From: Bacteroidales bacterium
GTDB taxonomy: Bacteria; Bacteroidota; Bacteroidia; Bacteroidales; WCHB1-69
Reading direction: 5' to 3'
DNA: 64,000 nt
Assembly: GCA_017535665.1 (NCBI GenBank)
Contig: JAFXTS010000015.1
Location: 73,462 to 137,461 of the forward strand
The notes beneath the pieces were generated by a model. The model did not search any database. It saw nothing but the letters and a program-made list of their open reading frames with translations, and was not told the origin of the DNA. Below, one piece after another: positions 1 to 64,000 of the stretch. A program made the translations under genes and the position numbers. Position 1 is the stretch's first letter; every line of letters begins with the position of its first letter.

Positions 1-2
1 AC

Positions 3-2330
3 GGTGCAAATATCTTGGCCAACATTTATGACTCTATCGTAGAATATAGCGCTACCCCGTGGGGAAGCAATGACCAGTCGCTCATCTCTAACCCCGACCT
101 CGTTCCTTATGTAACCACCTTTACCAACACATACTCCCCCCAGACCATTTACGACTATTACGGAGTGGTTCCCTACAACAAGACCTTATATCAGCAGTTC
201 GGCGCCCTGTTGAATGGTGATGGCCCGGACGGAGTATACGGTATGTATGGTGCCCCCGGTTCTGTAACCAGTGGTTATAACAAATCAGAAGAGTCGCAGA
301 TTGGTGCTAACGCCAGCCTCTCTCTGACCATCAAAGACCACGACATCAAGTTGGGTTACATCTTTGAAAAACGTGCCGCCCGCTACTTTGGCGTGGCTCC
401 TTACGGCCTCTGGACTTTGATGAGAAGTAGTGCTAACTTCCACATCAGCCAGTTGGATACCGACCATCCTTATATGATTAGCGAAGATACAGTGATGTAT
501 GACCTCCTGTTCGATGGCGACAAACAAACCACTTTCGATAGAAACCTTCGTAAGTCCCTTGGCCTCGACCCCAATGGTACCGATTGGATTGATATCGACA
601 ACATGTCCCCCGACCAGTTCTCTCTGAGCATGTTCTCACCTGAAGAGTTGTTTAACGGTGGTTCCGCATACGTTTCTTACTATGGTTATGACTACACCGG
701 AACAAAGAAATATACGAAGAAAACCGACATCAACGACTTCTTCACTAAGAGAGATGAAAACGGTGACAAACTCTACAACGTGGGTGCCTACGAGCCGGTA
801 TATATGGCTATGTACATCCAGGATAAATTCTCCATCAATACGATGATGTTCAACATCGGTGTTCGTGTTGACCGCTTCGACGCTAACCAGTATGTGTTGA
901 AAGACCCCTACCTCTTCCGTGAAGCTTATCAGGTGGGCGAACTCCGTGGCCAATTCCTCGATGGCAATGGCCACGACATGATTGCCTCTAACGCAGAAGA
1001 TGATTGGGTAGTGTATGTCAACCAGATGGACAAAACCCTTGATCCCGACAACACCAGCATCGTCGGTTACCGTAAAGGTCACAACTGGTATGATGCCAAC
1101 GGTGCTGTGGTGACCGACCCCTCCAGCGTGTTGGGTGCTACGGGTGGTCCTATCTTGAAAAACGCTCTTGATGAGACCGCAGTTTCAAAAGTGGAAGGCG
1201 GTGCATTTGAGAAATACAATCCCGCTTGGTCTGTCATGCCGCGTCTCTCCTTCTCCTTCAACGTGTCAAGCAAGTCCCTCTTCTATGCACATTACAATAT
1301 TATTACGGTTCGTCCGACCGACCTCCGTCTCGACCCGATCAGCTACCTCTGGATTGAGAAACTCGGTCCCAACCAGAACAACGTCATCAACAACCCGCGT
1401 CTGAAACCCTCCAAGAGCATTGACTACGAAATCGGTTTCCGTCAGTTGATTGGTGAAAACTCCGCTATCAGCCTCTCGGCTTACTATTCTGAAAAACGTG
1501 ACCAGGTACAGTGCTACCGTTATACGGGCGCTTATCCCTCCACCTATTATTCATACGATAACATCGACTTTGGTACGGTTCAGGGCTTCACCGTTGGCTA
1601 CGACCTCCGCAGCACCAAGAACGTAACCCTCCGCGCCAGCTATACCCTCCAGTTCGCTAAAGGTACCGGTTCCAGCGAGACCTCCAGCTTGGCCATCATC
1701 CAGTCTGGTCAGCCGAACTTGAGAACCCTCACCAACCTGAGCTTCGACCAGCGTCATAAATTGAGCGCTAACCTCGACTACCGCTTCGGTTACGGTACAG
1801 AGTACAATGGTCCTAAGACCATTAAGCAAACCAAAGACGGTACTGCCAAAGAGATTAACTGGTTAGAGAACTTCGGTGTGAATATCAACTTCTCCGCCGG
1901 TTCAGGTCTCCCGTATAGCCGTTCCAGCAAACCTTACTCTACTATTGTTAGCGCAGGTAAGAGCCAGCTCACGGGTACCATCAACGGTTCCAATATGCCG
2001 TGGATCTTCCAGTGCGATATCCGTATCGACAAGACCTTCGTGCTCGCCCTCAAAAAGGATGAAGAAAGTGGCAAGCCCACCAAGAGAGCTTTCCTCAATA
2101 TCTATCTTGATGTGATGAACCTCTTCAACTTCAAGAATGTAATTTACGTTTATGAATATACCGGTAACGCCAATGATGATGGTTATCTCACCGCTACTGA
2201 GTATCAACAGCAGATTAACTCACAAGTGGATGTCTCTTCCTATACCAACTACTATAGAATGAGAGTTGCTGATCCTTACAACTACACCATGCCTACCCGT
2301 GTTCGTTTAGGTGTTAACTTCTCCTTTTAA
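3..2330 (+). CDS. TonB-dependent receptor, C-terminal part (5' end outside window)
   Basis: This is the 3' part of an outer-membrane TonB-dependent receptor. The frame is open from base 3 without a convincing start, so the signal peptide, any carboxypeptidase-regulatory-like domain and the plug lie upstream of the window. About 775 residues of beta-barrel are visible: alternating aromatic/polar strands, Asp/Asn/Tyr-rich loops, a typical FNVSSKSLFYAHY strand, and the late barrel motif LDVMNLFNFKN. The chain ends in TRVRLGVNFSF; a terminal aromatic residue on the last strand is the usual signal for BAM insertion. It is followed after 22 bp by a large T9SS-type exported protein and then a PorV/PorQ barrel, so the three are probably cotranscribed. 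No SusD partner is present, so a classical polysaccharide-utilisation locus is not supported. The substrate cannot be told from the sequence. Confidence 0.85.
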   Translation, partial: GANILANIYDSIVEYSATPWGSNDQSLISNPDLVPYVTTFTNTYSPQTIYDYYGVVPYNKTLYQQFGALLNGDGPDGVYGMYGAPGSVTSGYNKSEESQIGANASLSLTIKDHDIKLGYIFEKRAARYFGVAPYGLWTLMRSSANFHISQLDTDHPYMISEDTVMYDLLFDGDKQTTFDRNLRKSLGLDPNGTDWIDIDNMSPDQFSLSMFSPEELFNGGSAYVSYYGYDYTGTKKYTKKTDINDFFTKRDENGDKLYNVGAYEPVYMAMYIQDKFSINTMMFNIGVRVDRFDANQYVLKDPYLFREAYQVGELRGQFLDGNGHDMIASNAEDDWVVYVNQMDKTLDPDNTSIVGYRKGHNWYDANGAVVTDPSSVLGATGGPILKNALDETAVSKVEGGAFEKYNPAWSVMPRLSFSFNVSSKSLFYAHYNIITVRPTDLRLDPISYLWIEKLGPNQNNVINNPRLKPSKSIDYEIGFRQLIGENSAISLSAYYSEKRDQVQCYRYTGAYPSTYYSYDNIDFGTVQGFTVGYDLRSTKNVTLRASYTLQFAKGTGSSETSSLAIIQSGQPNLRTLTNLSFDQRHKLSANLDYRFGYGTEYNGPKTIKQTKDGTAKEINWLENFGVNINFSAGSGLPYSRSSKPYSTIVSAGKSQLTGTINGSNMPWIFQCDIRIDKTFVLALKKDEESGKPTKRAFLNIYLDVMNLFNFKNVIYVYEYTGNANDDGYLTATEYQQQINSQVDVSSYTNYYRMRVADPYNYTMPTRVRLGVNFSF

Positions 2331-2352
2331 TTAATCGTAGCAAAAAAATATC

Positions 2353-5300
2353 ATGAATATGAAAAACATAAGTAAGATCTTATTTTTGGCAATCTTGCTG
2401 CTTGCCTCCGGTTCGCTGTCTGCTGAAAAATATAGAGGCTCATCAGCTGTTCCGAAGAGTTTTCAACCGCGTGCAGCATCTACCTGTTTGCCTGCAACGA
2501 ACTCCAATGAGTTGATCGTCAACAATGTGAGAGCTTATCTGGAAACCAACGGTACGATGTGGTTCAACGAAATCGCACAGTATGAGGTGCCTTATGGTTC
2601 TGGTAAGACTTCCATGTTTGCAGCCGCACTTTGGATTGGTGGTAAGGACATCAACGACAACTTGAAATTGGCCGCCGTCCGTTTCCGTCAGAAAGGTGAT
2701 GACTTCTGGACAGGCCCTCTGACCCTGAACGGTGCCTCCGTTACACAGGAGACCTGCGCTGCTTGGGATAAACATTTCAAAATCACCCGTGCTGAGGTGG
2801 AAAACCATATCGCAAATTGGATGAACGCCGACTATGTGATGCCGAACAGCATCCGTAACTGGCCCGCTCATCCTATGGATCTTTCCGCAGGACAGTCCTA
2901 CTACCTCGCCCCCTTCTTCGATTATGATGGCGACGGTGACTACAATCCGGAAAATGGTGACTACCCGTACTACGACTTGGACAATGAACTTTGTCCTTGG
3001 ACCGCTAAAAACCGTGCCCTTGCTGCAGCTGACCAACTTCCCAAAACTCCTGAAGAGAGAATGGGTATCTCTAAAGGTATGGTCTATGCCGACCACGTTT
3101 TGAAAGGTGATGCCACCCTTTACTGGATTTTCAATGATAAGGGAGGTCCTCACACTGAGTCACAAGGCGAACCTATCGGTTTGGAAATCCGTGCCCAGGC
3201 ATTCGGTTTCTCCACCAATGACGAGTTGAACAACATGACCTTCTACTCATACGAGATTATTAACCGTTCTACCTTCGACTTGACGCAGACCTACTTCTCA
3301 CAGTGGGTTGACCCCGACTTGGGTTATGCAGATGACGACTATGTAGGTTGCGATGTTGCCCGTGGTTTGGGTTACTGCTACAATGGTCGTAATATCGATG
3401 GTCAGGGTCTTGTTCAGCACTATGGTTCACAGCCGCCGGCGGTTGGTGTGGACTTCTTCCAAGGTCCTTACCTCGATCCCGATGGTTATGATAACCCTTC
3501 CTTCAACGGTCGTGCTGAATTCGGTCCCACGATGAATGGTAGTTGCGATATCGTAACCCAAGATGGTCAGCTCGGAACCTTCTCATGGGATCCTAATCCG
3601 GATGATGAAGAAGCACATGAGATGATCGAGGATTCTCTCGTCATGATTCGTTCTGAAGCAATCAACGGCGTTAACTTTGGTGATGGTATCAAAGATAACG
3701 AGCGTTTTGGTATGAGAAGATTTGTTTACCACAACAACGACAATTCTGTGGTAGGTGACCCTGACTTAGCTTACGGTTACTACAATATGTTGCGTGGTAT
3801 TTGGGCAGATAACTTGAAGATGAAGTACGGTGGAAATGCTCACCCGCTGAATGGTGCTACTGGTCCCGAATGTGACTTCATGTTCCCGGGTCTCTCCGAT
3901 CCTTGTAATTGGGGTACTATGGGTGTTGTCCCAGATGCTTCTACCTACAACAATTCTGCTGATGGTTGGACTGAAGCTGCCGTAGGAAACGCTCCCGCTG
4001 ACCGCCGTTTCATGCAATCAGCTGGTCCCTTCACCCTCCGTGCTGGTGCTGTCAACTACATCACTGTGGGTATTCCGTGGGCCCGTGCTACCAGCGGTGG
4101 TGCTCAGGCTTCTGTTGATGCTCTGAAAGTCGCTGACGACAAGTGTCAGTCCCTCTTCGAGAACTGCTTTAAAGTTTTGGATGGTCCTGACGCTCCTACG
4201 GTCTATATTGAAGAATTGGAAAACGAACTTATCCTTTATCTCACCAATCTCGAAACCAGCAACAACTTTGCTGAGGGTTACGAAGAAGAAGATCCTACCA
4301 TTCCGGTGGATCGCGTTGATGAAGTCATCACGGTAACCTACGATACCCTCTGGTGCACTATCTCTGGCATTGACACTTTTGTCCTTATGCCTACTGATGT
4401 CTCAACTTTTGACACCATTGAGTATGATAATAAATATCATTTTGAGGGTTATATGATTTATCAGTGCGCCAGCGCAGACGTTAGCGTTACGGATATTGGG
4501 GACTTGAATAAGGTTCGTCTGATTGCGCAATGCGACCTTCAGAATGGTATTTCACAGTTGGTGAATTGGATTCATGATGACGCTATCGGTACTTCCGCAC
4601 CCCATGAAATGGTGAGAGGCGAAGATTTGGGTATTCGCCACTCATACGTCATCACAGAGGATAAATTTGCAACTGTTTCTACACAGCTGGTTAATCACAA
4701 GAAATATTACTTCCTTGTTTTAGCTTACGCACAGAACAACTATTGGCCCTTCTCCATTGAAGAAAATTCAGATAATGGCTTGGTGGGTCAAAAGACTACT
4801 TTCTTGGCAGGCCGTCGTAACATCGGAGACCAGGAGAATAATGGTAGTCCGTACGTGGGTATCCCACATGACCCGACTCCGGAAAATGCTGGTACCGTTG
4901 CCAATTCCGTTTATGGAACTCAGCCGATGATTACCCGTATCGAAGGTCAGGGTAACGGTGGTTTCTATCTGGATATGACAGACGAATGCCGCGATGAAAT
5001 TCTGAAAAACGGCCATATCGACCAGATTACTTACAAAAATGACCATGGTCCAATTAATGTTAAAGTAGTCAACCCGCTTAAGATTCAACCCTTCGATTAC
5101 GTAGTGCGTTTCATTCCCGCTGATACAGCAGAGGTTGATGTTACCCCGGAAGATACATGGGTGCTTGAAGTCGTGGATGAAAATGGCAATGTGAAATTGG
5201 ATTCACTGGGATTCCCCATGCAGTATGAAGCTGAAACCTCCATTTCAGTTAATAATGAGCAACTCTTCTTAGATTTGGGTCTCTCTTTGACCATTTTGAA

Positions 5301-7029
5301 TTATAACTTCGCAATCCATCAGGACAATCTGGCTGACTATGTGGCCCGCTCTGGCGGTTATACGTATAGAAACGTATCCAGCTATTCACAAGTAGATTTT
5401 CTTGGTTCGGAAATCATCTATGCTGATGAAAGTAAGCCTTGGTTAGGTGGTGTTGCCGATAATGAGGGCGACCTTCCGGACAACTGGATTCGTAGTGGTA
5501 TTCAGGAAGCTGGTCCTTGGGATGATCAAGGTGGCCAGAATGGTGTAGAAGATGAATATTCAAAATGGAAAACGGAAGACTTTTTCATGCTAATGCCTGG
5601 AGGTACTATTTCTACGAGTACTTGGACGTCTCGTGGATGGAAAGACCCCGATCAACAGTTTGAAAGTGTTATTAATGGAACATGGGCACCCTACGTGTTG
5701 AGTTCACCTTACTATGGTGGCCCCATGGCTAAATTCATCACTCCGGATAACAACCGTGCTGAAGATGCCGAAGCACCCTCCCCGATGTATTGGGGAGTAG
5801 CAGAAATGGTTACCCAGAACTGGTCTCCTGGTTTCAACCAGACCATGACCAATCTCTATTCCGTGGATATTGTTCTTACACCTGATAAGGAAAAGTGGAC
5901 CAGATGTGTCGTTCTTGAGTCCTGTGATGACCGTACCAAATCTGAAGGCGGTGCCATCTGCCATGAGCCTCGTAAACACGCTTCCGTTGACAAAAACGGT
6001 AATCCTGATGGTACGGGCGAAGGTATGGGCTGGTTCCCGGGTTATGCTATCAATGTGGAGACAGGTGAACGTCTGAACATTATGTTCTCCGAAAACTCCT
6101 CCGATCCCGAAAACAACGGTAACGATATGCTTTTCAACCCCACCAATGTCTTTGCAGTTGATGGTGATGGAAACGCTGTCGAACGTGCCGTTTATGACTA
6201 TTGGTTCGCTAACCGTCCGGATTTGTATAATGATCTTTACTTCAATCCTTGCTGGGGTGGTAAGCATTATGTTTATATCGTTGGTAGCACAGGAAATACC
6301 AATTCCGCCTACTATCGTTCCAATACCGTCAAACGTAACTTTGATAATTCATTTGACTGTGGACCGTACGATGAGGGACAGTGGCTGATGAATAAGTTCA
6401 GTACTTTCACCGGTGTTTCTGATGTAGCTAATCAGCAGCGTATGAACAGGAAGATGCAGTTGTTCAATAATGTGATGTGGACCAGTATTCCTATGCCGGC
6501 TTCTATGCACGAAGATGAATGGCTTTCTAATGAAGCTACGATTAAAATTCGTGTTAGCCGTCCTTACATGCGTTACTCTGCGGGTATGAATCGTGGCCCC
6601 GAGAATGTTCAGAATGACAATTTCCCGATGTATTCCTTTACCACGAAGAACATCGCAGTTCAGCATAATGTTGCCGATATGCACAAGAGCATTCTTGACA
6701 AGATTAACATTGTGCCCAATCCCTACTACGGATACTCCACTTATGAAGGTTCCGCACTGGAGAACTACGTTAAGATTGTCAACCTGCCCACATACGAGGA
6801 TGGTGTTGACGGAGCTGTTACCATCTCCATCTTTACCGTTAGCGGTGTACTCGTTAGAAAACTCACCAAGGGTGGTACTGATACATACGTAGATTGGGAT
6901 TTGAAGAACTCTGCTGCTATCCCGATCGCCAGCGGTATTTACATCATCCATGTGAAAGCTCCTGGCATTGGTGAGAGAACCCTGAAGTTCTTCGCTGCTA
7001 TGCGTCCTACCGACTTGAATGCATTCTAA
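2353..7029 (+). CDS. Large exported protein with T9SS-like C-terminal sorting domain
   Basis: A 1,558-residue protein with an N-terminal signal peptide (Lys/Asn start, Leu-rich core, likely cleavage after SLSA near residue 24). The C-terminal ~108 residues (from about 1451, starting at KINIVPNPYY) show the fold signature of T9SS type A/FlgD-like sorting domains: VPNPY, a strand ending ISIFTVSGVLVRKL, then SGIYIIHVKA and a closing LKFF. Export to the cell surface by the type IX system is therefore inferred. Near residue 195 there is an Asp-rich stretch (YDGDGDYNPENGDYP) like calcium-binding type-3 repeats. The body is rich in Trp, Tyr, Asp and Gly and I recognise no enzyme domain. It sits between the TonB receptor (22 bp) and a PorV/PorQ barrel (33 bp), which may serve as its dedicated partner. 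Start chosen at the first ATG before the signal peptide; a second ATG two codons on is equally possible. Confidence 0.85.
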   Translation: MNMKNISKILFLAILLLASGSLSAEKYRGSSAVPKSFQPRAASTCLPATNSNELIVNNVRAYLETNGTMWFNEIAQYEVPYGSGKTSMFAAALWIGGKDINDNLKLAAVRFRQKGDDFWTGPLTLNGASVTQETCAAWDKHFKITRAEVENHIANWMNADYVMPNSIRNWPAHPMDLSAGQSYYLAPFFDYDGDGDYNPENGDYPYYDLDNELCPWTAKNRALAAADQLPKTPEERMGISKGMVYADHVLKGDATLYWIFNDKGGPHTESQGEPIGLEIRAQAFGFSTNDELNNMTFYSYEIINRSTFDLTQTYFSQWVDPDLGYADDDYVGCDVARGLGYCYNGRNIDGQGLVQHYGSQPPAVGVDFFQGPYLDPDGYDNPSFNGRAEFGPTMNGSCDIVTQDGQLGTFSWDPNPDDEEAHEMIEDSLVMIRSEAINGVNFGDGIKDNERFGMRRFVYHNNDNSVVGDPDLAYGYYNMLRGIWADNLKMKYGGNAHPLNGATGPECDFMFPGLSDPCNWGTMGVVPDASTYNNSADGWTEAAVGNAPADRRFMQSAGPFTLRAGAVNYITVGIPWARATSGGAQASVDALKVADDKCQSLFENCFKVLDGPDAPTVYIEELENELILYLTNLETSNNFAEGYEEEDPTIPVDRVDEVITVTYDTLWCTISGIDTFVLMPTDVSTFDTIEYDNKYHFEGYMIYQCASADVSVTDIGDLNKVRLIAQCDLQNGISQLVNWIHDDAIGTSAPHEMVRGEDLGIRHSYVITEDKFATVSTQLVNHKKYYFLVLAYAQNNYWPFSIEENSDNGLVGQKTTFLAGRRNIGDQENNGSPYVGIPHDPTPENAGTVANSVYGTQPMITRIEGQGNGGFYLDMTDECRDEILKNGHIDQITYKNDHGPINVKVVNPLKIQPFDYVVRFIPADTAEVDVTPEDTWVLEVVDENGNVKLDSLGFPMQYEAETSISVNNEQLFLDLGLSLTILNYNFAIHQDNLADYVARSGGYTYRNVSSYSQVDFLGSEIIYADESKPWLGGVADNEGDLPDNWIRSGIQEAGPWDDQGGQNGVEDEYSKWKTEDFFMLMPGGTISTSTWTSRGWKDPDQQFESVINGTWAPYVLSSPYYGGPMAKFITPDNNRAEDAEAPSPMYWGVAEMVTQNWSPGFNQTMTNLYSVDIVLTPDKEKWTRCVVLESCDDRTKSEGGAICHEPRKHASVDKNGNPDGTGEGMGWFPGYAINVETGERLNIMFSENSSDPENNGNDMLFNPTNVFAVDGDGNAVERAVYDYWFANRPDLYNDLYFNPCWGGKHYVYIVGSTGNTNSAYYRSNTVKRNFDNSFDCGPYDEGQWLMNKFSTFTGVSDVANQQRMNRKMQLFNNVMWTSIPMPASMHEDEWLSNEATIKIRVSRPYMRYSAGMNRGPENVQNDNFPMYSFTTKNIAVQHNVADMHKSILDKINIVPNPYYGYSTYEGSALENYVKIVNLPTYEDGVDGAVTISIFTVSGVLVRKLTKGGTDTYVDWDLKNSAAIPIASGIYIIHVKAPGIGERTLKFFAAMRPTDLNAF

Positions 7030-7062
7030 CAGATTGATTAACTGCAAAAAATATTAGAGACT

Positions 7063-8256
7063 ATGAATAAGTTCCAAAAAACATTAATGATTTGCACGCT
7101 GATTGGCCTCTTTTGTGCTATGTCGGTCAATCTGTATGCTGGTAATAGAGACCGTTCCGGTCAGGCAGGTGCCCAGCACCTTCTGATTGACCCGTGGGCC
7201 CGTTCCACTGGTTGGGGAACCGCCGGTGTTGCCGAAATTCGCGGATTGGAAGCGCTCTATTCCAATGTCGGTGGTTTGGCATTCGTCAACAAAACCGAGC
7301 TGGCCTTCTCTCATACCCGTTACCTCGTTGGTTCAGGTGCTGGTATCGGCATCAGCTCTTTTGCCATCGCTCAGCACTTGCGTTCCACCGATAAGGAAAC
7401 AGGCCGAGTGCGCGACTTCGGTGTCTTGGGTCTGTCCTTCTTCACCATGGGCTTCGGTGCTATTGAGGTGACCTCTGAAGAGTTGCCTGAAGGTAATCAA
7501 GGTACTTTCTCTCCGAAATTGAATTACCTCTGCTTGCATTATTCAAAGAGCTTCAATGAGTATATCCACGGTGGTGTTTCTTTGAAAGTAGTTACCGAAA
7601 CTGGTGCTGACGATGCTAAGGCTACTGGCTTTGCTATCGATGCAGGTGTACAATACCTTACAGGTGCGTACAAGAACTTCAAACTCGGTATCACTTTGAA
7701 GAACATCGGACTTCCGATGCATTACAAAGGTGATGGTCTGGGTGTGAGAGCAGTGGCTAACGACCTCACTTGGGAACAAACCCTTGAAAGCCGTTCCGCT
7801 TCCTACGAGCTTCCCACCATGTTGGTCTTGGGTCTCTCTTACGACTTCCTCATTTGGGGTAAAGAGTATGAAGGATGGTCCAAAGAAGACAAAATGGATG
7901 AGGGCCTGACTCGTGACGATGCCGCTCACAGAATTACCCTCGCTGGTTCATTCACCGCTAACTCTTTCTCAAAGGATATCATCACCATCGGTGCTGAATA
8001 TGCACTTGGTCAGATCTTTATGCTTCGCGCTGGCTATAGCGTTGAGGCTGGTAAAGGTATGTTCAAAGCCGATGAGATGACCACTTGGTACACCGGTCCT
8101 TCACTGGGTGCCACTTTCGGTATTCCGTTGATGAGCAAGAAGAAAATGCAAGAGAAGGGTACAAAGAATCCTCCGAGACTCTATCTTGACTACTCTTATC
8201 GTTTCACGAACCGTTGGGGTGGCAACCACTGTGTTGGCTTGAAACTCGCCCTCTAA
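7063..8256 (+). CDS. PorV/PorQ-family outer-membrane barrel protein
   Basis: A 397-residue outer-membrane protein with a signal peptide (cleavage probably after NLYA near residue 26). The N-terminal motif, DPWARSTGWGTAGVAEIRG followed by ALYSNVGGLAF, matches the PorV/PorQ family, where an Ala-Arg-x-x-Gly-x-Gly turn and an N-x-G/A-G-L-A motif start a FadL-like barrel. The rest is predicted beta strands and the chain ends in a hydrophobic strand, CVGLKLAL. In the type IX system PorV shuttles cargo from the translocon to the attachment complex; other family members are paired with specific cargo. Here it directly follows a large T9SS-type protein, so a role in handling that cargo is a reasonable inference. 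Whether it is true PorV or a paralogue cannot be settled from this window. A strong terminator follows. Confidence 0.82.
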   Translation: MNKFQKTLMICTLIGLFCAMSVNLYAGNRDRSGQAGAQHLLIDPWARSTGWGTAGVAEIRGLEALYSNVGGLAFVNKTELAFSHTRYLVGSGAGIGISSFAIAQHLRSTDKETGRVRDFGVLGLSFFTMGFGAIEVTSEELPEGNQGTFSPKLNYLCLHYSKSFNEYIHGGVSLKVVTETGADDAKATGFAIDAGVQYLTGAYKNFKLGITLKNIGLPMHYKGDGLGVRAVANDLTWEQTLESRSASYELPTMLVLGLSYDFLIWGKEYEGWSKEDKMDEGLTRDDAAHRITLAGSFTANSFSKDIITIGAEYALGQIFMLRAGYSVEAGKGMFKADEMTTWYTGPSLGATFGIPLMSKKKMQEKGTKNPPRLYLDYSYRFTNRWGGNHCVGLKLAL

Positions 8257-8281
8257 CATTCGTTAAACCTTATTATGCTTT

Positions 8282-8319
8282 ACTAAAGAGGCCTCCCGCA
8301 GGCCTCTTTAGTGTTGTTT
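8282..8319 (+). terminator. Rho-independent terminator after the PorV/PorQ gene
   Basis: A perfect 13-bp inverted repeat (arms 8282-8294 and 8300-8312) with a 5-base loop (CCCGC), followed by a T-rich run (GTTGTTTT). It closes the receptor/exported protein/barrel operon and separates it from greA. Confidence 0.93.
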
Positions 8320-8347
8320 TATCATACAGACAATTAAATTTTTTATC

Positions 8348-8821
8348 ATGAGTGAAATTAAATACTATTCTGCCGAAAGCCTCGCCGCACTCAAAGCTGA
8401 ACTGGCACATCTTGAATCTGTTGAACGGCCCCGTATCTCCGCGATGATCGCTGAGGCCCGCGACAAAGGAGACCTCTCCGAAAATGCTGAGTATGACTCT
8501 GCAAAAGAGGCTCAGGGTCTTCTTGAAATGAAAATTGCTAACCTGCAGACTACTATTGCGAATGCCCGTATTCTCGATGAGTCGAAACTGGATACCTCTA
8601 AGGTGCTTCTTTACTCCATAGTGACGGCTAAAGACCTGAAACGAAACAAAGAGTTGGTTTACACCATTGTGCCCGAATCTGAGGCCGATTTCAAGGCGGG
8701 TAAGATTTCTGTCACTTCACCCATCGCAAAGGGCTTTTTGGGCAAAAAAGTGGGCGAAATCGCCGAGGTTCAGGCCCCTGTTGGCATTCTTAAATTCGAA
8801 ATCCTTAATATTACCCGATAA
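8348..8821 (+). CDS. greA: Transcription elongation factor GreA
   Basis: A 157-residue protein, the normal GreA length. The N-terminal half is the antiparallel coiled coil, with the diagnostic tip ARDKGDLSENAEYDSAKE at about residues 37-54. The two acidic tip residues that coordinate the catalytic Mg2+ in RNA polymerase are present (Asp42 and Glu45; Asp41 and Glu44 in E. coli). The C-terminal half is the FKBP-like domain, ending PVGILKFEILNI. GreA enters the secondary channel of backtracked RNA polymerase and stimulates cleavage of the transcript 3' end. It is the first gene of a packed run on the + strand, and its TAA shares a base with the ATG of the next gene. Confidence 0.97.
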   Translation: MSEIKYYSAESLAALKAELAHLESVERPRISAMIAEARDKGDLSENAEYDSAKEAQGLLEMKIANLQTTIANARILDESKLDTSKVLLYSIVTAKDLKRNKELVYTIVPESEADFKAGKISVTSPIAKGFLGKKVGEIAEVQAPVGILKFEILNITR

Positions 8822-9219
8822 TGGATACCATTTTTACCAAAATTATCAAAGGAGAGATCCCTTGCTATAAAATCGCAGAAAACGACCAGTTTTTTGCTTT
8901 CCTTGACATTAACCCGCTGGCAAAAGGTCATACTCTGGTGGTTCCTAAACTCCAAAATGACTATATCTTCGACCTTGAAGATCAGATGCTTGCCGACCTG
9001 ATGGTTTTTGCCAAGAAAGTGGCCAAAGCTATTGAAGCGAATGTGCCTTGCATGCGAATTGGTGTGGCCGTCATCGGTATTGAAGTGCCCCACACCCATA
9101 TTCACCTCGTCCCCATCAACAAGGTCGGCGACCTCAACTTTGCCAATCCGAAATGCCAGCTTTCTTCCGAGGAGATGGCAGAAATTGCAGAGAAAATTTC
9201 AAAATCTGTTCAGTATTAA
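8821..9219 (+). CDS. HIT-family nucleotide hydrolase/transferase
   Basis: A 132-residue histidine-triad protein. The start is typical (TIFTKIIKGEIPCYKI), with the FAFLDINPLAKGHTLVVPK segment that shapes the nucleotide pocket and the catalytic triad HTHIH at residues 91-95, where the middle His is the nucleophile in family members. HIT proteins of this branch hydrolyse phosphoramidates or dinucleoside polyphosphates; the substrate cannot be told here. The segment just before the triad reads AVIGIEVP, where many HinT proteins have an AGQ-type turn. Its start overlaps the greA stop by one base (TAATG), indicating translational coupling. A greA-HIT pairing is common in Bacteroidota. Confidence 0.93.
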   Translation: MDTIFTKIIKGEIPCYKIAENDQFFAFLDINPLAKGHTLVVPKLQNDYIFDLEDQMLADLMVFAKKVAKAIEANVPCMRIGVAVIGIEVPHTHIHLVPINKVGDLNFANPKCQLSSEEMAEIAEKISKSVQY

Positions 9220-9220
9220 T

Positions 9221-9742
9221 ATGTTAAAGAAGATTTCTGAAAACCAGATTACGGGTGTCAAACTCGTCAAGCCCGATGTCACCAAGAAGTATTATCATAT
9301 TGCTTCTGACACCGATATTTTCGCCACCATAGACCTCATCCATGGTCAAGGCTCTTTGGCGCGACTGGAGACGCCGGAAGGTTCTTATACGATTAAGCGT
9401 CAGGGCATTTTCATTCCTTATATCAGCATAAGAAAGGAAAATGATGAAACCGATATCGCTGAACTCTTTCTCGATATCTATGGCAAATCCAGCATCCAAC
9501 TTGATGGATCCGCCCTCTCTTTCAAACCGCTGGCCCTCTGGAAAAACCATTGGGGATGGGTGAATGAGAAAAACCGCCCGGTAATGAAATTTATGCTGAC
9601 CATTTCAGGACAAGAACGTGGAGATATTGAATTCTCTAAAGACTTCTTCTATTTCCAAAATCTTGAGCTTTTGGCAGCCCTCGGCGGTTATCTTCTGCTT
9701 CAGTTAGAAGATGAATTAACCCGTTTATCTGAAAACAAATAA
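9221..9742 (+). CDS. Conserved hypothetical protein, beta-rich, 173 aa
   Basis: The start is taken at the ATG one base after the HIT gene stop. The frame stays open further upstream, but that part lies inside the HIT gene and looks like shadow translation. The 173-residue product has no signal peptide or membrane segment. It reads as successive beta strands (FATIDLIHGQGSLARLETP, YTIKRQGIFIPYISI, FLDIYGKSSIQL) followed by a C-terminal helix rich in Leu/Glu. The strand pattern around a charged core recalls tubby/LURP-one-like barrels, but that is only a fold impression and no function is assigned. It is cotranscribed with greA and the HIT gene. Confidence 0.8.
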   Translation: MLKKISENQITGVKLVKPDVTKKYYHIASDTDIFATIDLIHGQGSLARLETPEGSYTIKRQGIFIPYISIRKENDETDIAELFLDIYGKSSIQLDGSALSFKPLALWKNHWGWVNEKNRPVMKFMLTISGQERGDIEFSKDFFYFQNLELLAALGGYLLLQLEDELTRLSENK

Positions 9743-9771
9743 TCGACCAACATATCCATAAATCTTTGAAT

Positions 9772-10620
9772 ATGAAAACAGTAGAACAATTAAAAGAAAT
9801 TGCGGCCCAAGTCCGTCGCGATATCATCAGAATGGTTTACAATGCTAAATCTGGTCATCCAGGAGGCTCTCTGGGCTGCACAGATTTAGTGACAGCTTTG
9901 TATTTTGAGATTATGGATATCGACCCCGCCAAATTCACTCGTGAGGGTGGGGGAGAAGACATGTTCTTCCTCTCTAATGGCCATATTTCTCCGATGCTGT
10001 ACAGTATCATGGCCCGCCGTGGATACTTCCCAGTCAGCGAGTTAGCTACTTTCAGAAAGTTGGGAACCCGCCTGCAAGGTCACCCCACGCCGGTTGAAAA
10101 ACTACCCGGCCTCCGTATCGCCTCCGGCTCACTCGGACAGGGTGTCTCCGTGGCCATCGGTGCCGCCATCGCTAAAAAACAGAACCAAGACCCCCATACC
10201 GTTTTCGTGCTTACCGGCGACGGCGAACTCGAAGAAGGTCAGATCTGGGAAGCCTTTATGTTCGCTGGCGGCAAAAAGGTGGATAACCTGATTGCCATCA
10301 TTGACCACAATAAAAAACAGATTGACGGCTCTACCGATGATGTGATGCCCCTCGGCTCGCTCAAAGCAAAAATGGAAGCCTTCAACTGGACCGTTTTGGA
10401 GATGGATGGTAATGATATGCAGCAAGTTGTGGACACTCTCCATGAGGCCAAATCAAAACTTGGACAAGGCAATCCTGTGGTCATTGTCATGAAGAGTGAA
10501 ATGGGAATGGGCGTGGATTTCATGATGGGTACCCATAAATGGCACGGAACGCCCCCCAACCAGGAACAGGCCGAGGCAGCCCTGCAACAGCTGCCCACCA
10601 CCTCGCTTGGCGATTTCTAA
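9772..10620 (+). CDS. Transketolase, N-terminal (TPP-binding) subunit
   Basis: A 282-residue protein matching only the thiamine-diphosphate-binding half of transketolase. Visible features are KSGHPGGSLGCTDL near the start, ASGSLGQGVSVAIG, and the TPP/Mg motif starting at GDGELEEGQ (about residue 149) with the downstream DHNKKQIDG. Family knowledge: split transketolases need a C-terminal partner supplying the pyrimidine-binding and C-terminal domains. No such gene is adjacent; the next gene is an LptF/LptG permease. The start is set at the ATG at 9772; an in-frame TTG six bases earlier is less likely. The length is normal for the split N-terminal subunit, so this is not a truncation. Activity would depend on a partner encoded elsewhere. 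Confidence 0.93.
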   Translation: MKTVEQLKEIAAQVRRDIIRMVYNAKSGHPGGSLGCTDLVTALYFEIMDIDPAKFTREGGGEDMFFLSNGHISPMLYSIMARRGYFPVSELATFRKLGTRLQGHPTPVEKLPGLRIASGSLGQGVSVAIGAAIAKKQNQDPHTVFVLTGDGELEEGQIWEAFMFAGGKKVDNLIAIIDHNKKQIDGSTDDVMPLGSLKAKMEAFNWTVLEMDGNDMQQVVDTLHEAKSKLGQGNPVVIVMKSEMGMGVDFMMGTHKWHGTPPNQEQAEAALQQLPTTSLGDF

Positions 10621-10630
10621 CTGTTAAGCC

Positions 10631-12121
10631 GTGAAACCTCGACCTAAAGTACAGAGACATTTCTTCGATATTTCTGTCACCAAAATCATCTACCGATATT
10701 TGGTAAAGAAGTTTGTGTCTCCCTTTTTTCTTACCTTCTTCCTCGCCCTGCTGATCATTGATATGCAGTTCCTCTGGAAGTATGTGGACGACCTGGTAGG
10801 AAAAGGGTTGGAATGGTATCTGATATTGGAATTATTATTCTATGTATCAGCTACTTTCGTAAGTTTGGCAATGGCCTTGGCAGTCCTTCTATCTTCTTTA
10901 ATGACTTTTGGAAATTTGGGAGAGAAATACGAAATCGTGGCGATGAAATCGGCAGGCATTTCTATCACCAGCCTGATGAAGCCTCTGGCGCTGATTTCCC
11001 TACTGTTGGCCCTTTTCTCCTTCTGGTTTTCCGACAATGTGGTGCCCGCGGCTTACGTCAAATGGCGCACCATGATGTACGAAATTGCTGAGCAAAAACC
11101 CACCCTCAGCATGGATGAGGGCGTCTTCTATGACGGCATCGACGGGTATATCATCCGTATCGGCAAAAAGCACCGCGACAACGAGAATATTGAGGATGTG
11201 CTCATCTACGACCACTCCAAGTTTATGGGAAATATTACGGGAACCTACGCAAAACGTGGCACGATGACCATCACTCCCGACAAAAAGTTCTTTGTTTTCA
11301 CGCTTTACGACGGATATTTATGGGATGAGAGCCGGAATCAAAACAGCCGCGATGCCTCCTATCCCTACTTTTTCGCTCGCTTCAAGAAACAATATTTGAA
11401 AATGGACATCTCCTCTTTTGAAATGCAGGACGTGAGTGATGAGTTCTTTAAGGAGTCAAGCAAAGCCTCTAAAATTGAGAAGATTAACGAGGATATTATG
11501 GTTAAAAAATCGGAGATTAACGATATCTCCTCAGATGTTTTCCGAAAATATGAAGCGGCATTTTATAAAGATCTAAAAATAAGGGGTGAAGAGTGGAAGA
11601 AAAGACCTGCCGAACAACAGCATTTTACAATGGAAAAGTTAGCGCCTTCCTATCGCGAACAGGTCTATTACCGTGCGCTTGCCAAAGCCGACAATCTGAT
11701 GGGAAGTCTATCTCAATCACATCTTATTACTGAACTGAAAGAAAGGGAGTTGAGAGAATATCAGATTGAGTTTCATCAAAGATTGGCACTCCCGCTTGCC
11801 TGCTTCCTCTTCTTCTTTACCGGCGCTCCATTAGGTACAATTATCCGCAAAGGCGGTATAGGTATTCCTTTGGTAATCACCGTGATATTCTTTGCCTTCT
11901 ATTTTGTCATCTCTATTTTTGGAGAAAAAATGGCAAAGAATGGCGACACCCCCGTTTGGGTTGGAATGTGGCTCTCTACTTTTATCACCGTCCCCATCTG
12001 CATCTTCTTGACCTATAAAGCGGCAGTGGATTCAGCGATGATGTCACCCGATGCATACGCTAATTTCTTTAGAAAAATCAAAGATTTTATTCATAAAAAA
12101 TCCCGCAAAAAACAATCATAA
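10631..12121 (+). CDS. LptF/LptG-family (YjgP/YjgQ) permease
   Basis: A 496-residue inner-membrane protein of the LptF/LptG family, which with LptB extracts lipopolysaccharide and passes it to LptC and LptA. The topology fits: three N-terminal membrane segments (about 31-49, 64-92 and 117-135), a long periplasmic domain containing the family signature around KSAGISITSLMKP and the beta-jellyroll, then three membrane segments after about residue 385, including the conserved FFFTGAPLGTIIRKGG motif. The periplasmic part carries an extra charged, helix-prone insertion (about 275-365). The start is GTG at 10631, as no in-frame ATG exists before the first membrane segment. It lies 10 bp after the transketolase gene and its stop overlaps the next ATG. 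Confidence 0.9.
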   Translation: MKPRPKVQRHFFDISVTKIIYRYLVKKFVSPFFLTFFLALLIIDMQFLWKYVDDLVGKGLEWYLILELLFYVSATFVSLAMALAVLLSSLMTFGNLGEKYEIVAMKSAGISITSLMKPLALISLLLALFSFWFSDNVVPAAYVKWRTMMYEIAEQKPTLSMDEGVFYDGIDGYIIRIGKKHRDNENIEDVLIYDHSKFMGNITGTYAKRGTMTITPDKKFFVFTLYDGYLWDESRNQNSRDASYPYFFARFKKQYLKMDISSFEMQDVSDEFFKESSKASKIEKINEDIMVKKSEINDISSDVFRKYEAAFYKDLKIRGEEWKKRPAEQQHFTMEKLAPSYREQVYYRALAKADNLMGSLSQSHLITELKERELREYQIEFHQRLALPLACFLFFFTGAPLGTIIRKGGIGIPLVITVIFFAFYFVISIFGEKMAKNGDTPVWVGMWLSTFITVPICIFLTYKAAVDSAMMSPDAYANFFRKIKDFIHKKSRKKQS

Positions 12122-13338
12122 TGAAGATTTTACAAATTTGTCATAAACCTCCCTATCCTCCCTCTGACGGGGGTACGATTGCCATGAACAATGTCACCCA
12201 AGGTCTGCTTCAAGCCGGCCACAAAGTGAAGGTTCTCGCCATCGAAACCCCGAAACATAGAGTGAACCGAGCCGCAATGCCAGGCTCCTACTTGGCCGCC
12301 ACCGACTTCGAGGCCGTTTATGTGGATACTTCCATCTCGTATGCTGCTGCTTTCAAGACGATCTTTACCCATCAGGCCTATCAGGTAAGTCGCTTTTACT
12401 CAAAAACTTTTGCCAAGAAAATTGCAGAGGTTCTGAAGAAAGACCAGTTCGATATCATCCACCTCGAATCGCTCTTTACCACCCCGTATATTCCTGTTAT
12501 TCGTCAGTATTCCAAAGCGAAAATTGTGCTCAGAACGCATAATATTGAGCATCAGATTTGGAAAAGAGTGGCGAAAAACGAGAAAAACTGGTTCAGAAAA
12601 TGGGCTATCCGCTATATGTCCAATCAGTTGGAGCGCTATGAATGCGGCTTGTCAGGTCAGATTGACGCCTTTGCCGCCATTTCGGAACCCGACTACCACT
12701 TTTTTGCTGCCCAGTATGGGAATCTTCCTGGCACCATTCTTCCGTTAGGTATCAACATCGATGATTATCCTGATGATGAGGAATATATGCCCTCCGATGT
12801 TCCCGAATTGTTCCACGTGGGCAGCATGAATTGGCGTCCCAATGTGGAAGGTATTGAGTTCTTTTTAGATGAAGTGTGGCCCCTGGTACTGGAGCGTTTC
12901 CCAAAAATTACGTTCACGATAGCCGGCCGCTGCATACCGACCGCCATTTCTCAACGTACAGATCCCAACCTTATCATTGCTGGAGAAGTGCCCTCCGCTA
13001 ATGAGTTTATCCTCTCTAAAGATATCATGATTGTGCCTATTTTGTCAGGTAGTGGCGTGCGGGTGAAGATTATTGAAGGGATGGCCTTGGGAAAAACGAT
13101 TATCACCACTACGATAGGGGCTGAAGGACTCGCTGTGGAAAATGGCAAGAACATTCTGATCGCCGACACCCCTGAAGAATTTGTGGAGGCAATCGCGAAA
13201 TGTGTACACACGCCGGATATCTGTGCCATTTTGGGTGAAAATGCCCGTAACTTTGTAGCTCTCAACCATAACAATGAGGTCATTACCCAAAACCTCACCG
13301 ATTTTTATGAGGCTTTAATTCAGAATGAGAACAAGTAA
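12121..13338 (+). CDS. GT4-type glycosyltransferase
   Basis: A 405-residue GT-B fold glycosyltransferase. The N-terminal domain begins MKILQICHKPPYPPSDGG, the Gly-rich acceptor-side loop typical of GT4 enzymes, and continues with IIHLESLF and VLRTHNIEHQIW. The C-terminal donor domain starts with HVGSMNWRPNVEG (about 231-243), with TFTIAGR and the donor-binding motif SGSGVRVKIIEGMALGK (about residues 305-321), which holds the GT4 Glu. It lacks a signal peptide and probably works at the cytoplasmic face. Position between an LPS-export permease and dxs suggests envelope glycan or LPS synthesis, but donor and acceptor are unknown. The start shares one base with the permease stop; the stop overlaps dxs by 14 bp. 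Confidence 0.92.
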   Translation: MKILQICHKPPYPPSDGGTIAMNNVTQGLLQAGHKVKVLAIETPKHRVNRAAMPGSYLAATDFEAVYVDTSISYAAAFKTIFTHQAYQVSRFYSKTFAKKIAEVLKKDQFDIIHLESLFTTPYIPVIRQYSKAKIVLRTHNIEHQIWKRVAKNEKNWFRKWAIRYMSNQLERYECGLSGQIDAFAAISEPDYHFFAAQYGNLPGTILPLGINIDDYPDDEEYMPSDVPELFHVGSMNWRPNVEGIEFFLDEVWPLVLERFPKITFTIAGRCIPTAISQRTDPNLIIAGEVPSANEFILSKDIMIVPILSGSGVRVKIIEGMALGKTIITTTIGAEGLAVENGKNILIADTPEEFVEAIAKCVHTPDICAILGENARNFVALNHNNEVITQNLTDFYEALIQNENK

Positions 13339-15226
13339 ATACCGCTACTTATCACAAATCAACTCCCCCGCAGACCTCCGCAAGCTACAAGTGTCGGAAT
13401 TACCCAAGTTGTGCGAGGAGCTGAGGGACTATATTATCACTGAAACGGCTGAAAATCCTGGACATCTGGGATCTTCGTTGGGAGCAGTGGAACTGGCGGT
13501 GGCCATCCACTATGTGTTCGATACTCCTCACGACAAGCTGGTTTGGGACGTGGGGCATCAGGCCTACGCCCATAAGATTCTGACAGGAAGAAAAGAACAG
13601 TTTCACACCAACCGTAAGTATCATGGCATCAGCGGTTTTCCAAAGATGTCGGAAAGCGAATACGATGCTTTTGGTACAGGGCATTCCTCCACCTCTATCT
13701 CCGCCATTTTAGGAATGGCAGTGGCTGGGAAAATGGCCGGTGATGATGAAAGTAACTATATCGCAGTCATCGGCGATGGCTCCATGGGCGGCGGCATGGC
13801 CTTCGAAGCGTTGAATCATGCGGCCGAGACCAAAGCCAATGTGCTGATCATTCTCAATGATAATAAGATAGCTATCGACAAAAATGTCGGTGCGATGAGC
13901 CGCAACCTACTGAATATTACCTCATCGCCAGGCTATAACCGCGCCAAGAACCGTCTTTGGAACTTCCTCTCCGTAAGTAAGCCTATTCGTAACCGTATCT
14001 TGCGTTTTTTCAGTAAGATGGGCAATGCTATCAAGGGTGCTATCTTGTTAGGAAGTAATCTCTTTCAGGCATTGGGTTTCCGTTACTTCGGTCCGGTGGA
14101 TGGTCATAACGTGGAACATCTGGTCAAGGTATTGCAAGGATTGAAGCCCATCAAAGGTGCCCGCCTGTTGCACGCGATTACGGTGAAGGGTAAGGGACTC
14201 ACCGCCGCCGAACAAAACCAGACCACCTATCATGCGCCCGGCAAGTTCGACCCCGATACAGGTGAACGCATCTCCACTTCGGAAGCAGGACAACCCCCTA
14301 AATATCAAGATGTTTTTGGAGAAACCATCCTCGAATTGGCGAAGCAAGACGAACGCGTGGTGGGCATTACGCCAGCCATGGCTACGGGCTGCTCTTTGAC
14401 GATCCTTGGTAAAGTATTTCCCGACAGGGCGATAGATGTGGGCATTGCGGAACAACATGCCGTTACCTTCGCCGCAGGCCTTGCCGCACAAGGCATGGTG
14501 CCCTTCTGCAACATCTACTCCTCCTTCCTGCAACGCGCCTACGACCAGATTATCCATGACGTGGCCCTTCAAAAACTGCCGGTCATCTTCTGTGTGGATC
14601 GTGCGGGCCTGGTAGGAGAGGATGGCGCCACCCACCACGGCGTTTTCGACATGGCTTTCCTGCGCTCCGTTCCCAATATGATTATCGCTGCCGCTATGGA
14701 CGAAAACGACCTGCGTAACCTGATGTACACTGCCTATCGTCATCGCGAACTGCCTTTCGCTATCCGCTATCCGCGGGGGAGGGGAGTGGGCGCCGACTGG
14801 CATCAGCCTATGCAGGAACTGGAAATTGGAAAAGGCCGTGTACTGCAGCAAGGGAAGGATATTGCCGTGATTTCCATTGGGAAGATGGGACAGCACGTGC
14901 AACAGGCACTCGCCCCCATGCGCGCCGCCGGACTCAATCCCACCCATGTCGATATGCGCTTCCTCGCTCCGCTGGACCTCCAACTGTTGGAAGAGGTGGC
15001 CGCCACCCATAAGGTGCTGTTCACCGTGGAAGATGGCGTGTCGCACGGCGGACTATTCTCCGCTGTAACTGAGGTGATTGCCCAACGCCCAACGCCCATC
15101 CCCGTCATCCCCATCGCTATCAACGACCGTTTTGTGGAACATGGCGACATCAACTCCCTCTACGATGAGTGCGGCCTAACCCCTGAGAAAATAGCAGAAA
15201 AAATCATACAGTACAACATCTTGTAA
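13325..15226 (+). CDS. dxs: 1-deoxy-D-xylulose-5-phosphate synthase
   Basis: A 633-residue DXS of normal length, the first enzyme of the MEP isoprenoid pathway, condensing pyruvate and glyceraldehyde 3-phosphate with loss of CO2. Visible features: VWDVGHQAYAHKILTGR near the N-terminus, GTGHSSTSISA, the TPP/Mg motif GDGSMGGGMAFEALN (from about residue 150) with downstream NDNKIAID, and the central DVGIAEQHAVTFAAG carrying the catalytic Glu (about 376). HHGVFDMAFLRSVPN and PFAIRYPRG follow. The C-terminal transketolase-type domain is complete. The start overlaps the preceding glycosyltransferase by 14 bp, so the genes are cotranscribed. It is the last gene of the greA run; no clear hairpin terminator follows. 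Confidence 0.97.
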   Translation: MRTSKYRYLSQINSPADLRKLQVSELPKLCEELRDYIITETAENPGHLGSSLGAVELAVAIHYVFDTPHDKLVWDVGHQAYAHKILTGRKEQFHTNRKYHGISGFPKMSESEYDAFGTGHSSTSISAILGMAVAGKMAGDDESNYIAVIGDGSMGGGMAFEALNHAAETKANVLIILNDNKIAIDKNVGAMSRNLLNITSSPGYNRAKNRLWNFLSVSKPIRNRILRFFSKMGNAIKGAILLGSNLFQALGFRYFGPVDGHNVEHLVKVLQGLKPIKGARLLHAITVKGKGLTAAEQNQTTYHAPGKFDPDTGERISTSEAGQPPKYQDVFGETILELAKQDERVVGITPAMATGCSLTILGKVFPDRAIDVGIAEQHAVTFAAGLAAQGMVPFCNIYSSFLQRAYDQIIHDVALQKLPVIFCVDRAGLVGEDGATHHGVFDMAFLRSVPNMIIAAAMDENDLRNLMYTAYRHRELPFAIRYPRGRGVGADWHQPMQELEIGKGRVLQQGKDIAVISIGKMGQHVQQALAPMRAAGLNPTHVDMRFLAPLDLQLLEEVAATHKVLFTVEDGVSHGGLFSAVTEVIAQRPTPIPVIPIAINDRFVEHGDINSLYDECGLTPEKIAEKIIQYNIL

Positions 15227-15256
15227 AACCTACCGTTTTATTCGGAAAATTTCATG

Positions 15257-15264
15257 TAACTTTG
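15257..15264 (+). promoter_or_regulatory. Bacteroidota-type -7 element (TAACTTTG)
   Basis: A perfect match to the TAnnTTTG -7 consensus of Bacteroidota primary-sigma promoters, 25 bp before the ATG of the lipoprotein gene. A T-rich TTTTA lies about 17 bp upstream as a weak -33 candidate. It would start a separate transcript for the lipoprotein/glutamine synthetase group. Confidence 0.65.
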
Positions 15265-15288
15265 CCCCCTAAATTAATCATCGGAAAA

Positions 15289-16242
15289 ATGAAACACAAC
15301 TGGCTCGTTAGCATCTTGATAATGATGGTTTTCAGCGTTCTGCTTCTGTCCTCCTGCAAGCATGAACCGGTGCAGCCATTGAGCCAGCCTAAAGCCAATG
15401 CGGAGTGTCCAATCAGCACCATTCCGACCGACTTTTCCGATCTGGATTCAGAGACCCAAACCTATCCATTGCCGGAAGGTTTCTTCCAAGAGTTCATCAA
15501 ATATGCTTTCCAGTATGAAGGTACCCATGTTACGATTCCAGCCCAGCTGCCGGAAGAGTGGAAACTGCTGTACCGTGAGCCCCTGCCGGCCAGTCAGGAA
15601 CTGTGGCTGGTGCAGTCGGCCGACCACGATTGGACCTACCTGCTTGTGACTGCCGGACAGCACGTTCGTGATGCCGTTCCAGTAGCCCTCGACCTCGCCT
15701 CCACCGGCGCGCTCATCGAGTCGGAAGTGTGGTCCTGGCACCGCGATGAGGACGGCTCCTTCATCGTGTCGAAACGCTACGAGAAACGCCCCGATGTTCG
15801 CGACACCACCCAACACCAGCGCCGCATCGAAGCCCTCGACCGGTACGTCGTGAGTGAGGCAGGACAGTTCAAATGCACCCCCCAGAGTTTGGCAGAAGGT
15901 ACCCCCTACCAGGTTGTCATCCTTTACAACTTGGCTCCTGAAAGACCTGACACATGGTACGATGTGATGAGTTCCATCGCGCCCTATTGCGAAGAGAACA
16001 ATCTCTATTTTGTGACTGTTGCCGCCGCTACCGAAGACCTGCACCACGTCATCATTGAAGATTACCAACTTAACTATATCGCAACGGTTGACATCGCAGA
16101 ACTGGTGGCCAACACCGACCATGGAATCGTTTTGATGCAGAATGGCGCAGAACCCCGCGTGGAAAACTATTCCGACAACGAACGCTATCTGCAAATGAAA
16201 ATCAGAAACTATTTTAATGCTATCAACAATATAAATTTGTAA
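15289..16242 (+). CDS. Lipoprotein of unknown function
   Basis: A 317-residue lipoprotein. The start is placed at the ATG at 15289 because a typical lipoprotein signal peptide follows (Lys/His, a hydrophobic core, then the lipobox LSSC with Cys23). An in-frame TTG at 15262 lies inside the promoter and is rejected. The mature part is rich in Glu, Asp and Trp. Two tracts look domain-like: WKLLYREPLPASQELWLVQ and a C-terminal alpha/beta region from about 205 (YQVVILYNLAPERPDTWYDV... through IATVDIAELVAN) that recalls a thioredoxin-like fold without a Cys-x-x-Cys motif. No function is assigned. Glutamine synthetase follows after 3 bp. Confidence 0.85.
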   Translation: MKHNWLVSILIMMVFSVLLLSSCKHEPVQPLSQPKANAECPISTIPTDFSDLDSETQTYPLPEGFFQEFIKYAFQYEGTHVTIPAQLPEEWKLLYREPLPASQELWLVQSADHDWTYLLVTAGQHVRDAVPVALDLASTGALIESEVWSWHRDEDGSFIVSKRYEKRPDVRDTTQHQRRIEALDRYVVSEAGQFKCTPQSLAEGTPYQVVILYNLAPERPDTWYDVMSSIAPYCEENNLYFVTVAAATEDLHHVIIEDYQLNYIATVDIAELVANTDHGIVLMQNGAEPRVENYSDNERYLQMKIRNYFNAINNINL

Positions 16243-16245
16243 ATT

Positions 16246-17751
16246 ATGAAAGAAGAGCAGAACATGAACATGAATCAAGTGGCGGCTTTCCTCAAGAAAA
16301 AGCCCGAAGATTTTACCAAGGCCGATATGATTCGTTTTGTTGAAGAAAATGAGATCCAGATGATTAACTTCCGCTATGTGGCGGGAGATGGACGTATCAA
16401 GACCTTGAACTTTGTGCTTAACGACCACGATTATCTCGAACAGATTCTCTCTTGCGGCGAGCGTGTCGATGGCTCCAACATCTTCCCTGATTTCATCCAT
16501 GCCGACTCCAGCGACATGTATGTCATCCCTCGCTTCCGTACCGCTTTCGTCGATCCTTTCGCTACCATCCCCACCCTCTCCTTCCTCTGCTCTTACTTCA
16601 ATAAGGACGGACTTCCGATGGAAAATTCTCCCGAATATATTCTCCGCAAGGCCGTCAAATCCTTCAAACAGGTTACAGGCTACGACTTCCAAGCCATGGG
16701 CGAATTGGAGTATTATGTGATTGGCGACAAAGAAGAGCTGTATCTCACCCCTGACCAGAAAGGATATCACGAATCTGCCCCCTTCGCCAAGTTTGAGGAG
16801 TTCCGCACCCAGTGCATGCTCTATATCTCGCAGGTGGGCGGTTTGATCAAGTACGGCCACTCCGAAGTGGGTAACTTCACCCTCGACGATAAGATTTATG
16901 AGCAGAATGAGATTGAATTTCTGGTGACCGATGTGCAGGATGCGGCCGACCAGCTCATCCTCGCCAAGTGGATCATCCGTAACCTCGCCTACCAGTATGG
17001 TCTTGATGTGACCTTCGCTCCCAAGATTACCAGCGGTAAGGCAGGCAGCGGTCTCCATATCCATACCCGTATTGTCAAAAACGGCAAAAACCAAATGGTG
17101 ACCAAGGGCAAGCTGAACTCCATCGCCAAGAATGCTATCGCCGGCTATATGACCTGCGCCTCCTCGCTCACCGCTTTTGGAAATACCAATCCGACCTCAT
17201 ACTTCCGTCTCGTTCCCCATCAGGAAGCTCCCACCTCCATCTGCTGGGGCGACCGCAACCGCTCGGTGCTCGTGCGTGTGCCGCTCGGCTGGACCAGCGC
17301 CAAAGATATGGTCGCCATGGCCAACCCCAAAGAGAAACCCAATAACGTGGACCATTCCCAGAAACAGACGGTCGAGTTCAGATGCTCCGACGGCTCCGCC
17401 GACATCTACCTCTTGCTCGCAGGTATCGTAGTGGCCGCCCGCCATGGTTTCGAAATGGAGAAGCCCCTCGAACTGGCCGAGAAGACGTATGTGGACGTTA
17501 ACATCCATCGCCCCGAACACCGCGCCCGCCTCGAAAGCCTCGACCAGCTTCCGGCCTCCTGCGCCGAATCGGCCGACCAGCTTTCTGCCCATCGTACCAT
17601 CTTCGAGAAGTATGGTGTTTTCAATGCCGATATGATCGACGACATTATCAAACAACTCAAATCATTCAAGGATGCCGACATCCGCAAGCGTCTGGAGAAA
17701 AATCCTGAATTGATGATGGAGATCGTGAAAGAACATTTCTATTGCGGTTAA
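16246..17751 (+). CDS. Glutamine synthetase family protein
   Basis: A 501-residue glutamine synthetase catalytic protein, which would make glutamine from glutamate, ammonia and ATP. The N-terminal beta-grasp domain (about 25-120) contains INFRYVAGDGRIKTLNF and ADSSDMYVIPRF. The catalytic domain shows GELEYYVIG (first metal-binding Glu), EVGNFTLDD, SGKAGSGLHIH (metal-binding His and the Gly loop), NPTSYFRLVPHQEAP and WGDRNRSVLVRVP (ATP and glutamate-binding Arg residues), then VEFRCSDGSAD. The usual EAPVYIAWG is replaced by EAPTSICWG. No adenylylation-type Tyr loop is evident, so GlnE control is not expected. Two starts are possible: ATG 16246 (used here) or ATG 16264, which has the purine-rich AAGAAGAGCAG upstream. 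It follows the lipoprotein gene by 3 bp. Confidence 0.93.
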   Translation: MKEEQNMNMNQVAAFLKKKPEDFTKADMIRFVEENEIQMINFRYVAGDGRIKTLNFVLNDHDYLEQILSCGERVDGSNIFPDFIHADSSDMYVIPRFRTAFVDPFATIPTLSFLCSYFNKDGLPMENSPEYILRKAVKSFKQVTGYDFQAMGELEYYVIGDKEELYLTPDQKGYHESAPFAKFEEFRTQCMLYISQVGGLIKYGHSEVGNFTLDDKIYEQNEIEFLVTDVQDAADQLILAKWIIRNLAYQYGLDVTFAPKITSGKAGSGLHIHTRIVKNGKNQMVTKGKLNSIAKNAIAGYMTCASSLTAFGNTNPTSYFRLVPHQEAPTSICWGDRNRSVLVRVPLGWTSAKDMVAMANPKEKPNNVDHSQKQTVEFRCSDGSADIYLLLAGIVVAARHGFEMEKPLELAEKTYVDVNIHRPEHRARLESLDQLPASCAESADQLSAHRTIFEKYGVFNADMIDDIIKQLKSFKDADIRKRLEKNPELMMEIVKEHFYCG

Positions 17752-17770
17752 CGAGCTTAATATCAATACC

Positions 17771-18286
17771 ATGTCAACACCTCTCATCATTGTTATTGCA
17801 GTAGTACCTTCGCTCATCCTCGCGGTGGCCGCCTACCTGATTGTTCGCCAATTCATCGAAAATGAACAGCGGAAACGCCTTCTTGACCTGAAGTATGAGG
17901 CCAAGAACCATGTGCTCCCCATGCGCCTTCAGGCATACGAGCGTATGGCCATGTTCCTCGAGCGCATCGAGCCCAACCAGCTCATTTTCAGAGTGAATAA
18001 CCCGGAACTGACGGCCTATCAGATGCAGACCATCCTGTTGGCTACCATCCGTAGCGAGTACGAACACAACCTTTCCCAGCAGATCTATATCTCTGCGGAG
18101 GTGTGGGATTCCATCAAGAATGCCAAGGAACGCGTGGTCAACATCATCAACCTCGCCGCAGGCAAGTTGCCCGATGGGGCGATGGCTACCGACCTTCATA
18201 CCCAAATCTTTGAGGCCGTGGCCGAAAGCTCCCCAACCGCCACTGCCATGCAGCGACTGAAAAAGGAAATTAGCCTCCTTTATTAG
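17771..18286 (+). CDS. Small membrane-anchored protein, conserved hypothetical
   Basis: A 171-residue protein with one N-terminal membrane segment (about residues 4-26, Ile/Val/Ala-rich) followed by a charged helical region. The conserved-looking core is LPMRLQAYERMAMFLERIEPNQLIFRV (segment about residues 56-80), then helices around YEHNLSQQIYIS and AKERVVNIINLAAGKLP. I recall similar short proteins in Bacteroidota of unknown function; no catalytic motif is visible. It probably faces the cytoplasm. It lies 19 bp after glutamine synthetase and is followed by a terminator, so it closes that operon. Confidence 0.85.
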   Translation: MSTPLIIVIAVVPSLILAVAAYLIVRQFIENEQRKRLLDLKYEAKNHVLPMRLQAYERMAMFLERIEPNQLIFRVNNPELTAYQMQTILLATIRSEYEHNLSQQIYISAEVWDSIKNAKERVVNIINLAAGKLPDGAMATDLHTQIFEAVAESSPTATAMQRLKKEISLLY

Positions 18287-18330
18287 TATATATATACATA
18301 TTTTTTTCTACAAGAAAGAAATAAGGCACC

Positions 18331-18366
18331 ATGCTCCCCTTTTTGGAGGGGGGCATCTTTTTTTAT
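18331..18366 (+). terminator. Terminator closing the glutamine synthetase operon
   Basis: A GC-rich stem (18331-18339 with 18348-18356, one G-T pair) followed directly by a C and a run of eight T. It separates the glutamine synthetase operon from the leader of the giant gene. Confidence 0.88.
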
Positions 18367-18557
18367 GCCCGAAAAATTTTTATAAAAAAAATTTATCAAA
18401 AAAAGGGTGTTAATTAAAATTCAGGAGAAATTTGTAAATTGCTGAATAAGAAAAAAATAGGAATTTGTTGAAAACCTGTTGAAAAGTCATTTTTTGTTAG
18501 AATCTACAATGATTTCAAAAAAAATAAAGGAAGTGAATGTACATCGAGAAATTTTTG

Positions 18558-18565
18558 TATTTTTG
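18558..18565 (+). promoter_or_regulatory. Candidate -7 element (TATTTTTG), upstream promoter of the giant gene
   Basis: A perfect TAnnTTTG box followed by CAAG, giving a predicted start near 18572 and an untranslated leader of about 150 bases. No convincing TTTG -33 box is seen. The same eight bases occur before mutB and mscS in this window, which supports it being used as a -7 box. Confidence 0.6.
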
Positions 18566-18642
18566 CAAGTTCATATATTAAAACGAAAAATAGGGTTTGA
18601 ATTTTGAATTCGACTGAAACATTTATTGGAAAAACGAGTATA

Positions 18643-18659
18643 ACTGATTTAGAATCAGT
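18643..18659. promoter_or_regulatory. Perfect 7-bp inverted repeat in the giant gene leader
   Basis: Arms ACTGATT (18643-18649) and AATCAGT (18653-18659) around a 3-base loop. It lies between the two candidate -7 boxes, 8 bp before the second, so it could be an operator for that box or a small hairpin in the leader of the upstream transcript. No regulator is identified. Confidence 0.4.
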
Positions 18660-18666
18660 GTAGTTA

Positions 18667-18674
18667 TAAATTTG
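18667..18674 (+). promoter_or_regulatory. Second candidate -7 element (TAAATTTG) before the giant gene
   Basis: A second TAnnTTTG match, 49 bp before the ATG at 18724. In such A/T-rich DNA a chance match is possible. The distance to the start codon is typical for Bacteroidota leaders. Confidence 0.4.
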
Positions 18675-18723
18675 AAAAATTAGAAGAAAATAAAAATAAA
18701 TAGTAATAATTAAATTCAAAGCA

Positions 18724-21700
18724 ATGAAAAAATTTACGATTTTTTTCCTGATGGTGTTTATGTATTTAGGGAATCAGGCGAAATGCGAGACGGTTTTGGC
18801 GTCGTCGGGAGACGATGTGACTGTCGGTCGTAACTTCGCTACGTGGTTCTCACACCATAGTGTCAATCCGAACGCCTCGGGAATGATTGCTTCTGAAAAT
18901 ACATACCGCACAGGCGGGGTGTATGAGGCAAATCGTGTGAAAGCTACACAGGGTCTCCATACGCATATTGAAGGGCCGGCGTACGCCTGCTCTTCGGCTA
19001 TGGTAACTTTGCATGCCGTCGTGTATGACGACGAAGCCACTACTGAAAACACCACGTATGCCTATACGTGGTTGAGTAGTACCAATCACGGTGCTGGCTA
19101 CAGTGCTGCCGCTGGTGCTACCAACAGTCAGGAGTTGGTGGTCAACATGTCGAGTGTCAACTCCGTCATGTACTACAAGGTAAAAGTGCAAAAATATGAG
19201 AATGGAGCTTGCGTAGGTCCCGCTGACACATCTGCCGTCTTCACTCTCACCCCCGTGGATCGTGGCGACGTAACCGTGACCGCCACCCCAGCAACGGCTT
19301 GCACCCAGAAAACTCTGACCGCTACCTCTAACAGCCCCGCTGTGGTGTACAGATGGCTGTGGCTGAAAGACGGTGCCTTTGTCGCCAATACCGGAACCAC
19401 CAACACCTACGTGGCTACCGAAGCTGGCGAGTATAAGGCAGTGGCCGAATACGAAGGTTCCAACCTGTGCAACGACACATCCGCCGCCGTCACCGTGGAA
19501 TTCACGGGTGCAGCCCTCACCCTGAAGGCCACCTCCACCTACGGATTGGATGACGACTTTGTGTGCCCCGGTGGTCAGGTGGTGCTGAAACCTACCAGCG
19601 GTACAGCCCCCTTCACTTTCTATCGCGGCGCCACCCTTCTCGGTACCTCCAATGATAGCCTCTTCGACACCCCCACCGCTGCAGGTACCTATACCTATAC
19701 TGTGGTGGATGCCGGCGGATGCACGGGTAGCACTACCTTCACTGTCACCGACATTGCCGATTTGTTGATTTACTCTACAAGTGCAACCCATTTCTGTGGC
19801 AACACGGGTTATGCGGTTACGGTCCAAACGAATTCCCAGCATTTGGTCTTTGATTCTACATCATACTACTGGTATGAGGATGGCTTCCGCACAATGTACA
19901 CGGATGTCTTCCCGGATACCCGCCTTACAAATATGTATTCAAGCAGTAACCTTCCGGTTAGCCCGGAACCGCATACCATTGTACTCGAAATCAATGATGC
20001 CAGCCGTAACTGCTTCTTCAGGAGTAACGAGGTCTCCATCCAGGTTGATCCCCTTCCGACGGTTACGCTTATCGTTGATTCTGTTTGTTTAGGCAATGCT
20101 GCTACGGTAACGGTGGAAGTAGAAGGTTATGTGGGTGACAACCCCGTTTATACTTGGAGTGGTAGCGCTTGGGCTACTCCTCCCACAGGAGCTGGTGCCA
20201 CAGTAACAACCGATGTTCTTACTGCAGATGCTAGTGTAAATGTAACGGTAACTGCTCCGCTGCCCCAACAGAGCTGTACCGCTGAAGCTACCGCCACGAT
20301 TAAAGTGGTTGAGACGGTTGCTTCTGGTGAAATCACCAGCAGCGACTTGGTCTGCAGCGGTAGCGAGGTGGTCTTCTCCGCCGAGGCTATCGGCGCCGGC
20401 TTCACCAACCCCGTCTATGCATGGAGTGGGGTTGCCAGTACCGATGCTACGGCAACCATCGCGGATGTGACCGCACCGGTGACCGCCACCGTGACCGTCA
20501 CGGGCGACAACCCGTCATCTACCGCCTGCTCGGTGACCGCCACCAAGACAGTTGAGGTGATGACCGCACTGCCCGACCCGACCGACGTGTCAGTGAATGT
20601 GTATATGCAGGGTAGTGCCCACGATGCCACCGCCGATTTAGTGGACATGGCTTGTGAGGGTGCTGCAGTGGATGTCGTAGCTGAAGGTTTCACTCCCAGC
20701 GATGAGTATATATATACATGGTATAGAAATGGAGTCCAACTTCCTGCCCAAGGTCTTTCCTTCACCGACCATTTGGAGAACCTCGGCAATGTGGATCCAG
20801 TCTATTTACTGCAATATACTCTCGTCATCTCACATGTGAACGGTTGTGGAAGTGATACTGTTGATGGTGCAGAGATTCCGGTTGCTCCGCTGGGTACGAT
20901 TACCTTGAGTGGTGATATCCGTGTATGTACCGGAACTGATGTTGAAATTATAGCAACTAATCCATACGCAGGTCTGTTCCCCCTGATTCCTGGTGCTGAC
21001 TATGCTTGGTATTTGGACGGCAATGAATTGACTGGTCCGAATTCAGCACCTGGTCTCAGTACAATGGTTTTCACCGAGGCTCTGGGAATGACCGCTCAAG
21101 TGGCTCCTCATGCTATCACAGCAGTGGCTTACTTTGATGGACCTAACGCAACACCTACTCCCCAAAACTATGCAGGATGTAACGCACTTGCTACCGCGTC
21201 TATTGAAGTGTATGTAGATCCGCAGCCCACCGTTCAGATTGTGGCTACCGACTCTGTCATTTGCGAAGGTGGTGAAGTTACCTTGACGGCTGTTCCTTCC
21301 AGAGAGGATATTCCTTATATGGTTTTTGTATGGAACGCCACTGATACTGCAAGATCGATTACCGTGAACGCAGCAGGCGTTTATAATGTGGATCTTACTC
21401 AGCTGGTAGACTACACAACTCCTAATCCTTCTTGTACGGCTACCGCTTCATACGAGGTGAAGACCGCTACCAAGCCCACCGTTACCCTCGCAGCTGATTT
21501 CGACACCATCTGCTCCGGCAGCCAGGTTACCCTGACCGCCACCGCTACCTTCGATGCCACCGCTGGTGACTCCACCTACACTTGGTACCGCAATGGTATC
21601 GAAGTGGCTACCACCACCACCAATACTTATACGGATGTTCTGACCACCGAAAATCAGGTTTCTACATATATATATAATGTAGTAGCAGGCCAGACCGCAA

Positions 21701-24700
21701 GCGGTTGTGTCTCTGACGCCGCCACCGATACGGTCAGAGTTGCTCCGCTCCACAACGTCTATGTGACCGGCACGCAGCTCCTCTGCAACTCTCTTACTGA
21801 AACAACCCTCACTGCCAATGTGACCCCCGTTGGTAATTATACTTATAAATGGTATAAGGACGGTGCTGAACAGGGCGCAGATGCTACCCTCAATGCTACG
21901 GGTCTAACCCTCCGTTCACAACCCTACGTATTCATCGTAGAGGTCACCAACACTACCACCGGTTGCGTGGTGGCCAGCGAGGCATACAATGTATATAATA
22001 CTGACTCAAACGCTGTGTACATCACCGCTACTCCCGACAGCATCTGCTCAGGTACTCCTGTTACCTTGACCGCCGATGTCGTGGGTGCCGCTGATGAGGT
22101 TTCATACACTTGGTCTATGGGTGACCAGACTGCCAACGCAGTGGTGGTTACCGAACCTGGTACTTACAACGTGACCGTTACCGACCTTACCACCAGATGT
22201 ACCGCTACCGGTTCTGTGGAGGTGAAGTCCGCAACTGCTCCCACTCTGACCATAGCTCCTACCGAAAGCGAGATTTGCTGGGGCGAGCAAGTGACCCTCA
22301 CCGTAAGCGGTGCTACCGATGGTGAGTTCACCTGGACTGAGAATGGCTTCATTCTTCCTGCTCAGGATTCAATCCTGACAGTGATGCCTCAGCCGATGAA
22401 TAATCACGTTGATACATTTGTTTATAATATCAATTATGTAAATAACACTACGGGTTGTACTGCTATTGCAGATCCCGCCAAGGTTATTGTTCATCCTAAT
22501 CCGGCCGTTGCTATTACCGCGGATACCACCGTCATCTGCTTGGGCGATGAGATTGTCCTTACTGCAGTTGACTCCCTCGGTCTGACCGGTTCTACCAGTT
22601 ACGTTTGGAAAGAACAGGGTCGTCAGGTTCAAAGTGGTACTACCAACACCTATACGGCTACTCCGGATGCCGCTGGTATTTATAGCTACACGGTGGACGC
22701 TACCAACCATGGTTGTACCACCACCAGCGTACCTTTCAATCTGATTGTTAACGCTCAGCCCGTGGTAGCCATCTCTGTTGATGACACCACTATCTGCGTT
22801 TCTGGTTCCGCCACCTTCACTGCACAGCCCGCCAATATCGCTGGCGTGTCTTACAACTGGGATGTGGACGGTACCACCTACACGGCTGCTCAGTTCACCC
22901 ACCAGTTCACCACCGCTAATACCTATAAAGTGGTTTGCGAAGCTACCCAGGCTGGTTGCACCGCAAAAGATAGCGTGAACGTGAAAGTCTCTGCTCGTCC
23001 GACTGTTACTCTTGCTATTACTCCTGATGCTATTTGCAGCGGTTCAACGGATACGCTTGCAACTACTGTTGTGGGTGGAGATGAAAACGATATCTTTACC
23101 TTTACTTGGTACAAAAATGGAGTTCAGCTCGGTTCAGCAGTTAATGAAGAGACCCTTACTGACGCGCCCGTTGCTTCTGGCAACAACGTTACCACTTATA
23201 CCTATGGTGTGATGGTCAGCCAAGCCAGCAGCGGATGTCAGTCTGATATTGATGATGCTACTATTGATGTTTATCCTGCTCCTACTGTTGTTATCAGTGG
23301 CGATAATATCCTCTGCGCTAATGGTACGGTTAACCTGACTGCCGTTGCAAGCGATACGATCGCAGGTGTTGCCTATACTTATACTTGGAGAATGGATAAC
23401 GCAGAACAAGGCACTGGTAAAACTTTGACGAAGGATCTTACCCTCCGCGACAATCCGTATATCTTTACCGTTCAGCTTACAAATGAAGCTACGGGTTGCA
23501 CGGCCACAAGCGCTGAGTTCCCAGTTTCTGTTGACTCTCTTGGTAACATCACGGTTACCGCATCCGAAACCGAAATTTGCAAAGGTGGTGATGTGACATT
23601 ATCATCCAGCTTCCTTGGTTCAGCTAATACCGACATCGCTTATCAGTGGTATCTCGGTAGTATTGCCGCAGGTAACGAAATTGCCGGTGCCACCACCGAT
23701 ACCTATACTGCCACCAACCTTACGGCCGACCAAACCTACTACCTTGAAGCTACGCAGATTTCTACGGGTTGCAAGGTGAATGGTTCTGTGGCCGTTGAAG
23801 TGAAAGATGATCCTATTGTCAAATTCGAAGCTACTCCCGAGGCAATCTGCCAAGGTGGTCAGGTTTATCTGAATGCCACTGTTACTGCTAATATTACTAA
23901 TCCGCAGGTTCACTACTTCTGGTATCGTAATGGTCAGGCCATCACCGGTGCCGATACCAATACTTTCATTGATAACCCGACCATTGCTGACATCGACTCT
24001 AATGTTTATGTTTATTCACTTTATGTAACACTTGACAACTCTGGTTGTACTTCTACATACGCTTACGATACTGTGAGCGTCTATCACAATCCGACTATTA
24101 CCATCTCTGGCGATCAGCTGCTCTGCGGCAACAATGGTCAGAATGAGGTTAACCTGACGGCTTCCCTCAACGATACGATCGCTGGTACTTATACCTTCCT
24201 GTGGCGTGAAGACAATGTCAATACTACGGTGACCGACAGAGTCTTCAGCAAAGAAAAAGAGTATCGTCAATATCCGTATGAATACACGGTAGTTGTAACT
24301 GGTCCTAACGGCTGTTCTGTTGTTAGCGATCCTTACCTTGTATATGTCAACGATACCCTCGTTGTGGGTGTTGACGCTACCACGGGTAATGTTTGCGCCG
24401 GCGAAGAGGTGACCCTCACTGCAGCAGTGGCCGACAACTTCGATGCTACTACTTATAGATGGTACACCGTTGAAGGTGCTAATGAAAACGAAATTCCGAA
24501 TGAATATGGCAACACGCTGACTGTTTATCCGACTGCTACCACGCAGTATAGAGTGAGAGTGATGCAAAACAATACCTTCTGCACCGCCGCTGGTGATACT
24601 ACCATCAATGTTGTGAACGCTCCGGACCTCACCCTCAGCATTCTGCCCGCTGGCGATTCTATTTGCGAAGGCGGTCAAGTTACGTTGACGCTGGATCCCG

Positions 24701-27700
24701 CTACTACACCTGCTGGTACTTATAGCTGGTACAGAAACAACGAGCTTATCAGCACCGATACCGCTCGCTTCTTCGTTGACAGCCCGCTGGCCGTTGACGG
24801 TGACAGAACGATGGTGGCTTACGAAGTTCGTTACGTACAAGACAGCACCAGCTGCCATGTGACCAAATATGACACCATCTACGTCTTCAAGAACTTTGAT
24901 GTGGTTATCAGTGGCGATCCGACCGTTTGCGACGGAAACAACAATATCGCTCTTACTGCTACTGTTAACGGAATGAACACCAATGATGCCCTCACCTCTA
25001 CTTGGTATAGAGATGGCATTGATGCCAGCTCGTATGGTGTCGCAGAAAACAATGCTGATAATTCTATTTATAAAGGCTCGAGTGCAGTTCGCACAGGCGA
25101 AGCCTCTACTACTTACATCTATACCGTTGAGATTTCTCGCGGTAATGGCTGTACCACGATGAGCGCTGAATATCCTGTTACGGTTTATGCAGCTCCTGTT
25201 GTTGAAGTGACCGCCGATGACACTACCATCTGTCAGAATGGTCAGGTGACCTTCACCGCTAACCTCGTGGACAACAACGCTACCGACCTTACCTACGAAT
25301 GGAAGGTGAACGATAATGTTGTTGCAGGTGCTACCACCAACACGATGACTTATACCTTCCTTGCCACCAGCGAACAGAAAGTGGTTTGCAACATTGCACA
25401 GACCATCTCTGGCTGTACGGCTACTGATACCTTGACCTTCACTCCGAAGGCTACACCGGTGGTTACGGTTGATGCCGATAACGACACTATCTGCTCTGGT
25501 TATCAGGTGACCGTTGTGGCAACCCCGACCACCTTTATCGCAGGCGAGCCTATCACTTATACTTGGTATAAGAATGGTGAGGTGATTGAAGGTGCTACTG
25601 ACAGCATTATCTATGACAATCCTGTTGCAGAAGGCGCATTTGGCACCAACTATGTGTATGGTGTGGCTATCAGCCAGCCCAGCTCTGCTTGCGCCTCCGC
25701 TATCGTTACAGATACTGTTATCGTGAAGGGTAATCCTACGGTTACCATCAGTGGTGATGCTATCATCTGCCATAACGACAGCATCGGTCTCGTAGCCAAT
25801 GTGAATGATTATGACGCCACTATGGGTGAGCTTACCTATCAGTGGAGACTGAGCAATGCTGATATCGCAGGTGCTACCAATGATACTCTTATCGAAAATA
25901 ACCGTCCGGCTGCTGACGAACCTTATATCTACACGGTTGTCGTCACCAACACTACTGACGGTTGCTCCGTTGAAAGTGCTCCTTACGAAGTATATGTCAA
26001 CGATACGATCCGCGTAGTCGTTACTTCTGACATTGATTCACTTTGCGAGGGTGCTGAAGTTACCCTTACTGCACATCTTGGAGATTACAATGCTTCTAAC
26101 CTGATTTACAGATGGTACGAAGAAGACGTTGAGATCCCGGGTGCTACCGAACGTATCATCACGGTTGTTCCTGCTAACACCGGAATGAATCACTACCGTG
26201 TTGATGTTCTTCAGACCACCTCTGAATGTGCTGCTTCTGGTGAAGATTCTGTAAAGGTTCTCGATGCTCCTACTTTGACCATCCATGCTAACCAGACCAT
26301 GATTTGCTCTGGTGGCGAGGTGATCATTTCTGCCGAGGCTTCACAAGAAGGTACCTATTCTTGGTATAAGAATGGTGTCCTGATCCAGGGCGCTACGATG
26401 GATACCTTGATTGATTCTCCGTTGGCTATTGATAACGATTCTACCGCATACGTTTACAGTGTGATCTTCTCTTCCGATATCGCTGGCTGTACAGCTACGA
26501 AAGACACCACCGTTTACGCTTATCCGAACCCGACCATCGCTATCTCTGGTGACCCGATGATTTGCGACGGTACGGATGTTGTTCTCGTTGCTCACGTGAA
26601 TGGTTATGACACCACTACCGCAGAGCTCCATTATCAGTGGATGTTGGCCAACAGCAACCTTACCGTTGCAAGTGCCACCACCGACACCCTGACTTACACC
26701 GCTGCTGACAGTACCGACGCTTACTCATTCTCCGTCATGGTATATGATAACGCTGGTTGCAGAAGCTTCTCCGATGTTTACAATGTCTATGTTAATGATA
26801 GTATTGAAGTTGTGGTCACTGCTGACGATACCACCATCTGTGAGAATGGTACCGTTACTTTGACGGCTCAGCTGGCTGATTACAACGAAAATAACCTTAC
26901 CTACCAGTGGTACACTGGTTCTATTACTGATGCCAACGCTATTGCTGGCGCTACCAGCAGAACCCTTACCACTACTGTAGCAGCTACTGAAACTTACTAC
27001 GTACAAGTCTTCCAGACTTCTACCGCTTGTGTTGCTGAAGGTAGCCAGACCATCCACGCCGAAACGGCTCCGGTTATCACTGCTATCGATTTGAGTGATA
27101 CCGCTGTTTGCGTCGGTTATGGTATCCAACTTACCGCTCACGCTACTGGCGGTGTTGCTGGTGAGCCCTACATCTTTACTTGGTACAGAAACGGTGTCCG
27201 TATGGATGGTATTACCGACTCTACCTTCACCGATGCTGCTCCGCTGACCGCTGTTGATGTTAACACCTATGTTTACTCTGCAACTGTTAGCCAGCCGAGT
27301 TCTGCTTGTACTTCCGAGCGCGTTGACGCTGACAAGGTTTTGAGCGTTTACTCTCTGCCTGTTGTCCAGATCTCTGGTGATGCAAGCCTCTGCTACGGTG
27401 ACACTGTTGTTCTGTGGGCACACATCCAGAATGATGATGCTACTCCGTTCACGACTGCCAATACTACTTGGGCTTGGAGACTCAACAACAATGACGTTTC
27501 CTCTGACCCGATGGTGGGCACCTTGATCAACCCGAGCACCATCATGTATCAAGAGAATCGTATTAATCCGGTTTGGAACGAGCCTTACAGCTATACCATC
27601 ACCATTAACAGAGGTCCTGGCTGTACGGTGACGAGCGAACCGTTCGACGTGATGATCTACAACTTGCCCGATGTCTTCGTGACGATTGAAGACACCACCA

Positions 27701-30700
27701 TTTGTGAAGGTGGCGAAATCGTTGCTTACGCTAACATCGGCTTCAACAACACGCACGACACTGCCTTCTACGATGCTAACGACCTTACCTATGTTTGGTC
27801 TGTGGATGGCACCGTTGTTGATGGCGCAGTTGGTGCTACTATGACTACCACGCTGACTGCTACTGGCTCAGTTCCGGTGAAAGTCGAAGTGGTCGCTAAC
27901 AGCACTCGTTGTACGGTTGAACATACCGCTAACGTCAATGTCAGCGAGCTTCCGGAGGTGACTAGCGTTGACCTTTCCGAAGCTAATATTTGCGAAGGCA
28001 CTCAGGTTACCGTTACTGCTCATGCTACCAATGGTGTGGATGATGAACCTTACATCTTCACTTGGTACAGAAATGGTCAGTTGATTGCTGGTGCTACCGA
28101 TTCTATCTTGGTTGAGGCTCCCGTCCTGACTGACATTGATGCTCATACCTTTGTTTACTCTGTGGTTGCTCGTCAAGCCAGCGCTGCTTGCGAATCTGCT
28201 CCGGTGGCTTCCGATACTTTGACAGTCATCCAGAACCCGACCGTTGAGATTTCTGGCGATGCAATCCTTTGCAATGACTCTACCGTCATTTTGGTGGCTC
28301 ATATCAACGATACCCTGCTGGCTACCGGCGAGTTGAGCTATCAGTGGAGATTATACAACAGCAACCTCGTTGATGGTGGTGACATCACTGGTGCTACTGC
28401 CGATACGTTGCAGGTTGCTAATGTGGCTGCTCAAGATGAAGCTTACATCTACACCGTTGAAGTTTCCAACACTAACGGTTGTACCAGCTTGAGCGAACCT
28501 TACTACGTATATGTAAATGATACCATCCTTGTTGAAGTTACTGCTGATAACGACAGCGTGTGCGCAGGTGGTCAGGTGGTGTTGACCGCTAACCTCGGCA
28601 ACTACAATACCGACAACCTCATCTACAGATGGTACACCGTTGAAGGTGCTAACGAAACTGAAATCGCTGGCGCTACTTCACGTATCCTTACCGTCAACCC
28701 GTCTGCTACCACCCTCTATAGAGTGAGAGTGATGCAGACCACTTCAGAATGTAAGGCTGAAGGTGAGATGGAAATCAAGGTTGTTACTCCTCTTGAGCTG
28801 ACCCTTACCTTGACTCCTGACACCAACATTTGTCAGGGTGGCCAGATCACACTGACTGCCACTGAAGGCGACGGTGTTTATTCTTGGATGAGAAATGGTG
28901 TCACCATCGAAGGTGCTACCACCAACACCATCTCTGAATCTCCGCTCGCAGTTGACAATGACATTACCAGCTACAACTACGCAGTTGTCTTCTACCCGAA
29001 CATTGAAGGCTGTGTCTCTGAAACTGTTGACACCACCGTCTATGTTTATCCGAACCACACTGTTACCATCAGCGGTGACCCGATCCTCTGCAACACGAAC
29101 AATGTCCAGTTGTTAGCTACGCTGCACGATACCGTTGATGCTGCTAATGTTACTTATGAATATCAGTGGTTACTCGATGGCGTTGAAACCGCTAATACTA
29201 CGGCAGAAATTGACGAAAATCAGCCTGCCCGCGATTATCCGTACGTTTACAGCGTCCGCGTGACCAACAACCTGACGGGTTGCTCCGCACAGAGCGAAGA
29301 TTACTACGTATATGTTGATGCTGAACCCGAAGTAGTGGTTACTGCATCTGAAACGGATGTTTGTGAAAATGGTGTTGTTACCTTGACTGCACATCTGGGC
29401 AACTACAATACTCCGAACCTTGTCTATGCTTGGAGTGTTGATGGCACAGCAATTGCTGGTGCTACTGAAGCTACCTATGTTGCTACAGTTGATGACACCC
29501 ACACTTACTCTGTCAGTGTTACTCAGGTGAACTCTGATTGTAGCGCTACTGGAGATATTACCATCACCAAACATGATGCTCCTGTTGTTGCTGTTGCTAT
29601 CGGCACCGTAACCGACACGACGATTTGCGATGGTGGTCAGGTTACTCTCGTTGCTACCACTACTGCAGATGCTGAGTTGGGTGAAATTACCTATACTTGG
29701 TACGAAAATGGTAGCGTTATCGCTGGTGCAACTGGCGATACTTATACTGTTGCTCCTCAGGCAGTCGGTATGGGTGAAACAGTTTACACCTATTCTGTGG
29801 TTGCTTCTGCAAATGCTCCGGCTTGCGTCTCCGCACCGGCCGAAGCAGTGGTCAGAGTTTACGCTCAGCCTGTGGTTACTATCCATGGTCATCACACTGT
29901 GTGCGAAGGCACGGGCAATGTTACTCTGATGGCTCACATTCAGACCTCCTTGTCAATTGCCGATGTTGCTAATTACCGCACTTGGTACAGAGATGGATTC
30001 CCGATTGGTGACTTCCACGGCATGTGGCTCCCGACCACCGACGGTTACTACTGCTTCTATTTCGCTACCACTGAAGTTCTTAATGAACCTCACAACTATA
30101 CCTTTGATCTCAACTTTGGCAACAATTGCCATGTAACCACCGATCCTTTCCAGGTAACGGTTCTTCCGAAGCCGGTTTCTTACATCCTTGTTGATGATGT
30201 GGATACCACGATTTGTAAGGGTGGTGAAATCACTGCTTCTGTGGCCCTCGCTGATCCGAATGCTACGGGTATCACCTACACTTGGTTCCTTGATAACGTT
30301 GAAATTACCGGTGCTACTGAATCCACTGTGACCGTTACGTTACCGGATGCTCAGGATTATGTGCTTTCAGCTAATGTAAGACAGACTGTTTCTGATCCTG
30401 CTTACAACTGCGCCACCACTCCTGACATCACGATCCACGCTGTTGATGTTCCCACCGTTGCTTCTGTTGAACTGAGCGCCGACACCGTTTGCGCTGGTTA
30501 TCAGGTTGCCATCGCAGCCGTTACCGTTGCCGATGGTACCACGGATGATTATATCTACACTTGGTACAGAAATGGTGTTGAATATCAGACTGGTTCTGAC
30601 TCTATTATCTATGACACTCCGTCTGCTCTCAATGGTGATACCGCTACTTACATCTACTCTGTGGTGGTTAGCCAGCCCAGCGCAGGTTGCGTCAGCGAAC

Positions 30701-33700
30701 CCGCCGCCGATACCCTCTATGTGTTCCCGAATCCGACCGTTTGGATTTCTGGTGACCAGATTATCTGCGACCACGGTACTATCGAGCTGCACGCTAATTT
30801 GAATGACACAGTTTCTACTCATACCTTCCACTATGATTGGAGACTCTCTAACACCCATATCGGTGATGATGCTGTTGACTTCTCTGTTGACACTACCTTC
30901 AGAGATGAACCTTACATCTTCACCGTTACGGTTTACAACGAAAGAGGCTGCGCCGTCACCAGCGATCCTTACTATGTCTATGTGAACGACAGCGTAAGAG
31001 TTGAAGTGACCCACAGTGTTGATAGCATCTGTCCTGGTGGTGAGGTGACCTTCACTGCTAACTTGGTTGACTACAACGCTGACAACCTCGTTTACAGATG
31101 GTCTGAAGTGAGAGGTAACAACGTTGGTGATACCGTTGAAATCCACGGTGCTACCAGCCGCATCCTCACCATCCATCCGACCCAGTACAACAAGTACATC
31201 GTTGATGTGATGCAGACCACTTCTGAATGCAAAGCTCAGGGCTTTGATACTATCACCATCATGGAACCTGAAGTTCTGACTTGGGAAGAGGTGAGCGACA
31301 CCGCTATCTGCTTCGGTGGTGAAGTTACCCTCGCAGTAACTCCTGTTCAGATGGATGGTTACTATACTTGGTATAGAAATGGTGTCCAGATCGCAGGTGC
31401 CAACCTGAATCGTATTCTTGATTCTCCCGCCGCTATCGACGGTGACTCCACCGCATACGAATATGCTGTGATGTTCAACCCGATCTTCGACGGTTGCCGC
31501 ACCGAACTCATTGATACCACTGTCTATGTCCATCCGAGCCCGGTTCTCGAAATTACGGGTGACGCTATCGTCTGTACTCGTACGGATAGCAACATCTACT
31601 TGATTGCTCATATCTCTGACACTTCTATCGCATCCCGCGATATTACCTACTCTTGGTACGAATCCAACAACCTGATCACCAACAACGAATCTACCAACGA
31701 TACTTTGGTAATCTCGAATGTTGAATTCCGCGACAACCCGTACATCTACACTGTTGTGGCTTCTAACGACAATGGTTGTACGGTTACCAGTGCTCCTTAC
31801 GAGGTGTTTGTCAACGACACCATCCTCGTTGAGGTTACCGCTACTGCTGATACCGTTTGCGCCGGTGCACATGTCATCTTGACCGCTAACTTGGGCGACT
31901 ACAATGCCGACAACTTGGTTTACAGATGGTATGCTAAGGAAGAAGGCGAGACTGATTCTACCGAGGTTTGGGGTGGTACCAGCCGTATTCTTGAGATTCA
32001 ACCTCTCAAGACGACTTACTACACCGTTCTCGTACGTCAGACCACTTCAGAATGCTATGCTATCGGTTATGATACTATTACCGTTGCTGCTCCTATCGCC
32101 CTTACTATGAGACTTGATGCTGGCTTCGATACCATTTGTAATGGTGGCGAAATCACCTTGACGGTGATGGATGATCAAGATCCTGCTCAGCCGGTTGAAG
32201 GTCGCTTCATTTGGACCAGAAATGGCGTGGTGATCCCGGGTGCTAATGGTAACTCTATCATTGAAAGCCCGCTTGCAGTGGACAATGACTCTACCGCATA
32301 CGTTTATGGTGCTGTTCTTGATCTGGGTCTCGAAGGCTGTATTACTGAGTCCTCAGTCGATACTACCATCATCGTTTACATGAACCCGACCGTTCAGATT
32401 TCTGGCGACCCGATCATCTGCAACGTCAGTGGCACCGACGACAACCTCATCTTGGTTGCCAATGTCAACGACACTGTACATCATGACCTCACTTATCAGT
32501 GGAGACTCGCTAACAGAGATATCGAAGGTGCTACCAGCGATACTTTGAGAGCTCATCTGGATGCTTCTGACAACCCGTACCTGTTCACCGTCCAGGTGGC
32601 TAACCATCGCGGTTGTACGACTTTGAGCGACGAGTTCCCGGTCTATGTCAACGATACTGCTTCTATCCAGGTGGTGGTAACCGCTGATTATGACACCGTG
32701 TGCGTCGGTGGTGATGTAACCCTCACCGCACATCTCGCTGATTACAACAGCTCAGCTCTTACCTTCCAGTGGTTTAAACACGATACTACTGCCAATGGCG
32801 ATGATACCTTGATCGCTATTGATTATGGTACTGAGCCTATCCTCCACTATACGATGACTGATTCTCTGTGGAACATCTTCGAACTCCACATCACTCAGAC
32901 CAACTCCAGCTGCCAGGCTGTTGGTATTGACTCCGTCTATGTATGGCCGAGAGTTCCGTATGCTATCTCACACGTTCACGCTCTGAACATCGCCAACAAC
33001 TCGCACCTCATCTGCGACGGTGGTGAAGTTGATGTCCAGGTTGAATTGGTTGACATTGATGGCAACAGAATCGACTCTACGCTCTTTACCTACAACTGGT
33101 ATAGAAACGGCTTCGAACATCCGTTCTTGAGCGGTCCGTGGTTCAGAGAAAGCCCGCTGACGGTTGACGATGATACGACTCACTATCAGTATAGCGCAGT
33201 GATTGTCCTTGACATTCCTGGTTGCGAATACTCTCAGATCAACTTCTCCGATACCGTTACGGTGGTTCGTAATCCTTGGGTCCAGATTTCTGGTAACCCG
33301 TACGTCTGCCAGTACATGCCTATCGGTTTGAATGCATGGGTCGATGGCGATATCGCTCCGATGACCACCACTTACAACTGGTATCTTGATGGACAGCTCC
33401 ACCAGACCATCCAGTCCTACAGATTCTATCATTGGGATTCTCTCCCGGTGTCAACTGGCTTTGCTTACAACTTTGTTGTAGAAGTTGTGGATGCTAATGG
33501 TTGCTCCGGCTTCAGCGATCCGTTCCAAGTTGTTGTGGTTGAAGCTCCTGTGGTACACATCACCGCTACCGAAGATACCATCTGCAAGGGTGGTGAAGTC
33601 ACCTTCACGGCTAACTTGGATAACTACAACATTGAATACTTGCAGTATCAATGGTACAAAGACGCTATCCTTGAGACCAACAGAATTCCTGGTGCTACGA

Positions 33701-36700
33701 ACCCGACTTATACCGATAGTCTGAACACCAGCCACACCTACTTCGTTGAGGTATTCTCATCCTTGGTGGCTAACGATGGTCTCTGTACCGCTATCGACTC
33801 CTTCCATGTTGAGGTTGTTCCGGATCCGGTTGTGGATTCTGTGACCATCTCTATCGACCAGATTTGCGACGGTGGTCAGGTGACCGTTATTGCTCATGCT
33901 ACTCAGGGCGTTCCGAGCGATGCTTACACCTACACTTGGTTCCGCAATGGTATCCTGATGGAAGGTATTACCGACTCCATGTTCACGGAAAGCCCGCTGA
34001 CCGTTGACAACAATATTACTCAGTATGTGTATAGCGCAATCGCTTCACAGGTTTCCTCTGGCTGTACTTCAGCTCAGACCTTCGCTACTGACACGCTCAC
34101 GGTTTATCCGAACCCGACCGTTGTCATCGCTGGCGACCCGATTATCTGTGAAGATTCTGTAGTGATGCTCTCTGCTAATGTGACCAACGATTACATTGAC
34201 GCTGAACTGACCTACACTTGGTTGCTCTACAATGATACTATCCGTACGCCTCGTACCGGTGCTGGCGCCGACACCATCATTGATGTCCGTCCGGCTCAGG
34301 ATCATCCGTACATCTATACCGCAGTGGTCAACAACCCGCACGGCTGCTTAACTGAAAGTGCTCCGTTCTATGTATATGTCAATGACACCATCATCGTTGA
34401 GGTGACTTCTACTGAAGACACCATCTGCGAAGGCGGTTCCATCACCTTGACAGCTAACATTGGTGACTACAACGCTAATGCTCTTACCTACAGATGGTAC
34501 CAGAACGACACCACTGCTGCTAACGAAATCTTCGGTGCTACTCAGTCACAGTTGACGATCACTCCTGATAGCACGATGAACTACTATGTGAGAGTATTCC
34601 AGACCACCTCTGACTGCGAGACCTTCGGTTCTTACAGAATCACGGTGAATCCGATTCCGGTTATCGACACTATCGAACTCTCTATCAACGAGATTTGCGA
34701 CGGTGGTCAGGTGACCATCACCGCTCACGCTCACGGTGGTGTTGATGTTCCGAATACTCCTTACATCTTCACTTGGTACAGAAATAACGAAGTCATCGAA
34801 GGTGTTACTGACTCTGTCTTCACCGAAAGCCCGCTGACGGTTGACGGCAATATCACCGACTACGTTTATTCTGCTACTGTTGCTCAGAATGTCTCTGGCT
34901 GTACTTCCGAACGCAAGTATGCTGACAGCATCCTGAGAGTGAACCCGAACCCGCAGGTGGTTATCTCCAGCGATCCTCTGATCTGCGAGGACGACACCAT
35001 CCACCTCGTTGCTAATGTTACCGACGAATATCCGACCGCTGACCTGAACTTCACCTGGATGCTCGACAACGATACCGTTGCTGATGGTCTTGGTATGACT
35101 CAGTTCGATACTTTGGTTGAGCCGCGTGATCACAGCTATGACTTCACCGTCAGAGTTTCTAACATCCATGGTTGTGTGACCGAAAGCGCAGTTTACAGCG
35201 TGACTGTGAATCCGCGTCCAGTTGTTGAGATTACCGCTTACGAAGATACGATCTGCGAGACTGGCAGCACGATCTTGAGAGCTAATGTTGACAACGGCTT
35301 CCTCACCAACCTCATGTACAGATGGTACAATGTGGAAAGCGGTGATCCTATCTACGGCGGTATGCAGAACGAACTGACCGTTTATCCGGATTCTACCACA
35401 CGTTATGCTGTGGAGGTTTACCAGGTTGGTTCCGAATGTGTGTCATACGACACCATCACCATCAAGGTGAACGAGAGACCGGTTATCGACAGCATCATCC
35501 TGAGCGATTACGAAATCTGCGATGGTGGTCAGGTGACCGTTATCGCTTACACTCACGGTGGTGTGGATACGGCTAACATTCCTTACATCTACACTTGGTA
35601 CAGAAATGGTGAACTCGTTGTTGGCGAAACTGGCGCTACCTTCACGGTCAGCCCGCTCACCGTTGACAATGACATTACCGAATATGTATACTCCGCAGTT
35701 GTCTATCAGAATGTCTCTGGTTGTACTTCCGACAGCGCTGCTTCTGACATCCTGAGAGTGAACCCGAATCCGTACGTGGTCATCTCCAGCGACCCGCTCA
35801 TCTGTCAGTTCGACTCTGTACATCTGTATGCTAACGTAACGGATGATTATCCGACTGCTAACCTGAACTTCACTTGGAAGCTCGACAACGACACCATCGC
35901 TGATGGTATCGGCATGACGCAGTTCGATACTCTCCTCGAACCGAGAGACCACAGCTACAACTTCACCGTTGTCGTGGCTAACGACCTCGGTTGCGTCAGC
36001 ACCAGCGACGTTTACAGACTGGTTGTCAACCCGATGCCGGCTGTTGAAATCACCGCCAGCGAACTCGACATCTGCGAGGGTGGTAGCACGGTTCTGACGG
36101 CTAACATCGACAACTACAACCTCACCAACCTCATGTACAGATGGTACGCTGACAGCCTCACCAACCCGTTGGATGGTGATATGCAGCGCATCGTGACCGT
36201 ATCTCCGGATACCACCACGACCTACTACGTACAGATTTACCAGGTGGGTTCTGAATGCGTCAACTACGACAGCATCGTGATCAACGTTCACGAGATTCCG
36301 GTTGTTGACAGCGTTACCTTGAGCTTCTACGAGATGTGCTACGGTGGACAGCCGACCATCACTGCTCATACTCATGGTGGTGTTGATTCTGTTGAGTTCC
36401 CGTACTACTACACTTGGTACAGAAATGGCGAGCTCATCCCGAACGTCACCGCTGGTACCTTCACCGACAACCTCAACGAGTTGGCTGTTGATGATGACGA
36501 TACCTACTATGTATATACCGCAGTTGCTCATCAGATTCCGTCTGGCTGTACCTCCTTGGAGACCAGCTCCGATAGACTCAATGTTTATATGAACCCGAGA
36601 GTCCAGGTTACTGGTGATCCTTATGTCTGCCAGACCGACCCGATCTTCGCATACGCTAATGTTGATACCTCTTCTATCAACGTTGGACCGCTCACCTACA

Positions 36701-39700
36701 CTTGGTATGTTGATGGCGAGCTCCGCGACAATATGCAGTTCGGTTATGGTAGCAGCAGATACTTCAGCGAATACTACTATCCGAATGATCGTCCGTACCT
36801 CGTTCAGGTTGAGGTTACCAGAGGCAATGGTTGCCGTACCATGAGCGAACCGTTCGAATTCTGGGTTGAAAGAAAACCGAACGTATATGTTACCTCTACT
36901 GAGGCCGACATCTGCGAAGGTGGCAATGTTACCTTGACTGCTAACCTCGATGATTACCACTATGATGACCTCGTCTTCCAGTGGTACGAAAATGAGGTTA
37001 CCCTGGCCAACGCTATCTACGGTGCTACTCAGCCGTTCTACACCACTCCGGCTATGGACACCACCACGACTTACATCGTGAAGGTTACCAGAACCCGTTC
37101 AGGCTGCTTCGACGAAGATAGCTTCGAGGTAATCGTCCACGAAGATCCTACTGTGACTCTGTCTATCAGCGACTCTGACACGGTGATCTGCTCCGGCGGT
37201 GAATTCACCCTGACGGCTTCCGCAGTGTATGACAGCATCCTCGGTACTCCGATCTTCACTTGGATCAGAAACGGTGTTGTACTTGACAATACTTATGATT
37301 CCGTCTTCGTTGACCATCCGGTTACGGTTGACAATGATAGCGTGAACTACACCTATTCAGTATATGTCACTCTGACCGCTTCAGGATGTATGAGCACGGT
37401 TTCCGACAGCTCTACCATCAATGTCAACGTTCTGCCGAATGCTACCGTCCAGATCGAGGGTGACCCGGTTATCTGCGGTGCTGGTACCGAACTTGACACC
37501 ATCCGCTTGATTGCCAACGTGAATGACACCAGCGCTTTGGTTGATGGCTTCACCTACGAATGGAGACTGTACAACCGTACTATCAACCCGCTCCAAGACA
37601 GTGTGATTGGCCGCGCCGACAGCAACGTACTTGAAATTCTCGTTGCTCCGAGCACTGAAGCTTACCTGTTCACCGTCCATGTATGGAACGAGAACGGCTG
37701 CTCCACCAGCAGTGCTGAGTTCCCGGTGTACGTCAACGATACTACCAGCATCGTTGTGACGGCCAGCGAGACTGAGATCTGCGTGGGTGGTGAAGTTACC
37801 CTCTATGCTAACCTCGGTGATTACAATGTACCGAACCTCATTTATCAGTGGATTGCTAATGGTGACACCATCCCGGGTGCTACTTCATCAAGCTACACCA
37901 CTACTTTGGATTCCACCACGACCTTCGCCGTCAATCTGGTTCAGACCACCAGCTCTTGCTTGAGCTACTCTGACATCACGATCAACGTCCACGAAGATCC
38001 GGTTGTGACCCTCGAAATCAACGACAACGATACCGTTATCTGCGACGGTGGTCAGGTGACTCTGACAGCTACCGCAGTGTATGACAGCATCCTCGGACCT
38101 GCCACCTACACTTGGTATCGTAACCACGTTGAAATCGCTGACGCTCACGACAGCATCTATATTGAAAGCCCGCTGACCGTTGACGGTGACGTTACCACTT
38201 ACGAATACTCCGTAATGGTGACCCTGCCACAGAGCGGTTGCCAGTCTGTCATCACCGATTCTTCGACTGTTGTGGTTACCGTTTACGCTAACCCGACCAT
38301 CGAGATCGCTGGCGACCACAACATCTGTGGTACTGGTGTTGGTGCTGACACGATCCACCTCGTTGCTAACGTCAACGACAGTGTGACCAACAGCCACGGC
38401 TTCACCTTCGAATGGAGACTGTTCAATGTCACCGTTGGTACTGATACTAATGTATTTGATACGGTTGTACCGGCCAACGACGAGCCTTACATCTTCACCG
38501 CTATCGTTGCTAACGAAAACGGCTGTACGATGATGAGCGCACCGTTCGAAGTCTATGTACACGAAGCTGTTGAAGTAACGGCTCTCACTACTGAGGCTGA
38601 CATCTGCGAAGGCGGTACTGTTACCGTATCTGCACACCTGAACAACTACAACATTGAAGGTCTGACCTATCAGTGGATTGCTAATGGCGATACCATTGAG
38701 GGCGCTAACGAAGCTACTTACACGGCTACGCTCGACAGCACTACTACCTTCGAGGTTATCGTTGAACAGCCCACGACCTCTTGCATCAGCAATGCTGAGG
38801 TTACCGTGAATGTCCACGCTGACCCGGTTGTTACGGTTGCAATCTCTGACAATGACACCAACGTCTGCGAAGGTGGTCAGTTCACTCTGACGGCTACTGC
38901 AGTGTATGACAGCATCCTTGGTCTGCCGACCTACACTTGGTTCAGAAATGGTGTTGAAATTGAAAATGCTACTGAAGCTACTCTGACTGAATCTCCGGTT
39001 ACCGTTGATGGTGATCTCACCAGCTACCGTTATGAGGTTCTCGTGACCTTGACGGCCAGCGGTTGCCAGTCAGTCATCACCGATAGCTCTACTATTGATG
39101 TACATGTCTATCCGAACAGCACGGTTCAAATCTCTGGCGACCCGATCATCTGCGGTGCTGGTATGAACGCCGTATCTACTGTTCTGACTGCTAACCTGAA
39201 CGACACGGTTGTTGATGCTGACGGTTACACCTTCGAATGGAGACTGTTCAACCGTACAATTGACAGCACCGACGCTAATGTCAACGGCGCAGCTGACTCC
39301 AGCGTACTTGACTACACGCTGACTGTAAGCGACAACCCGTACATCTTCACCGTTATCGTCCACAACCCGAATGGTTGTACCACCGAAAGCGCTCCGTTCT
39401 ATGTCTACGTCAATGATACGGCTGACATCAACGTCACCATCAGCGAATACGACATCTGCGAAGGTGGTGAAGTTACCTTCATTGCTAACATCGGTGACTA
39501 CAACATGCCGAACCTGACCTACCAGTGGTACAGCGAGGACACCACCAATGCTATTGCTGGTGCTACTCAGTCCACCTACACCACCACGCTGGATACCGCA
39601 GCTGACTACACCTTCATTGTGAGAGTGTTCCAGCCGACCTCCAACTGTGTGGCTTACGGTGAAAACACTGTCCACGTACATGCTGATCCTGTTGTAACGG

Positions 39701-42700
39701 TTGCTATCAGCGATGAAGATACTACCATCTGCGAAGGTGGCCAGTTCACCCTGACTGCTACGGCTGTTTACGACAGCATCCTCGGTACTCCGGTCTACAC
39801 TTGGTTCAGAAATGGTGTTGAGGTTGCCAATGCTACCGAAGCCACTCTGACTGAATCACCTGTGACGGTTGACGGTGACGTTACTACTTATACTTATGAA
39901 GTACTCGTTACCCTGACCGCTAATGGTTGTCAGTCTGTCATCACCGACTCCTCTACCATGATGGTCACGGTTCTCCCGAACCCGACTGTTGAGATCGCTG
40001 GTGACCACAGCATCTGCGGCAACGGTGTTGGCGCTGACACCATCCACTTGGTGGCCAATGTCAATGACACTGTGGCTGATGTTGACGGCTTCACCTACGA
40101 ATGGAGACTGTTCAACCTAACGGTTGGTACTGACAGCAACGTCTTCGACACTGTTGTTCCGAGCAACGATGAGCCTTACATCTTCACGGTGTTCGTCCGC
40201 AACGAAAACGGCTGTACCGTTGAAAGCGCTCCGTTCGAGGTTCTGGTTAACGAGCCTGTTGTTGTGACTGCTCTTGCTACTGAGTATGACATCTGCGAAG
40301 GTGGTACTGTCACGGTGAGCGCACATCTCGACAACTACAATATTGACGGTCTTACCTATCAGTGGGTGGCCAATGGCGACACCATCAGCGGTGCTACCTC
40401 ATCCACCTACACTACCAGCTTAGATTCCACCACGACCTTCGAGGTGATCGTTGAGCAGCCCACGACCTCTTGCATCAGCAATGCTGAGGTTACTGTGAAC
40501 GTCCATCCGGATCCGGTTGTGACGGTTGCTATCAGCGACGAAGACACTGTGATCTGCGAAGGTGGCGAGTTCACGCTGACTGCTACGGCTGTTTACGACA
40601 GCATCCTCGGCGACGTGACCTACACTTGGACGAAGAACGGTGTGGTTGTTGCTGGTGCCAACGATGCTACCTTGCACGAGTCACAGATTACTGTTGACAA
40701 CGACATTACCACCTACACCTACACGGTGAAGGCTACTTTGACCGCCAGCGGTTGCGAATCTGAAATCACGGATTCCTCTACCATGGTTGTCACTGTACTG
40801 CGTAACGCTACCGTTGTTATCGCTGGTGATCCTGTGATCTGCGGTTCTGGTGTTGCTGCCACTACTGTCCATCTCACCGCTAATGTCAATGACACGAGCG
40901 CTCTGGTTGACGGCTTCAGCTACGAATGGAGACTGTTCAACGAGACTCTGGCTGGTGAGACCACCAACGTACTGGATATGACTCTCGCTCCGAGCGTTGA
41001 TCCTTACACCTTCACCGTTGTCATCACCAATGAAAATGGTTGCGGTGTGGTCAGCGAAGAGTTCAACGTGATGGTCAATGCAGCACCTGAGGTTGTTGTG
41101 ACGGCTACTGAGACCGACATCTGCGAAGGTGGCCAGACCACTCTGACCGCTAACCTTGGCGATTACAATACTGAATTCCTTACCTACCAGTGGCAGCTGA
41201 ATGGTGTTGACATTGCCGGTGCTACTATGCCGACCTACACCACGCCTGCTTCCTTACTGGATGGTACATATTACTACACGGTCATCGTAAGACAGACCAC
41301 TTCCGACTGCGTATCTTCGGCTGACTACACGGTCAACGTACATGCTGACCCGGTTATCACCGAAATCACTGTCAGCAACGAAGTGATTTGCGACGGTGGT
41401 CAGGTGGTGGTTACTGCTACTGGTAACTACGACACTGAACTCGGTGCTGCTACCTACACTTGGTTCAGAAATGGTGTTGAACTCACGGGTATCACCTCCA
41501 ACACCTTCACCGATTACCCGACTATCGTTGATGACCAGACCACGTTCACTTACAGTGCTATCGTGACGCTTGCAGCCAGCGGTTGTACCTCTGCTGAGGC
41601 CTTCGCTCCGGTTGTAACGGTTAATCCTGAAGCTACGATCACTGTTTCTACCACAGGTTCTCTGACGGTTTGCGAAGGCGGTAATGTCACGCTGACTGCC
41701 AATGTTGATCCTGCCGGTACTTACGACTACCAGTGGTATGTTGACAATGTACCTGCTGGTCAGAACAGCAACGTATTCGTTGGTCAGGGCTTCGCAGCTA
41801 GAGAGACTCCGTACCTGATCCACGTGGCAGTTACTGGCGACGCTGGCTGTATGACCTCTACGATCACTGAGCCTGTTGCAGTGAATGTGGTTGCTGACCC
41901 GATCGTCACCTTGGTTGACGTGAACAGCGCTGATGCTTCTACCGTCTGTGTCGGCGGCACCGCTACCCTGTATGCTTCATACGATGGTGGTGTGGCTCAG
42001 ATCAACGGTCTTGGCACTCCGACCTTCACTTGGTTCAACAATGGTGAAGAGGTTGGCACTGGTAATACCTACGTAATTCCTGACACGCTGGCTGCTGGCT
42101 CATACGCTTACACAGTTGTGATGTCCTTCGAGGATAACGCTTACGGTTGCGATGTGAACTCCGCAGTTCAGGGTGCTACTTACAACTTCACTGTGGTTGA
42201 TGACCCGACTCCGTTCATCGCTGTGAATGTTGACAATGACACGCTCGTCTGCGAAGGCGGTCATACCTCTCTCTACGTACACCACATTGATGGTGGTATT
42301 GAGGGTGCCGCTTACGAATATCAGTGGTATCGCAATGGTATCATCCTCGCTGGTGAGACCAACCCGACCTTGACGACTGACGCAACTCTGGTACCGGGTA
42401 ACTACGAGTATCAGGTCATTGTGACGCTCGACGGTGTAGCTTGCGACGGTGCTTCCAACACGATCACGGTACCTGTGATGGCTCTGCCGGTTGTTACGAT
42501 TGCTGATGCTGCCAACGTATGCGTTGGTGGTCAGGTGACCATGACGGCTACGGTTGACGAGACTTATGGTGCTACTGTGACCTATCAGTGGAACAGAGAT
42601 GGTCAGCCGCTGGATGGCGCTAACCAGTCCACTTACACTACGGATGCTAACCTGTCGGTTGGTTCATACAACTACACTGTTACTGTAATCAATCCGTTGA

Positions 42701-45216
42701 GCGGTTGCCAGGCTACCTCTGGTGCTGTGGCTGCCAACGTGGTTGCTGATCCTTCTGTTACGATCCTCGGTGCAGCTGACGTCTGCGTTGGTGGTACCAT
42801 CACCTTGGTGGCTGATGTTGCCGAAACGGTTGAGGGTGCTGCTTACGACTACGCTTGGTACAGAGATGGTGTTCAGGTGGGTGGTAATACCAACACCTAC
42901 ACCTCCGATGCAAGCCTCGCTGCTGGCACTTACAACTACTATGTGGTGATTACACCTTCTGACATGAGTGGTTGCAACGCTACCTCTGCTATCGTCCAGG
43001 CTTCTGTGATGGACGGCCCGACTGTTACGATCAGCGGTTATGACGAGGTTTGCGAAGGCGGTAGTGTGACTCTGAACGCTAATGTACAGCCCACCGGTAC
43101 CTACAACTACACTTGGTACTTGAATGGTGCTGTGGTTAACACTCAGAACACCTCTACTATCAATACCGATGCTACTCTGGCAGCTGGTACTTACACCTAC
43201 ATGGTTGAGGTTACCAACAACACCTTCTACAGCTGTATTGCTAACGCTCAGTTCACCTACACGGTGGATGCTGAACCGGTTATCGACAGCATTGTTACTT
43301 CACTCCCGAACAACCAGATGTGCGTGGGTGGCAATGTTACGCTGACTGCTTCTATGAGCAACGGCACTGCAGTTGCCAATGCTAACACCGTATATCATTG
43401 GACGGTGAACGGTCGCGAACTCACTGGTGTGACTGGCCCGCAGGTGACTGAAAACATCACCATCGCCGGTACCTACACCTACACTGTGTATGTGACCCAG
43501 AACCACAATGAGTACAACCTCGGTTGCGAATCTGAACCGCAGTCCATCGTGATTGAAGTTCTTGAGCAGCCCTACGTTGGCATCTCCTACAGCGGTCTGC
43601 TGCAGGTCTGCGAAGGTGGTTATGTTGAGCTGAATGCCATCATCGAAGGTGGTATCGGTGATCCGACCATCACTTGGAGACGTAACAACGCTAGAATTTC
43701 TGAATACGATGGTTTGACCACCATCCACACCGATACTAACGACCTGATTGGTACTTACACCTACTCAGTGACCGTTACCTATCCGGCTGCTACGGGTTGC
43801 CGCGCTACTTCAGACAATGTTTCTGTGAGCGTACTCTACCAGCCTGTTTGGGGTCAGACTGTGGTATCACCTGCTGATGTGTGCGAAGGCGGTGAGATTA
43901 ACCTCTATGCTACTGTAAGCGGTGGTGTTGAGGATGCCAACCACCAGACCGGTACCTTCATCCAGTGGGTATATGCTCCGGTTGACAATATGGAAGATGT
44001 AAGCAACGTACTTGGCGGTCTCGGCGGTCAGTCCTACGATATCGCTAACGAGGCTGGTATCTACGTATACTACCCGACCTACGTTGCTCCTGCCAACACC
44101 AACTGTACTCCGAGCAACACGCCGAATGCTACGACGGTGACCGTCCACGCTCACCCGACCGTAACGATGACCCTCGGCAATGGCTCTGACGTACTCTGCT
44201 GGAACAATGCTGATGATAATGCTACCATCAACTTCACCTTCACGGGTACTGCTCCGTTCCACTTCTTGCTCCAGAACATGACCACTGGTGTTGTGACTGA
44301 ATACACCAGCTACAGCAACGTCTTTACGCTCGAAGTCACTCCGAATGTCTCCACGACTTATCAGATCTTCCAGCTGTCTGACGCATACTGTATCGGCGAG
44401 GTTGTCGATGAGACCTCAGTCTCCATCGTTGTATCTCAGTTCGAGATCGTTGCTGACAGCGTAAGCATCTGTCCGGATGTTGATGGTGCTGTTGCAGTCT
44501 TCCAGTTCAACAACCTGACTGTCAACGATGATCGCGACACCATCTGGTATCAGATTGTGGATTACAACAACATCGGCTTCGACTATGAATGGGGTATGAT
44601 GAACCTCGAGGACAACACTGTTTCGATCTGGATGCCGACCACCGAACCGGGTATCTATCACTTCGGTATCGTTATCGATGGTTGCGAATACGATGTGACT
44701 GTGAACATCCTCTGGGGCTCTACCAATGGTATCAACCTTGTGGATCAGAAGTGGGACGATGTGGTTGTTGCCAACAACAATCCTCAGACCAACGGCGGTC
44801 ATACCTTCATCGCTTACCAGTGGTACAGAAATGGCGAACCCATCCCGGGTGCTACACATCAGTACTACCAGGAGATTGGCGGCCTGAACGGCGTCTACAG
44901 CTTATGGTTGATGGATGACCAGGGCAATGAGTACTGGACTTGCGAAATCATCGTCGCTACCAACGCTCAGCTCCGCGTATATCCTGTTCCTGCTCACACT
45001 GGTGTTGAAATTATTGTTGAGCTCCCGTACTCCGACGAAGAACTCGATGGTGCAGTACTTGACATCTTCGATGCTAAGGGTGCCCTCGTACAGAGAGTGA
45101 CCAACCTGCAGACCATCACCAGAGTTGCCGGATTCGAAGCTCAGGGTACCTACTTCGGTCGTATCACTACCGGTACGAACAATATTGAGACGGTTAAATT
45201 CATCATTGTGAAATAA
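18724..45216 (+). CDS. Giant (8,830 aa) Ig-like repeat surface protein exported by T9SS
   Basis: One open frame of 26,493 bp without interruption. Residues 1-21 form a signal peptide (KKFTIFFLMVFMYLG core). About seven diverse Ig-like modules follow (to residue ~720), then a 25-cycle array of three-module super-repeats (~728 to ~7,600), then about ten simpler modules of the VCxGGxVTLTA...TYTYxV type, two atypical modules, and a T9SS type A sorting domain (8749-8830). A typical module is about 90 residues: Cys in IC-x-GG-x-V-T-L-T-A, a central YTWYRNG, YEWRL or YQWY tryptophan strand, then Y-x-Y/F-x-V and a GC motif with the second Cys. The two Cys probably form the intersheet disulfide of Ig folds. 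The product is Thr/Asp/Val-rich, acidic, poor in Lys, and near 0.9-1 MDa. A role as a long surface adhesin, stalk or fibre is inferred from architecture. No catalytic domain was seen. Confidence 0.93.
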   Translation: MKKFTIFFLMVFMYLGNQAKCETVLASSGDDVTVGRNFATWFSHHSVNPNASGMIASENTYRTGGVYEANRVKATQGLHTHIEGPAYACSSAMVTLHAVVYDDEATTENTTYAYTWLSSTNHGAGYSAAAGATNSQELVVNMSSVNSVMYYKVKVQKYENGACVGPADTSAVFTLTPVDRGDVTVTATPATACTQKTLTATSNSPAVVYRWLWLKDGAFVANTGTTNTYVATEAGEYKAVAEYEGSNLCNDTSAAVTVEFTGAALTLKATSTYGLDDDFVCPGGQVVLKPTSGTAPFTFYRGATLLGTSNDSLFDTPTAAGTYTYTVVDAGGCTGSTTFTVTDIADLLIYSTSATHFCGNTGYAVTVQTNSQHLVFDSTSYYWYEDGFRTMYTDVFPDTRLTNMYSSSNLPVSPEPHTIVLEINDASRNCFFRSNEVSIQVDPLPTVTLIVDSVCLGNAATVTVEVEGYVGDNPVYTWSGSAWATPPTGAGATVTTDVLTADASVNVTVTAPLPQQSCTAEATATIKVVETVASGEITSSDLVCSGSEVVFSAEAIGAGFTNPVYAWSGVASTDATATIADVTAPVTATVTVTGDNPSSTACSVTATKTVEVMTALPDPTDVSVNVYMQGSAHDATADLVDMACEGAAVDVVAEGFTPSDEYIYTWYRNGVQLPAQGLSFTDHLENLGNVDPVYLLQYTLVISHVNGCGSDTVDGAEIPVAPLGTITLSGDIRVCTGTDVEIIATNPYAGLFPLIPGADYAWYLDGNELTGPNSAPGLSTMVFTEALGMTAQVAPHAITAVAYFDGPNATPTPQNYAGCNALATASIEVYVDPQPTVQIVATDSVICEGGEVTLTAVPSREDIPYMVFVWNATDTARSITVNAAGVYNVDLTQLVDYTTPNPSCTATASYEVKTATKPTVTLAADFDTICSGSQVTLTATATFDATAGDSTYTWYRNGIEVATTTTNTYTDVLTTENQVSTYIYNVVAGQTASGCVSDAATDTVRVAPLHNVYVTGTQLLCNSLTETTLTANVTPVGNYTYKWYKDGAEQGADATLNATGLTLRSQPYVFIVEVTNTTTGCVVASEAYNVYNTDSNAVYITATPDSICSGTPVTLTADVVGAADEVSYTWSMGDQTANAVVVTEPGTYNVTVTDLTTRCTATGSVEVKSATAPTLTIAPTESEICWGEQVTLTVSGATDGEFTWTENGFILPAQDSILTVMPQPMNNHVDTFVYNINYVNNTTGCTAIADPAKVIVHPNPAVAITADTTVICLGDEIVLTAVDSLGLTGSTSYVWKEQGRQVQSGTTNTYTATPDAAGIYSYTVDATNHGCTTTSVPFNLIVNAQPVVAISVDDTTICVSGSATFTAQPANIAGVSYNWDVDGTTYTAAQFTHQFTTANTYKVVCEATQAGCTAKDSVNVKVSARPTVTLAITPDAICSGSTDTLATTVVGGDENDIFTFTWYKNGVQLGSAVNEETLTDAPVASGNNVTTYTYGVMVSQASSGCQSDIDDATIDVYPAPTVVISGDNILCANGTVNLTAVASDTIAGVAYTYTWRMDNAEQGTGKTLTKDLTLRDNPYIFTVQLTNEATGCTATSAEFPVSVDSLGNITVTASETEICKGGDVTLSSSFLGSANTDIAYQWYLGSIAAGNEIAGATTDTYTATNLTADQTYYLEATQISTGCKVNGSVAVEVKDDPIVKFEATPEAICQGGQVYLNATVTANITNPQVHYFWYRNGQAITGADTNTFIDNPTIADIDSNVYVYSLYVTLDNSGCTSTYAYDTVSVYHNPTITISGDQLLCGNNGQNEVNLTASLNDTIAGTYTFLWREDNVNTTVTDRVFSKEKEYRQYPYEYTVVVTGPNGCSVVSDPYLVYVNDTLVVGVDATTGNVCAGEEVTLTAAVADNFDATTYRWYTVEGANENEIPNEYGNTLTVYPTATTQYRVRVMQNNTFCTAAGDTTINVVNAPDLTLSILPAGDSICEGGQVTLTLDPATTPAGTYSWYRNNELISTDTARFFVDSPLAVDGDRTMVAYEVRYVQDSTSCHVTKYDTIYVFKNFDVVISGDPTVCDGNNNIALTATVNGMNTNDALTSTWYRDGIDASSYGVAENNADNSIYKGSSAVRTGEASTTYIYTVEISRGNGCTTMSAEYPVTVYAAPVVEVTADDTTICQNGQVTFTANLVDNNATDLTYEWKVNDNVVAGATTNTMTYTFLATSEQKVVCNIAQTISGCTATDTLTFTPKATPVVTVDADNDTICSGYQVTVVATPTTFIAGEPITYTWYKNGEVIEGATDSIIYDNPVAEGAFGTNYVYGVAISQPSSACASAIVTDTVIVKGNPTVTISGDAIICHNDSIGLVANVNDYDATMGELTYQWRLSNADIAGATNDTLIENNRPAADEPYIYTVVVTNTTDGCSVESAPYEVYVNDTIRVVVTSDIDSLCEGAEVTLTAHLGDYNASNLIYRWYEEDVEIPGATERIITVVPANTGMNHYRVDVLQTTSECAASGEDSVKVLDAPTLTIHANQTMICSGGEVIISAEASQEGTYSWYKNGVLIQGATMDTLIDSPLAIDNDSTAYVYSVIFSSDIAGCTATKDTTVYAYPNPTIAISGDPMICDGTDVVLVAHVNGYDTTTAELHYQWMLANSNLTVASATTDTLTYTAADSTDAYSFSVMVYDNAGCRSFSDVYNVYVNDSIEVVVTADDTTICENGTVTLTAQLADYNENNLTYQWYTGSITDANAIAGATSRTLTTTVAATETYYVQVFQTSTACVAEGSQTIHAETAPVITAIDLSDTAVCVGYGIQLTAHATGGVAGEPYIFTWYRNGVRMDGITDSTFTDAAPLTAVDVNTYVYSATVSQPSSACTSERVDADKVLSVYSLPVVQISGDASLCYGDTVVLWAHIQNDDATPFTTANTTWAWRLNNNDVSSDPMVGTLINPSTIMYQENRINPVWNEPYSYTITINRGPGCTVTSEPFDVMIYNLPDVFVTIEDTTICEGGEIVAYANIGFNNTHDTAFYDANDLTYVWSVDGTVVDGAVGATMTTTLTATGSVPVKVEVVANSTRCTVEHTANVNVSELPEVTSVDLSEANICEGTQVTVTAHATNGVDDEPYIFTWYRNGQLIAGATDSILVEAPVLTDIDAHTFVYSVVARQASAACESAPVASDTLTVIQNPTVEISGDAILCNDSTVILVAHINDTLLATGELSYQWRLYNSNLVDGGDITGATADTLQVANVAAQDEAYIYTVEVSNTNGCTSLSEPYYVYVNDTILVEVTADNDSVCAGGQVVLTANLGNYNTDNLIYRWYTVEGANETEIAGATSRILTVNPSATTLYRVRVMQTTSECKAEGEMEIKVVTPLELTLTLTPDTNICQGGQITLTATEGDGVYSWMRNGVTIEGATTNTISESPLAVDNDITSYNYAVVFYPNIEGCVSETVDTTVYVYPNHTVTISGDPILCNTNNVQLLATLHDTVDAANVTYEYQWLLDGVETANTTAEIDENQPARDYPYVYSVRVTNNLTGCSAQSEDYYVYVDAEPEVVVTASETDVCENGVVTLTAHLGNYNTPNLVYAWSVDGTAIAGATEATYVATVDDTHTYSVSVTQVNSDCSATGDITITKHDAPVVAVAIGTVTDTTICDGGQVTLVATTTADAELGEITYTWYENGSVIAGATGDTYTVAPQAVGMGETVYTYSVVASANAPACVSAPAEAVVRVYAQPVVTIHGHHTVCEGTGNVTLMAHIQTSLSIADVANYRTWYRDGFPIGDFHGMWLPTTDGYYCFYFATTEVLNEPHNYTFDLNFGNNCHVTTDPFQVTVLPKPVSYILVDDVDTTICKGGEITASVALADPNATGITYTWFLDNVEITGATESTVTVTLPDAQDYVLSANVRQTVSDPAYNCATTPDITIHAVDVPTVASVELSADTVCAGYQVAIAAVTVADGTTDDYIYTWYRNGVEYQTGSDSIIYDTPSALNGDTATYIYSVVVSQPSAGCVSEPAADTLYVFPNPTVWISGDQIICDHGTIELHANLNDTVSTHTFHYDWRLSNTHIGDDAVDFSVDTTFRDEPYIFTVTVYNERGCAVTSDPYYVYVNDSVRVEVTHSVDSICPGGEVTFTANLVDYNADNLVYRWSEVRGNNVGDTVEIHGATSRILTIHPTQYNKYIVDVMQTTSECKAQGFDTITIMEPEVLTWEEVSDTAICFGGEVTLAVTPVQMDGYYTWYRNGVQIAGANLNRILDSPAAIDGDSTAYEYAVMFNPIFDGCRTELIDTTVYVHPSPVLEITGDAIVCTRTDSNIYLIAHISDTSIASRDITYSWYESNNLITNNESTNDTLVISNVEFRDNPYIYTVVASNDNGCTVTSAPYEVFVNDTILVEVTATADTVCAGAHVILTANLGDYNADNLVYRWYAKEEGETDSTEVWGGTSRILEIQPLKTTYYTVLVRQTTSECYAIGYDTITVAAPIALTMRLDAGFDTICNGGEITLTVMDDQDPAQPVEGRFIWTRNGVVIPGANGNSIIESPLAVDNDSTAYVYGAVLDLGLEGCITESSVDTTIIVYMNPTVQISGDPIICNVSGTDDNLILVANVNDTVHHDLTYQWRLANRDIEGATSDTLRAHLDASDNPYLFTVQVANHRGCTTLSDEFPVYVNDTASIQVVVTADYDTVCVGGDVTLTAHLADYNSSALTFQWFKHDTTANGDDTLIAIDYGTEPILHYTMTDSLWNIFELHITQTNSSCQAVGIDSVYVWPRVPYAISHVHALNIANNSHLICDGGEVDVQVELVDIDGNRIDSTLFTYNWYRNGFEHPFLSGPWFRESPLTVDDDTTHYQYSAVIVLDIPGCEYSQINFSDTVTVVRNPWVQISGNPYVCQYMPIGLNAWVDGDIAPMTTTYNWYLDGQLHQTIQSYRFYHWDSLPVSTGFAYNFVVEVVDANGCSGFSDPFQVVVVEAPVVHITATEDTICKGGEVTFTANLDNYNIEYLQYQWYKDAILETNRIPGATNPTYTDSLNTSHTYFVEVFSSLVANDGLCTAIDSFHVEVVPDPVVDSVTISIDQICDGGQVTVIAHATQGVPSDAYTYTWFRNGILMEGITDSMFTESPLTVDNNITQYVYSAIASQVSSGCTSAQTFATDTLTVYPNPTVVIAGDPIICEDSVVMLSANVTNDYIDAELTYTWLLYNDTIRTPRTGAGADTIIDVRPAQDHPYIYTAVVNNPHGCLTESAPFYVYVNDTIIVEVTSTEDTICEGGSITLTANIGDYNANALTYRWYQNDTTAANEIFGATQSQLTITPDSTMNYYVRVFQTTSDCETFGSYRITVNPIPVIDTIELSINEICDGGQVTITAHAHGGVDVPNTPYIFTWYRNNEVIEGVTDSVFTESPLTVDGNITDYVYSATVAQNVSGCTSERKYADSILRVNPNPQVVISSDPLICEDDTIHLVANVTDEYPTADLNFTWMLDNDTVADGLGMTQFDTLVEPRDHSYDFTVRVSNIHGCVTESAVYSVTVNPRPVVEITAYEDTICETGSTILRANVDNGFLTNLMYRWYNVESGDPIYGGMQNELTVYPDSTTRYAVEVYQVGSECVSYDTITIKVNERPVIDSIILSDYEICDGGQVTVIAYTHGGVDTANIPYIYTWYRNGELVVGETGATFTVSPLTVDNDITEYVYSAVVYQNVSGCTSDSAASDILRVNPNPYVVISSDPLICQFDSVHLYANVTDDYPTANLNFTWKLDNDTIADGIGMTQFDTLLEPRDHSYNFTVVVANDLGCVSTSDVYRLVVNPMPAVEITASELDICEGGSTVLTANIDNYNLTNLMYRWYADSLTNPLDGDMQRIVTVSPDTTTTYYVQIYQVGSECVNYDSIVINVHEIPVVDSVTLSFYEMCYGGQPTITAHTHGGVDSVEFPYYYTWYRNGELIPNVTAGTFTDNLNELAVDDDDTYYVYTAVAHQIPSGCTSLETSSDRLNVYMNPRVQVTGDPYVCQTDPIFAYANVDTSSINVGPLTYTWYVDGELRDNMQFGYGSSRYFSEYYYPNDRPYLVQVEVTRGNGCRTMSEPFEFWVERKPNVYVTSTEADICEGGNVTLTANLDDYHYDDLVFQWYENEVTLANAIYGATQPFYTTPAMDTTTTYIVKVTRTRSGCFDEDSFEVIVHEDPTVTLSISDSDTVICSGGEFTLTASAVYDSILGTPIFTWIRNGVVLDNTYDSVFVDHPVTVDNDSVNYTYSVYVTLTASGCMSTVSDSSTINVNVLPNATVQIEGDPVICGAGTELDTIRLIANVNDTSALVDGFTYEWRLYNRTINPLQDSVIGRADSNVLEILVAPSTEAYLFTVHVWNENGCSTSSAEFPVYVNDTTSIVVTASETEICVGGEVTLYANLGDYNVPNLIYQWIANGDTIPGATSSSYTTTLDSTTTFAVNLVQTTSSCLSYSDITINVHEDPVVTLEINDNDTVICDGGQVTLTATAVYDSILGPATYTWYRNHVEIADAHDSIYIESPLTVDGDVTTYEYSVMVTLPQSGCQSVITDSSTVVVTVYANPTIEIAGDHNICGTGVGADTIHLVANVNDSVTNSHGFTFEWRLFNVTVGTDTNVFDTVVPANDEPYIFTAIVANENGCTMMSAPFEVYVHEAVEVTALTTEADICEGGTVTVSAHLNNYNIEGLTYQWIANGDTIEGANEATYTATLDSTTTFEVIVEQPTTSCISNAEVTVNVHADPVVTVAISDNDTNVCEGGQFTLTATAVYDSILGLPTYTWFRNGVEIENATEATLTESPVTVDGDLTSYRYEVLVTLTASGCQSVITDSSTIDVHVYPNSTVQISGDPIICGAGMNAVSTVLTANLNDTVVDADGYTFEWRLFNRTIDSTDANVNGAADSSVLDYTLTVSDNPYIFTVIVHNPNGCTTESAPFYVYVNDTADINVTISEYDICEGGEVTFIANIGDYNMPNLTYQWYSEDTTNAIAGATQSTYTTTLDTAADYTFIVRVFQPTSNCVAYGENTVHVHADPVVTVAISDEDTTICEGGQFTLTATAVYDSILGTPVYTWFRNGVEVANATEATLTESPVTVDGDVTTYTYEVLVTLTANGCQSVITDSSTMMVTVLPNPTVEIAGDHSICGNGVGADTIHLVANVNDTVADVDGFTYEWRLFNLTVGTDSNVFDTVVPSNDEPYIFTVFVRNENGCTVESAPFEVLVNEPVVVTALATEYDICEGGTVTVSAHLDNYNIDGLTYQWVANGDTISGATSSTYTTSLDSTTTFEVIVEQPTTSCISNAEVTVNVHPDPVVTVAISDEDTVICEGGEFTLTATAVYDSILGDVTYTWTKNGVVVAGANDATLHESQITVDNDITTYTYTVKATLTASGCESEITDSSTMVVTVLRNATVVIAGDPVICGSGVAATTVHLTANVNDTSALVDGFSYEWRLFNETLAGETTNVLDMTLAPSVDPYTFTVVITNENGCGVVSEEFNVMVNAAPEVVVTATETDICEGGQTTLTANLGDYNTEFLTYQWQLNGVDIAGATMPTYTTPASLLDGTYYYTVIVRQTTSDCVSSADYTVNVHADPVITEITVSNEVICDGGQVVVTATGNYDTELGAATYTWFRNGVELTGITSNTFTDYPTIVDDQTTFTYSAIVTLAASGCTSAEAFAPVVTVNPEATITVSTTGSLTVCEGGNVTLTANVDPAGTYDYQWYVDNVPAGQNSNVFVGQGFAARETPYLIHVAVTGDAGCMTSTITEPVAVNVVADPIVTLVDVNSADASTVCVGGTATLYASYDGGVAQINGLGTPTFTWFNNGEEVGTGNTYVIPDTLAAGSYAYTVVMSFEDNAYGCDVNSAVQGATYNFTVVDDPTPFIAVNVDNDTLVCEGGHTSLYVHHIDGGIEGAAYEYQWYRNGIILAGETNPTLTTDATLVPGNYEYQVIVTLDGVACDGASNTITVPVMALPVVTIADAANVCVGGQVTMTATVDETYGATVTYQWNRDGQPLDGANQSTYTTDANLSVGSYNYTVTVINPLSGCQATSGAVAANVVADPSVTILGAADVCVGGTITLVADVAETVEGAAYDYAWYRDGVQVGGNTNTYTSDASLAAGTYNYYVVITPSDMSGCNATSAIVQASVMDGPTVTISGYDEVCEGGSVTLNANVQPTGTYNYTWYLNGAVVNTQNTSTINTDATLAAGTYTYMVEVTNNTFYSCIANAQFTYTVDAEPVIDSIVTSLPNNQMCVGGNVTLTASMSNGTAVANANTVYHWTVNGRELTGVTGPQVTENITIAGTYTYTVYVTQNHNEYNLGCESEPQSIVIEVLEQPYVGISYSGLLQVCEGGYVELNAIIEGGIGDPTITWRRNNARISEYDGLTTIHTDTNDLIGTYTYSVTVTYPAATGCRATSDNVSVSVLYQPVWGQTVVSPADVCEGGEINLYATVSGGVEDANHQTGTFIQWVYAPVDNMEDVSNVLGGLGGQSYDIANEAGIYVYYPTYVAPANTNCTPSNTPNATTVTVHAHPTVTMTLGNGSDVLCWNNADDNATINFTFTGTAPFHFLLQNMTTGVVTEYTSYSNVFTLEVTPNVSTTYQIFQLSDAYCIGEVVDETSVSIVVSQFEIVADSVSICPDVDGAVAVFQFNNLTVNDDRDTIWYQIVDYNNIGFDYEWGMMNLEDNTVSIWMPTTEPGIYHFGIVIDGCEYDVTVNILWGSTNGINLVDQKWDDVVVANNNPQTNGGHTFIAYQWYRNGEPIPGATHQYYQEIGGLNGVYSLWLMDDQGNEYWTCEIIVATNAQLRVYPVPAHTGVEIIVELPYSDEELDGAVLDIFDAKGALVQRVTNLQTITRVAGFEAQGTYFGRITTGTNNIETVKFIIVK
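34126..36606 (+). repeat. Locally homogenised adjacent cycles in the giant gene
   Basis: The cycles starting at 34963 and 35782 (819 bp apart) are closer to each other than to most others. Both have ISSDPLIC, a Y-P-T-A-(D/N)-LNFTW segment, GMTQFDTL with EPRDHSY, and a following NLMYRWY plus YQVGSECV. The third module of the cycle starting at 34126 also carries the HGGVD and YTWYRN features found in the next two. This reads as a recent tandem duplication of one cycle. Confidence 0.75.
37453..41640 (+). repeat. Higher-order ABABA repeat (~1.69 kb unit) near the 3' end of the array
   Basis: Cycles at 37453, 39130 and 40819 share one type (CGxG followed by extended loops), and 38305 and 39994 share another (AGDHxICG, GVGADTIHLVANVND, VTALxTE). 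The B cycles are 1,689 bp apart and include a 36-bp identical stretch (38767 onward and 40456 onward). The 37453 and 40819 cycles share NVNDTSALVDGF and YEWRL. The first and third modules in between share AVYDSILG and SxITDSST. This indicates duplication of two-cycle blocks. Confidence 0.8.
44968..45213 (+). other. T9SS type A sorting domain of the giant protein
   Basis: Residues 8749-8830. Key features are LRVYPVPA at the start, then a LDIFDAKGALVQRV strand pair, QGTYFGRI, and the closing basic/hydrophobic strand VKFIIVK. This matches the C-terminal domains recognised by the type IX translocon and removed or modified at the cell surface. It shows the gene is intact to its 3' end. Confidence 0.92.
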
Positions 45217-45225
45217 AGTTAGTCT

Positions 45226-45262
45226 GTGACCTTGGCAGCTACGGCTGTCAAGGTTCACATTT
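45226..45262 (+). terminator. Hairpin between the giant gene and the OmpA-family gene
   Basis: A stem of about 14 bp (from GTGACCTTG at 45226 to GGTTCAC ending at 45258, with one bulge and one G-T pair), followed by only four T. It begins 10 bp after the giant gene stop. The short T run suggests a partial terminator or a processing/stability element letting some transcription reach the next gene. Confidence 0.55.
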
Positions 45263-45300
45263 TAACCATATTAAAACTGAAAATTAAATACAGCAATATT

Positions 45301-46890
45301 ATGAAAAAGCAATTATTTTTAATCGGTCTTATCTTGACAGCTTTCATCGGCTATGTTCAGGCGCAGGATATCGATGATGAGATGGTAAAGCAAGACTCTA
45401 TGGTTGTTGATTCAGTTTGTCATCACCGCGTGTACATTCACTTAGGTGGTGCATTCATGAACGACATTCATCATCGCATCCCTGGTCTTGATGGAGCCCG
45501 TTATGGCATCAAGAACGCAATGATGCACCCGTGTGCGCACACGATCGAATTGGGCTATACATACATGTTCAATGAACATTGGGGCCTGGGTCTGGGCGTT
45601 GGTTTCCAGCGTTTAGCCACCCGTACCAATATGAACATTAAGGGCGTCATTCGTGATTACGATGATCCTGAGTACAGTGCACAATCAGCACATGACACCA
45701 GATATGATTACCTCTTTGAAACGAAGAATATGATTGAGAAACAGGTAATCTATGCGGTGGAAGTTCCGCTCACTGCAGCTTGGGAATATCGTTTCAAACA
45801 AAATCCGAAGATTGGTCTTTATGCTCAACTCGGTCTTCGCGGCTGGTTCCCGGTTTACAACCGTTCTAAAGTTGTTGATGGTTCTATGATCACCACGGGT
45901 TATGATGATTATTATGATGTTCTTTGGGAACATGAGTATTGTGTGGGTCATGGCTTCGATAAATATCAAATTGAAGGTAACGGATCTGCTAAACTGAGAT
46001 GTTCCTTCGACCTTCAGGGTGATTTCGGTGCCATCTTTAGAATCAACAATAAAACTGACTTTTATGTTGGTCTTTATTGCACCTATGGTTTCCTCGATAT
46101 CCTTCCTAAGGCTGAAAACAGACACAATCTGTGCGAGCCCACCACCGACCCCAACAAGTTCACCTACAACGGACTTCTGGGTTCCAACTATGACATTTTG
46201 TATGATCAGGAAGTTCTCGCTCATTATCCTACCAGCACGGAGTCTAACACCACCAATGTTCTTCGTGAGGATGTGATTGGTAATTTCCATTGGCACAACC
46301 TCCAGGTGGGTGTTAAGGTCGGTTTCCACATCAATGCTTGCGGTCAGGTAGAGGATTCACCGCGTAAGAAGTTCTACAAGAAGATGACGGAAGCTGCTCA
46401 GAAGTATCTGGATGACACTTGCAACGCTTGCGATAGAAATACTGAATACATCTACATCGTTCCTTCTTGCCCCGACACCAAAGAGAATGGTGAAAAACTG
46501 ACCAAGAAAGAAGAGAAAGAGGTGAAATCTTTGGCCGAAGATCTCGAAAACATCAAGATTTTGTTCGATTTGGACAAGGATGTTCCGAAGATCAATGAAA
46601 GTGGTGACTTCATCGACAAAGCCGCTACAAAGCTCAAAAACAACTCGAAACTCGGCCTTGTGATTGAGGGTTACACCTGCAAGCTCGGACCTGAAGAGCA
46701 CAACCGCGACCTTGCTCAGAGAAGAGCAGAAAGCATCAAGCGTCTCTTTGTGGAAGAAAAGGGTGTTGATCCTTCACAGATTGAACTCCACACCTACACC
46801 AACGCTGATAAGGAGAATACGGATAACATCACTGATCCTTCATTAGAAGAACACAGAGCTGCTATCATCCGTATCAAAGTGATGGAGTAG
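45301..46890 (+). CDS. Outer-membrane protein with N-terminal barrel and C-terminal OmpA domain
   Basis: The start is set at ATG 45301, which begins a clear signal peptide (KKQLFLIGLILTAFIGYVQA, cleavage before QD). The frame is open further upstream, but that part overlaps the hairpin and has no export signal. The 529-residue product has an N-terminal region of alternating strands with porin-like Tyr/Gly patterns (about 30-345, e.g. HTIELGYTYMFNEHWGLGLGVGF), a short Cys-containing linker (CNACDRN), and a C-terminal OmpA-like domain (about 405-529) with ILFDLDKD, LVIEGYTC and NRDLAQRRAESIKRLF, the peptidoglycan-binding helix signature. It lies 84 bp behind the giant gene. A role as outer-membrane partner or wall anchor for that protein is inferred from position only. 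Confidence 0.87.
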   Translation: MKKQLFLIGLILTAFIGYVQAQDIDDEMVKQDSMVVDSVCHHRVYIHLGGAFMNDIHHRIPGLDGARYGIKNAMMHPCAHTIELGYTYMFNEHWGLGLGVGFQRLATRTNMNIKGVIRDYDDPEYSAQSAHDTRYDYLFETKNMIEKQVIYAVEVPLTAAWEYRFKQNPKIGLYAQLGLRGWFPVYNRSKVVDGSMITTGYDDYYDVLWEHEYCVGHGFDKYQIEGNGSAKLRCSFDLQGDFGAIFRINNKTDFYVGLYCTYGFLDILPKAENRHNLCEPTTDPNKFTYNGLLGSNYDILYDQEVLAHYPTSTESNTTNVLREDVIGNFHWHNLQVGVKVGFHINACGQVEDSPRKKFYKKMTEAAQKYLDDTCNACDRNTEYIYIVPSCPDTKENGEKLTKKEEKEVKSLAEDLENIKILFDLDKDVPKINESGDFIDKAATKLKNNSKLGLVIEGYTCKLGPEEHNRDLAQRRAESIKRLFVEEKGVDPSQIELHTYTNADKENTDNITDPSLEEHRAAIIRIKVME

Positions 46891-46909
46891 ATCTTAAGAG
46901 ATAAATTTT

Positions 46910-46937
46910 AAGGGTGGTCGAAAGATCACCCTTTTTT
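46910..46937 (+). terminator. Terminator after the OmpA-family gene
   Basis: Ten-bp arms (46910-46919 and 46924-46933, one G-T pair) closed by a GAAA tetraloop and followed by a run of T. It ends the giant-gene locus. Confidence 0.92.
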
Positions 46938-46978
46938 ATTGGGATGGAGTAGGGGAGAGAGGATGAATATTGTAAATC

Positions 46979-47470
46979 ATGAGTATGGGAAAAGATAAAA
47001 TCAACAAAACCAACGCCTGTCGCATTCTCGACCAGAAGAAGGTGGCTTACGAGCTGATACCTTACGTGGTGGATGAGAAAGATCTTGGCGCGCAGCATAT
47101 CGCCGACCAGTTAGGGGAAGATGTCCATCAGGTATTCAAAACATTGGTGCTAAAGGGCGACAAGACCGGTCATTTTGTCTGTGTGATTCCGGGCAATGAT
47201 GAGGTGGATTTGAAAAAAACGGCAAAGGTGACGGGCAACAAAAGTTGTGACCTTATTCCGATGAAAGAGCTGCTTCCTCTTACGGGTTATATAAGAGGTG
47301 GTTGCTCGCCGGTAGGGATGAAGAAGTCCTTTCCCACGTTTATACACGAAACGTGCCAGCTGTTTGATTACATCTATGTGAGTGCGGGTGTGCGGGGGCT
47401 ACAATTCAAACTCAACCCACAGCATCTGATTGACCTTATAGGCATGACGGTTGCTGAATTGACGGTGTAA
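46979..47470 (+). CDS. ybaK: YbaK/EbsC-family aminoacyl-tRNA deacylase (probable Cys-tRNA(Pro) deacylase)
   Basis: A 163-residue protein of the YbaK/ProX editing family, which hydrolyses mischarged Cys-tRNA(Pro) in trans. Family features: an N-terminal TNACRILDQKKVAYELIPY segment, VFKTLVLKGDKTGHFVCVIPG with the conserved KT(L)V Lys in the active site, DLKKTAKVTG, and the GYIRGGCSPVGMKK loop, followed by VSAGVRGLQFKLNP. Length and order are normal. Two in-frame ATGs six bases apart could both serve as start. It is a single gene between a terminator and the convergent minus-strand operon, whose last stop is 22 bp away. Confidence 0.93.
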   Translation: MSMGKDKINKTNACRILDQKKVAYELIPYVVDEKDLGAQHIADQLGEDVHQVFKTLVLKGDKTGHFVCVIPGNDEVDLKKTAKVTGNKSCDLIPMKELLPLTGYIRGGCSPVGMKKSFPTFIHETCQLFDYIYVSAGVRGLQFKLNPQHLIDLIGMTVAELTV

Positions 47471-47492
47471 TGCAGGCAGCGCAAGCTCTCTT

Positions 47493-48626
47493 CTACACAA
47501 ACAGTCGTTCGTAGTTGATGACGGGGTTGGCGTAGATGCCGAGGAAAATCTCGCGCAGTTCGCTCGGGTCGCCGACCAGCGAGGACAGACCTTGCTCCAT
47601 GTACTCCACAAATTGGTCCATCTCCTCTTGTGTGTATTGGTCTTTGTACCGGTAAGTTTGGTTTAGAAGTTCGTAAGCAATGTAGTTGGTGGGCCATAAC
47701 TTGTAGTTGAGATATACCCTCTTGTCGATGATTCCAGCCAAATGCTGGAACTTTTTATTCCGCTCGAAATGGTCGCAAAATTTGAGGTCATCGATAGTGA
47801 TGGCTGGTGCGATGGCGAAATGGATGTGTCCTTTGAACTGCTTGATGCCGTGGAGGATGCTGTTCAAATCCTCGCCAGGTTCCTTCTCGTATTTTTGGTA
47901 TCGCGAGATGAAAATCTCCTGCGTTTTCATAAAGTCGCAGGGTTCATATTCGTACGACACCACCATAGGGGTGATGTTGAGTTCCGACAGGTTGTCCACG
48001 AACTCCTTTTCGCTGCTCAAGGCAAACATCTTGAGCACCGCCATATCGGTCTTATCGTCGCCGTCTTTGGTTCTTCCGTTGCGTTGGGCAATCCAGACGG
48101 ACTGTTGTTTTTCGGTGACTGCGTAGCGCATATAGGAGGAAACGTGCATGGAGTTCTGGTAGAAGTCGCGGATATGGCCGCCCCGCATGATGCGGAACAT
48201 CTTGTTCATCTTGCCGATATCCACCACCAGTTCGCCCTCCATCAGATTGCTGCCAAAGGTGATTTCAGTGGTTTCAATACCATTGTCGAAAAGAAGCGTT
48301 TGCAAGATGGCGGCATCCAGCAGGATGTCGCGGTGGTTGGAGATGAACATCCGTTTTCGTCCATCCTTGAGTGTTTCGAAGCCGCTGTTTGTGAGGCCGT
48401 TGGAGGTTTTTTCTATAATGGAACGGATGGCCGGATACATGATGGTGATTTGGAAATCGTATACGCTGCGGAAGTTGCGGAACAGCTGTTGAATCTCTTC
48501 TACTTTCTTCCCGGGGAATAGGTAGTTGACGATGGCCGGCAGGTATGGGCTGTCTGCTACGCGCTGTGCCGCCGCAGGGATTTCGGCATCATTGTATGGA
48601 CGGATTTCATCATAATTTTGTTTCAT
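47493..48626 (-). CDS. Acyltransferase of the glycerol-phosphate/lysophospholipid type
   Basis: A 377-residue protein with a PlsB/PlsC-like acyltransferase core. The motif FISNHRDILLD (about residues 93-103) provides the catalytic His, with six positions to the aligned Asp rather than the usual HX4D spacing. Downstream are a GSNLM segment, MRGGHIRDFYQ, and WIAQRNGRTKDGDD, which corresponds to the glycerol-phosphate-binding block. No membrane segment is predicted, unlike many PlsC enzymes. It is expected to transfer a fatty acyl group to a phospholipid precursor or related alcohol. The gene is the last of the minus-strand operon, 6 bp after a PaaK-like ligase, suggesting both act on the same acyl substrate pool; this is inference. 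Confidence 0.82.
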   Translation of the reverse strand: MKQNYDEIRPYNDAEIPAAAQRVADSPYLPAIVNYLFPGKKVEEIQQLFRNFRSVYDFQITIMYPAIRSIIEKTSNGLTNSGFETLKDGRKRMFISNHRDILLDAAILQTLLFDNGIETTEITFGSNLMEGELVVDIGKMNKMFRIMRGGHIRDFYQNSMHVSSYMRYAVTEKQQSVWIAQRNGRTKDGDDKTDMAVLKMFALSSEKEFVDNLSELNITPMVVSYEYEPCDFMKTQEIFISRYQKYEKEPGEDLNSILHGIKQFKGHIHFAIAPAITIDDLKFCDHFERNKKFQHLAGIIDKRVYLNYKLWPTNYIAYELLNQTYRYKDQYTQEEMDQFVEYMEQGLSSLVGDPSELREIFLGIYANPVINYERLFV

Positions 48627-48632
48627 GGCAGT

Positions 48633-49928
48633 TTATTTGCGATTATCAATGAATTTGATGGGCTTTCTCTTCATCTCTGGAAATTGGATGGCCCGAATGT
48701 GGTCGATGCTGTCGTAGCGAATGTCGGGGGCCACGCGTAGGCGGGCGCGGAAGCGGTCTTTGAGGTCTTTGGTCATCTCCTCTTCATCGGTGCGGTTGCA
48801 GCCCACGATGACGGTCACGCTGTCGGTGCCAATCTCGTTGGAGTTCACCTCTACGATGTAATTCTCCACATATTCCACATTATCCAACACATCGAAAATG
48901 GTGGCCGGATAAAGGGTAGTGCCCTTGAGTTTGATCATCTGGTTTTTCCGGCCGATGATGGGGCTGATACGCATGGTGGTGCGGCCGCATGAGCAAGGCT
49001 CGTAATGGAACTGCGCGATGTCGCCCGTCTTGAAGCGCAACAGCGGCATTCCTTCCACACCGAGGGTGGTAACGGTCAGCTCGCCAATCTCTCCTTCGGC
49101 TGCAGGGTTATCGTTTTCATCCAGTAACTCACAGATTATCAGTTCAGGATGGTGATGTCCGCCCTTGCCTGCTTCGCACTCGCAGAAGGTGGTACCCATC
49201 TCGGTGGAGGCATAGGTGGAGTAGAGGTCGATATCCCATTTCTCTTTGATCCGTGCGCCCAGCAGGTTCAATGAGAAGTCCTGGTTGCGAAGATTCTCGC
49301 CGATACAAACCGCTTTTTTGATGGAACTGTTGCGGTAGTCGATGCCGTTTTTCTCCGCGTATTGGATGATTTTCAAGATGAAGGAGGGTACGCAGATGAT
49401 GGCGTCGGGTTTCATGCGGCGGATGGTGTCCCACTGGAGTTCGGGGATTCCGTTGCCTACACGAATCACGCTGGCTCCCATCTTCACGATGCCGAGGAAG
49501 TAGGCGAGTCCGGCCATGAAGCGCTTGTCGATGGTGGTCATCAGCTGGTAGATTTCGCCGGGATGGCCTTGCGCGCAAGTGAACGAGATGGCCTCGTTGT
49601 ACGCAAGCCTGTCAAGGTCATGTTGCGTCATGGCGAAGGTGGTCGGGTCGCTCAGTGTGCCGGAAGTAGTGATATAATCCGCTATCTTGCTCTTTTCCAC
49701 GCAGAAAAAATCCTCATTGTGCAGTTGCAAATCCTCTTTCGTTGTCACGGGAATATGCTGCAAATCTTCCAAAGTTTTAATTTTGGAGATGTCAATATGA
49801 TTTTTCGAGAAAAGATTTTGGTAGAATTTGGAATGGGCTTTCAGATATTGTAAATTCTCACGCAATTTCTCCTCTTGAAATGCTTTGATGACTTCTCGCG
49901 GCTGGAATTCTATTTCAGGTTTGAACAT
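48633..49928 (-). CDS. Phenylacetate-CoA ligase-like adenylate-forming enzyme
   Basis: A 431-residue protein of the PaaK/CapK branch of the ANL superfamily, which activates carboxylic acids as adenylates. Visible features: the P-loop-like YITTSGTLSDPTTFAMT (about 85-101), YSTYASTEMG (adenine-site motif), GEIGELTVTTLGVEGMPLLRFKTGD (hinge-side Asp), CSCGRT, and a C-terminal ACT-like domain following IGRKNQMIKLKGTTLYP. The ATG at 49928 is used; an in-frame start further upstream overlaps a degraded palindrome. The acid substrate is unknown: phenylacetate catabolism genes are absent and the acyltransferase next door suggests a lipid or aryl/fatty acid role. Confidence 0.87.
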   Translation of the reverse strand: MFKPEIEFQPREVIKAFQEEKLRENLQYLKAHSKFYQNLFSKNHIDISKIKTLEDLQHIPVTTKEDLQLHNEDFFCVEKSKIADYITTSGTLSDPTTFAMTQHDLDRLAYNEAISFTCAQGHPGEIYQLMTTIDKRFMAGLAYFLGIVKMGASVIRVGNGIPELQWDTIRRMKPDAIICVPSFILKIIQYAEKNGIDYRNSSIKKAVCIGENLRNQDFSLNLLGARIKEKWDIDLYSTYASTEMGTTFCECEAGKGGHHHPELIICELLDENDNPAAEGEIGELTVTTLGVEGMPLLRFKTGDIAQFHYEPCSCGRTTMRISPIIGRKNQMIKLKGTTLYPATIFDVLDNVEYVENYIVEVNSNEIGTDSVTVIVGCNRTDEEEMTKDLKDRFRARLRVAPDIRYDSIDHIRAIQFPEMKRKPIKFIDNRK

Positions 49929-49940
49929 ATTAATTATGAT

Positions 49941-49963
49941 GTAGGGACGCAGGGTGTGCATCC
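49941..49963. repeat. Degraded palindromic element between ligase and esterase genes
   Basis: Begins GTAGGGACGCA and ends TGCATCC, with GGACGCA/TGCATCC arms pairing except at one position. It resembles the GTAGAGACG...CGTCTCTAC elements found inside dnaX in this window. It fills most of the 45-bp gap between two genes of the minus-strand operon. Confidence 0.45.
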
Positions 49964-49973
49964 AAATGATCTA

Positions 49974-50834
49974 TTACGGCAAAATATTGATTTCATGAAG
50001 CCATTCCACGAATTTGAAGCGCCATTGCGCGGCTTCAGGCGCCTTGCTCTCATCCATTCCATAGCCATGTCCTCCCGTATTGTACAGCAAAAACACGTGC
50101 TGGATGTGCTGTGCGGTGAGGGCGCGGTCGAGGTTGACGGAGTTCTGGTACATGACGACGGGGTCGTCAATGGCCGTCACTAAAAAGGTGGGTGGCATAT
50201 CGGCAGGAATCTGCAGTTCCAAGGAGTATTGGTCTTGTAGCTCTTTGGTGTAATGGCGGGTGAGTAGGTTGCGGCGTGAACGCTGGTGGGCGATGCTGTC
50301 CTGCATGGAGACCACGGGATAGACTGGCACCACAAAGTCGGGACGGTTGCTGTATTCGCACATGAGGCCGAGAGGGGCCAAGAAACAGGTGTCGTGATAA
50401 ACGCCGGACATGGTCACGAGGTGGCCGCCGGCCGAGAAGCCCATTGCCCCAATCTTGTGGGGGTCGATGTGCCAGCGTTCAGCATTAATGCGCAGAAGTT
50501 GGATGGCATGCTGCAGGTCTTGGATCATAGCAGGATGATGATACCCCTTATTGCCGGTACGATAGCGGAGCACGTAGGCGTTGATGCCCTGCGTGTTGAG
50601 CCATTCCGCCACACCAAAACCTTCGGTCTTGATGCCCATCAGATGGCTGTAGCTGCCACCCGGGCAAACGACAACCGCCACGCCCGTGTTGATAGAATCG
50701 GGAGCGGGGTAGCAAATCAACTGAGTGGGCCAAATCTTTTTAAGGGGTTTCCACAATTTAATAACTTGATGTTGCGCTACCAACCATCCCATTGAAAGAA
50801 GGCAAACGCAAAGAAGAAGTATTTTTCTCATCAT
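49974..50834 (-). CDS. Exported alpha/beta hydrolase, esterase/lipase-like
   Basis: A 286-residue protein with a signal peptide (MRKILLLCVCLLSMGWLVA, cleavage near AQ). The alpha/beta hydrolase fold shows the oxyanion loop VVVCPGGSYSHL (about 55-66), the nucleophile elbow GFSAGGH with Ser134, a late VTAIDD segment likely holding the acid residue, and NTGGHGYG with His256. This is the pattern of bacterial acetyl-xylan/feruloyl-type esterases and related BD-FAE lipases. It probably acts in the periplasm or at the surface on acetyl or short-chain esters. No other carbohydrate-active gene is near, so xylan specificity is not supported by context. It starts 30 bp after the small unknown gene. Confidence 0.88.
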   Translation of the reverse strand: MMRKILLLCVCLLSMGWLVAQHQVIKLWKPLKKIWPTQLICYPAPDSINTGVAVVVCPGGSYSHLMGIKTEGFGVAEWLNTQGINAYVLRYRTGNKGYHHPAMIQDLQHAIQLLRINAERWHIDPHKIGAMGFSAGGHLVTMSGVYHDTCFLAPLGLMCEYSNRPDFVVPVYPVVSMQDSIAHQRSRRNLLTRHYTKELQDQYSLELQIPADMPPTFLVTAIDDPVVMYQNSVNLDRALTAQHIQHVFLLYNTGGHGYGMDESKAPEAAQWRFKFVEWLHEINILP

Positions 50835-50864
50835 GATTCAGAAAAAAATCAAAATTGGGAAGCA

Positions 50865-51233
50865 CTACAGAAGTCTCCTAATCTCCTCTTGAGGCAACTG
50901 TTCGTATTGTAAATTCGTGGGTATTCCGTCTTGCAGGTCGAATGTCACGCGAAACATTTCCTCGTCATAAAACGATAATTTGGAGTTGGTGTTGGGGTTG
51001 CATTCGATATACATGATCTTATTGATATCCAATTTCTTGGCATCACAAATTTGCTTAATAAGAGATCCTCCGGCGTAAGTGATGGAGGTGCCGGGGTTAT
51101 CCTGATACAATTCGGTGGTGAGAATAATGGTAAGGTCATCAAGGGGAATCATCTTCAACCCACATTTTGAGGGCATGTCCCATTGACCGGCAAAATCAAA
51201 AATCTCATCAAAATACTTGTCGTCAACTTTCAT
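50865..51233 (-). CDS. Conserved hypothetical protein, 122 aa
   Basis: A small soluble acidic protein with no signal peptide or membrane segment. Alternating alpha/beta structure is suggested: DEIFDFAGQWDMP, LDDLTIILTTELYQDNPGTSITY, ISTKIMYIECNP-like strand (KIMYIECNPNTNSKLSFYD), and VTFDLQDGIPTNLQYEQ. No known motif was recognised. It lies between a radical SAM gene (24 bp upstream) and the esterase gene (30 bp downstream) and is probably cotranscribed with them. Confidence 0.75.
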   Translation of the reverse strand: MKVDDKYFDEIFDFAGQWDMPSKCGLKMIPLDDLTIILTTELYQDNPGTSITYAGGSLIKQICDAKKLDINKIMYIECNPNTNSKLSFYDEEMFRVTFDLQDGIPTNLQYEQLPQEEIRRLL

Positions 51234-51257
51234 GGTAATATTTTGATTTTAAGATTA

Positions 51258-52547
51258 TTAGCGAAGGTTAACTTTAGAAGCGGAGCGATCCACATCCTTA
51301 CCGAAGGTTTTGTTGGCTAACTTGCGGTTGCGAGGACGATAGGTGCCATCTTGCATCTCACGAAGCACCACGTTGGTGAACAGCTTGAACATTTTTTCTT
51401 CCTGAGTCTCATCCTGATAGAAGGATTTCCAAGCATATTCATACAACTCTTGCAAACGCTCTGGCGACATGTGTTTGGGCTGGTACACCACCTGTCCGGC
51501 GTTGTAATGGTCCCAGTCGTGGTCGAAGATACGGCCTTGTCGCATCAAGTCATCGTAGGCTTTGGTGTGCGGGAAGGGAGCCAGAACGGTAAATTCAGCA
51601 AGGTCCAAATCTATTTTGAGGAGAAAGTCAATCAGGCGAAGGATGTCATCTTCGGTCTGGTTGTCAAGACCTAAAAGGATGGTTCCTTCCACGCCGATAC
51701 CGTAGTCGTGGTAGCGTTTCACGCGCTCCTTGATATAGTCGGAGGTGTCGTACACGGCTTGATAAACGTACCATGCGCCTGCCTGCGCGGCCAGATCCAG
51801 CACTTCGGGCTTGTCTTCAATGGTATGGCTGATCCATTTTTTCTTCAGCGGAATCATCTCGCGGAAGAGGTCCATCTCCCATTCTGTACACTGGGCCAAT
51901 GAGTTATCTACGATGAAGAGACGGTTGTTGTCGATGGTCTCGAGTTCTTCAATGGCTTTTTCCACCGGACGGGGGCGGAAGCAGCGGCCTCCGAGGTAGG
52001 AGACGGCGCAGGGGTAGCAGCTGAACTTGCAGCCGCGGGAGGCGTGGAACAGGTCCACCATTTGCACACCCTTGTGGTTATAAAGTTCCCGTTTGTAGAG
52101 GTCGCGGCGGGCGGGACCCACCAGTTCGATCGGGGGCTGTTTGCCCATAAAGTTATAGACCTTTTTTAGTTGGCCTTTTCTTAAATCATCAAAAACCTGC
52201 TCCTGTCTTCCTTCGGCTTCGCCCAAGAAGATGCTGTCGGCATGGAGCAGTGTCTCCTCGGCATGGAGCATGGTGGAGATACCGCCGAACATCACCTTCT
52301 TGCCTCTGCGGCGGTATTCGTCGGCGATAGCCCATCCGCGTTTTACCTGCGTAGAGAGCATCATGGAGATGGCCACCGCATCGCATTCTTCATCAAAATT
52401 CAAATCCTCCACGTTTTCATCTGTAAATGAGACGTCCACATATTCAGGCAGGGTGGCGGCATAAACCACCGGTCCGTGAGGAGGTAATGTAAAGGTGGTC
52501 TGACCAGGTAGTTTTTTCCACTTGGGATATATTAATTTGAGTTTCAT
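51258..52547 (-). CDS. Radical SAM protein with B12-binding-like N-terminal domain
   Basis: A 429-residue protein. The radical SAM cluster motif is C173-KFS-C177-YP-C180 (CX3CX2C), preceded by the typical HASRG. An N-terminal Rossmann-like region (about 1-125) with AISMMLSTQVKRGWAIADEYRRRG and VMFGGISTMLHAEETL resembles the cobalamin-binding domain of B12-binding radical SAM proteins; the DxHxxG cobalamin motif is not visible, so binding may be base-off without His or lost. The TIM-barrel part contains LFIVDNSL and GVEGTILLGLDNQTEDDI (conserved late strand). The substrate is unknown. It lies 41 bp downstream of mutB, a B12 enzyme, and is probably cotranscribed with it. Confidence 0.88.
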   Translation of the reverse strand: MKLKLIYPKWKKLPGQTTFTLPPHGPVVYAATLPEYVDVSFTDENVEDLNFDEECDAVAISMMLSTQVKRGWAIADEYRRRGKKVMFGGISTMLHAEETLLHADSIFLGEAEGRQEQVFDDLRKGQLKKVYNFMGKQPPIELVGPARRDLYKRELYNHKGVQMVDLFHASRGCKFSCYPCAVSYLGGRCFRPRPVEKAIEELETIDNNRLFIVDNSLAQCTEWEMDLFREMIPLKKKWISHTIEDKPEVLDLAAQAGAWYVYQAVYDTSDYIKERVKRYHDYGIGVEGTILLGLDNQTEDDILRLIDFLLKIDLDLAEFTVLAPFPHTKAYDDLMRQGRIFDHDWDHYNAGQVVYQPKHMSPERLQELYEYAWKSFYQDETQEEKMFKLFTNVVLREMQDGTYRPRNRKLANKTFGKDVDRSASKVNLR

Positions 52548-52588
52548 ATCTCAATGATTTTTAAATGTATAGAAAAGAAAACGCGACC

Positions 52589-54733
52589 TTAGGCTTCCAA
52601 AATCTCAAGGATCTTGATGGCGCATTCGCTGATGATGCTACCAGGTCCGAAGATGGCTGCGGCACCGGCTTTATAGAGGAAGTCGTAGTCTTGCGGCGGA
52701 ATCACACCACCCACCACCACGATGATATCCTCGCGGCCGAGTTTCTTGAGTTCCTCAATCACCTGCGGCACCAGCGTTTTGTGGCCGGCGGCGAGGGAGG
52801 AGACACCCATCACATGAACGTCGTTCTCCACAGCCTGCTTGGCGGCTTCTGCTGGAGTTTGGAACAACGGACCCATATCTACATCGAAACCGATGTCGGC
52901 ATAGCCGGTGGCGACCACTTTGGCACCACGGTCGTGGCCGTCCTGGCCCATCTTGGCCACCATGATACGGGGACGGCGTCCCTCTTTCTTGGCGAAAGCG
53001 TCGGCCATAGCACACGCCTTCTTGTAAGAATCGTTGTCTTGCTGTTGTGAACTGTACACGCCTGTAATCAAATTAATTTTCGCTTTATAACGTCCGAATA
53101 CTTTTTCCATTGCGTAGGAAATCTCGCCGAGTGTGGCGCGCTTTTGGGCAGCGTCGATGGAGAGCGCCAGCAGGTTGCCCTTGCCGCTCTTTGCGCACTC
53201 GGTGATGGCCTCGAGGGCGGCCTGAACTTCCTCGTTGTTGCGTTTGGCACGCAGTTCCTGCAAACGCTTGATCTGCGCCTCGCGGACTACGGTGTTATCT
53301 ACCTCGAGGGTTTCAATCGGGTCTTCTTTCTCCAAACGGTATTTGTTAACACCGATGATGCTTTCCATGCCGGAGTCGATGCGGGCCTGTTTGCGGGCAG
53401 CGGCCTCTTCGATGCGCATCTTCGGGATGCCGGTTTCGATAGCTTTGGCCATACCGCCGAGTGATTCCACTTCCTGAATGTGTTTCCAGGCGCGGTGTGC
53501 CAACTCGTTGGTCAGTGTTTCTACATAGTAGGAACCAGCCCACGGGTCCACCACACGGCATATGTTAGTTTCTTCTTGGATGTAAATCTGCGTGTTACGT
53601 GCGATACGAGCGCTGAAATCAGTCGGCAGGGCGATGGCTTCGTCCAAGGCGTTGGTGTGCAGCGACTGGGTGTGACCGAGGGCGGCTCCCATAGCCTCGA
53701 TGCAGGTACGGGCCACATTGTTGAACGGGTCTTGTTCGGTGAGCGACCATCCGGAGGTCTGTGTGTGGGTACGCAAAGCCAATGATTTCGGGTTCTTTGG
53801 GTTGAAGGTGCTCACGATCTTGGCCCAGAGCATACGTGCGGCACGCATCTTGGCAATCTCCATGAAGTGGTTCATGCCCGAGCACCAGAAGAAGGAGAGA
53901 CGCGGTGCGAATGCATCGATGTCCAAGCCAGCTTTCACACCGGTGCGGAGGTAATCCCAACCGTCGGCCAGCGTGTAGGCCATTTCGATATCGGAGGTAG
54001 CACCTGCCTCCTGCATGTGGTAGCCGGAGATGGAGATGCTATTGAATTTCGGCATGTTCTGCGAGGTGAACTCGAAGATGTCGGCGATGATGCGCATGGA
54101 GTGTTCGGGCGGGTAAATGTAGGTGTTACGCACCATGAACTCCTTCAGAATGTCGTTCTGGATAGTTCCCTGCAATTCCTCAAATTTGGCTCCTTGCTCC
54201 AAGGCAGCCACGATGTAGAACGCCAAGATAGGCATCACGGCACCATTCATCGTCATGGAGACGGACATTTTGTTCAACGGAATCTGGTCGAAGAGCACTT
54301 TCATGTCTTCCACCGAGCAGATGCTCACTCCGGCCTTACCCACGTCGCCGAGAACACGCTCGTGGTCAGCATCATAGCCGCGGTGGGTGGCCAAGTCAAA
54401 CGCTACGGAAAGACCTTTCTGACCGGCGGCGATGTTGCGGCGGTAGAAAGCGTTGGACTCTTCAGCAGTCGAGAAACCTGCATATTGGCGGATGGTCCAC
54501 GGACGCATCACGTACATGGTGGAGTAGGGACCACGTAGGAAGGGAGCAATACCGGCAGCATAGTTCAGATGCTCCATGCCTTCTAAATCTTCTTTCCCAT
54601 AAACCGGCTTACATGGAATCTGTTCCGCTGTAAGTCGATTAAAATCAATGTGATTCACTTTTGACCACTCCTGAAAATTCTCGTTACTTTTCGGAGCGGT
54701 TCTGTGAGTGACTTTACTAAAATCAGGACGCAT
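52589..54733 (-). CDS. mutB: Methylmalonyl-CoA mutase, large (catalytic) subunit
   Basis: A 714-residue adenosylcobalamin enzyme interconverting succinyl-CoA and (R)-methylmalonyl-CoA, used for propionate formation or use. The TIM-barrel part has [59 protein letters not shown] and [16 protein letters not shown]. The B12 domain near the C-terminus has DGHDRG, with Asp598, the cobalt-ligand His600 and Gly603, then GVSSLAAGH and [12 protein letters not shown]. The length equals that of E. coli Sbm, which is a homodimer. No gene for a small MutA subunit is adjacent; upstream there is only a promoter and a MerR-type gene. It is the first gene of its operon. Confidence 0.97.
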
Positions 54734-54777
54734 AATTTATTTTGATTTGATATTATTATTCATTTTAAATGAAGCGA

Positions 54778-54785
54778 CAAAAATA
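54778..54785 (-). promoter_or_regulatory. Candidate -7 element (TATTTTTG) for the mutB operon
   Basis: A perfect TAnnTTTG box on the minus strand, 45 bp before the mutB ATG and identical to the boxes before the giant gene and mscS. It indicates that mutB starts its own transcript rather than being read only from the merR side. Confidence 0.6.
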
Positions 54786-54825
54786 CAAAAATGTTAGGAG
54801 TTATTGTAGAAGATTTTTCATTTTT

Positions 54826-55146
54826 TTACAGACTGTCGCGGATAGCGATCAATTTCTCTCTAATTTCCCTCAAAGTGGCCACCGCCTGCGCCTGCGAAGC
54901 GTGCTTTCCGTATGCTCTTTTCAGTTCATCTTTCGCCCCTTGCAACGTATAGCCTTGTATTTTGGTCAGATTGTAAATGATTTGTATAATTTCGATGTCT
55001 TTTGGGGTAAAATACCGGTCTCCCTTTTTGTTCTTGTACGGCTTGATTTGTGTGAACTCTTTTTCCCAATACCTTAGTAATGAGGTGTTCACGTTGAACA
55101 TTTGGGCCGTTTCAGAAATGCTGTAATAGGGTTTGTCGAGTTGCAT
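54826..55146 (-). CDS. MerR-family transcriptional regulator
   Basis: A 106-residue protein consisting of a MerR-type winged helix-turn-helix (about 7-75): YYSISETAQMFNVNTSLLRYWEKEF, then IKPYKNKKGDRYFTPKDIEIIQIIYNL, and a short helical tail. It lacks the Cys residues and effector domain of metal-sensing MerR proteins, so it belongs to the short form common in Bacteroidota. Its target is unknown; the mutB promoter begins about 40 bp downstream of its stop. It is separated by only 4 bp from the secreted-protein gene before it. Confidence 0.9.
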   Translation of the reverse strand: MQLDKPYYSISETAQMFNVNTSLLRYWEKEFTQIKPYKNKKGDRYFTPKDIEIIQIIYNLTKIQGYTLQGAKDELKRAYGKHASQAQAVATLREIREKLIAIRDSL

Positions 55147-55150
55147 AGCT

Positions 55151-55939
55151 CTATTTTTTTGTGATTACTGCCTCTTTTCCATCAAAATTCACCCAATAGG
55201 TTCCTTTGGGGAGGTCTGTCACACTGACCTTTTTCGCCGTACCGCGTTTCAGAAATGTGCCGTTGGCATCGTATAGTTCGTAGTGCGTAACTTCCGTAAA
55301 CTCAATATATTCCTTCACCTTGTCGGTCAGGAGTAAGATTTTGCGGTTGGGGCATTTCAGCTTCACCACTGGCGACGACAGTTCCTGTCCGCCCTCATCG
55401 GTCTGCACAATCCTAAACAGGTTCATCCCGCTGAGCTGCACGGGCAGAAAGTTCTCCGTCAACATATCGGTAGGTTTTCCTAATTTCTTCACTACCACCC
55501 ATTTACCATACAACATCTGCTCTAACTGATAACTGCACGTCGCATCCATCTCCGTCGCTTTCCATTCCAATAGTTTGCTCTTTTTATTATAAACAAACGA
55601 AGGCAACGAAAATTCCGATTCTTTTATCAAACTTTCTTCATTGATAATCAAAGGTTTAGTTTGTGGAAGATGCACAATTTTCACATACACAAAACTGTTC
55701 AGTTCATGCCCCTCTAATGGAATCTCAAACGCATTCGACTCATGACAAAATTCCAACGCCTTTCCATCTACATAAACCTCTTTCACACTGAAAGTGCCAT
55801 TCTCTGATGGATTTAGCACGTAGAGATTTTCACCCGAATATTTTCCCCAAACCGACAATTCTTCGTAGGCATTCGCCTCCTCTTGTCCATAAAGAGTCAC
55901 GGTTAATATTGTAAGAATGAGGGAAAGGATTTTCTTCAT
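55151..55939 (-). CDS. Secreted protein with T9SS-like C-terminal tail
   Basis: A 262-residue protein with a signal peptide (KKILSLILTILTVTLYG, cleavage before QEE). The middle is beta-rich without a recognised enzyme domain. The last ~70 residues (YIEFTEVTHYELYDANGTF, then VTDLPKGTYWVNFDG and a basic end VITKK) resemble a shortened T9SS type A sorting domain, where LPxGTYxVxF is followed by a Lys-rich end. Surface export is therefore possible but less certain than for the giant protein. It sits 6 bp after the dnaX C-terminal part and 4 bp before the merR-like gene. Confidence 0.78.
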   Translation of the reverse strand: MKKILSLILTILTVTLYGQEEANAYEELSVWGKYSGENLYVLNPSENGTFSVKEVYVDGKALEFCHESNAFEIPLEGHELNSFVYVKIVHLPQTKPLIINEESLIKESEFSLPSFVYNKKSKLLEWKATEMDATCSYQLEQMLYGKWVVVKKLGKPTDMLTENFLPVQLSGMNLFRIVQTDEGGQELSSPVVKLKCPNRKILLLTDKVKEYIEFTEVTHYELYDANGTFLKRGTAKKVSVTDLPKGTYWVNFDGKEAVITKK

Positions 55940-55945
55940 GATGAA

Positions 55946-56809
55946 TTAGTTACACGATTGTAGATTAAGGGTTTGCATGAATTCGGCAAAATCAGGATTC
56001 TGATGCTGCAGTTCCTCAATTTTGTCCTTTTCGTCCAAAATATACTTTTTCAGTTCGGTTTTGTCGTCTATTGACACCTCAACGTCGTTGATACTGGGAT
56101 CGAAATGATTGCGAAGATATTGTAGTACAGAGACTTTCTTGATGGAGAAATCATCTACCTGCATCGTGTTCCGCAATTTCAGATACACCACATTGTTTTT
56201 CACCTCCAGCGGGTAGTTCTTCAGCGGTGCCAGAAGGGTAGGGACCTTGCTGAAGACATTGTCCACCATCGCATCCCATTGTTCCTTGAATTTTTCAAAA
56301 TATTTTTCGGGATCATCCACGGGGGATGATGTGGGTGGTTGTGGGGATTCGGTGTCCTGTGTGGGGGTATCGTTTTGTTGTGGTAGAAACGTGTCCTGGC
56401 GCGTCTCTACGGTTGTCGGTTCGGTTTCGGCCGGCGTTGGTTCGGCCGCAACGATGGCGGGTTCGGGTGCCGTCGGGTTCGGTTCGGTTACCGTTGGTTC
56501 GGTGTTTTGTTGTAGAGACGTGCTGCAGCGCGTCTCTACGATTGCAGGTTCGGTTACCGTAGGTGTCGGTCCGGGCGTAACGATTGCGGGTTCTGTTGCG
56601 GTCGGTGTCGGTATGGTTGTCGGTTCCGGCGCAACATTTTTCGGGGCGGGGTCGTGTACCAGATTCCGAATGGACGGACTGGGACTGACGATGGCGTCAG
56701 GTGAGACAAATCCCATTGAGGATTTCACAGGGGTCCGCGTGTCTACGATACCTTGTATCGGTGCGGACAGACTTGGATTTTCAGCACTCCCGTGGTTGCC
56801 TCGCGAATG
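55946..56809 (-). CDS. dnaX: DnaX C-terminal part, in the +1 frame relative to the ATPase part
   Basis: This frame is open from 56809, just after a TAG, to a stop at 55946. It holds a Pro/Thr/Glu-rich linker of about 150 residues and a compact C-terminal domain (EKYFEKFKEQWDAMVDNVFSK... LKNYPLEVKNNVVYLKL... LQYLRNHFDPSIND) that looks like the end of Bacteroidota tau subunits, the part contacting polymerase and helicase. The first possible independent ATG is at 56728. The linker is made largely from three palindromic elements giving repeated (I/T)V(E/D)TR peptides. It is best read as the second part of dnaX, joined by a +1 frameshift, a real 1-bp insertion in the gene, or an assembly error. 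An independent protein starting at 56728 is less likely. Confidence 0.72.
   Translation of the reverse strand, partial: HSRGNHGSAENPSLSAPIQGIVDTRTPVKSSMGFVSPDAIVSPSPSIRNLVHDPAPKNVAPEPTTIPTPTATEPAIVTPGPTPTVTEPAIVETRCSTSLQQNTEPTVTEPNPTAPEPAIVAAEPTPAETEPTTVETRQDTFLPQQNDTPTQDTESPQPPTSSPVDDPEKYFEKFKEQWDAMVDNVFSKVPTLLAPLKNYPLEVKNNVVYLKLRNTMQVDDFSIKKVSVLQYLRNHFDPSINDVEVSIDDKTELKKYILDEKDKIEELQHQNPDFAEFMQTLNLQSCN
56383..56410. repeat. Palindromic element 1 in the dnaX linker
   Basis: 28 bp with arms GTAGAAACG (56383-56391) and CGTCTCTAC (56402-56410), one mismatch. On the minus strand it is translated as part of TVETRQDTFLPQQ. It is a slightly decayed copy of the element at 56512. Confidence 0.7.
56512..56539. 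repeat. Palindromic element 2 in the dnaX linker
   Basis: 28 bp with perfect 9-bp arms GTAGAGACG and CGTCTCTAC around a centre whose GCTGCAGC is itself palindromic, so all but one pair match. It is translated on the minus strand as IVETRCSTSLQQ. Confidence 0.8.
56733..56768. repeat. Palindromic element 3 in the dnaX linker
   Basis: 36 bp with outer arms GTCCGC (56733-56738) and GCGGAC (56763-56768) and inner arms GATAC/GTATC around a 3-base loop, with unequal spacers between them. It contains GTCTAC like the other elements and is translated as IQGIVDTRTP. It lies 16 bp beyond the frame-change window. Confidence 0.7.
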
Positions 56810-57929
56810 CTACCTGTGCGCCTTTCTTCTTTAACCAAATGTAGTTGGCATTGATTTGCATCAGGCAAATTTCCACCAACAGTCGTTTGTTGGTCACCGC
56901 CTTATAGTTGAAATCGCACTTGCTGGTCATTTCCAAAGCTCTCATCAACAATGCTTTATCAGCATTTTGAGCTTGTGCTATGAATTTCTGTTTGATGGTA
57001 TCGGCCACTTCCATCAGTTTCACTGTATTACTGTTTTGTGCCATCAATAGGTTGCGGAAATGGGCGGCAAGTCCGGCGATAAAGTTCTGACCATCAAATC
57101 CTTTCTCCAAAATTTCATCGAAAAGCAGCAGCGGCTTGGTGGTGTCTTCGTCAAACAGGGCATCCACCATTTTGAAGTAGTTGTCCACATCCAGCACGTT
57201 GAGGTTGGTTACTGCCGCCTCGTAGGTGATGTTGCTGCCTGAGAAGCTCACCAACTGGTCGAAGATGGAGAGGGCGTCACGCAGAGCGCCGTCTGCCTTG
57301 GTCGCCACCACGCGCAGTGCTTCTTCCTCTGCTTTAACACCTTCTTTTTCAGCTACATATTGCAGATGTTTCATAATGTCCGTCTCCTTGATGCGCCTAA
57401 AATCATAGACTTGGCAGCGTGAGAGGATGGTCGGGATAATCTTATGTTTTTCGGTGGTAGCCATGATGAACTTGGCGTACGCGGGCGGTTCCTCCAAGGT
57501 CTTGAGGAAGGCGTTGAAGGCCGACTGCGACAGCATGTGAACCTCATCGATGATGTACACCTTGTATTTGGCGCCCACTGGAGCCAAGCGCACCTGCTCA
57601 ACCAGGGCGCGGATGTCCTCCACCGAGTTGTTGGAGGCCGCGTCGAGCTCATACACGTTGAACGAGGCCGATGCGTTGAAGGCCTTGCACGACTCGCACT
57701 CGTTGCACGGCTCGAAGTCGGGCGTGGGGTTGTCGCAGTTGAGGGCCTTGGCGAAGATACGTGCACAGGTGGTTTTGCCCACCCCTCTCGGGCCGCAGAA
57801 CAGGAAGGTCTGCGCCACCTGATGGGTTTTGATGGCGTTCTTCAGCGTCGAGGTGATATGCTCCTGGCCCACCACCGAGTTGAAGGTGGTCGGACGGTAC
57901 TTTCGGGCTGATACGATGAAATTATCCAT
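56781..57929 (-). CDS. dnaX: DNA polymerase III gamma/tau subunit, ATPase part
   Basis: A 382-residue frame with the complete clamp-loader ATPase: SARKYRPTTFNSVVGQEH, Walker A GPRGVGKTT (46-54), a zinc-binding Cys65/75/78/81 set, Walker B with YIIDEVHML (Asp128, Glu129), sensor 1 KFIMATTEKHKI, the SRC arginine-finger motif of LSRCQVYDF, and sensor 2 GALRDALS. The collar domain continues to NYIWLKKKG, after which the frame ends in a TGA at 56781 within a short tail (VAFARQPREC). A tau-type linker and C-terminal domain follow in the +1 frame. The short product alone would resemble the E. coli gamma subunit. It lies 41 bp after pfkA. Confidence 0.95.
   Translation of the reverse strand: MDNFIVSARKYRPTTFNSVVGQEHITSTLKNAIKTHQVAQTFLFCGPRGVGKTTCARIFAKALNCDNPTPDFEPCNECESCKAFNASASFNVYELDAASNNSVEDIRALVEQVRLAPVGAKYKVYIIDEVHMLSQSAFNAFLKTLEEPPAYAKFIMATTEKHKIIPTILSRCQVYDFRRIKETDIMKHLQYVAEKEGVKAEEEALRVVATKADGALRDALSIFDQLVSFSGSNITYEAAVTNLNVLDVDNYFKMVDALFDEDTTKPLLLFDEILEKGFDGQNFIAGLAAHFRNLLMAQNSNTVKLMEVADTIKQKFIAQAQNADKALLMRALEMTSKCDFNYKAVTNKRLLVEICLMQINANYIWLKKKGAQVAFARQPREC
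56784..56809 (-). other. dnaX frame-change window
   Basis: The only stretch where both frames are open: the +1 frame has a TAG at 56812-56810 and the zero frame a TGA at 56783-56781. Any +1 shift, or a spurious or real inserted base, must lie within these 26 bases (runs CC and GGG are present). The -1 frame is open here but stops at a TAG at 56745 and does not reach the C-terminal part. Confidence 0.8.
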
Positions 57930-57970
57930 ATAGTTTTCGATTTTTTTGTTTTGGATGATGAATGAAGGGG

Positions 57971-59071
57971 TTAGTCGCCGAAGGAGATGCCCACACCACG
58001 GGCGGTGCGGACCAAATCGCTGGTGGCGGGTTTCACAAAGTTGGGCGTTTCGAGGGCCTTTTCGAGCGAGACATAGGAGATCTTGGGGTGGTTATAAACC
58101 ACCATGTTCCCGTATTTCTCTTCTTTGATGAGTTCCACGGCCTTCACACCAAATTCGGTGGCCAGCACGCGGTCGTAGGCAATGGGGGTGCCACCGCGCT
58201 GCAGGTGCCCCAGCACATTCACGCGGATGTCGTGCTCGATGCCGATGGCCTCCAGTTCGGCTTTCAGCTTCTCGCCGACGCCGCCCAGTTTGATGTGGCG
58301 GTCGCCGACAGCGGTAGGAGCTACGCCTGTCACCTTGCCGTCCAGCGACTTAGCGCCTTCTGCGATCACGATGTTGCAGAAGCCGTAGTTGTTCTGGTAG
58401 CGCGAGGCAATCTTGTTGGCGATGATACGCGGGTCGTAGGGGATTTCGGGGATGATGCACACCTCGGCGCCACCTGCGATGGCGGTATTCAGGGCAATCC
58501 AGCCCGCGTCGCGCCCCATCACCTCCATGATGAACACGCGGTTGTGGCTCGAAGCGGTGGTCACCAGCTTGTCGAAAGCCTCCGTGGCAATCTCCACTGC
58601 GGTTTGGAAACCGAAGGTGAAGTCGGTACACGACAGGTCGTTGTCGATGGTTTTCGGCACGCCCACCACATTGAAGCCCATCTTGGCGAGTTGCAGGGAG
58701 ATACGTTGTGAGCCGTCGCCGCCGATGTTGATGATGGCATCGAAGCCCATCTCGTCGAAACGCTGTTTCATCAGTTGTGAGCGGTCTTCTATCACCCATG
58801 AACCGTCGGGCTGGCGCACAGGAAAGTGGAATGGGCCGCCTCGGTTAGTGGTCTTGATGATGGTGCCGCCCTGAATGTGGATGCCGGCCACGTCGCTCTC
58901 GGTCAGTCGGCGGATATCCACCGTGTCGCGGAGGATGCCGTTGAATGACTCCACGCAGCCATATACCTTCATGTCAGGCTCTTGCGCTGCACGTTTCACG
59001 ATGCCGCGTATCACAGCGTTCAAACCCGGACAGTCGCCGCCGCCGGTGGCTACTAAAATTTTCTTCCCCAT
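57971..59071 (-). CDS. pfkA: 6-phosphofructokinase
   Basis: A 366-residue phosphofructokinase, phosphorylating fructose 6-phosphate. Visible motifs: TGGGDCPGLNAVIRG at the start (nucleotide site), INIGGDGSQ (117-121 GGDGS), GVPKTIDNDL with the catalytic Asp (139-145), MGRDAGWIAL, PEIPYDP, and VLGHLQRGGTPIAYDR. The donor-specificity positions are Gly in GGDGS, as in ATP enzymes, and Lys in PKTIDND, as in pyrophosphate enzymes; this mixed signature occurs in enzymes known to use ATP, so ATP is favoured but not certain. It is longer than the ~320-residue E. coli PfkA. It lies 2 bp after mscS and before dnaX in one operon. Confidence 0.95.
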   Translation of the reverse strand: MGKKILVATGGGDCPGLNAVIRGIVKRAAQEPDMKVYGCVESFNGILRDTVDIRRLTESDVAGIHIQGGTIIKTTNRGGPFHFPVRQPDGSWVIEDRSQLMKQRFDEMGFDAIINIGGDGSQRISLQLAKMGFNVVGVPKTIDNDLSCTDFTFGFQTAVEIATEAFDKLVTTASSHNRVFIMEVMGRDAGWIALNTAIAGGAEVCIIPEIPYDPRIIANKIASRYQNNYGFCNIVIAEGAKSLDGKVTGVAPTAVGDRHIKLGGVGEKLKAELEAIGIEHDIRVNVLGHLQRGGTPIAYDRVLATEFGVKAVELIKEEKYGNMVVYNHPKISYVSLEKALETPNFVKPATSDLVRTARGVGISFGD

Positions 59072-59073
59072 AG

Positions 59074-59910
59074 TTATTTGTTGTTAATGTGAACCGTCAT
59101 CTGACTGAACGGTATCTCAATGTTATTCTTGCCTAAAGTCTCGTAAGTGTCTTGCTGCAAGGCGGCCAAGATGGTGAGGTAGTCTTCCGATTTCACCCAC
59201 GCCCGTACTTGCAGGTCAACAGAACTGTTGCCCAAGCCCGTTACAATCACGCTGGGTTCGTTGCCTTCGTCCTGCATGATGAGCGGGTATTTTTTCGTCA
59301 TCTCCACCAGCACTTCGCGAGCTTTGTTCACATCTTCGCCGTAGGCGATGCCCACGTTCACCTCTACGCGGCGTTTACCGCTACGGGTATAGTTGGTTAC
59401 TGTGTTGGTGGCCAATTGTGTGTTGGGAACAATCACGATTTTGTTGTCCAATGTTCGTAAGATGGTGTTGAAGATCTGGATTTCCTGCACCGTGCCGGAG
59501 AGTCCGCCCTGTTCGATGAAATCGCCCACCTTGAAGGGCTTCAGTATCAGTATGATAACACCGCCAGCAAAATTCTGCAGGGTGCCTTGTAGTGCCATAC
59601 CGACCGCCAAACCGGCAGCACCCAAGATGGCAATGAAGGAGGTCATCTGGATGCCCAACATCTCCGCTACAGCGATGATGAGTAAGGTCTTCAGTACAAT
59701 GTCGATGACAGAGTGCAAAAACGATTGGAGAGACTTGTCGAATTTCTTTCTCTCAAAAATTTTGTGCAGAAACCCGGTGAACCACTTGATGAGTTTCCAT
59801 CCGATGAACAGGAAAAGTAAAGAGTAGAGCAACTTGGGGACGTACTGGAACAGCACCCCCGTGCAGAATTCTCTCAAGCCTTCAAACAGTTGTAATCCTT
59901 CTTCTTTCAT
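59074..59910 (-). CDS. MscS-family mechanosensitive channel
   Basis: A 278-residue small-conductance mechanosensitive channel that opens on membrane tension and releases solutes on hypo-osmotic shock. There are three membrane segments: about 22-40, 66-88 and the pore helix 91-125 with the Gly/Ala-rich pattern ILGAAGLAVGMALQGTLQNFAGGVII, then LKPFKVGDFIEQGGLSGTVQEI, the conserved beta domain entry, and IVPNTQLATNTVTNYT. The C-terminal alpha/beta domain is complete. The length is near that of E. coli MscS (286). First gene of the minus-strand operon mscS-pfkA-dnaX. Confidence 0.95.
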   Translation of the reverse strand: MKEEGLQLFEGLREFCTGVLFQYVPKLLYSLLFLFIGWKLIKWFTGFLHKIFERKKFDKSLQSFLHSVIDIVLKTLLIIAVAEMLGIQMTSFIAILGAAGLAVGMALQGTLQNFAGGVIILILKPFKVGDFIEQGGLSGTVQEIQIFNTILRTLDNKIVIVPNTQLATNTVTNYTRSGKRRVEVNVGIAYGEDVNKAREVLVEMTKKYPLIMQDEGNEPSVIVTGLGNSSVDLQVRAWVKSEDYLTILAALQQDTYETLGKNNIEIPFSQMTVHINNK

Positions 59911-59964
59911 TTTCTAATCTTAACCAATTGATTTTTAGAGTGATTTATTTTTTACGAAAGTATG

Positions 59965-59972
59965 CAAAAATA
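59965..59972 (-). promoter_or_regulatory. Candidate -7 element (TATTTTTG) for the mscS operon
   Basis: A perfect TAnnTTTG box followed by CAT on the minus strand, 55 bp before the mscS start. It is divergent from the box at 60045 in the same 160-bp intergenic region. Confidence 0.62.
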
Positions 59973-60044
59973 CACTATTTTTTTCGATTTTTCGTGGCCT
60001 TCCTTAAATTTTATTTATAGAGTTTATTTTTCAATAAAAACCCG

Positions 60045-60052
60045 TACCTTTG
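60045..60052 (+). promoter_or_regulatory. Candidate -7 element (TACCTTTG) for the outer-membrane protein/waaA/priA group
   Basis: A perfect TAnnTTTG box followed by CAA. The ATG is 18 bp beyond, so the leader would be only about 10 bases. A T-rich TTTATTTTT lies about 14 bp upstream. Confidence 0.65.
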
Positions 60053-60070
60053 CAACCGATTTTTTATGAA

Positions 60071-60859
60071 ATGAAAAAGATTGTACTGATTATCGGATTA
60101 CTTTTGGCTTTCACCCACTTCAGCGCTTATGCCCAGCGGGGATCTGACGTTGAATTGCGTGCTGGGGAGGTGGATTCTACCACCCATTTTGTTTGGGTCA
60201 GTCCCAGTTTTGCCTATCAATGGCCGTTCGGTTCTTTGAAAGAGACTTTCAAATCGAACATGAATTTTGGTGTTGATCTCACATACAAAACCAACAAAAA
60301 TTGGACTATCAGCTTGGATTTCAACTATCTTTTTGGTTCTAAGTTGCGTAATCAGGCTGCGGTAGTAGGTGATGACATGCTCACCTCCAATGGCGACCTT
60401 ATTGATGGCAATGGTCTCAAGGCCACCATCTATTTCGAGGGGCGTTACTGGAACCTCAGTGCCGGTGTGGGAAAAATCATCCCTGTAAGCCGTTGGCGCA
60501 ATTCGGGTATCTGGCTGAAACTCAACGCCGGGTATTTTGAGCACAAAATCCGTATCAACGACCCAGATGATCAGATTCCACAACTCGCCGATCCCTATAG
60601 AAAATGCTACGATCAACGCTGTAGTGGCTTCTGTCTCACGCAGTTCGTGGGATATCTCTTCATGCAGAAAAGGCGCGTGTGCAGCTTTTATGCCGGCTTT
60701 GAAGTCTCCGAAATCTGGAGCAAAAGCAGCCGCGACTTCAGCATCGTGTTGGGCGGGAAAGACGAAACCAAGAAGTTCAGTGTACTCATCGGCCCCAAGG
60801 TCGGCTGGGTGATTCCGCTTTACGAAAAACGTAAAATCTTTACCCTCTACCGCTATTAA
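60071..60859 (+). CDS. Outer-membrane beta-barrel protein, unknown function
   Basis: The start is at ATG 60071, giving a signal peptide (KKIVLIIGLLLAFTHFSAYA, cleavage before QR). An in-frame TTG at 60050 overlaps the promoter and is rejected. The 262-residue product reads as amphipathic strands typical of small outer-membrane barrels (HFVWVSPSFAYQWPFGSL, NWTISLDFNYLFGSKL, TIYFEGRYWNLSAGVGKI, IWLKLNAGYFEHKI) and ends in a strand with a Tyr (FTLYRY). There are two close Cys residues (CYDQRC). A role in the envelope is likely given the waaA neighbour 8 bp downstream; the function is unknown. Confidence 0.85.
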   Translation: MKKIVLIIGLLLAFTHFSAYAQRGSDVELRAGEVDSTTHFVWVSPSFAYQWPFGSLKETFKSNMNFGVDLTYKTNKNWTISLDFNYLFGSKLRNQAAVVGDDMLTSNGDLIDGNGLKATIYFEGRYWNLSAGVGKIIPVSRWRNSGIWLKLNAGYFEHKIRINDPDDQIPQLADPYRKCYDQRCSGFCLTQFVGYLFMQKRRVCSFYAGFEVSEIWSKSSRDFSIVLGGKDETKKFSVLIGPKVGWVIPLYEKRKIFTLYRY

Positions 60860-60867
60860 TCCGCGAC

Positions 60868-62097
60868 ATGAGACTGCTTTACACTTTTTCCATCCACCTG
60901 TACAACGCAGCCATCGCGATTGCGGCACTTTTTAATGAAAAGGCAAGACTGTTGCATCGCGGCAGAAAAAACACGCTGCCTTTGCTGAAAGAAAAGTGTG
61001 CAGGGAAGAATATCATTTGGTTGCATGCCGCTTCTTTGGGTGAGTATGAGCAGGGTAAACCGTTGATACAGAAGTTGAAACAGCGATATCCTAATGCCAC
61101 TTTCCTCGTTACCTTCTTCTCACCATCAGGCTATGAGGTGAAGAAAAACGATGCGGATATTGATATTGCTTGTTATCTGCCTGGCGATACGCCCAAGCGA
61201 GTTCGGCAGTTTCTTGACCTTGTGCAGCCGCAGATGGCTTTCTTCGTCAAGTACGAGTATTGGTATAATTTTATGAAGGGGTTGAATGACAGAAAGATAC
61301 CTTTCTATTATCTCTCCGCCATCTTCCGCCCGTCCCAATACTTTTTCAAGCCTTACGGGAACTGGTTCGCCCGCCAACTCCGCGACTGCACGCACTTTTT
61401 TGTTCAGAATGAAGAATCCCAGAATCTCTTGCAAAATATTGGAATAGAAAATGTTACGATAACAGGAGACACTCGATTTGATCGGGTTTATGCCATTGCG
61501 CAGCAGAATGAAAAACTTGATTTTATTGAGCAGTTTAAGGGCGACAAGAAACTTCTGGTCGTGGGTAGCAGTTGGCAGCCCGATGAAAATGTGGTGCATC
61601 AAATCTACGACTTCATCAAAAATGACTATAAAATCGTTTTTGCTCCGCATGTTATTAGTAAAGAACATATTAACGGTATAAAATCGCTTTTTCAAATAGA
61701 AAAAATTATCTGTTTTTCGGAGAAGAGTGACCAAAATTTGGCAGAGTATAACCTCTTTATCATCGATACCATAGGTTTGTTGAGCCGCATTTATAAGTAT
61801 GCGGATGTGGCGATGGTGGGTGGCGGTTTTGAAACAGGATTACATAACACGTTGGAGGCTGCTGTCTTTGGCATTCCTGTGTTTTTTGGTCCAAAATATG
61901 CCAAGTTCAATGAAGCGACAGAACTGGTGCGCCGCCAAGGCGGTTTCTCGATACAAAATGCCGATGAGATGCGTCGAATTATGGAGAGATTTCGCTGTGA
62001 ACCAGATTTTTACCAGAAAACTTGTCAGATTTGTTCCGATTTTGTAAAGGAAAACCTCGGTGCCTGCGACAAGATTCTTGCCGAACTCAACTTCTAA
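60868..62097 (+). CDS. waaA: 3-deoxy-D-manno-octulosonic acid (Kdo) transferase
   Basis: A 409-residue GT30-type Kdo transferase (KdtA) adding Kdo to lipid A precursor at the inner membrane. Features: an N-terminal hydrophobic anchor (about 4-24), IWLHAASLGEYEQGKPLIQ with the acceptor-side Glu, TFFSPSGYEV, ACYLPGDTP, FVKYEYWYNF, TGDTRFDRVY, the donor-domain entry LLVVGSSWQPDE, FAPHVISKEHI, and the Kdo-binding motif MVGGGFETGLHNTLEAAVFGIPVFFG (from about residue 315). The length and motif order are normal. It follows the outer-membrane protein gene by 8 bp and precedes priA by 9 bp. Confidence 0.96.
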   Translation: MRLLYTFSIHLYNAAIAIAALFNEKARLLHRGRKNTLPLLKEKCAGKNIIWLHAASLGEYEQGKPLIQKLKQRYPNATFLVTFFSPSGYEVKKNDADIDIACYLPGDTPKRVRQFLDLVQPQMAFFVKYEYWYNFMKGLNDRKIPFYYLSAIFRPSQYFFKPYGNWFARQLRDCTHFFVQNEESQNLLQNIGIENVTITGDTRFDRVYAIAQQNEKLDFIEQFKGDKKLLVVGSSWQPDENVVHQIYDFIKNDYKIVFAPHVISKEHINGIKSLFQIEKIICFSEKSDQNLAEYNLFIIDTIGLLSRIYKYADVAMVGGGFETGLHNTLEAAVFGIPVFFGPKYAKFNEATELVRRQGGFSIQNADEMRRIMERFRCEPDFYQKTCQICSDFVKENLGACDKILAELNF

Positions 62098-62106
62098 ACC
62101 TTTACT

Positions 62107-64000
62107 ATGGAAACTTTTTTTGCCGAAATTCTGTTGCCCCTTCCTCTTAAAGGCACTTTTTCCTATCGCATACCGCAGCTATTGGTAGAAAGGGTGAAAT
62201 TTGGTGTGCGGGTGGTGGTGCCGTTCGGCAAAAATAAGCTCTATTCGGGCTTGGTGATAAAAGTACATAATGTTGTACCACAGACTATTAACATCAAATA
62301 TATATCAGATGTTATCGACGAGATGCCCGTCATCTCTGAACAGCAGCTACAGCTATGGCAGTGGATGGCCGACTATTACCTCTGCACGTTAGGGGAGGTG
62401 ATGGCTTGCGCCCTGCCGACGGCGCTGAAACTGGCGGGCGAAACCCATGTGCAGCTCCATCCTGACTTCGATGGCGACCTGTCGCAACTCAATGAACATG
62501 AGGTGAATATCGTGGAAACGGTGGCCCACCACAAAACCTCCACCATCAGCGAACTCTCTAAAACTCTGCAACTTCCGAAAATCCATCCCTATATTAAGTC
62601 GTTGGTTGAAAAGCAGATCATTCTTACCGATGAAGAAATCCGCGACCCCTACAGGCCGAAGCGCGAAACCTACATTTCATTAGCCGAACCCTACGCACAC
62701 GATGAAGAAAAACTCTATGCGCTGCTTAACGAACTGGAGGCTTCTAAAAAGACGGCCAAACAGGCGGAGGTGTTGTTGGCTTTTCTGAGCGCTCTGCAAA
62801 AAAATGGCATATTCAATGACTTTTCTCAAAGTATCATAAAAAAGGAATTAACAGATAATCAACGTGTTTCATCATCTTCTTTACAAAAATTAATTGAGAA
62901 GAATGTGATGGTGATGAAAGAGGTCATCATCAGTCGTTTGCAGACTTTCGATGCGCAGGAGTCGGCGGAGAGCATCCAGTTCTCGGAGGCGCAGACCACT
63001 GCTTTGTCGCAGATTCGGCAGCAGATGGAGCATTTTTCGTGTGTGCTGCTGCATGGCGTGACGGGAAGCGGCAAGACGGAGATGTATATCAAGCTGATTG
63101 ATGAGGTGTTGAAGAGTGGGAAGCAGGTGTTGTATTTGTTGCCTGAGATTGCGCTTACCTCGCAGATCGTCAATCGGTTAAGAAAATATTTCGGGGATAA
63201 AGTCGGGGTGTATCACTCGAGGTTCAACGAGTACGAGCGGGTGGAGATTTGGGAGCGTGTGCTGAACAGCGAGCACGCAGCGGGCGACAAATACCAGTTG
63301 GTGCTGGGTGCACGGTCGGCATTGTTGTTACCATTCAGCAATTTAGGACTTATCGTGGTGGATGAGGAGCACGACCAGTCGTACAAACAGCTGGATCCCG
63401 CGCCACGCTATCATGCCCGCGATTGTGCGGTGGTGTTAGCGCAGTTGCATCACGCCAAAGTGCTGTTGGGAACGGCCACGCCTTCCTTGGAGACTTTCTA
63501 CAATGTTCAGCAGAAGAAGTATGGCTATGTACCTCTGATGCAGCGTTTTGCCAAAAGCGTTCTGCCTGAGATTTGGGTGGTGAATATGGCAGAAAGTTCG
63601 CGACAGAAGAAAGTGACGGGCATTTTTTCACATTTTTTAATAGACAAAATTGCGGCGGCATTAGAAAAGAAGGAGCAGGTGATCCTGTTTCAGAACCGGC
63701 GGGGCTACTCGCTGCGGATGATTTGCAACACCTGCCAGACCTCCCCCACCTGCAAATATTGCGATGTGACACTTACTTATCACAAACGCAGCAACTTACT
63801 AAAATGTCACTATTGCGGCTATGCCATCGATGTACCCAAAGAGTGCCCCACCTGCCATAGCACCGATATTGAGATGCGGGGCTTCGGCACCGAAAAAATT
63901 GAAGACGAGCTGACAGCGTTATTTCCTAATGCGGTGGTGCAGCGGATGGACATGGACACCACCCGTTCGAAAAACGGCCATCAGAAAATCATCTCCGACT
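62107..64000 (+). CDS. priA: Primosomal protein N' (replication restart helicase PriA), 5' part
   Basis: The gene runs off the right edge of the window; 631 codons are present. The start is ATG 62107 (METFFAEILLPLPLKGTFSYRIP), typical for the 3'-DNA-binding domain of PriA. The helicase part contains FSCVLLHGVTGSGKTEMYI (Walker A from about 317), YLLPEIALTSQI, LVLGARSALLLPF, the DEEH box at about 419-422 (VVDEEHDQSYKQ), VLLGTATPSLE and FQNRRGYS. Eight Cys of the zinc-binding insertion are complete (about 540-583: CNTC, CKYC, CHYC, CPTC), followed by GFGTEKIEDEL. PriA reloads the replicative helicase at stalled forks. The remaining C-terminal helicase domain lies outside the window. Confidence 0.95.
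   Translation, partial: METFFAEILLPLPLKGTFSYRIPQLLVERVKFGVRVVVPFGKNKLYSGLVIKVHNVVPQTINIKYISDVIDEMPVISEQQLQLWQWMADYYLCTLGEVMACALPTALKLAGETHVQLHPDFDGDLSQLNEHEVNIVETVAHHKTSTISELSKTLQLPKIHPYIKSLVEKQIILTDEEIRDPYRPKRETYISLAEPYAHDEEKLYALLNELEASKKTAKQAEVLLAFLSALQKNGIFNDFSQSIIKKELTDNQRVSSSSLQKLIEKNVMVMKEVIISRLQTFDAQESAESIQFSEAQTTALSQIRQQMEHFSCVLLHGVTGSGKTEMYIKLIDEVLKSGKQVLYLLPEIALTSQIVNRLRKYFGDKVGVYHSRFNEYERVEIWERVLNSEHAAGDKYQLVLGARSALLLPFSNLGLIVVDEEHDQSYKQLDPAPRYHARDCAVVLAQLHHAKVLLGTATPSLETFYNVQQKKYGYVPLMQRFAKSVLPEIWVVNMAESSRQKKVTGIFSHFLIDKIAAALEKKEQVILFQNRRGYSLRMICNTCQTSPTCKYCDVTLTYHKRSNLLKCHYCGYAIDVPKECPTCHSTDIEMRGFGTEKIEDELTALFPNAVVQRMDMDTTRSKNGHQKIISD

What the first reader, a model, noticed from the sequence alone, without database searches (positions are those of the whole stretch)
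18724..45216. Uninterrupted 26.5-kb gene for an 8,830-residue Ig-like surface protein with intact export and sorting signals
The reading frame has no stop over 8,830 codons, a signal peptide at one end and a complete T9SS type A sorting domain at the other. An in-frame giant of this kind is unlikely to persist without selection. Its size exceeds SprB (about 6,500 residues), the giant gliding adhesin of Flavobacterium. With roughly 90 Ig-like modules of a few nanometres each, a fully extended molecule could reach a few hundred nanometres, so a fibre, tether or prey/host-contact role is plausible. I recognise no described family with this exact module cycle.
Basis: partly seen in the sequence, partly recalled or inferred. 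Interest (0 to 1): 0.85.

Follow-up and report, generated by a model that had tools for sequence, protein, structure and literature searches.

The report
Giant Ig rope with membrane anchor
A Bacteroidales bacterium, likely from an animal gut, carries an intact gene for an 8,830-residue rope of about 92 immunoglobulin-like modules, and in all twelve loci checked the gene after it encodes a predicted outer-membrane protein with a predicted cell-wall-binding domain, so the pair likely forms a long, anchored adhesive tether whose tip differs between species more than its base.

Summary
In detail: one open frame of 8,830 codons at 18724-45216, a signal-peptide-like start, 92-93 Ig-like modules with regularly spaced cysteines, and a type A T9SS sorting domain above its curated cut-off. 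It is not an assembly oddity: complete orthologues of 7,924, 9,391 and 9,397 residues lie inside contigs of other genomes of the genus, and 51 database relatives of 4.9-8.0 kaa share the C-terminal region and a three-module cycle. The closest solved structure is GhpA, the T9SS-exported grappling-hook protein of Aureispira, but the last 340 residues match no PDB sequence and two contractile-sheath families were not found, so I do not file it as a grappling hook. New here: (1) in 12 of 12 testable loci an OmpA/OprF-type barrel plus OmpA-domain protein follows the rope gene; similar barrels follow other T9SS adhesins, so cargo tail plus barrel looks like a portable anchor; (2) the stalk carries five specialised, faster-evolving modules at fixed distances from the anchor end, while length changes lie towards the tip; (3) between two species the anchor-side half plus the partner gene is far less diverged than the tip and the upstream flank. 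Most likely a wall-anchored adhesive tether; ligand unknown.

The parts
18724..45216 (+). Giant Ig-rope gene, 8,830 aa
18724..18786 (+). Signal-peptide-like start (residues 1-21, read by eye; similar MKKF start in most relatives)
18967..24900 (+). Tip-side modules (residues 82-2059): most diverged part; gaps of 30 or more residues between orthologues lie here
24901..44109 (+). Stalk (residues 2060-8462), a-b-c three-module cycle, less regular towards the C-terminal end
24901..25194 (+). Special module X at position -70 counted from the C-terminal end
27358..27666 (+). Special module X at position -61
29869..30189 (+). Special module X at position -52 (least conserved of the five)
33274..33546 (+). 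Special module X at position -40
36595..36876 (+). Special module X at position -28
30721..46890 (+). Block of low divergence to G012 (from about residue 4000 through the partner gene)
44176..44709 (+). Conserved C-terminal region before the pre-sorting domain (residues 8485-8662); residues from 8491 on have no PDB sequence match
44719..44958 (+). Pre-sorting Ig-like domain (residues about 8666-8745), shared with other cargoes that have the barrel partner
44968..45213 (+). T9SS type A sorting domain (TIGR04183)
45301..46890 (+). Partner gene, 529 aa from ATG 45301 (mechanical ORF starts GTG 45226): signal-peptide-like start, OmpA/OprF-type barrel, linker, OmpA domain
45412..46344 (+). Predicted beta-barrel of partner (residues 38-348)
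46504..46878 (+). OmpA/Pal-type domain of partner (residues 402-526)
16246..18286 (+). Conserved upstream flank: glutamine synthetase and DUF7935 genes

Best explanation
The gene encodes an intact rope of about 92 Ig-like modules with a T9SS sorting signal, and it likely works as a long adhesive tether that is predicted to be exported by the T9SS and held to the cell wall by the OmpA-type protein encoded next to it. Shown by sequence: the intact frame, the export and sorting signals, the regular cysteine pattern, the a-b-c module cycle, homology to the Ig modules of GhpA, the partner gene after the rope gene in 12 of 12 testable loci, and a tip that is less conserved than the anchor-side half. 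Predicted by a model: the Ig fold of the modules, the partner's OmpA/OprF-type barrel and its OmpA/Pal-fold periplasmic domain. Inferred: the modules fold in the periplasm with about one disulfide each, pass through the SprA translocon (a SprA gene is present) and stay at the surface; the pre-sorting Ig-like domain and sorting domain dock on the partner's barrel, whose periplasmic domain grips peptidoglycan, so that pull on the tip is borne by the wall and not only by lipid. The N-terminal tip, a few hundred nanometres out, would carry the variable binding surface, with five special modules along the stalk as possible further contact sites. The ligand (plant fibre, mucus, another microbe) is unknown.
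Confidence: 0.62

Rival explanations
1. Prey-capture grappling hook: the rope assembles into a GhpA-like multimer that snags other cells, followed by killing.
For: Best PDB sequence match by far is GhpA (profile E 4.9e-156 over 16 stretches, next best 2.7e-23; 2.5e-45 and 5.3e-34 for the two pieces of the protein); the hook protein is described as T9SS-secreted and heptameric (passage of PMC11205867).
Against: The last 340 residues have no PDB match at E up to 10; no match to VipB (PF05943) or contractile sheath (PF04984) in a 97% complete genome (their sensitivity for the T6SS type of Bacteroidota was not checked); GhpA may rank first for any array of this Ig type, since few are solved.
Confidence: 0.12
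2. Gliding adhesin of the SprB kind, propelled along an internal track.
For: Giant T9SS surface protein with an outer-membrane partner encoded next door, as sprB-sprF (passages of PMC12635249 and PMC9143113).
Against: The rope has a type A sorting domain; its position is absent from the 16 type B matches in the genome. The partner carries an OmpA domain and an OmpA/OprF-type barrel. A separate type B giant with SprB repeats exists on contig C19.
Confidence: 0.06
3. Passive surface coat: an acidic, perhaps O-glycosylated brush that spaces the cell from phages, enzymes or bile, with no specific ligand.
For: 1,052 D+E against 233 K+R; 163 D-[ST]-[AILVMT] motifs against a mean of 59 in shuffles.
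Against: The motif excess is absent in the G034 and G017 ropes and varies from 0.45 to 2.75 observed/expected among 51 relatives; special modules at fixed places and a divergent tip suggest specific contacts.
Confidence: 0.15
4. Assembly artefact: a collapsed or chimeric repeat.
For: MAG contig; the divergence step near residue 4000 could in principle be a strain chimera in one of the two MAGs.
Against: Assemblies of several species give intact frames of similar design, with the same upstream flank in the genus; no exact internal DNA repeat of 40 bases or more.
Confidence: 0.02

Closest known systems
GhpA, grappling hook protein A of Aureispira sp. CCB-QB1 (PDB 9flp and others; Lien et al. 2024, not held, known here from PDB titles and citing passages)
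   Same: Giant T9SS-exported protein built of Ig modules; the module triple superposes on its fragments (TMq up to 0.67, 16-21% identity in the first six rows)
   Different: The rope here is longer (8,830 vs 5,898 aa), has a three-module cycle, shows no match to GhpA in its last 340 residues, has an anchor-like partner gene, and two contractile-sheath families were not found in the genome; whether GhpA has such a partner was not tested
SprB-SprF of Flavobacterium johnsoniae
   Same: Giant T9SS adhesin encoded next to an outer-membrane partner
   Different: Type A not type B sorting domain; partner is OmpA/OprF-type with an OmpA domain and was not matched to a PorP/SprF family in Pfam
PorE-PorP-PG1035 complex of Porphyromonas gingivalis
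   Same: Cargo held by a barrel that is tied to the cell wall by a peptidoglycan-binding protein (abstract and passages of PMC9143113)
   Different: Here barrel and predicted wall-binding domain are one chain and the cargo is type A
Trimeric autotransporter Ata with TpgA of Acinetobacter (recalled; the family name appears)
   Same: Dedicated OmpA-domain protein beside a giant adhesin
   Different: Different secretion system; the NCBIfam match is to the OmpA part only, 42 bits against a cut-off of 350

Membership tests
T9SS type A cargo | TIGR04183 sorting domain above cut-off | tested here: met
   30.5 bits vs 23; also G004, G024, G017 relatives
T9SS type A cargo | T9SS translocon gene in the genome | tested here: met
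   SprA_N at C15, 555 bits
T9SS type A cargo | Secretion and sortase processing | not testable with these tools
   -
GhpA-type grappling hook | Homologous Ig modules | tested here: met
GhpA-type grappling hook | Homology in the C-terminal part | tested here: not met
   Last 340 residues: no PDB match at E up to 10, single-sequence search
GhpA-type grappling hook | Heptameric assembly | not testable with these tools
   -
GhpA-type grappling hook | Contractile injection machinery in the genome (ixotrophy) | tested here: not met
   PF05943 and PF04984: 0 matches; the controls rang in 1 and 3 of 14 genomes
SprB-type gliding adhesin | Type B sorting domain (TIGR04131) | tested here: not met
   16 matches in the genome, none at the window's gene
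SprB-type gliding adhesin | PorP/SprF-type partner barrel | tested here: inconclusive
   Pfam gives OMP_b-brl families and OmpA, no PorP/SprF family; the best natural rows are OmpA/OprF-type barrels, but an unlisted fold is not excluded
OmpA/OprF-type wall-anchored protein (partner) | Small N-terminal barrel plus C-terminal OmpA domain | tested here: met
   the barrel is a prediction and peptidoglycan binding is untested

The most novel reading that the evidence does not exclude
A portable wall-anchor system for type A T9SS adhesins: a pre-sorting Ig-like domain plus sorting domain on the cargo and a one-chain OmpA-type barrel with a peptidoglycan clamp as partner, onto which different stalks (Ig ropes here, List_Bact-type repeats in G052) are grafted. 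On the rope it carries a stalk with special contact modules at fixed distances from the cell, an exchangeable tip, and an anchor-plus-base cassette that moves between species as one block: a mechanically loaded, tip-swappable tether unlike SprB or GhpA.
Probability: 0.4. Interest if true: 0.78.

Novelty: new variant of a known kind. Interest (0 to 1): 0.62.

Why it matters
Type A T9SS cargoes are described as handled by one general carrier, PorV, then released or joined to LPS. A conserved barrel plus wall-clamp gene beside a whole family of giant type A ropes, and beside other T9SS adhesins, would add a third fate: cargo with its own static, wall-bound anchor. It gives a directly testable pair (the last 190 residues plus a 529-residue partner), and it extends GhpA-like Ig ropes, so far solved from a marine predator, to gut-type Bacteroidales in which no contractile weapon was detected.

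Tried and rejected
Recent tandem duplication as the origin of the array: TRF finds no rows, but only looks at periods up to 500 bases; a self-comparison and a repeat search find copies at 60-87% identity, mostly three modules or multiples apart, and no exact repeat of 40 bases or more. The most recent-looking module pairs share 81-86% of residues (modules 70-77).

Ixotrophy with contractile weapons: disfavoured for this genome, within a 97% complete MAG and with two families only.

SprB-type gliding: disfavoured by sorting-domain type.

PorP/SprF-type partner: expected at first from the gene order; Pfam and structure searches point to OmpA/OprF instead. A FadL chain appears in Foldseek only weakly (rank 34, TM 0.12-0.13); absence of PorP/SprF from the rows does not exclude it.

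O-glycosylation as a general property of the rope: the D-[ST]-[AILVMT] excess holds in G000, G012, G004, G010 and G024 but not in G034 (27 vs 24.4) or G017 (11 vs 22.1), so it is a lineage feature at most. The protein-level control is uneven: exported-like against other proteins 1.99 vs 1.12 in G000 and 2.61 vs 0.86 in G017, but 1.89 vs 1.65 in G034 and 2.15 vs 1.53 in G012, the last three on small samples.

An 'empty site' test failed: of 12 other genomes of the genus, DUF7935 was found in 7; in 6 of these the rope gene follows (G003, G004, G008, G010, G011, G012), in G001 the contig ends 100 bases downstream; the 5 without DUF7935 (G002, G005, G006, G007, G009) are undecided.

Rows dropped: two weak barrel matches (L071 17.5 bits, L073 12 bits); the G025 partner at a contig edge; the G008 C-terminal fragment, whose partner lies on another contig. 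Alignment A2 was out of register and was replaced by A3. Two further modules near the tip of the window's rope (residues 353 and 725) also typed as X and were left out of the five.

Literature: six searches on T9SS giants, partners, O-glycosylation, giant genes, rumen T9SS with Ig and OmpA, and type A CTD with OmpA anchors, and one on grappling hooks, listed no paper that I could recognise, from titles and abstract starts, as describing this pair or this rope family; listings were capped at 10-20 rows and most subscription papers are not held.

Full report
WHAT IS THERE. The open frame 18724-45216 encodes 8,830 residues without a stop. It starts like a Sec signal peptide and ends in a T9SS type A sorting domain scoring 30.5 bits against a cut-off of 23. 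A module HMM bootstrapped from the protein finds 92-93 Ig-like modules at a median spacing of 93 residues. The 191 cysteines mostly alternate at about 27 and 65 residues, as expected for one disulfide per module (inferred). Pfam calls the modules Ig_7 (CHU_C-associated), Ig_3, Ig_2 and PKD. The protein is acidic: 1,052 D+E against 233 K+R. At DNA level the copies are old: no exact repeat of 40 bases or more, longest internal match 944 bases at 73%. The window is part of a 2.56 Mb, 33-contig, 97% complete genome with SprA and 105 of 106 TIGR04183 matches over the cut-off, the giant ranking 87th.

IT IS A FAMILY, NOT AN ACCIDENT. Among 60 genomes searched (the own genome and 59 relatives), 25 hold a match to the last 730 residues. 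Complete genes inside contigs: G012 9,397, G004 7,924, G010 9,391 aa in the genus, and G024 4,182, G034 4,517, G017 4,778 aa in other genera of the family; G003, G028, G019, G021 and G013 are cut by contig ends. The upstream order DUF7935 - rope holds in the own genome and 6 of 7 others of the genus in which DUF7935 was found; the seventh contig ends first. A protein search with residues 7700-8830 gave 72 hits (551 candidates scored), of which 51 (P0001-P0051) cover 99-100% of the region at 36-77% identity with lengths 4.9-8.0 kaa. In all 51 the mean identity between modules peaks at a lag of 3 (49) or 6 (2); in the other 21 hits this is so in 5. In the window the lag-3 mean is 0.426 against about 0.31 at lags 1, 2, 4 and 5, with echoes at 6, 9 and 12.

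A STALK WITH FIXED SPECIAL MODULES. Typing modules with HMMs made from the window's own modules gives an a-b-c cycle interrupted by five X modules, each followed by a y module, at -70, -61, -52, -40 and -28 counted from the C-terminal end (spacing 9, 9, 12, 12); two modules near the tip also type as X. G012 and G004 show the same five positions although they hold 98 and 82 modules; G010 shows three of the five (-61, -40, -28); truncated G003 has X at -28, -37 and -49, as if one triple were missing; G024, G034 and G017 do not share the register. X was defined on the window, so typing elsewhere leans towards it. X modules are longer (98.6 against 93.7 residues for a) and richer in F, W, Y, H (0.158 against 0.117), and less conserved than their neighbours (permutation p 0.007, 0.019 and 0.008 against G012, G004 and G010). 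Their role as contact sites is a guess. Gaps of 30 residues or more between orthologues fall within about the first 2,300 alignment columns in all three comparisons: length changes on the tip side.

TIP AND BASE EVOLVE APART. Against G012, residues 4001-8800 are 89.5-99.5% identical in 200-residue windows with dS 0.03-0.73, residues 1-4000 are 30-94% identical with dS 0.75-2.4, with a sharp step near residue 4000. Values above about 1 are near saturation. Upstream genes have dS 1.1-3.2, the partner 0.31, and the DNA match runs to 52 bases past the partner's stop. So the anchor-side half plus the partner was probably exchanged between the two lineages as a block of about 16 kb, under purifying selection (dN/dS 0.04-0.10 in 500-residue windows). 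A strain chimera in one MAG is the main caveat. Against G004 there is only a milder rise (identity 83-89% and dS 0.80-1.07 over residues 4501-7500), against G010 a gradual one; in all three comparisons the first 1,500 residues are the least conserved part or gapped.

WHAT IT IS LIKE. The profile of 30 module triples matches GhpA of Aureispira at E 4.9e-156 over 16 stretches; next come an Ig-like domain protein (9ncf, 2.7e-23) and the phage decoration protein Hoc. The two pieces of the protein match GhpA at 2.5e-45 and 5.3e-34. The triple's model (pLDDT 87.7) has GhpA fragments as the first six Foldseek rows, TMq 0.54-0.67, 16-21% identity. The hook protein is described as a T9SS-secreted heptamer used to catch prey, with a T6SS for killing (passage of PMC11205867). 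The last 340 residues match nothing in the PDB and neither of two sheath families is found in the genome (sensitivity for the T6SS type of Bacteroidota not checked): it is built like GhpA in its modules, but membership is not claimed. SprB-type gliding is disfavoured by the type A sorting domain.

GLYCOSYLATION LEAD. The Bacteroidota O-glycosylation motif (D)(S/T)(A/I/L/V/M/T) (abstract start of PMC8550257 in the listing) occurs 163 times against a mean of 59 in shuffles (z 15.7), while E- and N-led versions are depleted; the excess holds in G012, G004, G010 and G024, not in G034 or G017. In 57 exported-like proteins of the genome the D-motif is at 1.99 times expectation, in 101 others at 1.12; in G034 and G012 small samples the two classes differ less (1.89 vs 1.65; 2.15 vs 1.53) (crude signal-peptide rule). 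This suggests, but does not show, a heavily glycosylated rope in this lineage.

SIZE. Both are estimates for an extended chain.

VERDICT. A real, selected, family-wide surface rope with a dedicated anchor-like partner: a new variant of the giant T9SS adhesin kind. The mechanism is inferred from anatomy; the anchor pair is the part most worth testing.

Noticed in passing
G000 contig C19, gene ending near 79567 (L096/L097): A second giant (open frame 7,706 codons) with SprB repeats, HYR and PKD domains in the 4,998 residues scanned and the genome's best type B sorting domain; the 718-aa gene shortly downstream is an S46 peptidase, not an SprF-like barrel. A candidate gliding adhesin, separate from the window's rope.
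   Followed up: partly
window 2353-7029: 1,558-aa protein without Pfam match and with a weak T9SS sorting-domain tail (18 bits, 22.9-23.3) after a TonB-dependent receptor-like gene.
   Followed up: no
window 46417-46431 (partner linker): A CxxC motif (TCNAC) in the partner's predicted periplasmic linker; a CxxC is present in the six partners of the genus seen but absent in G024, G034 and G017; SprF and PorG use CxC tails for disulfide attachment to a moving track (passages). Meaning unknown.
   Followed up: no
G000 genome: 105 type A and 14 type B sorting-domain matches over their cut-offs in a 2.56 Mb genome: a very large T9SS cargo repertoire.
   Followed up: no
L058 and L072 (G052): Two cargo and barrel pairs with barrel-only partners (292 aa, no OmpA domain): possible ancestral or PorE-assisted form of the anchor.
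   Followed up: partly
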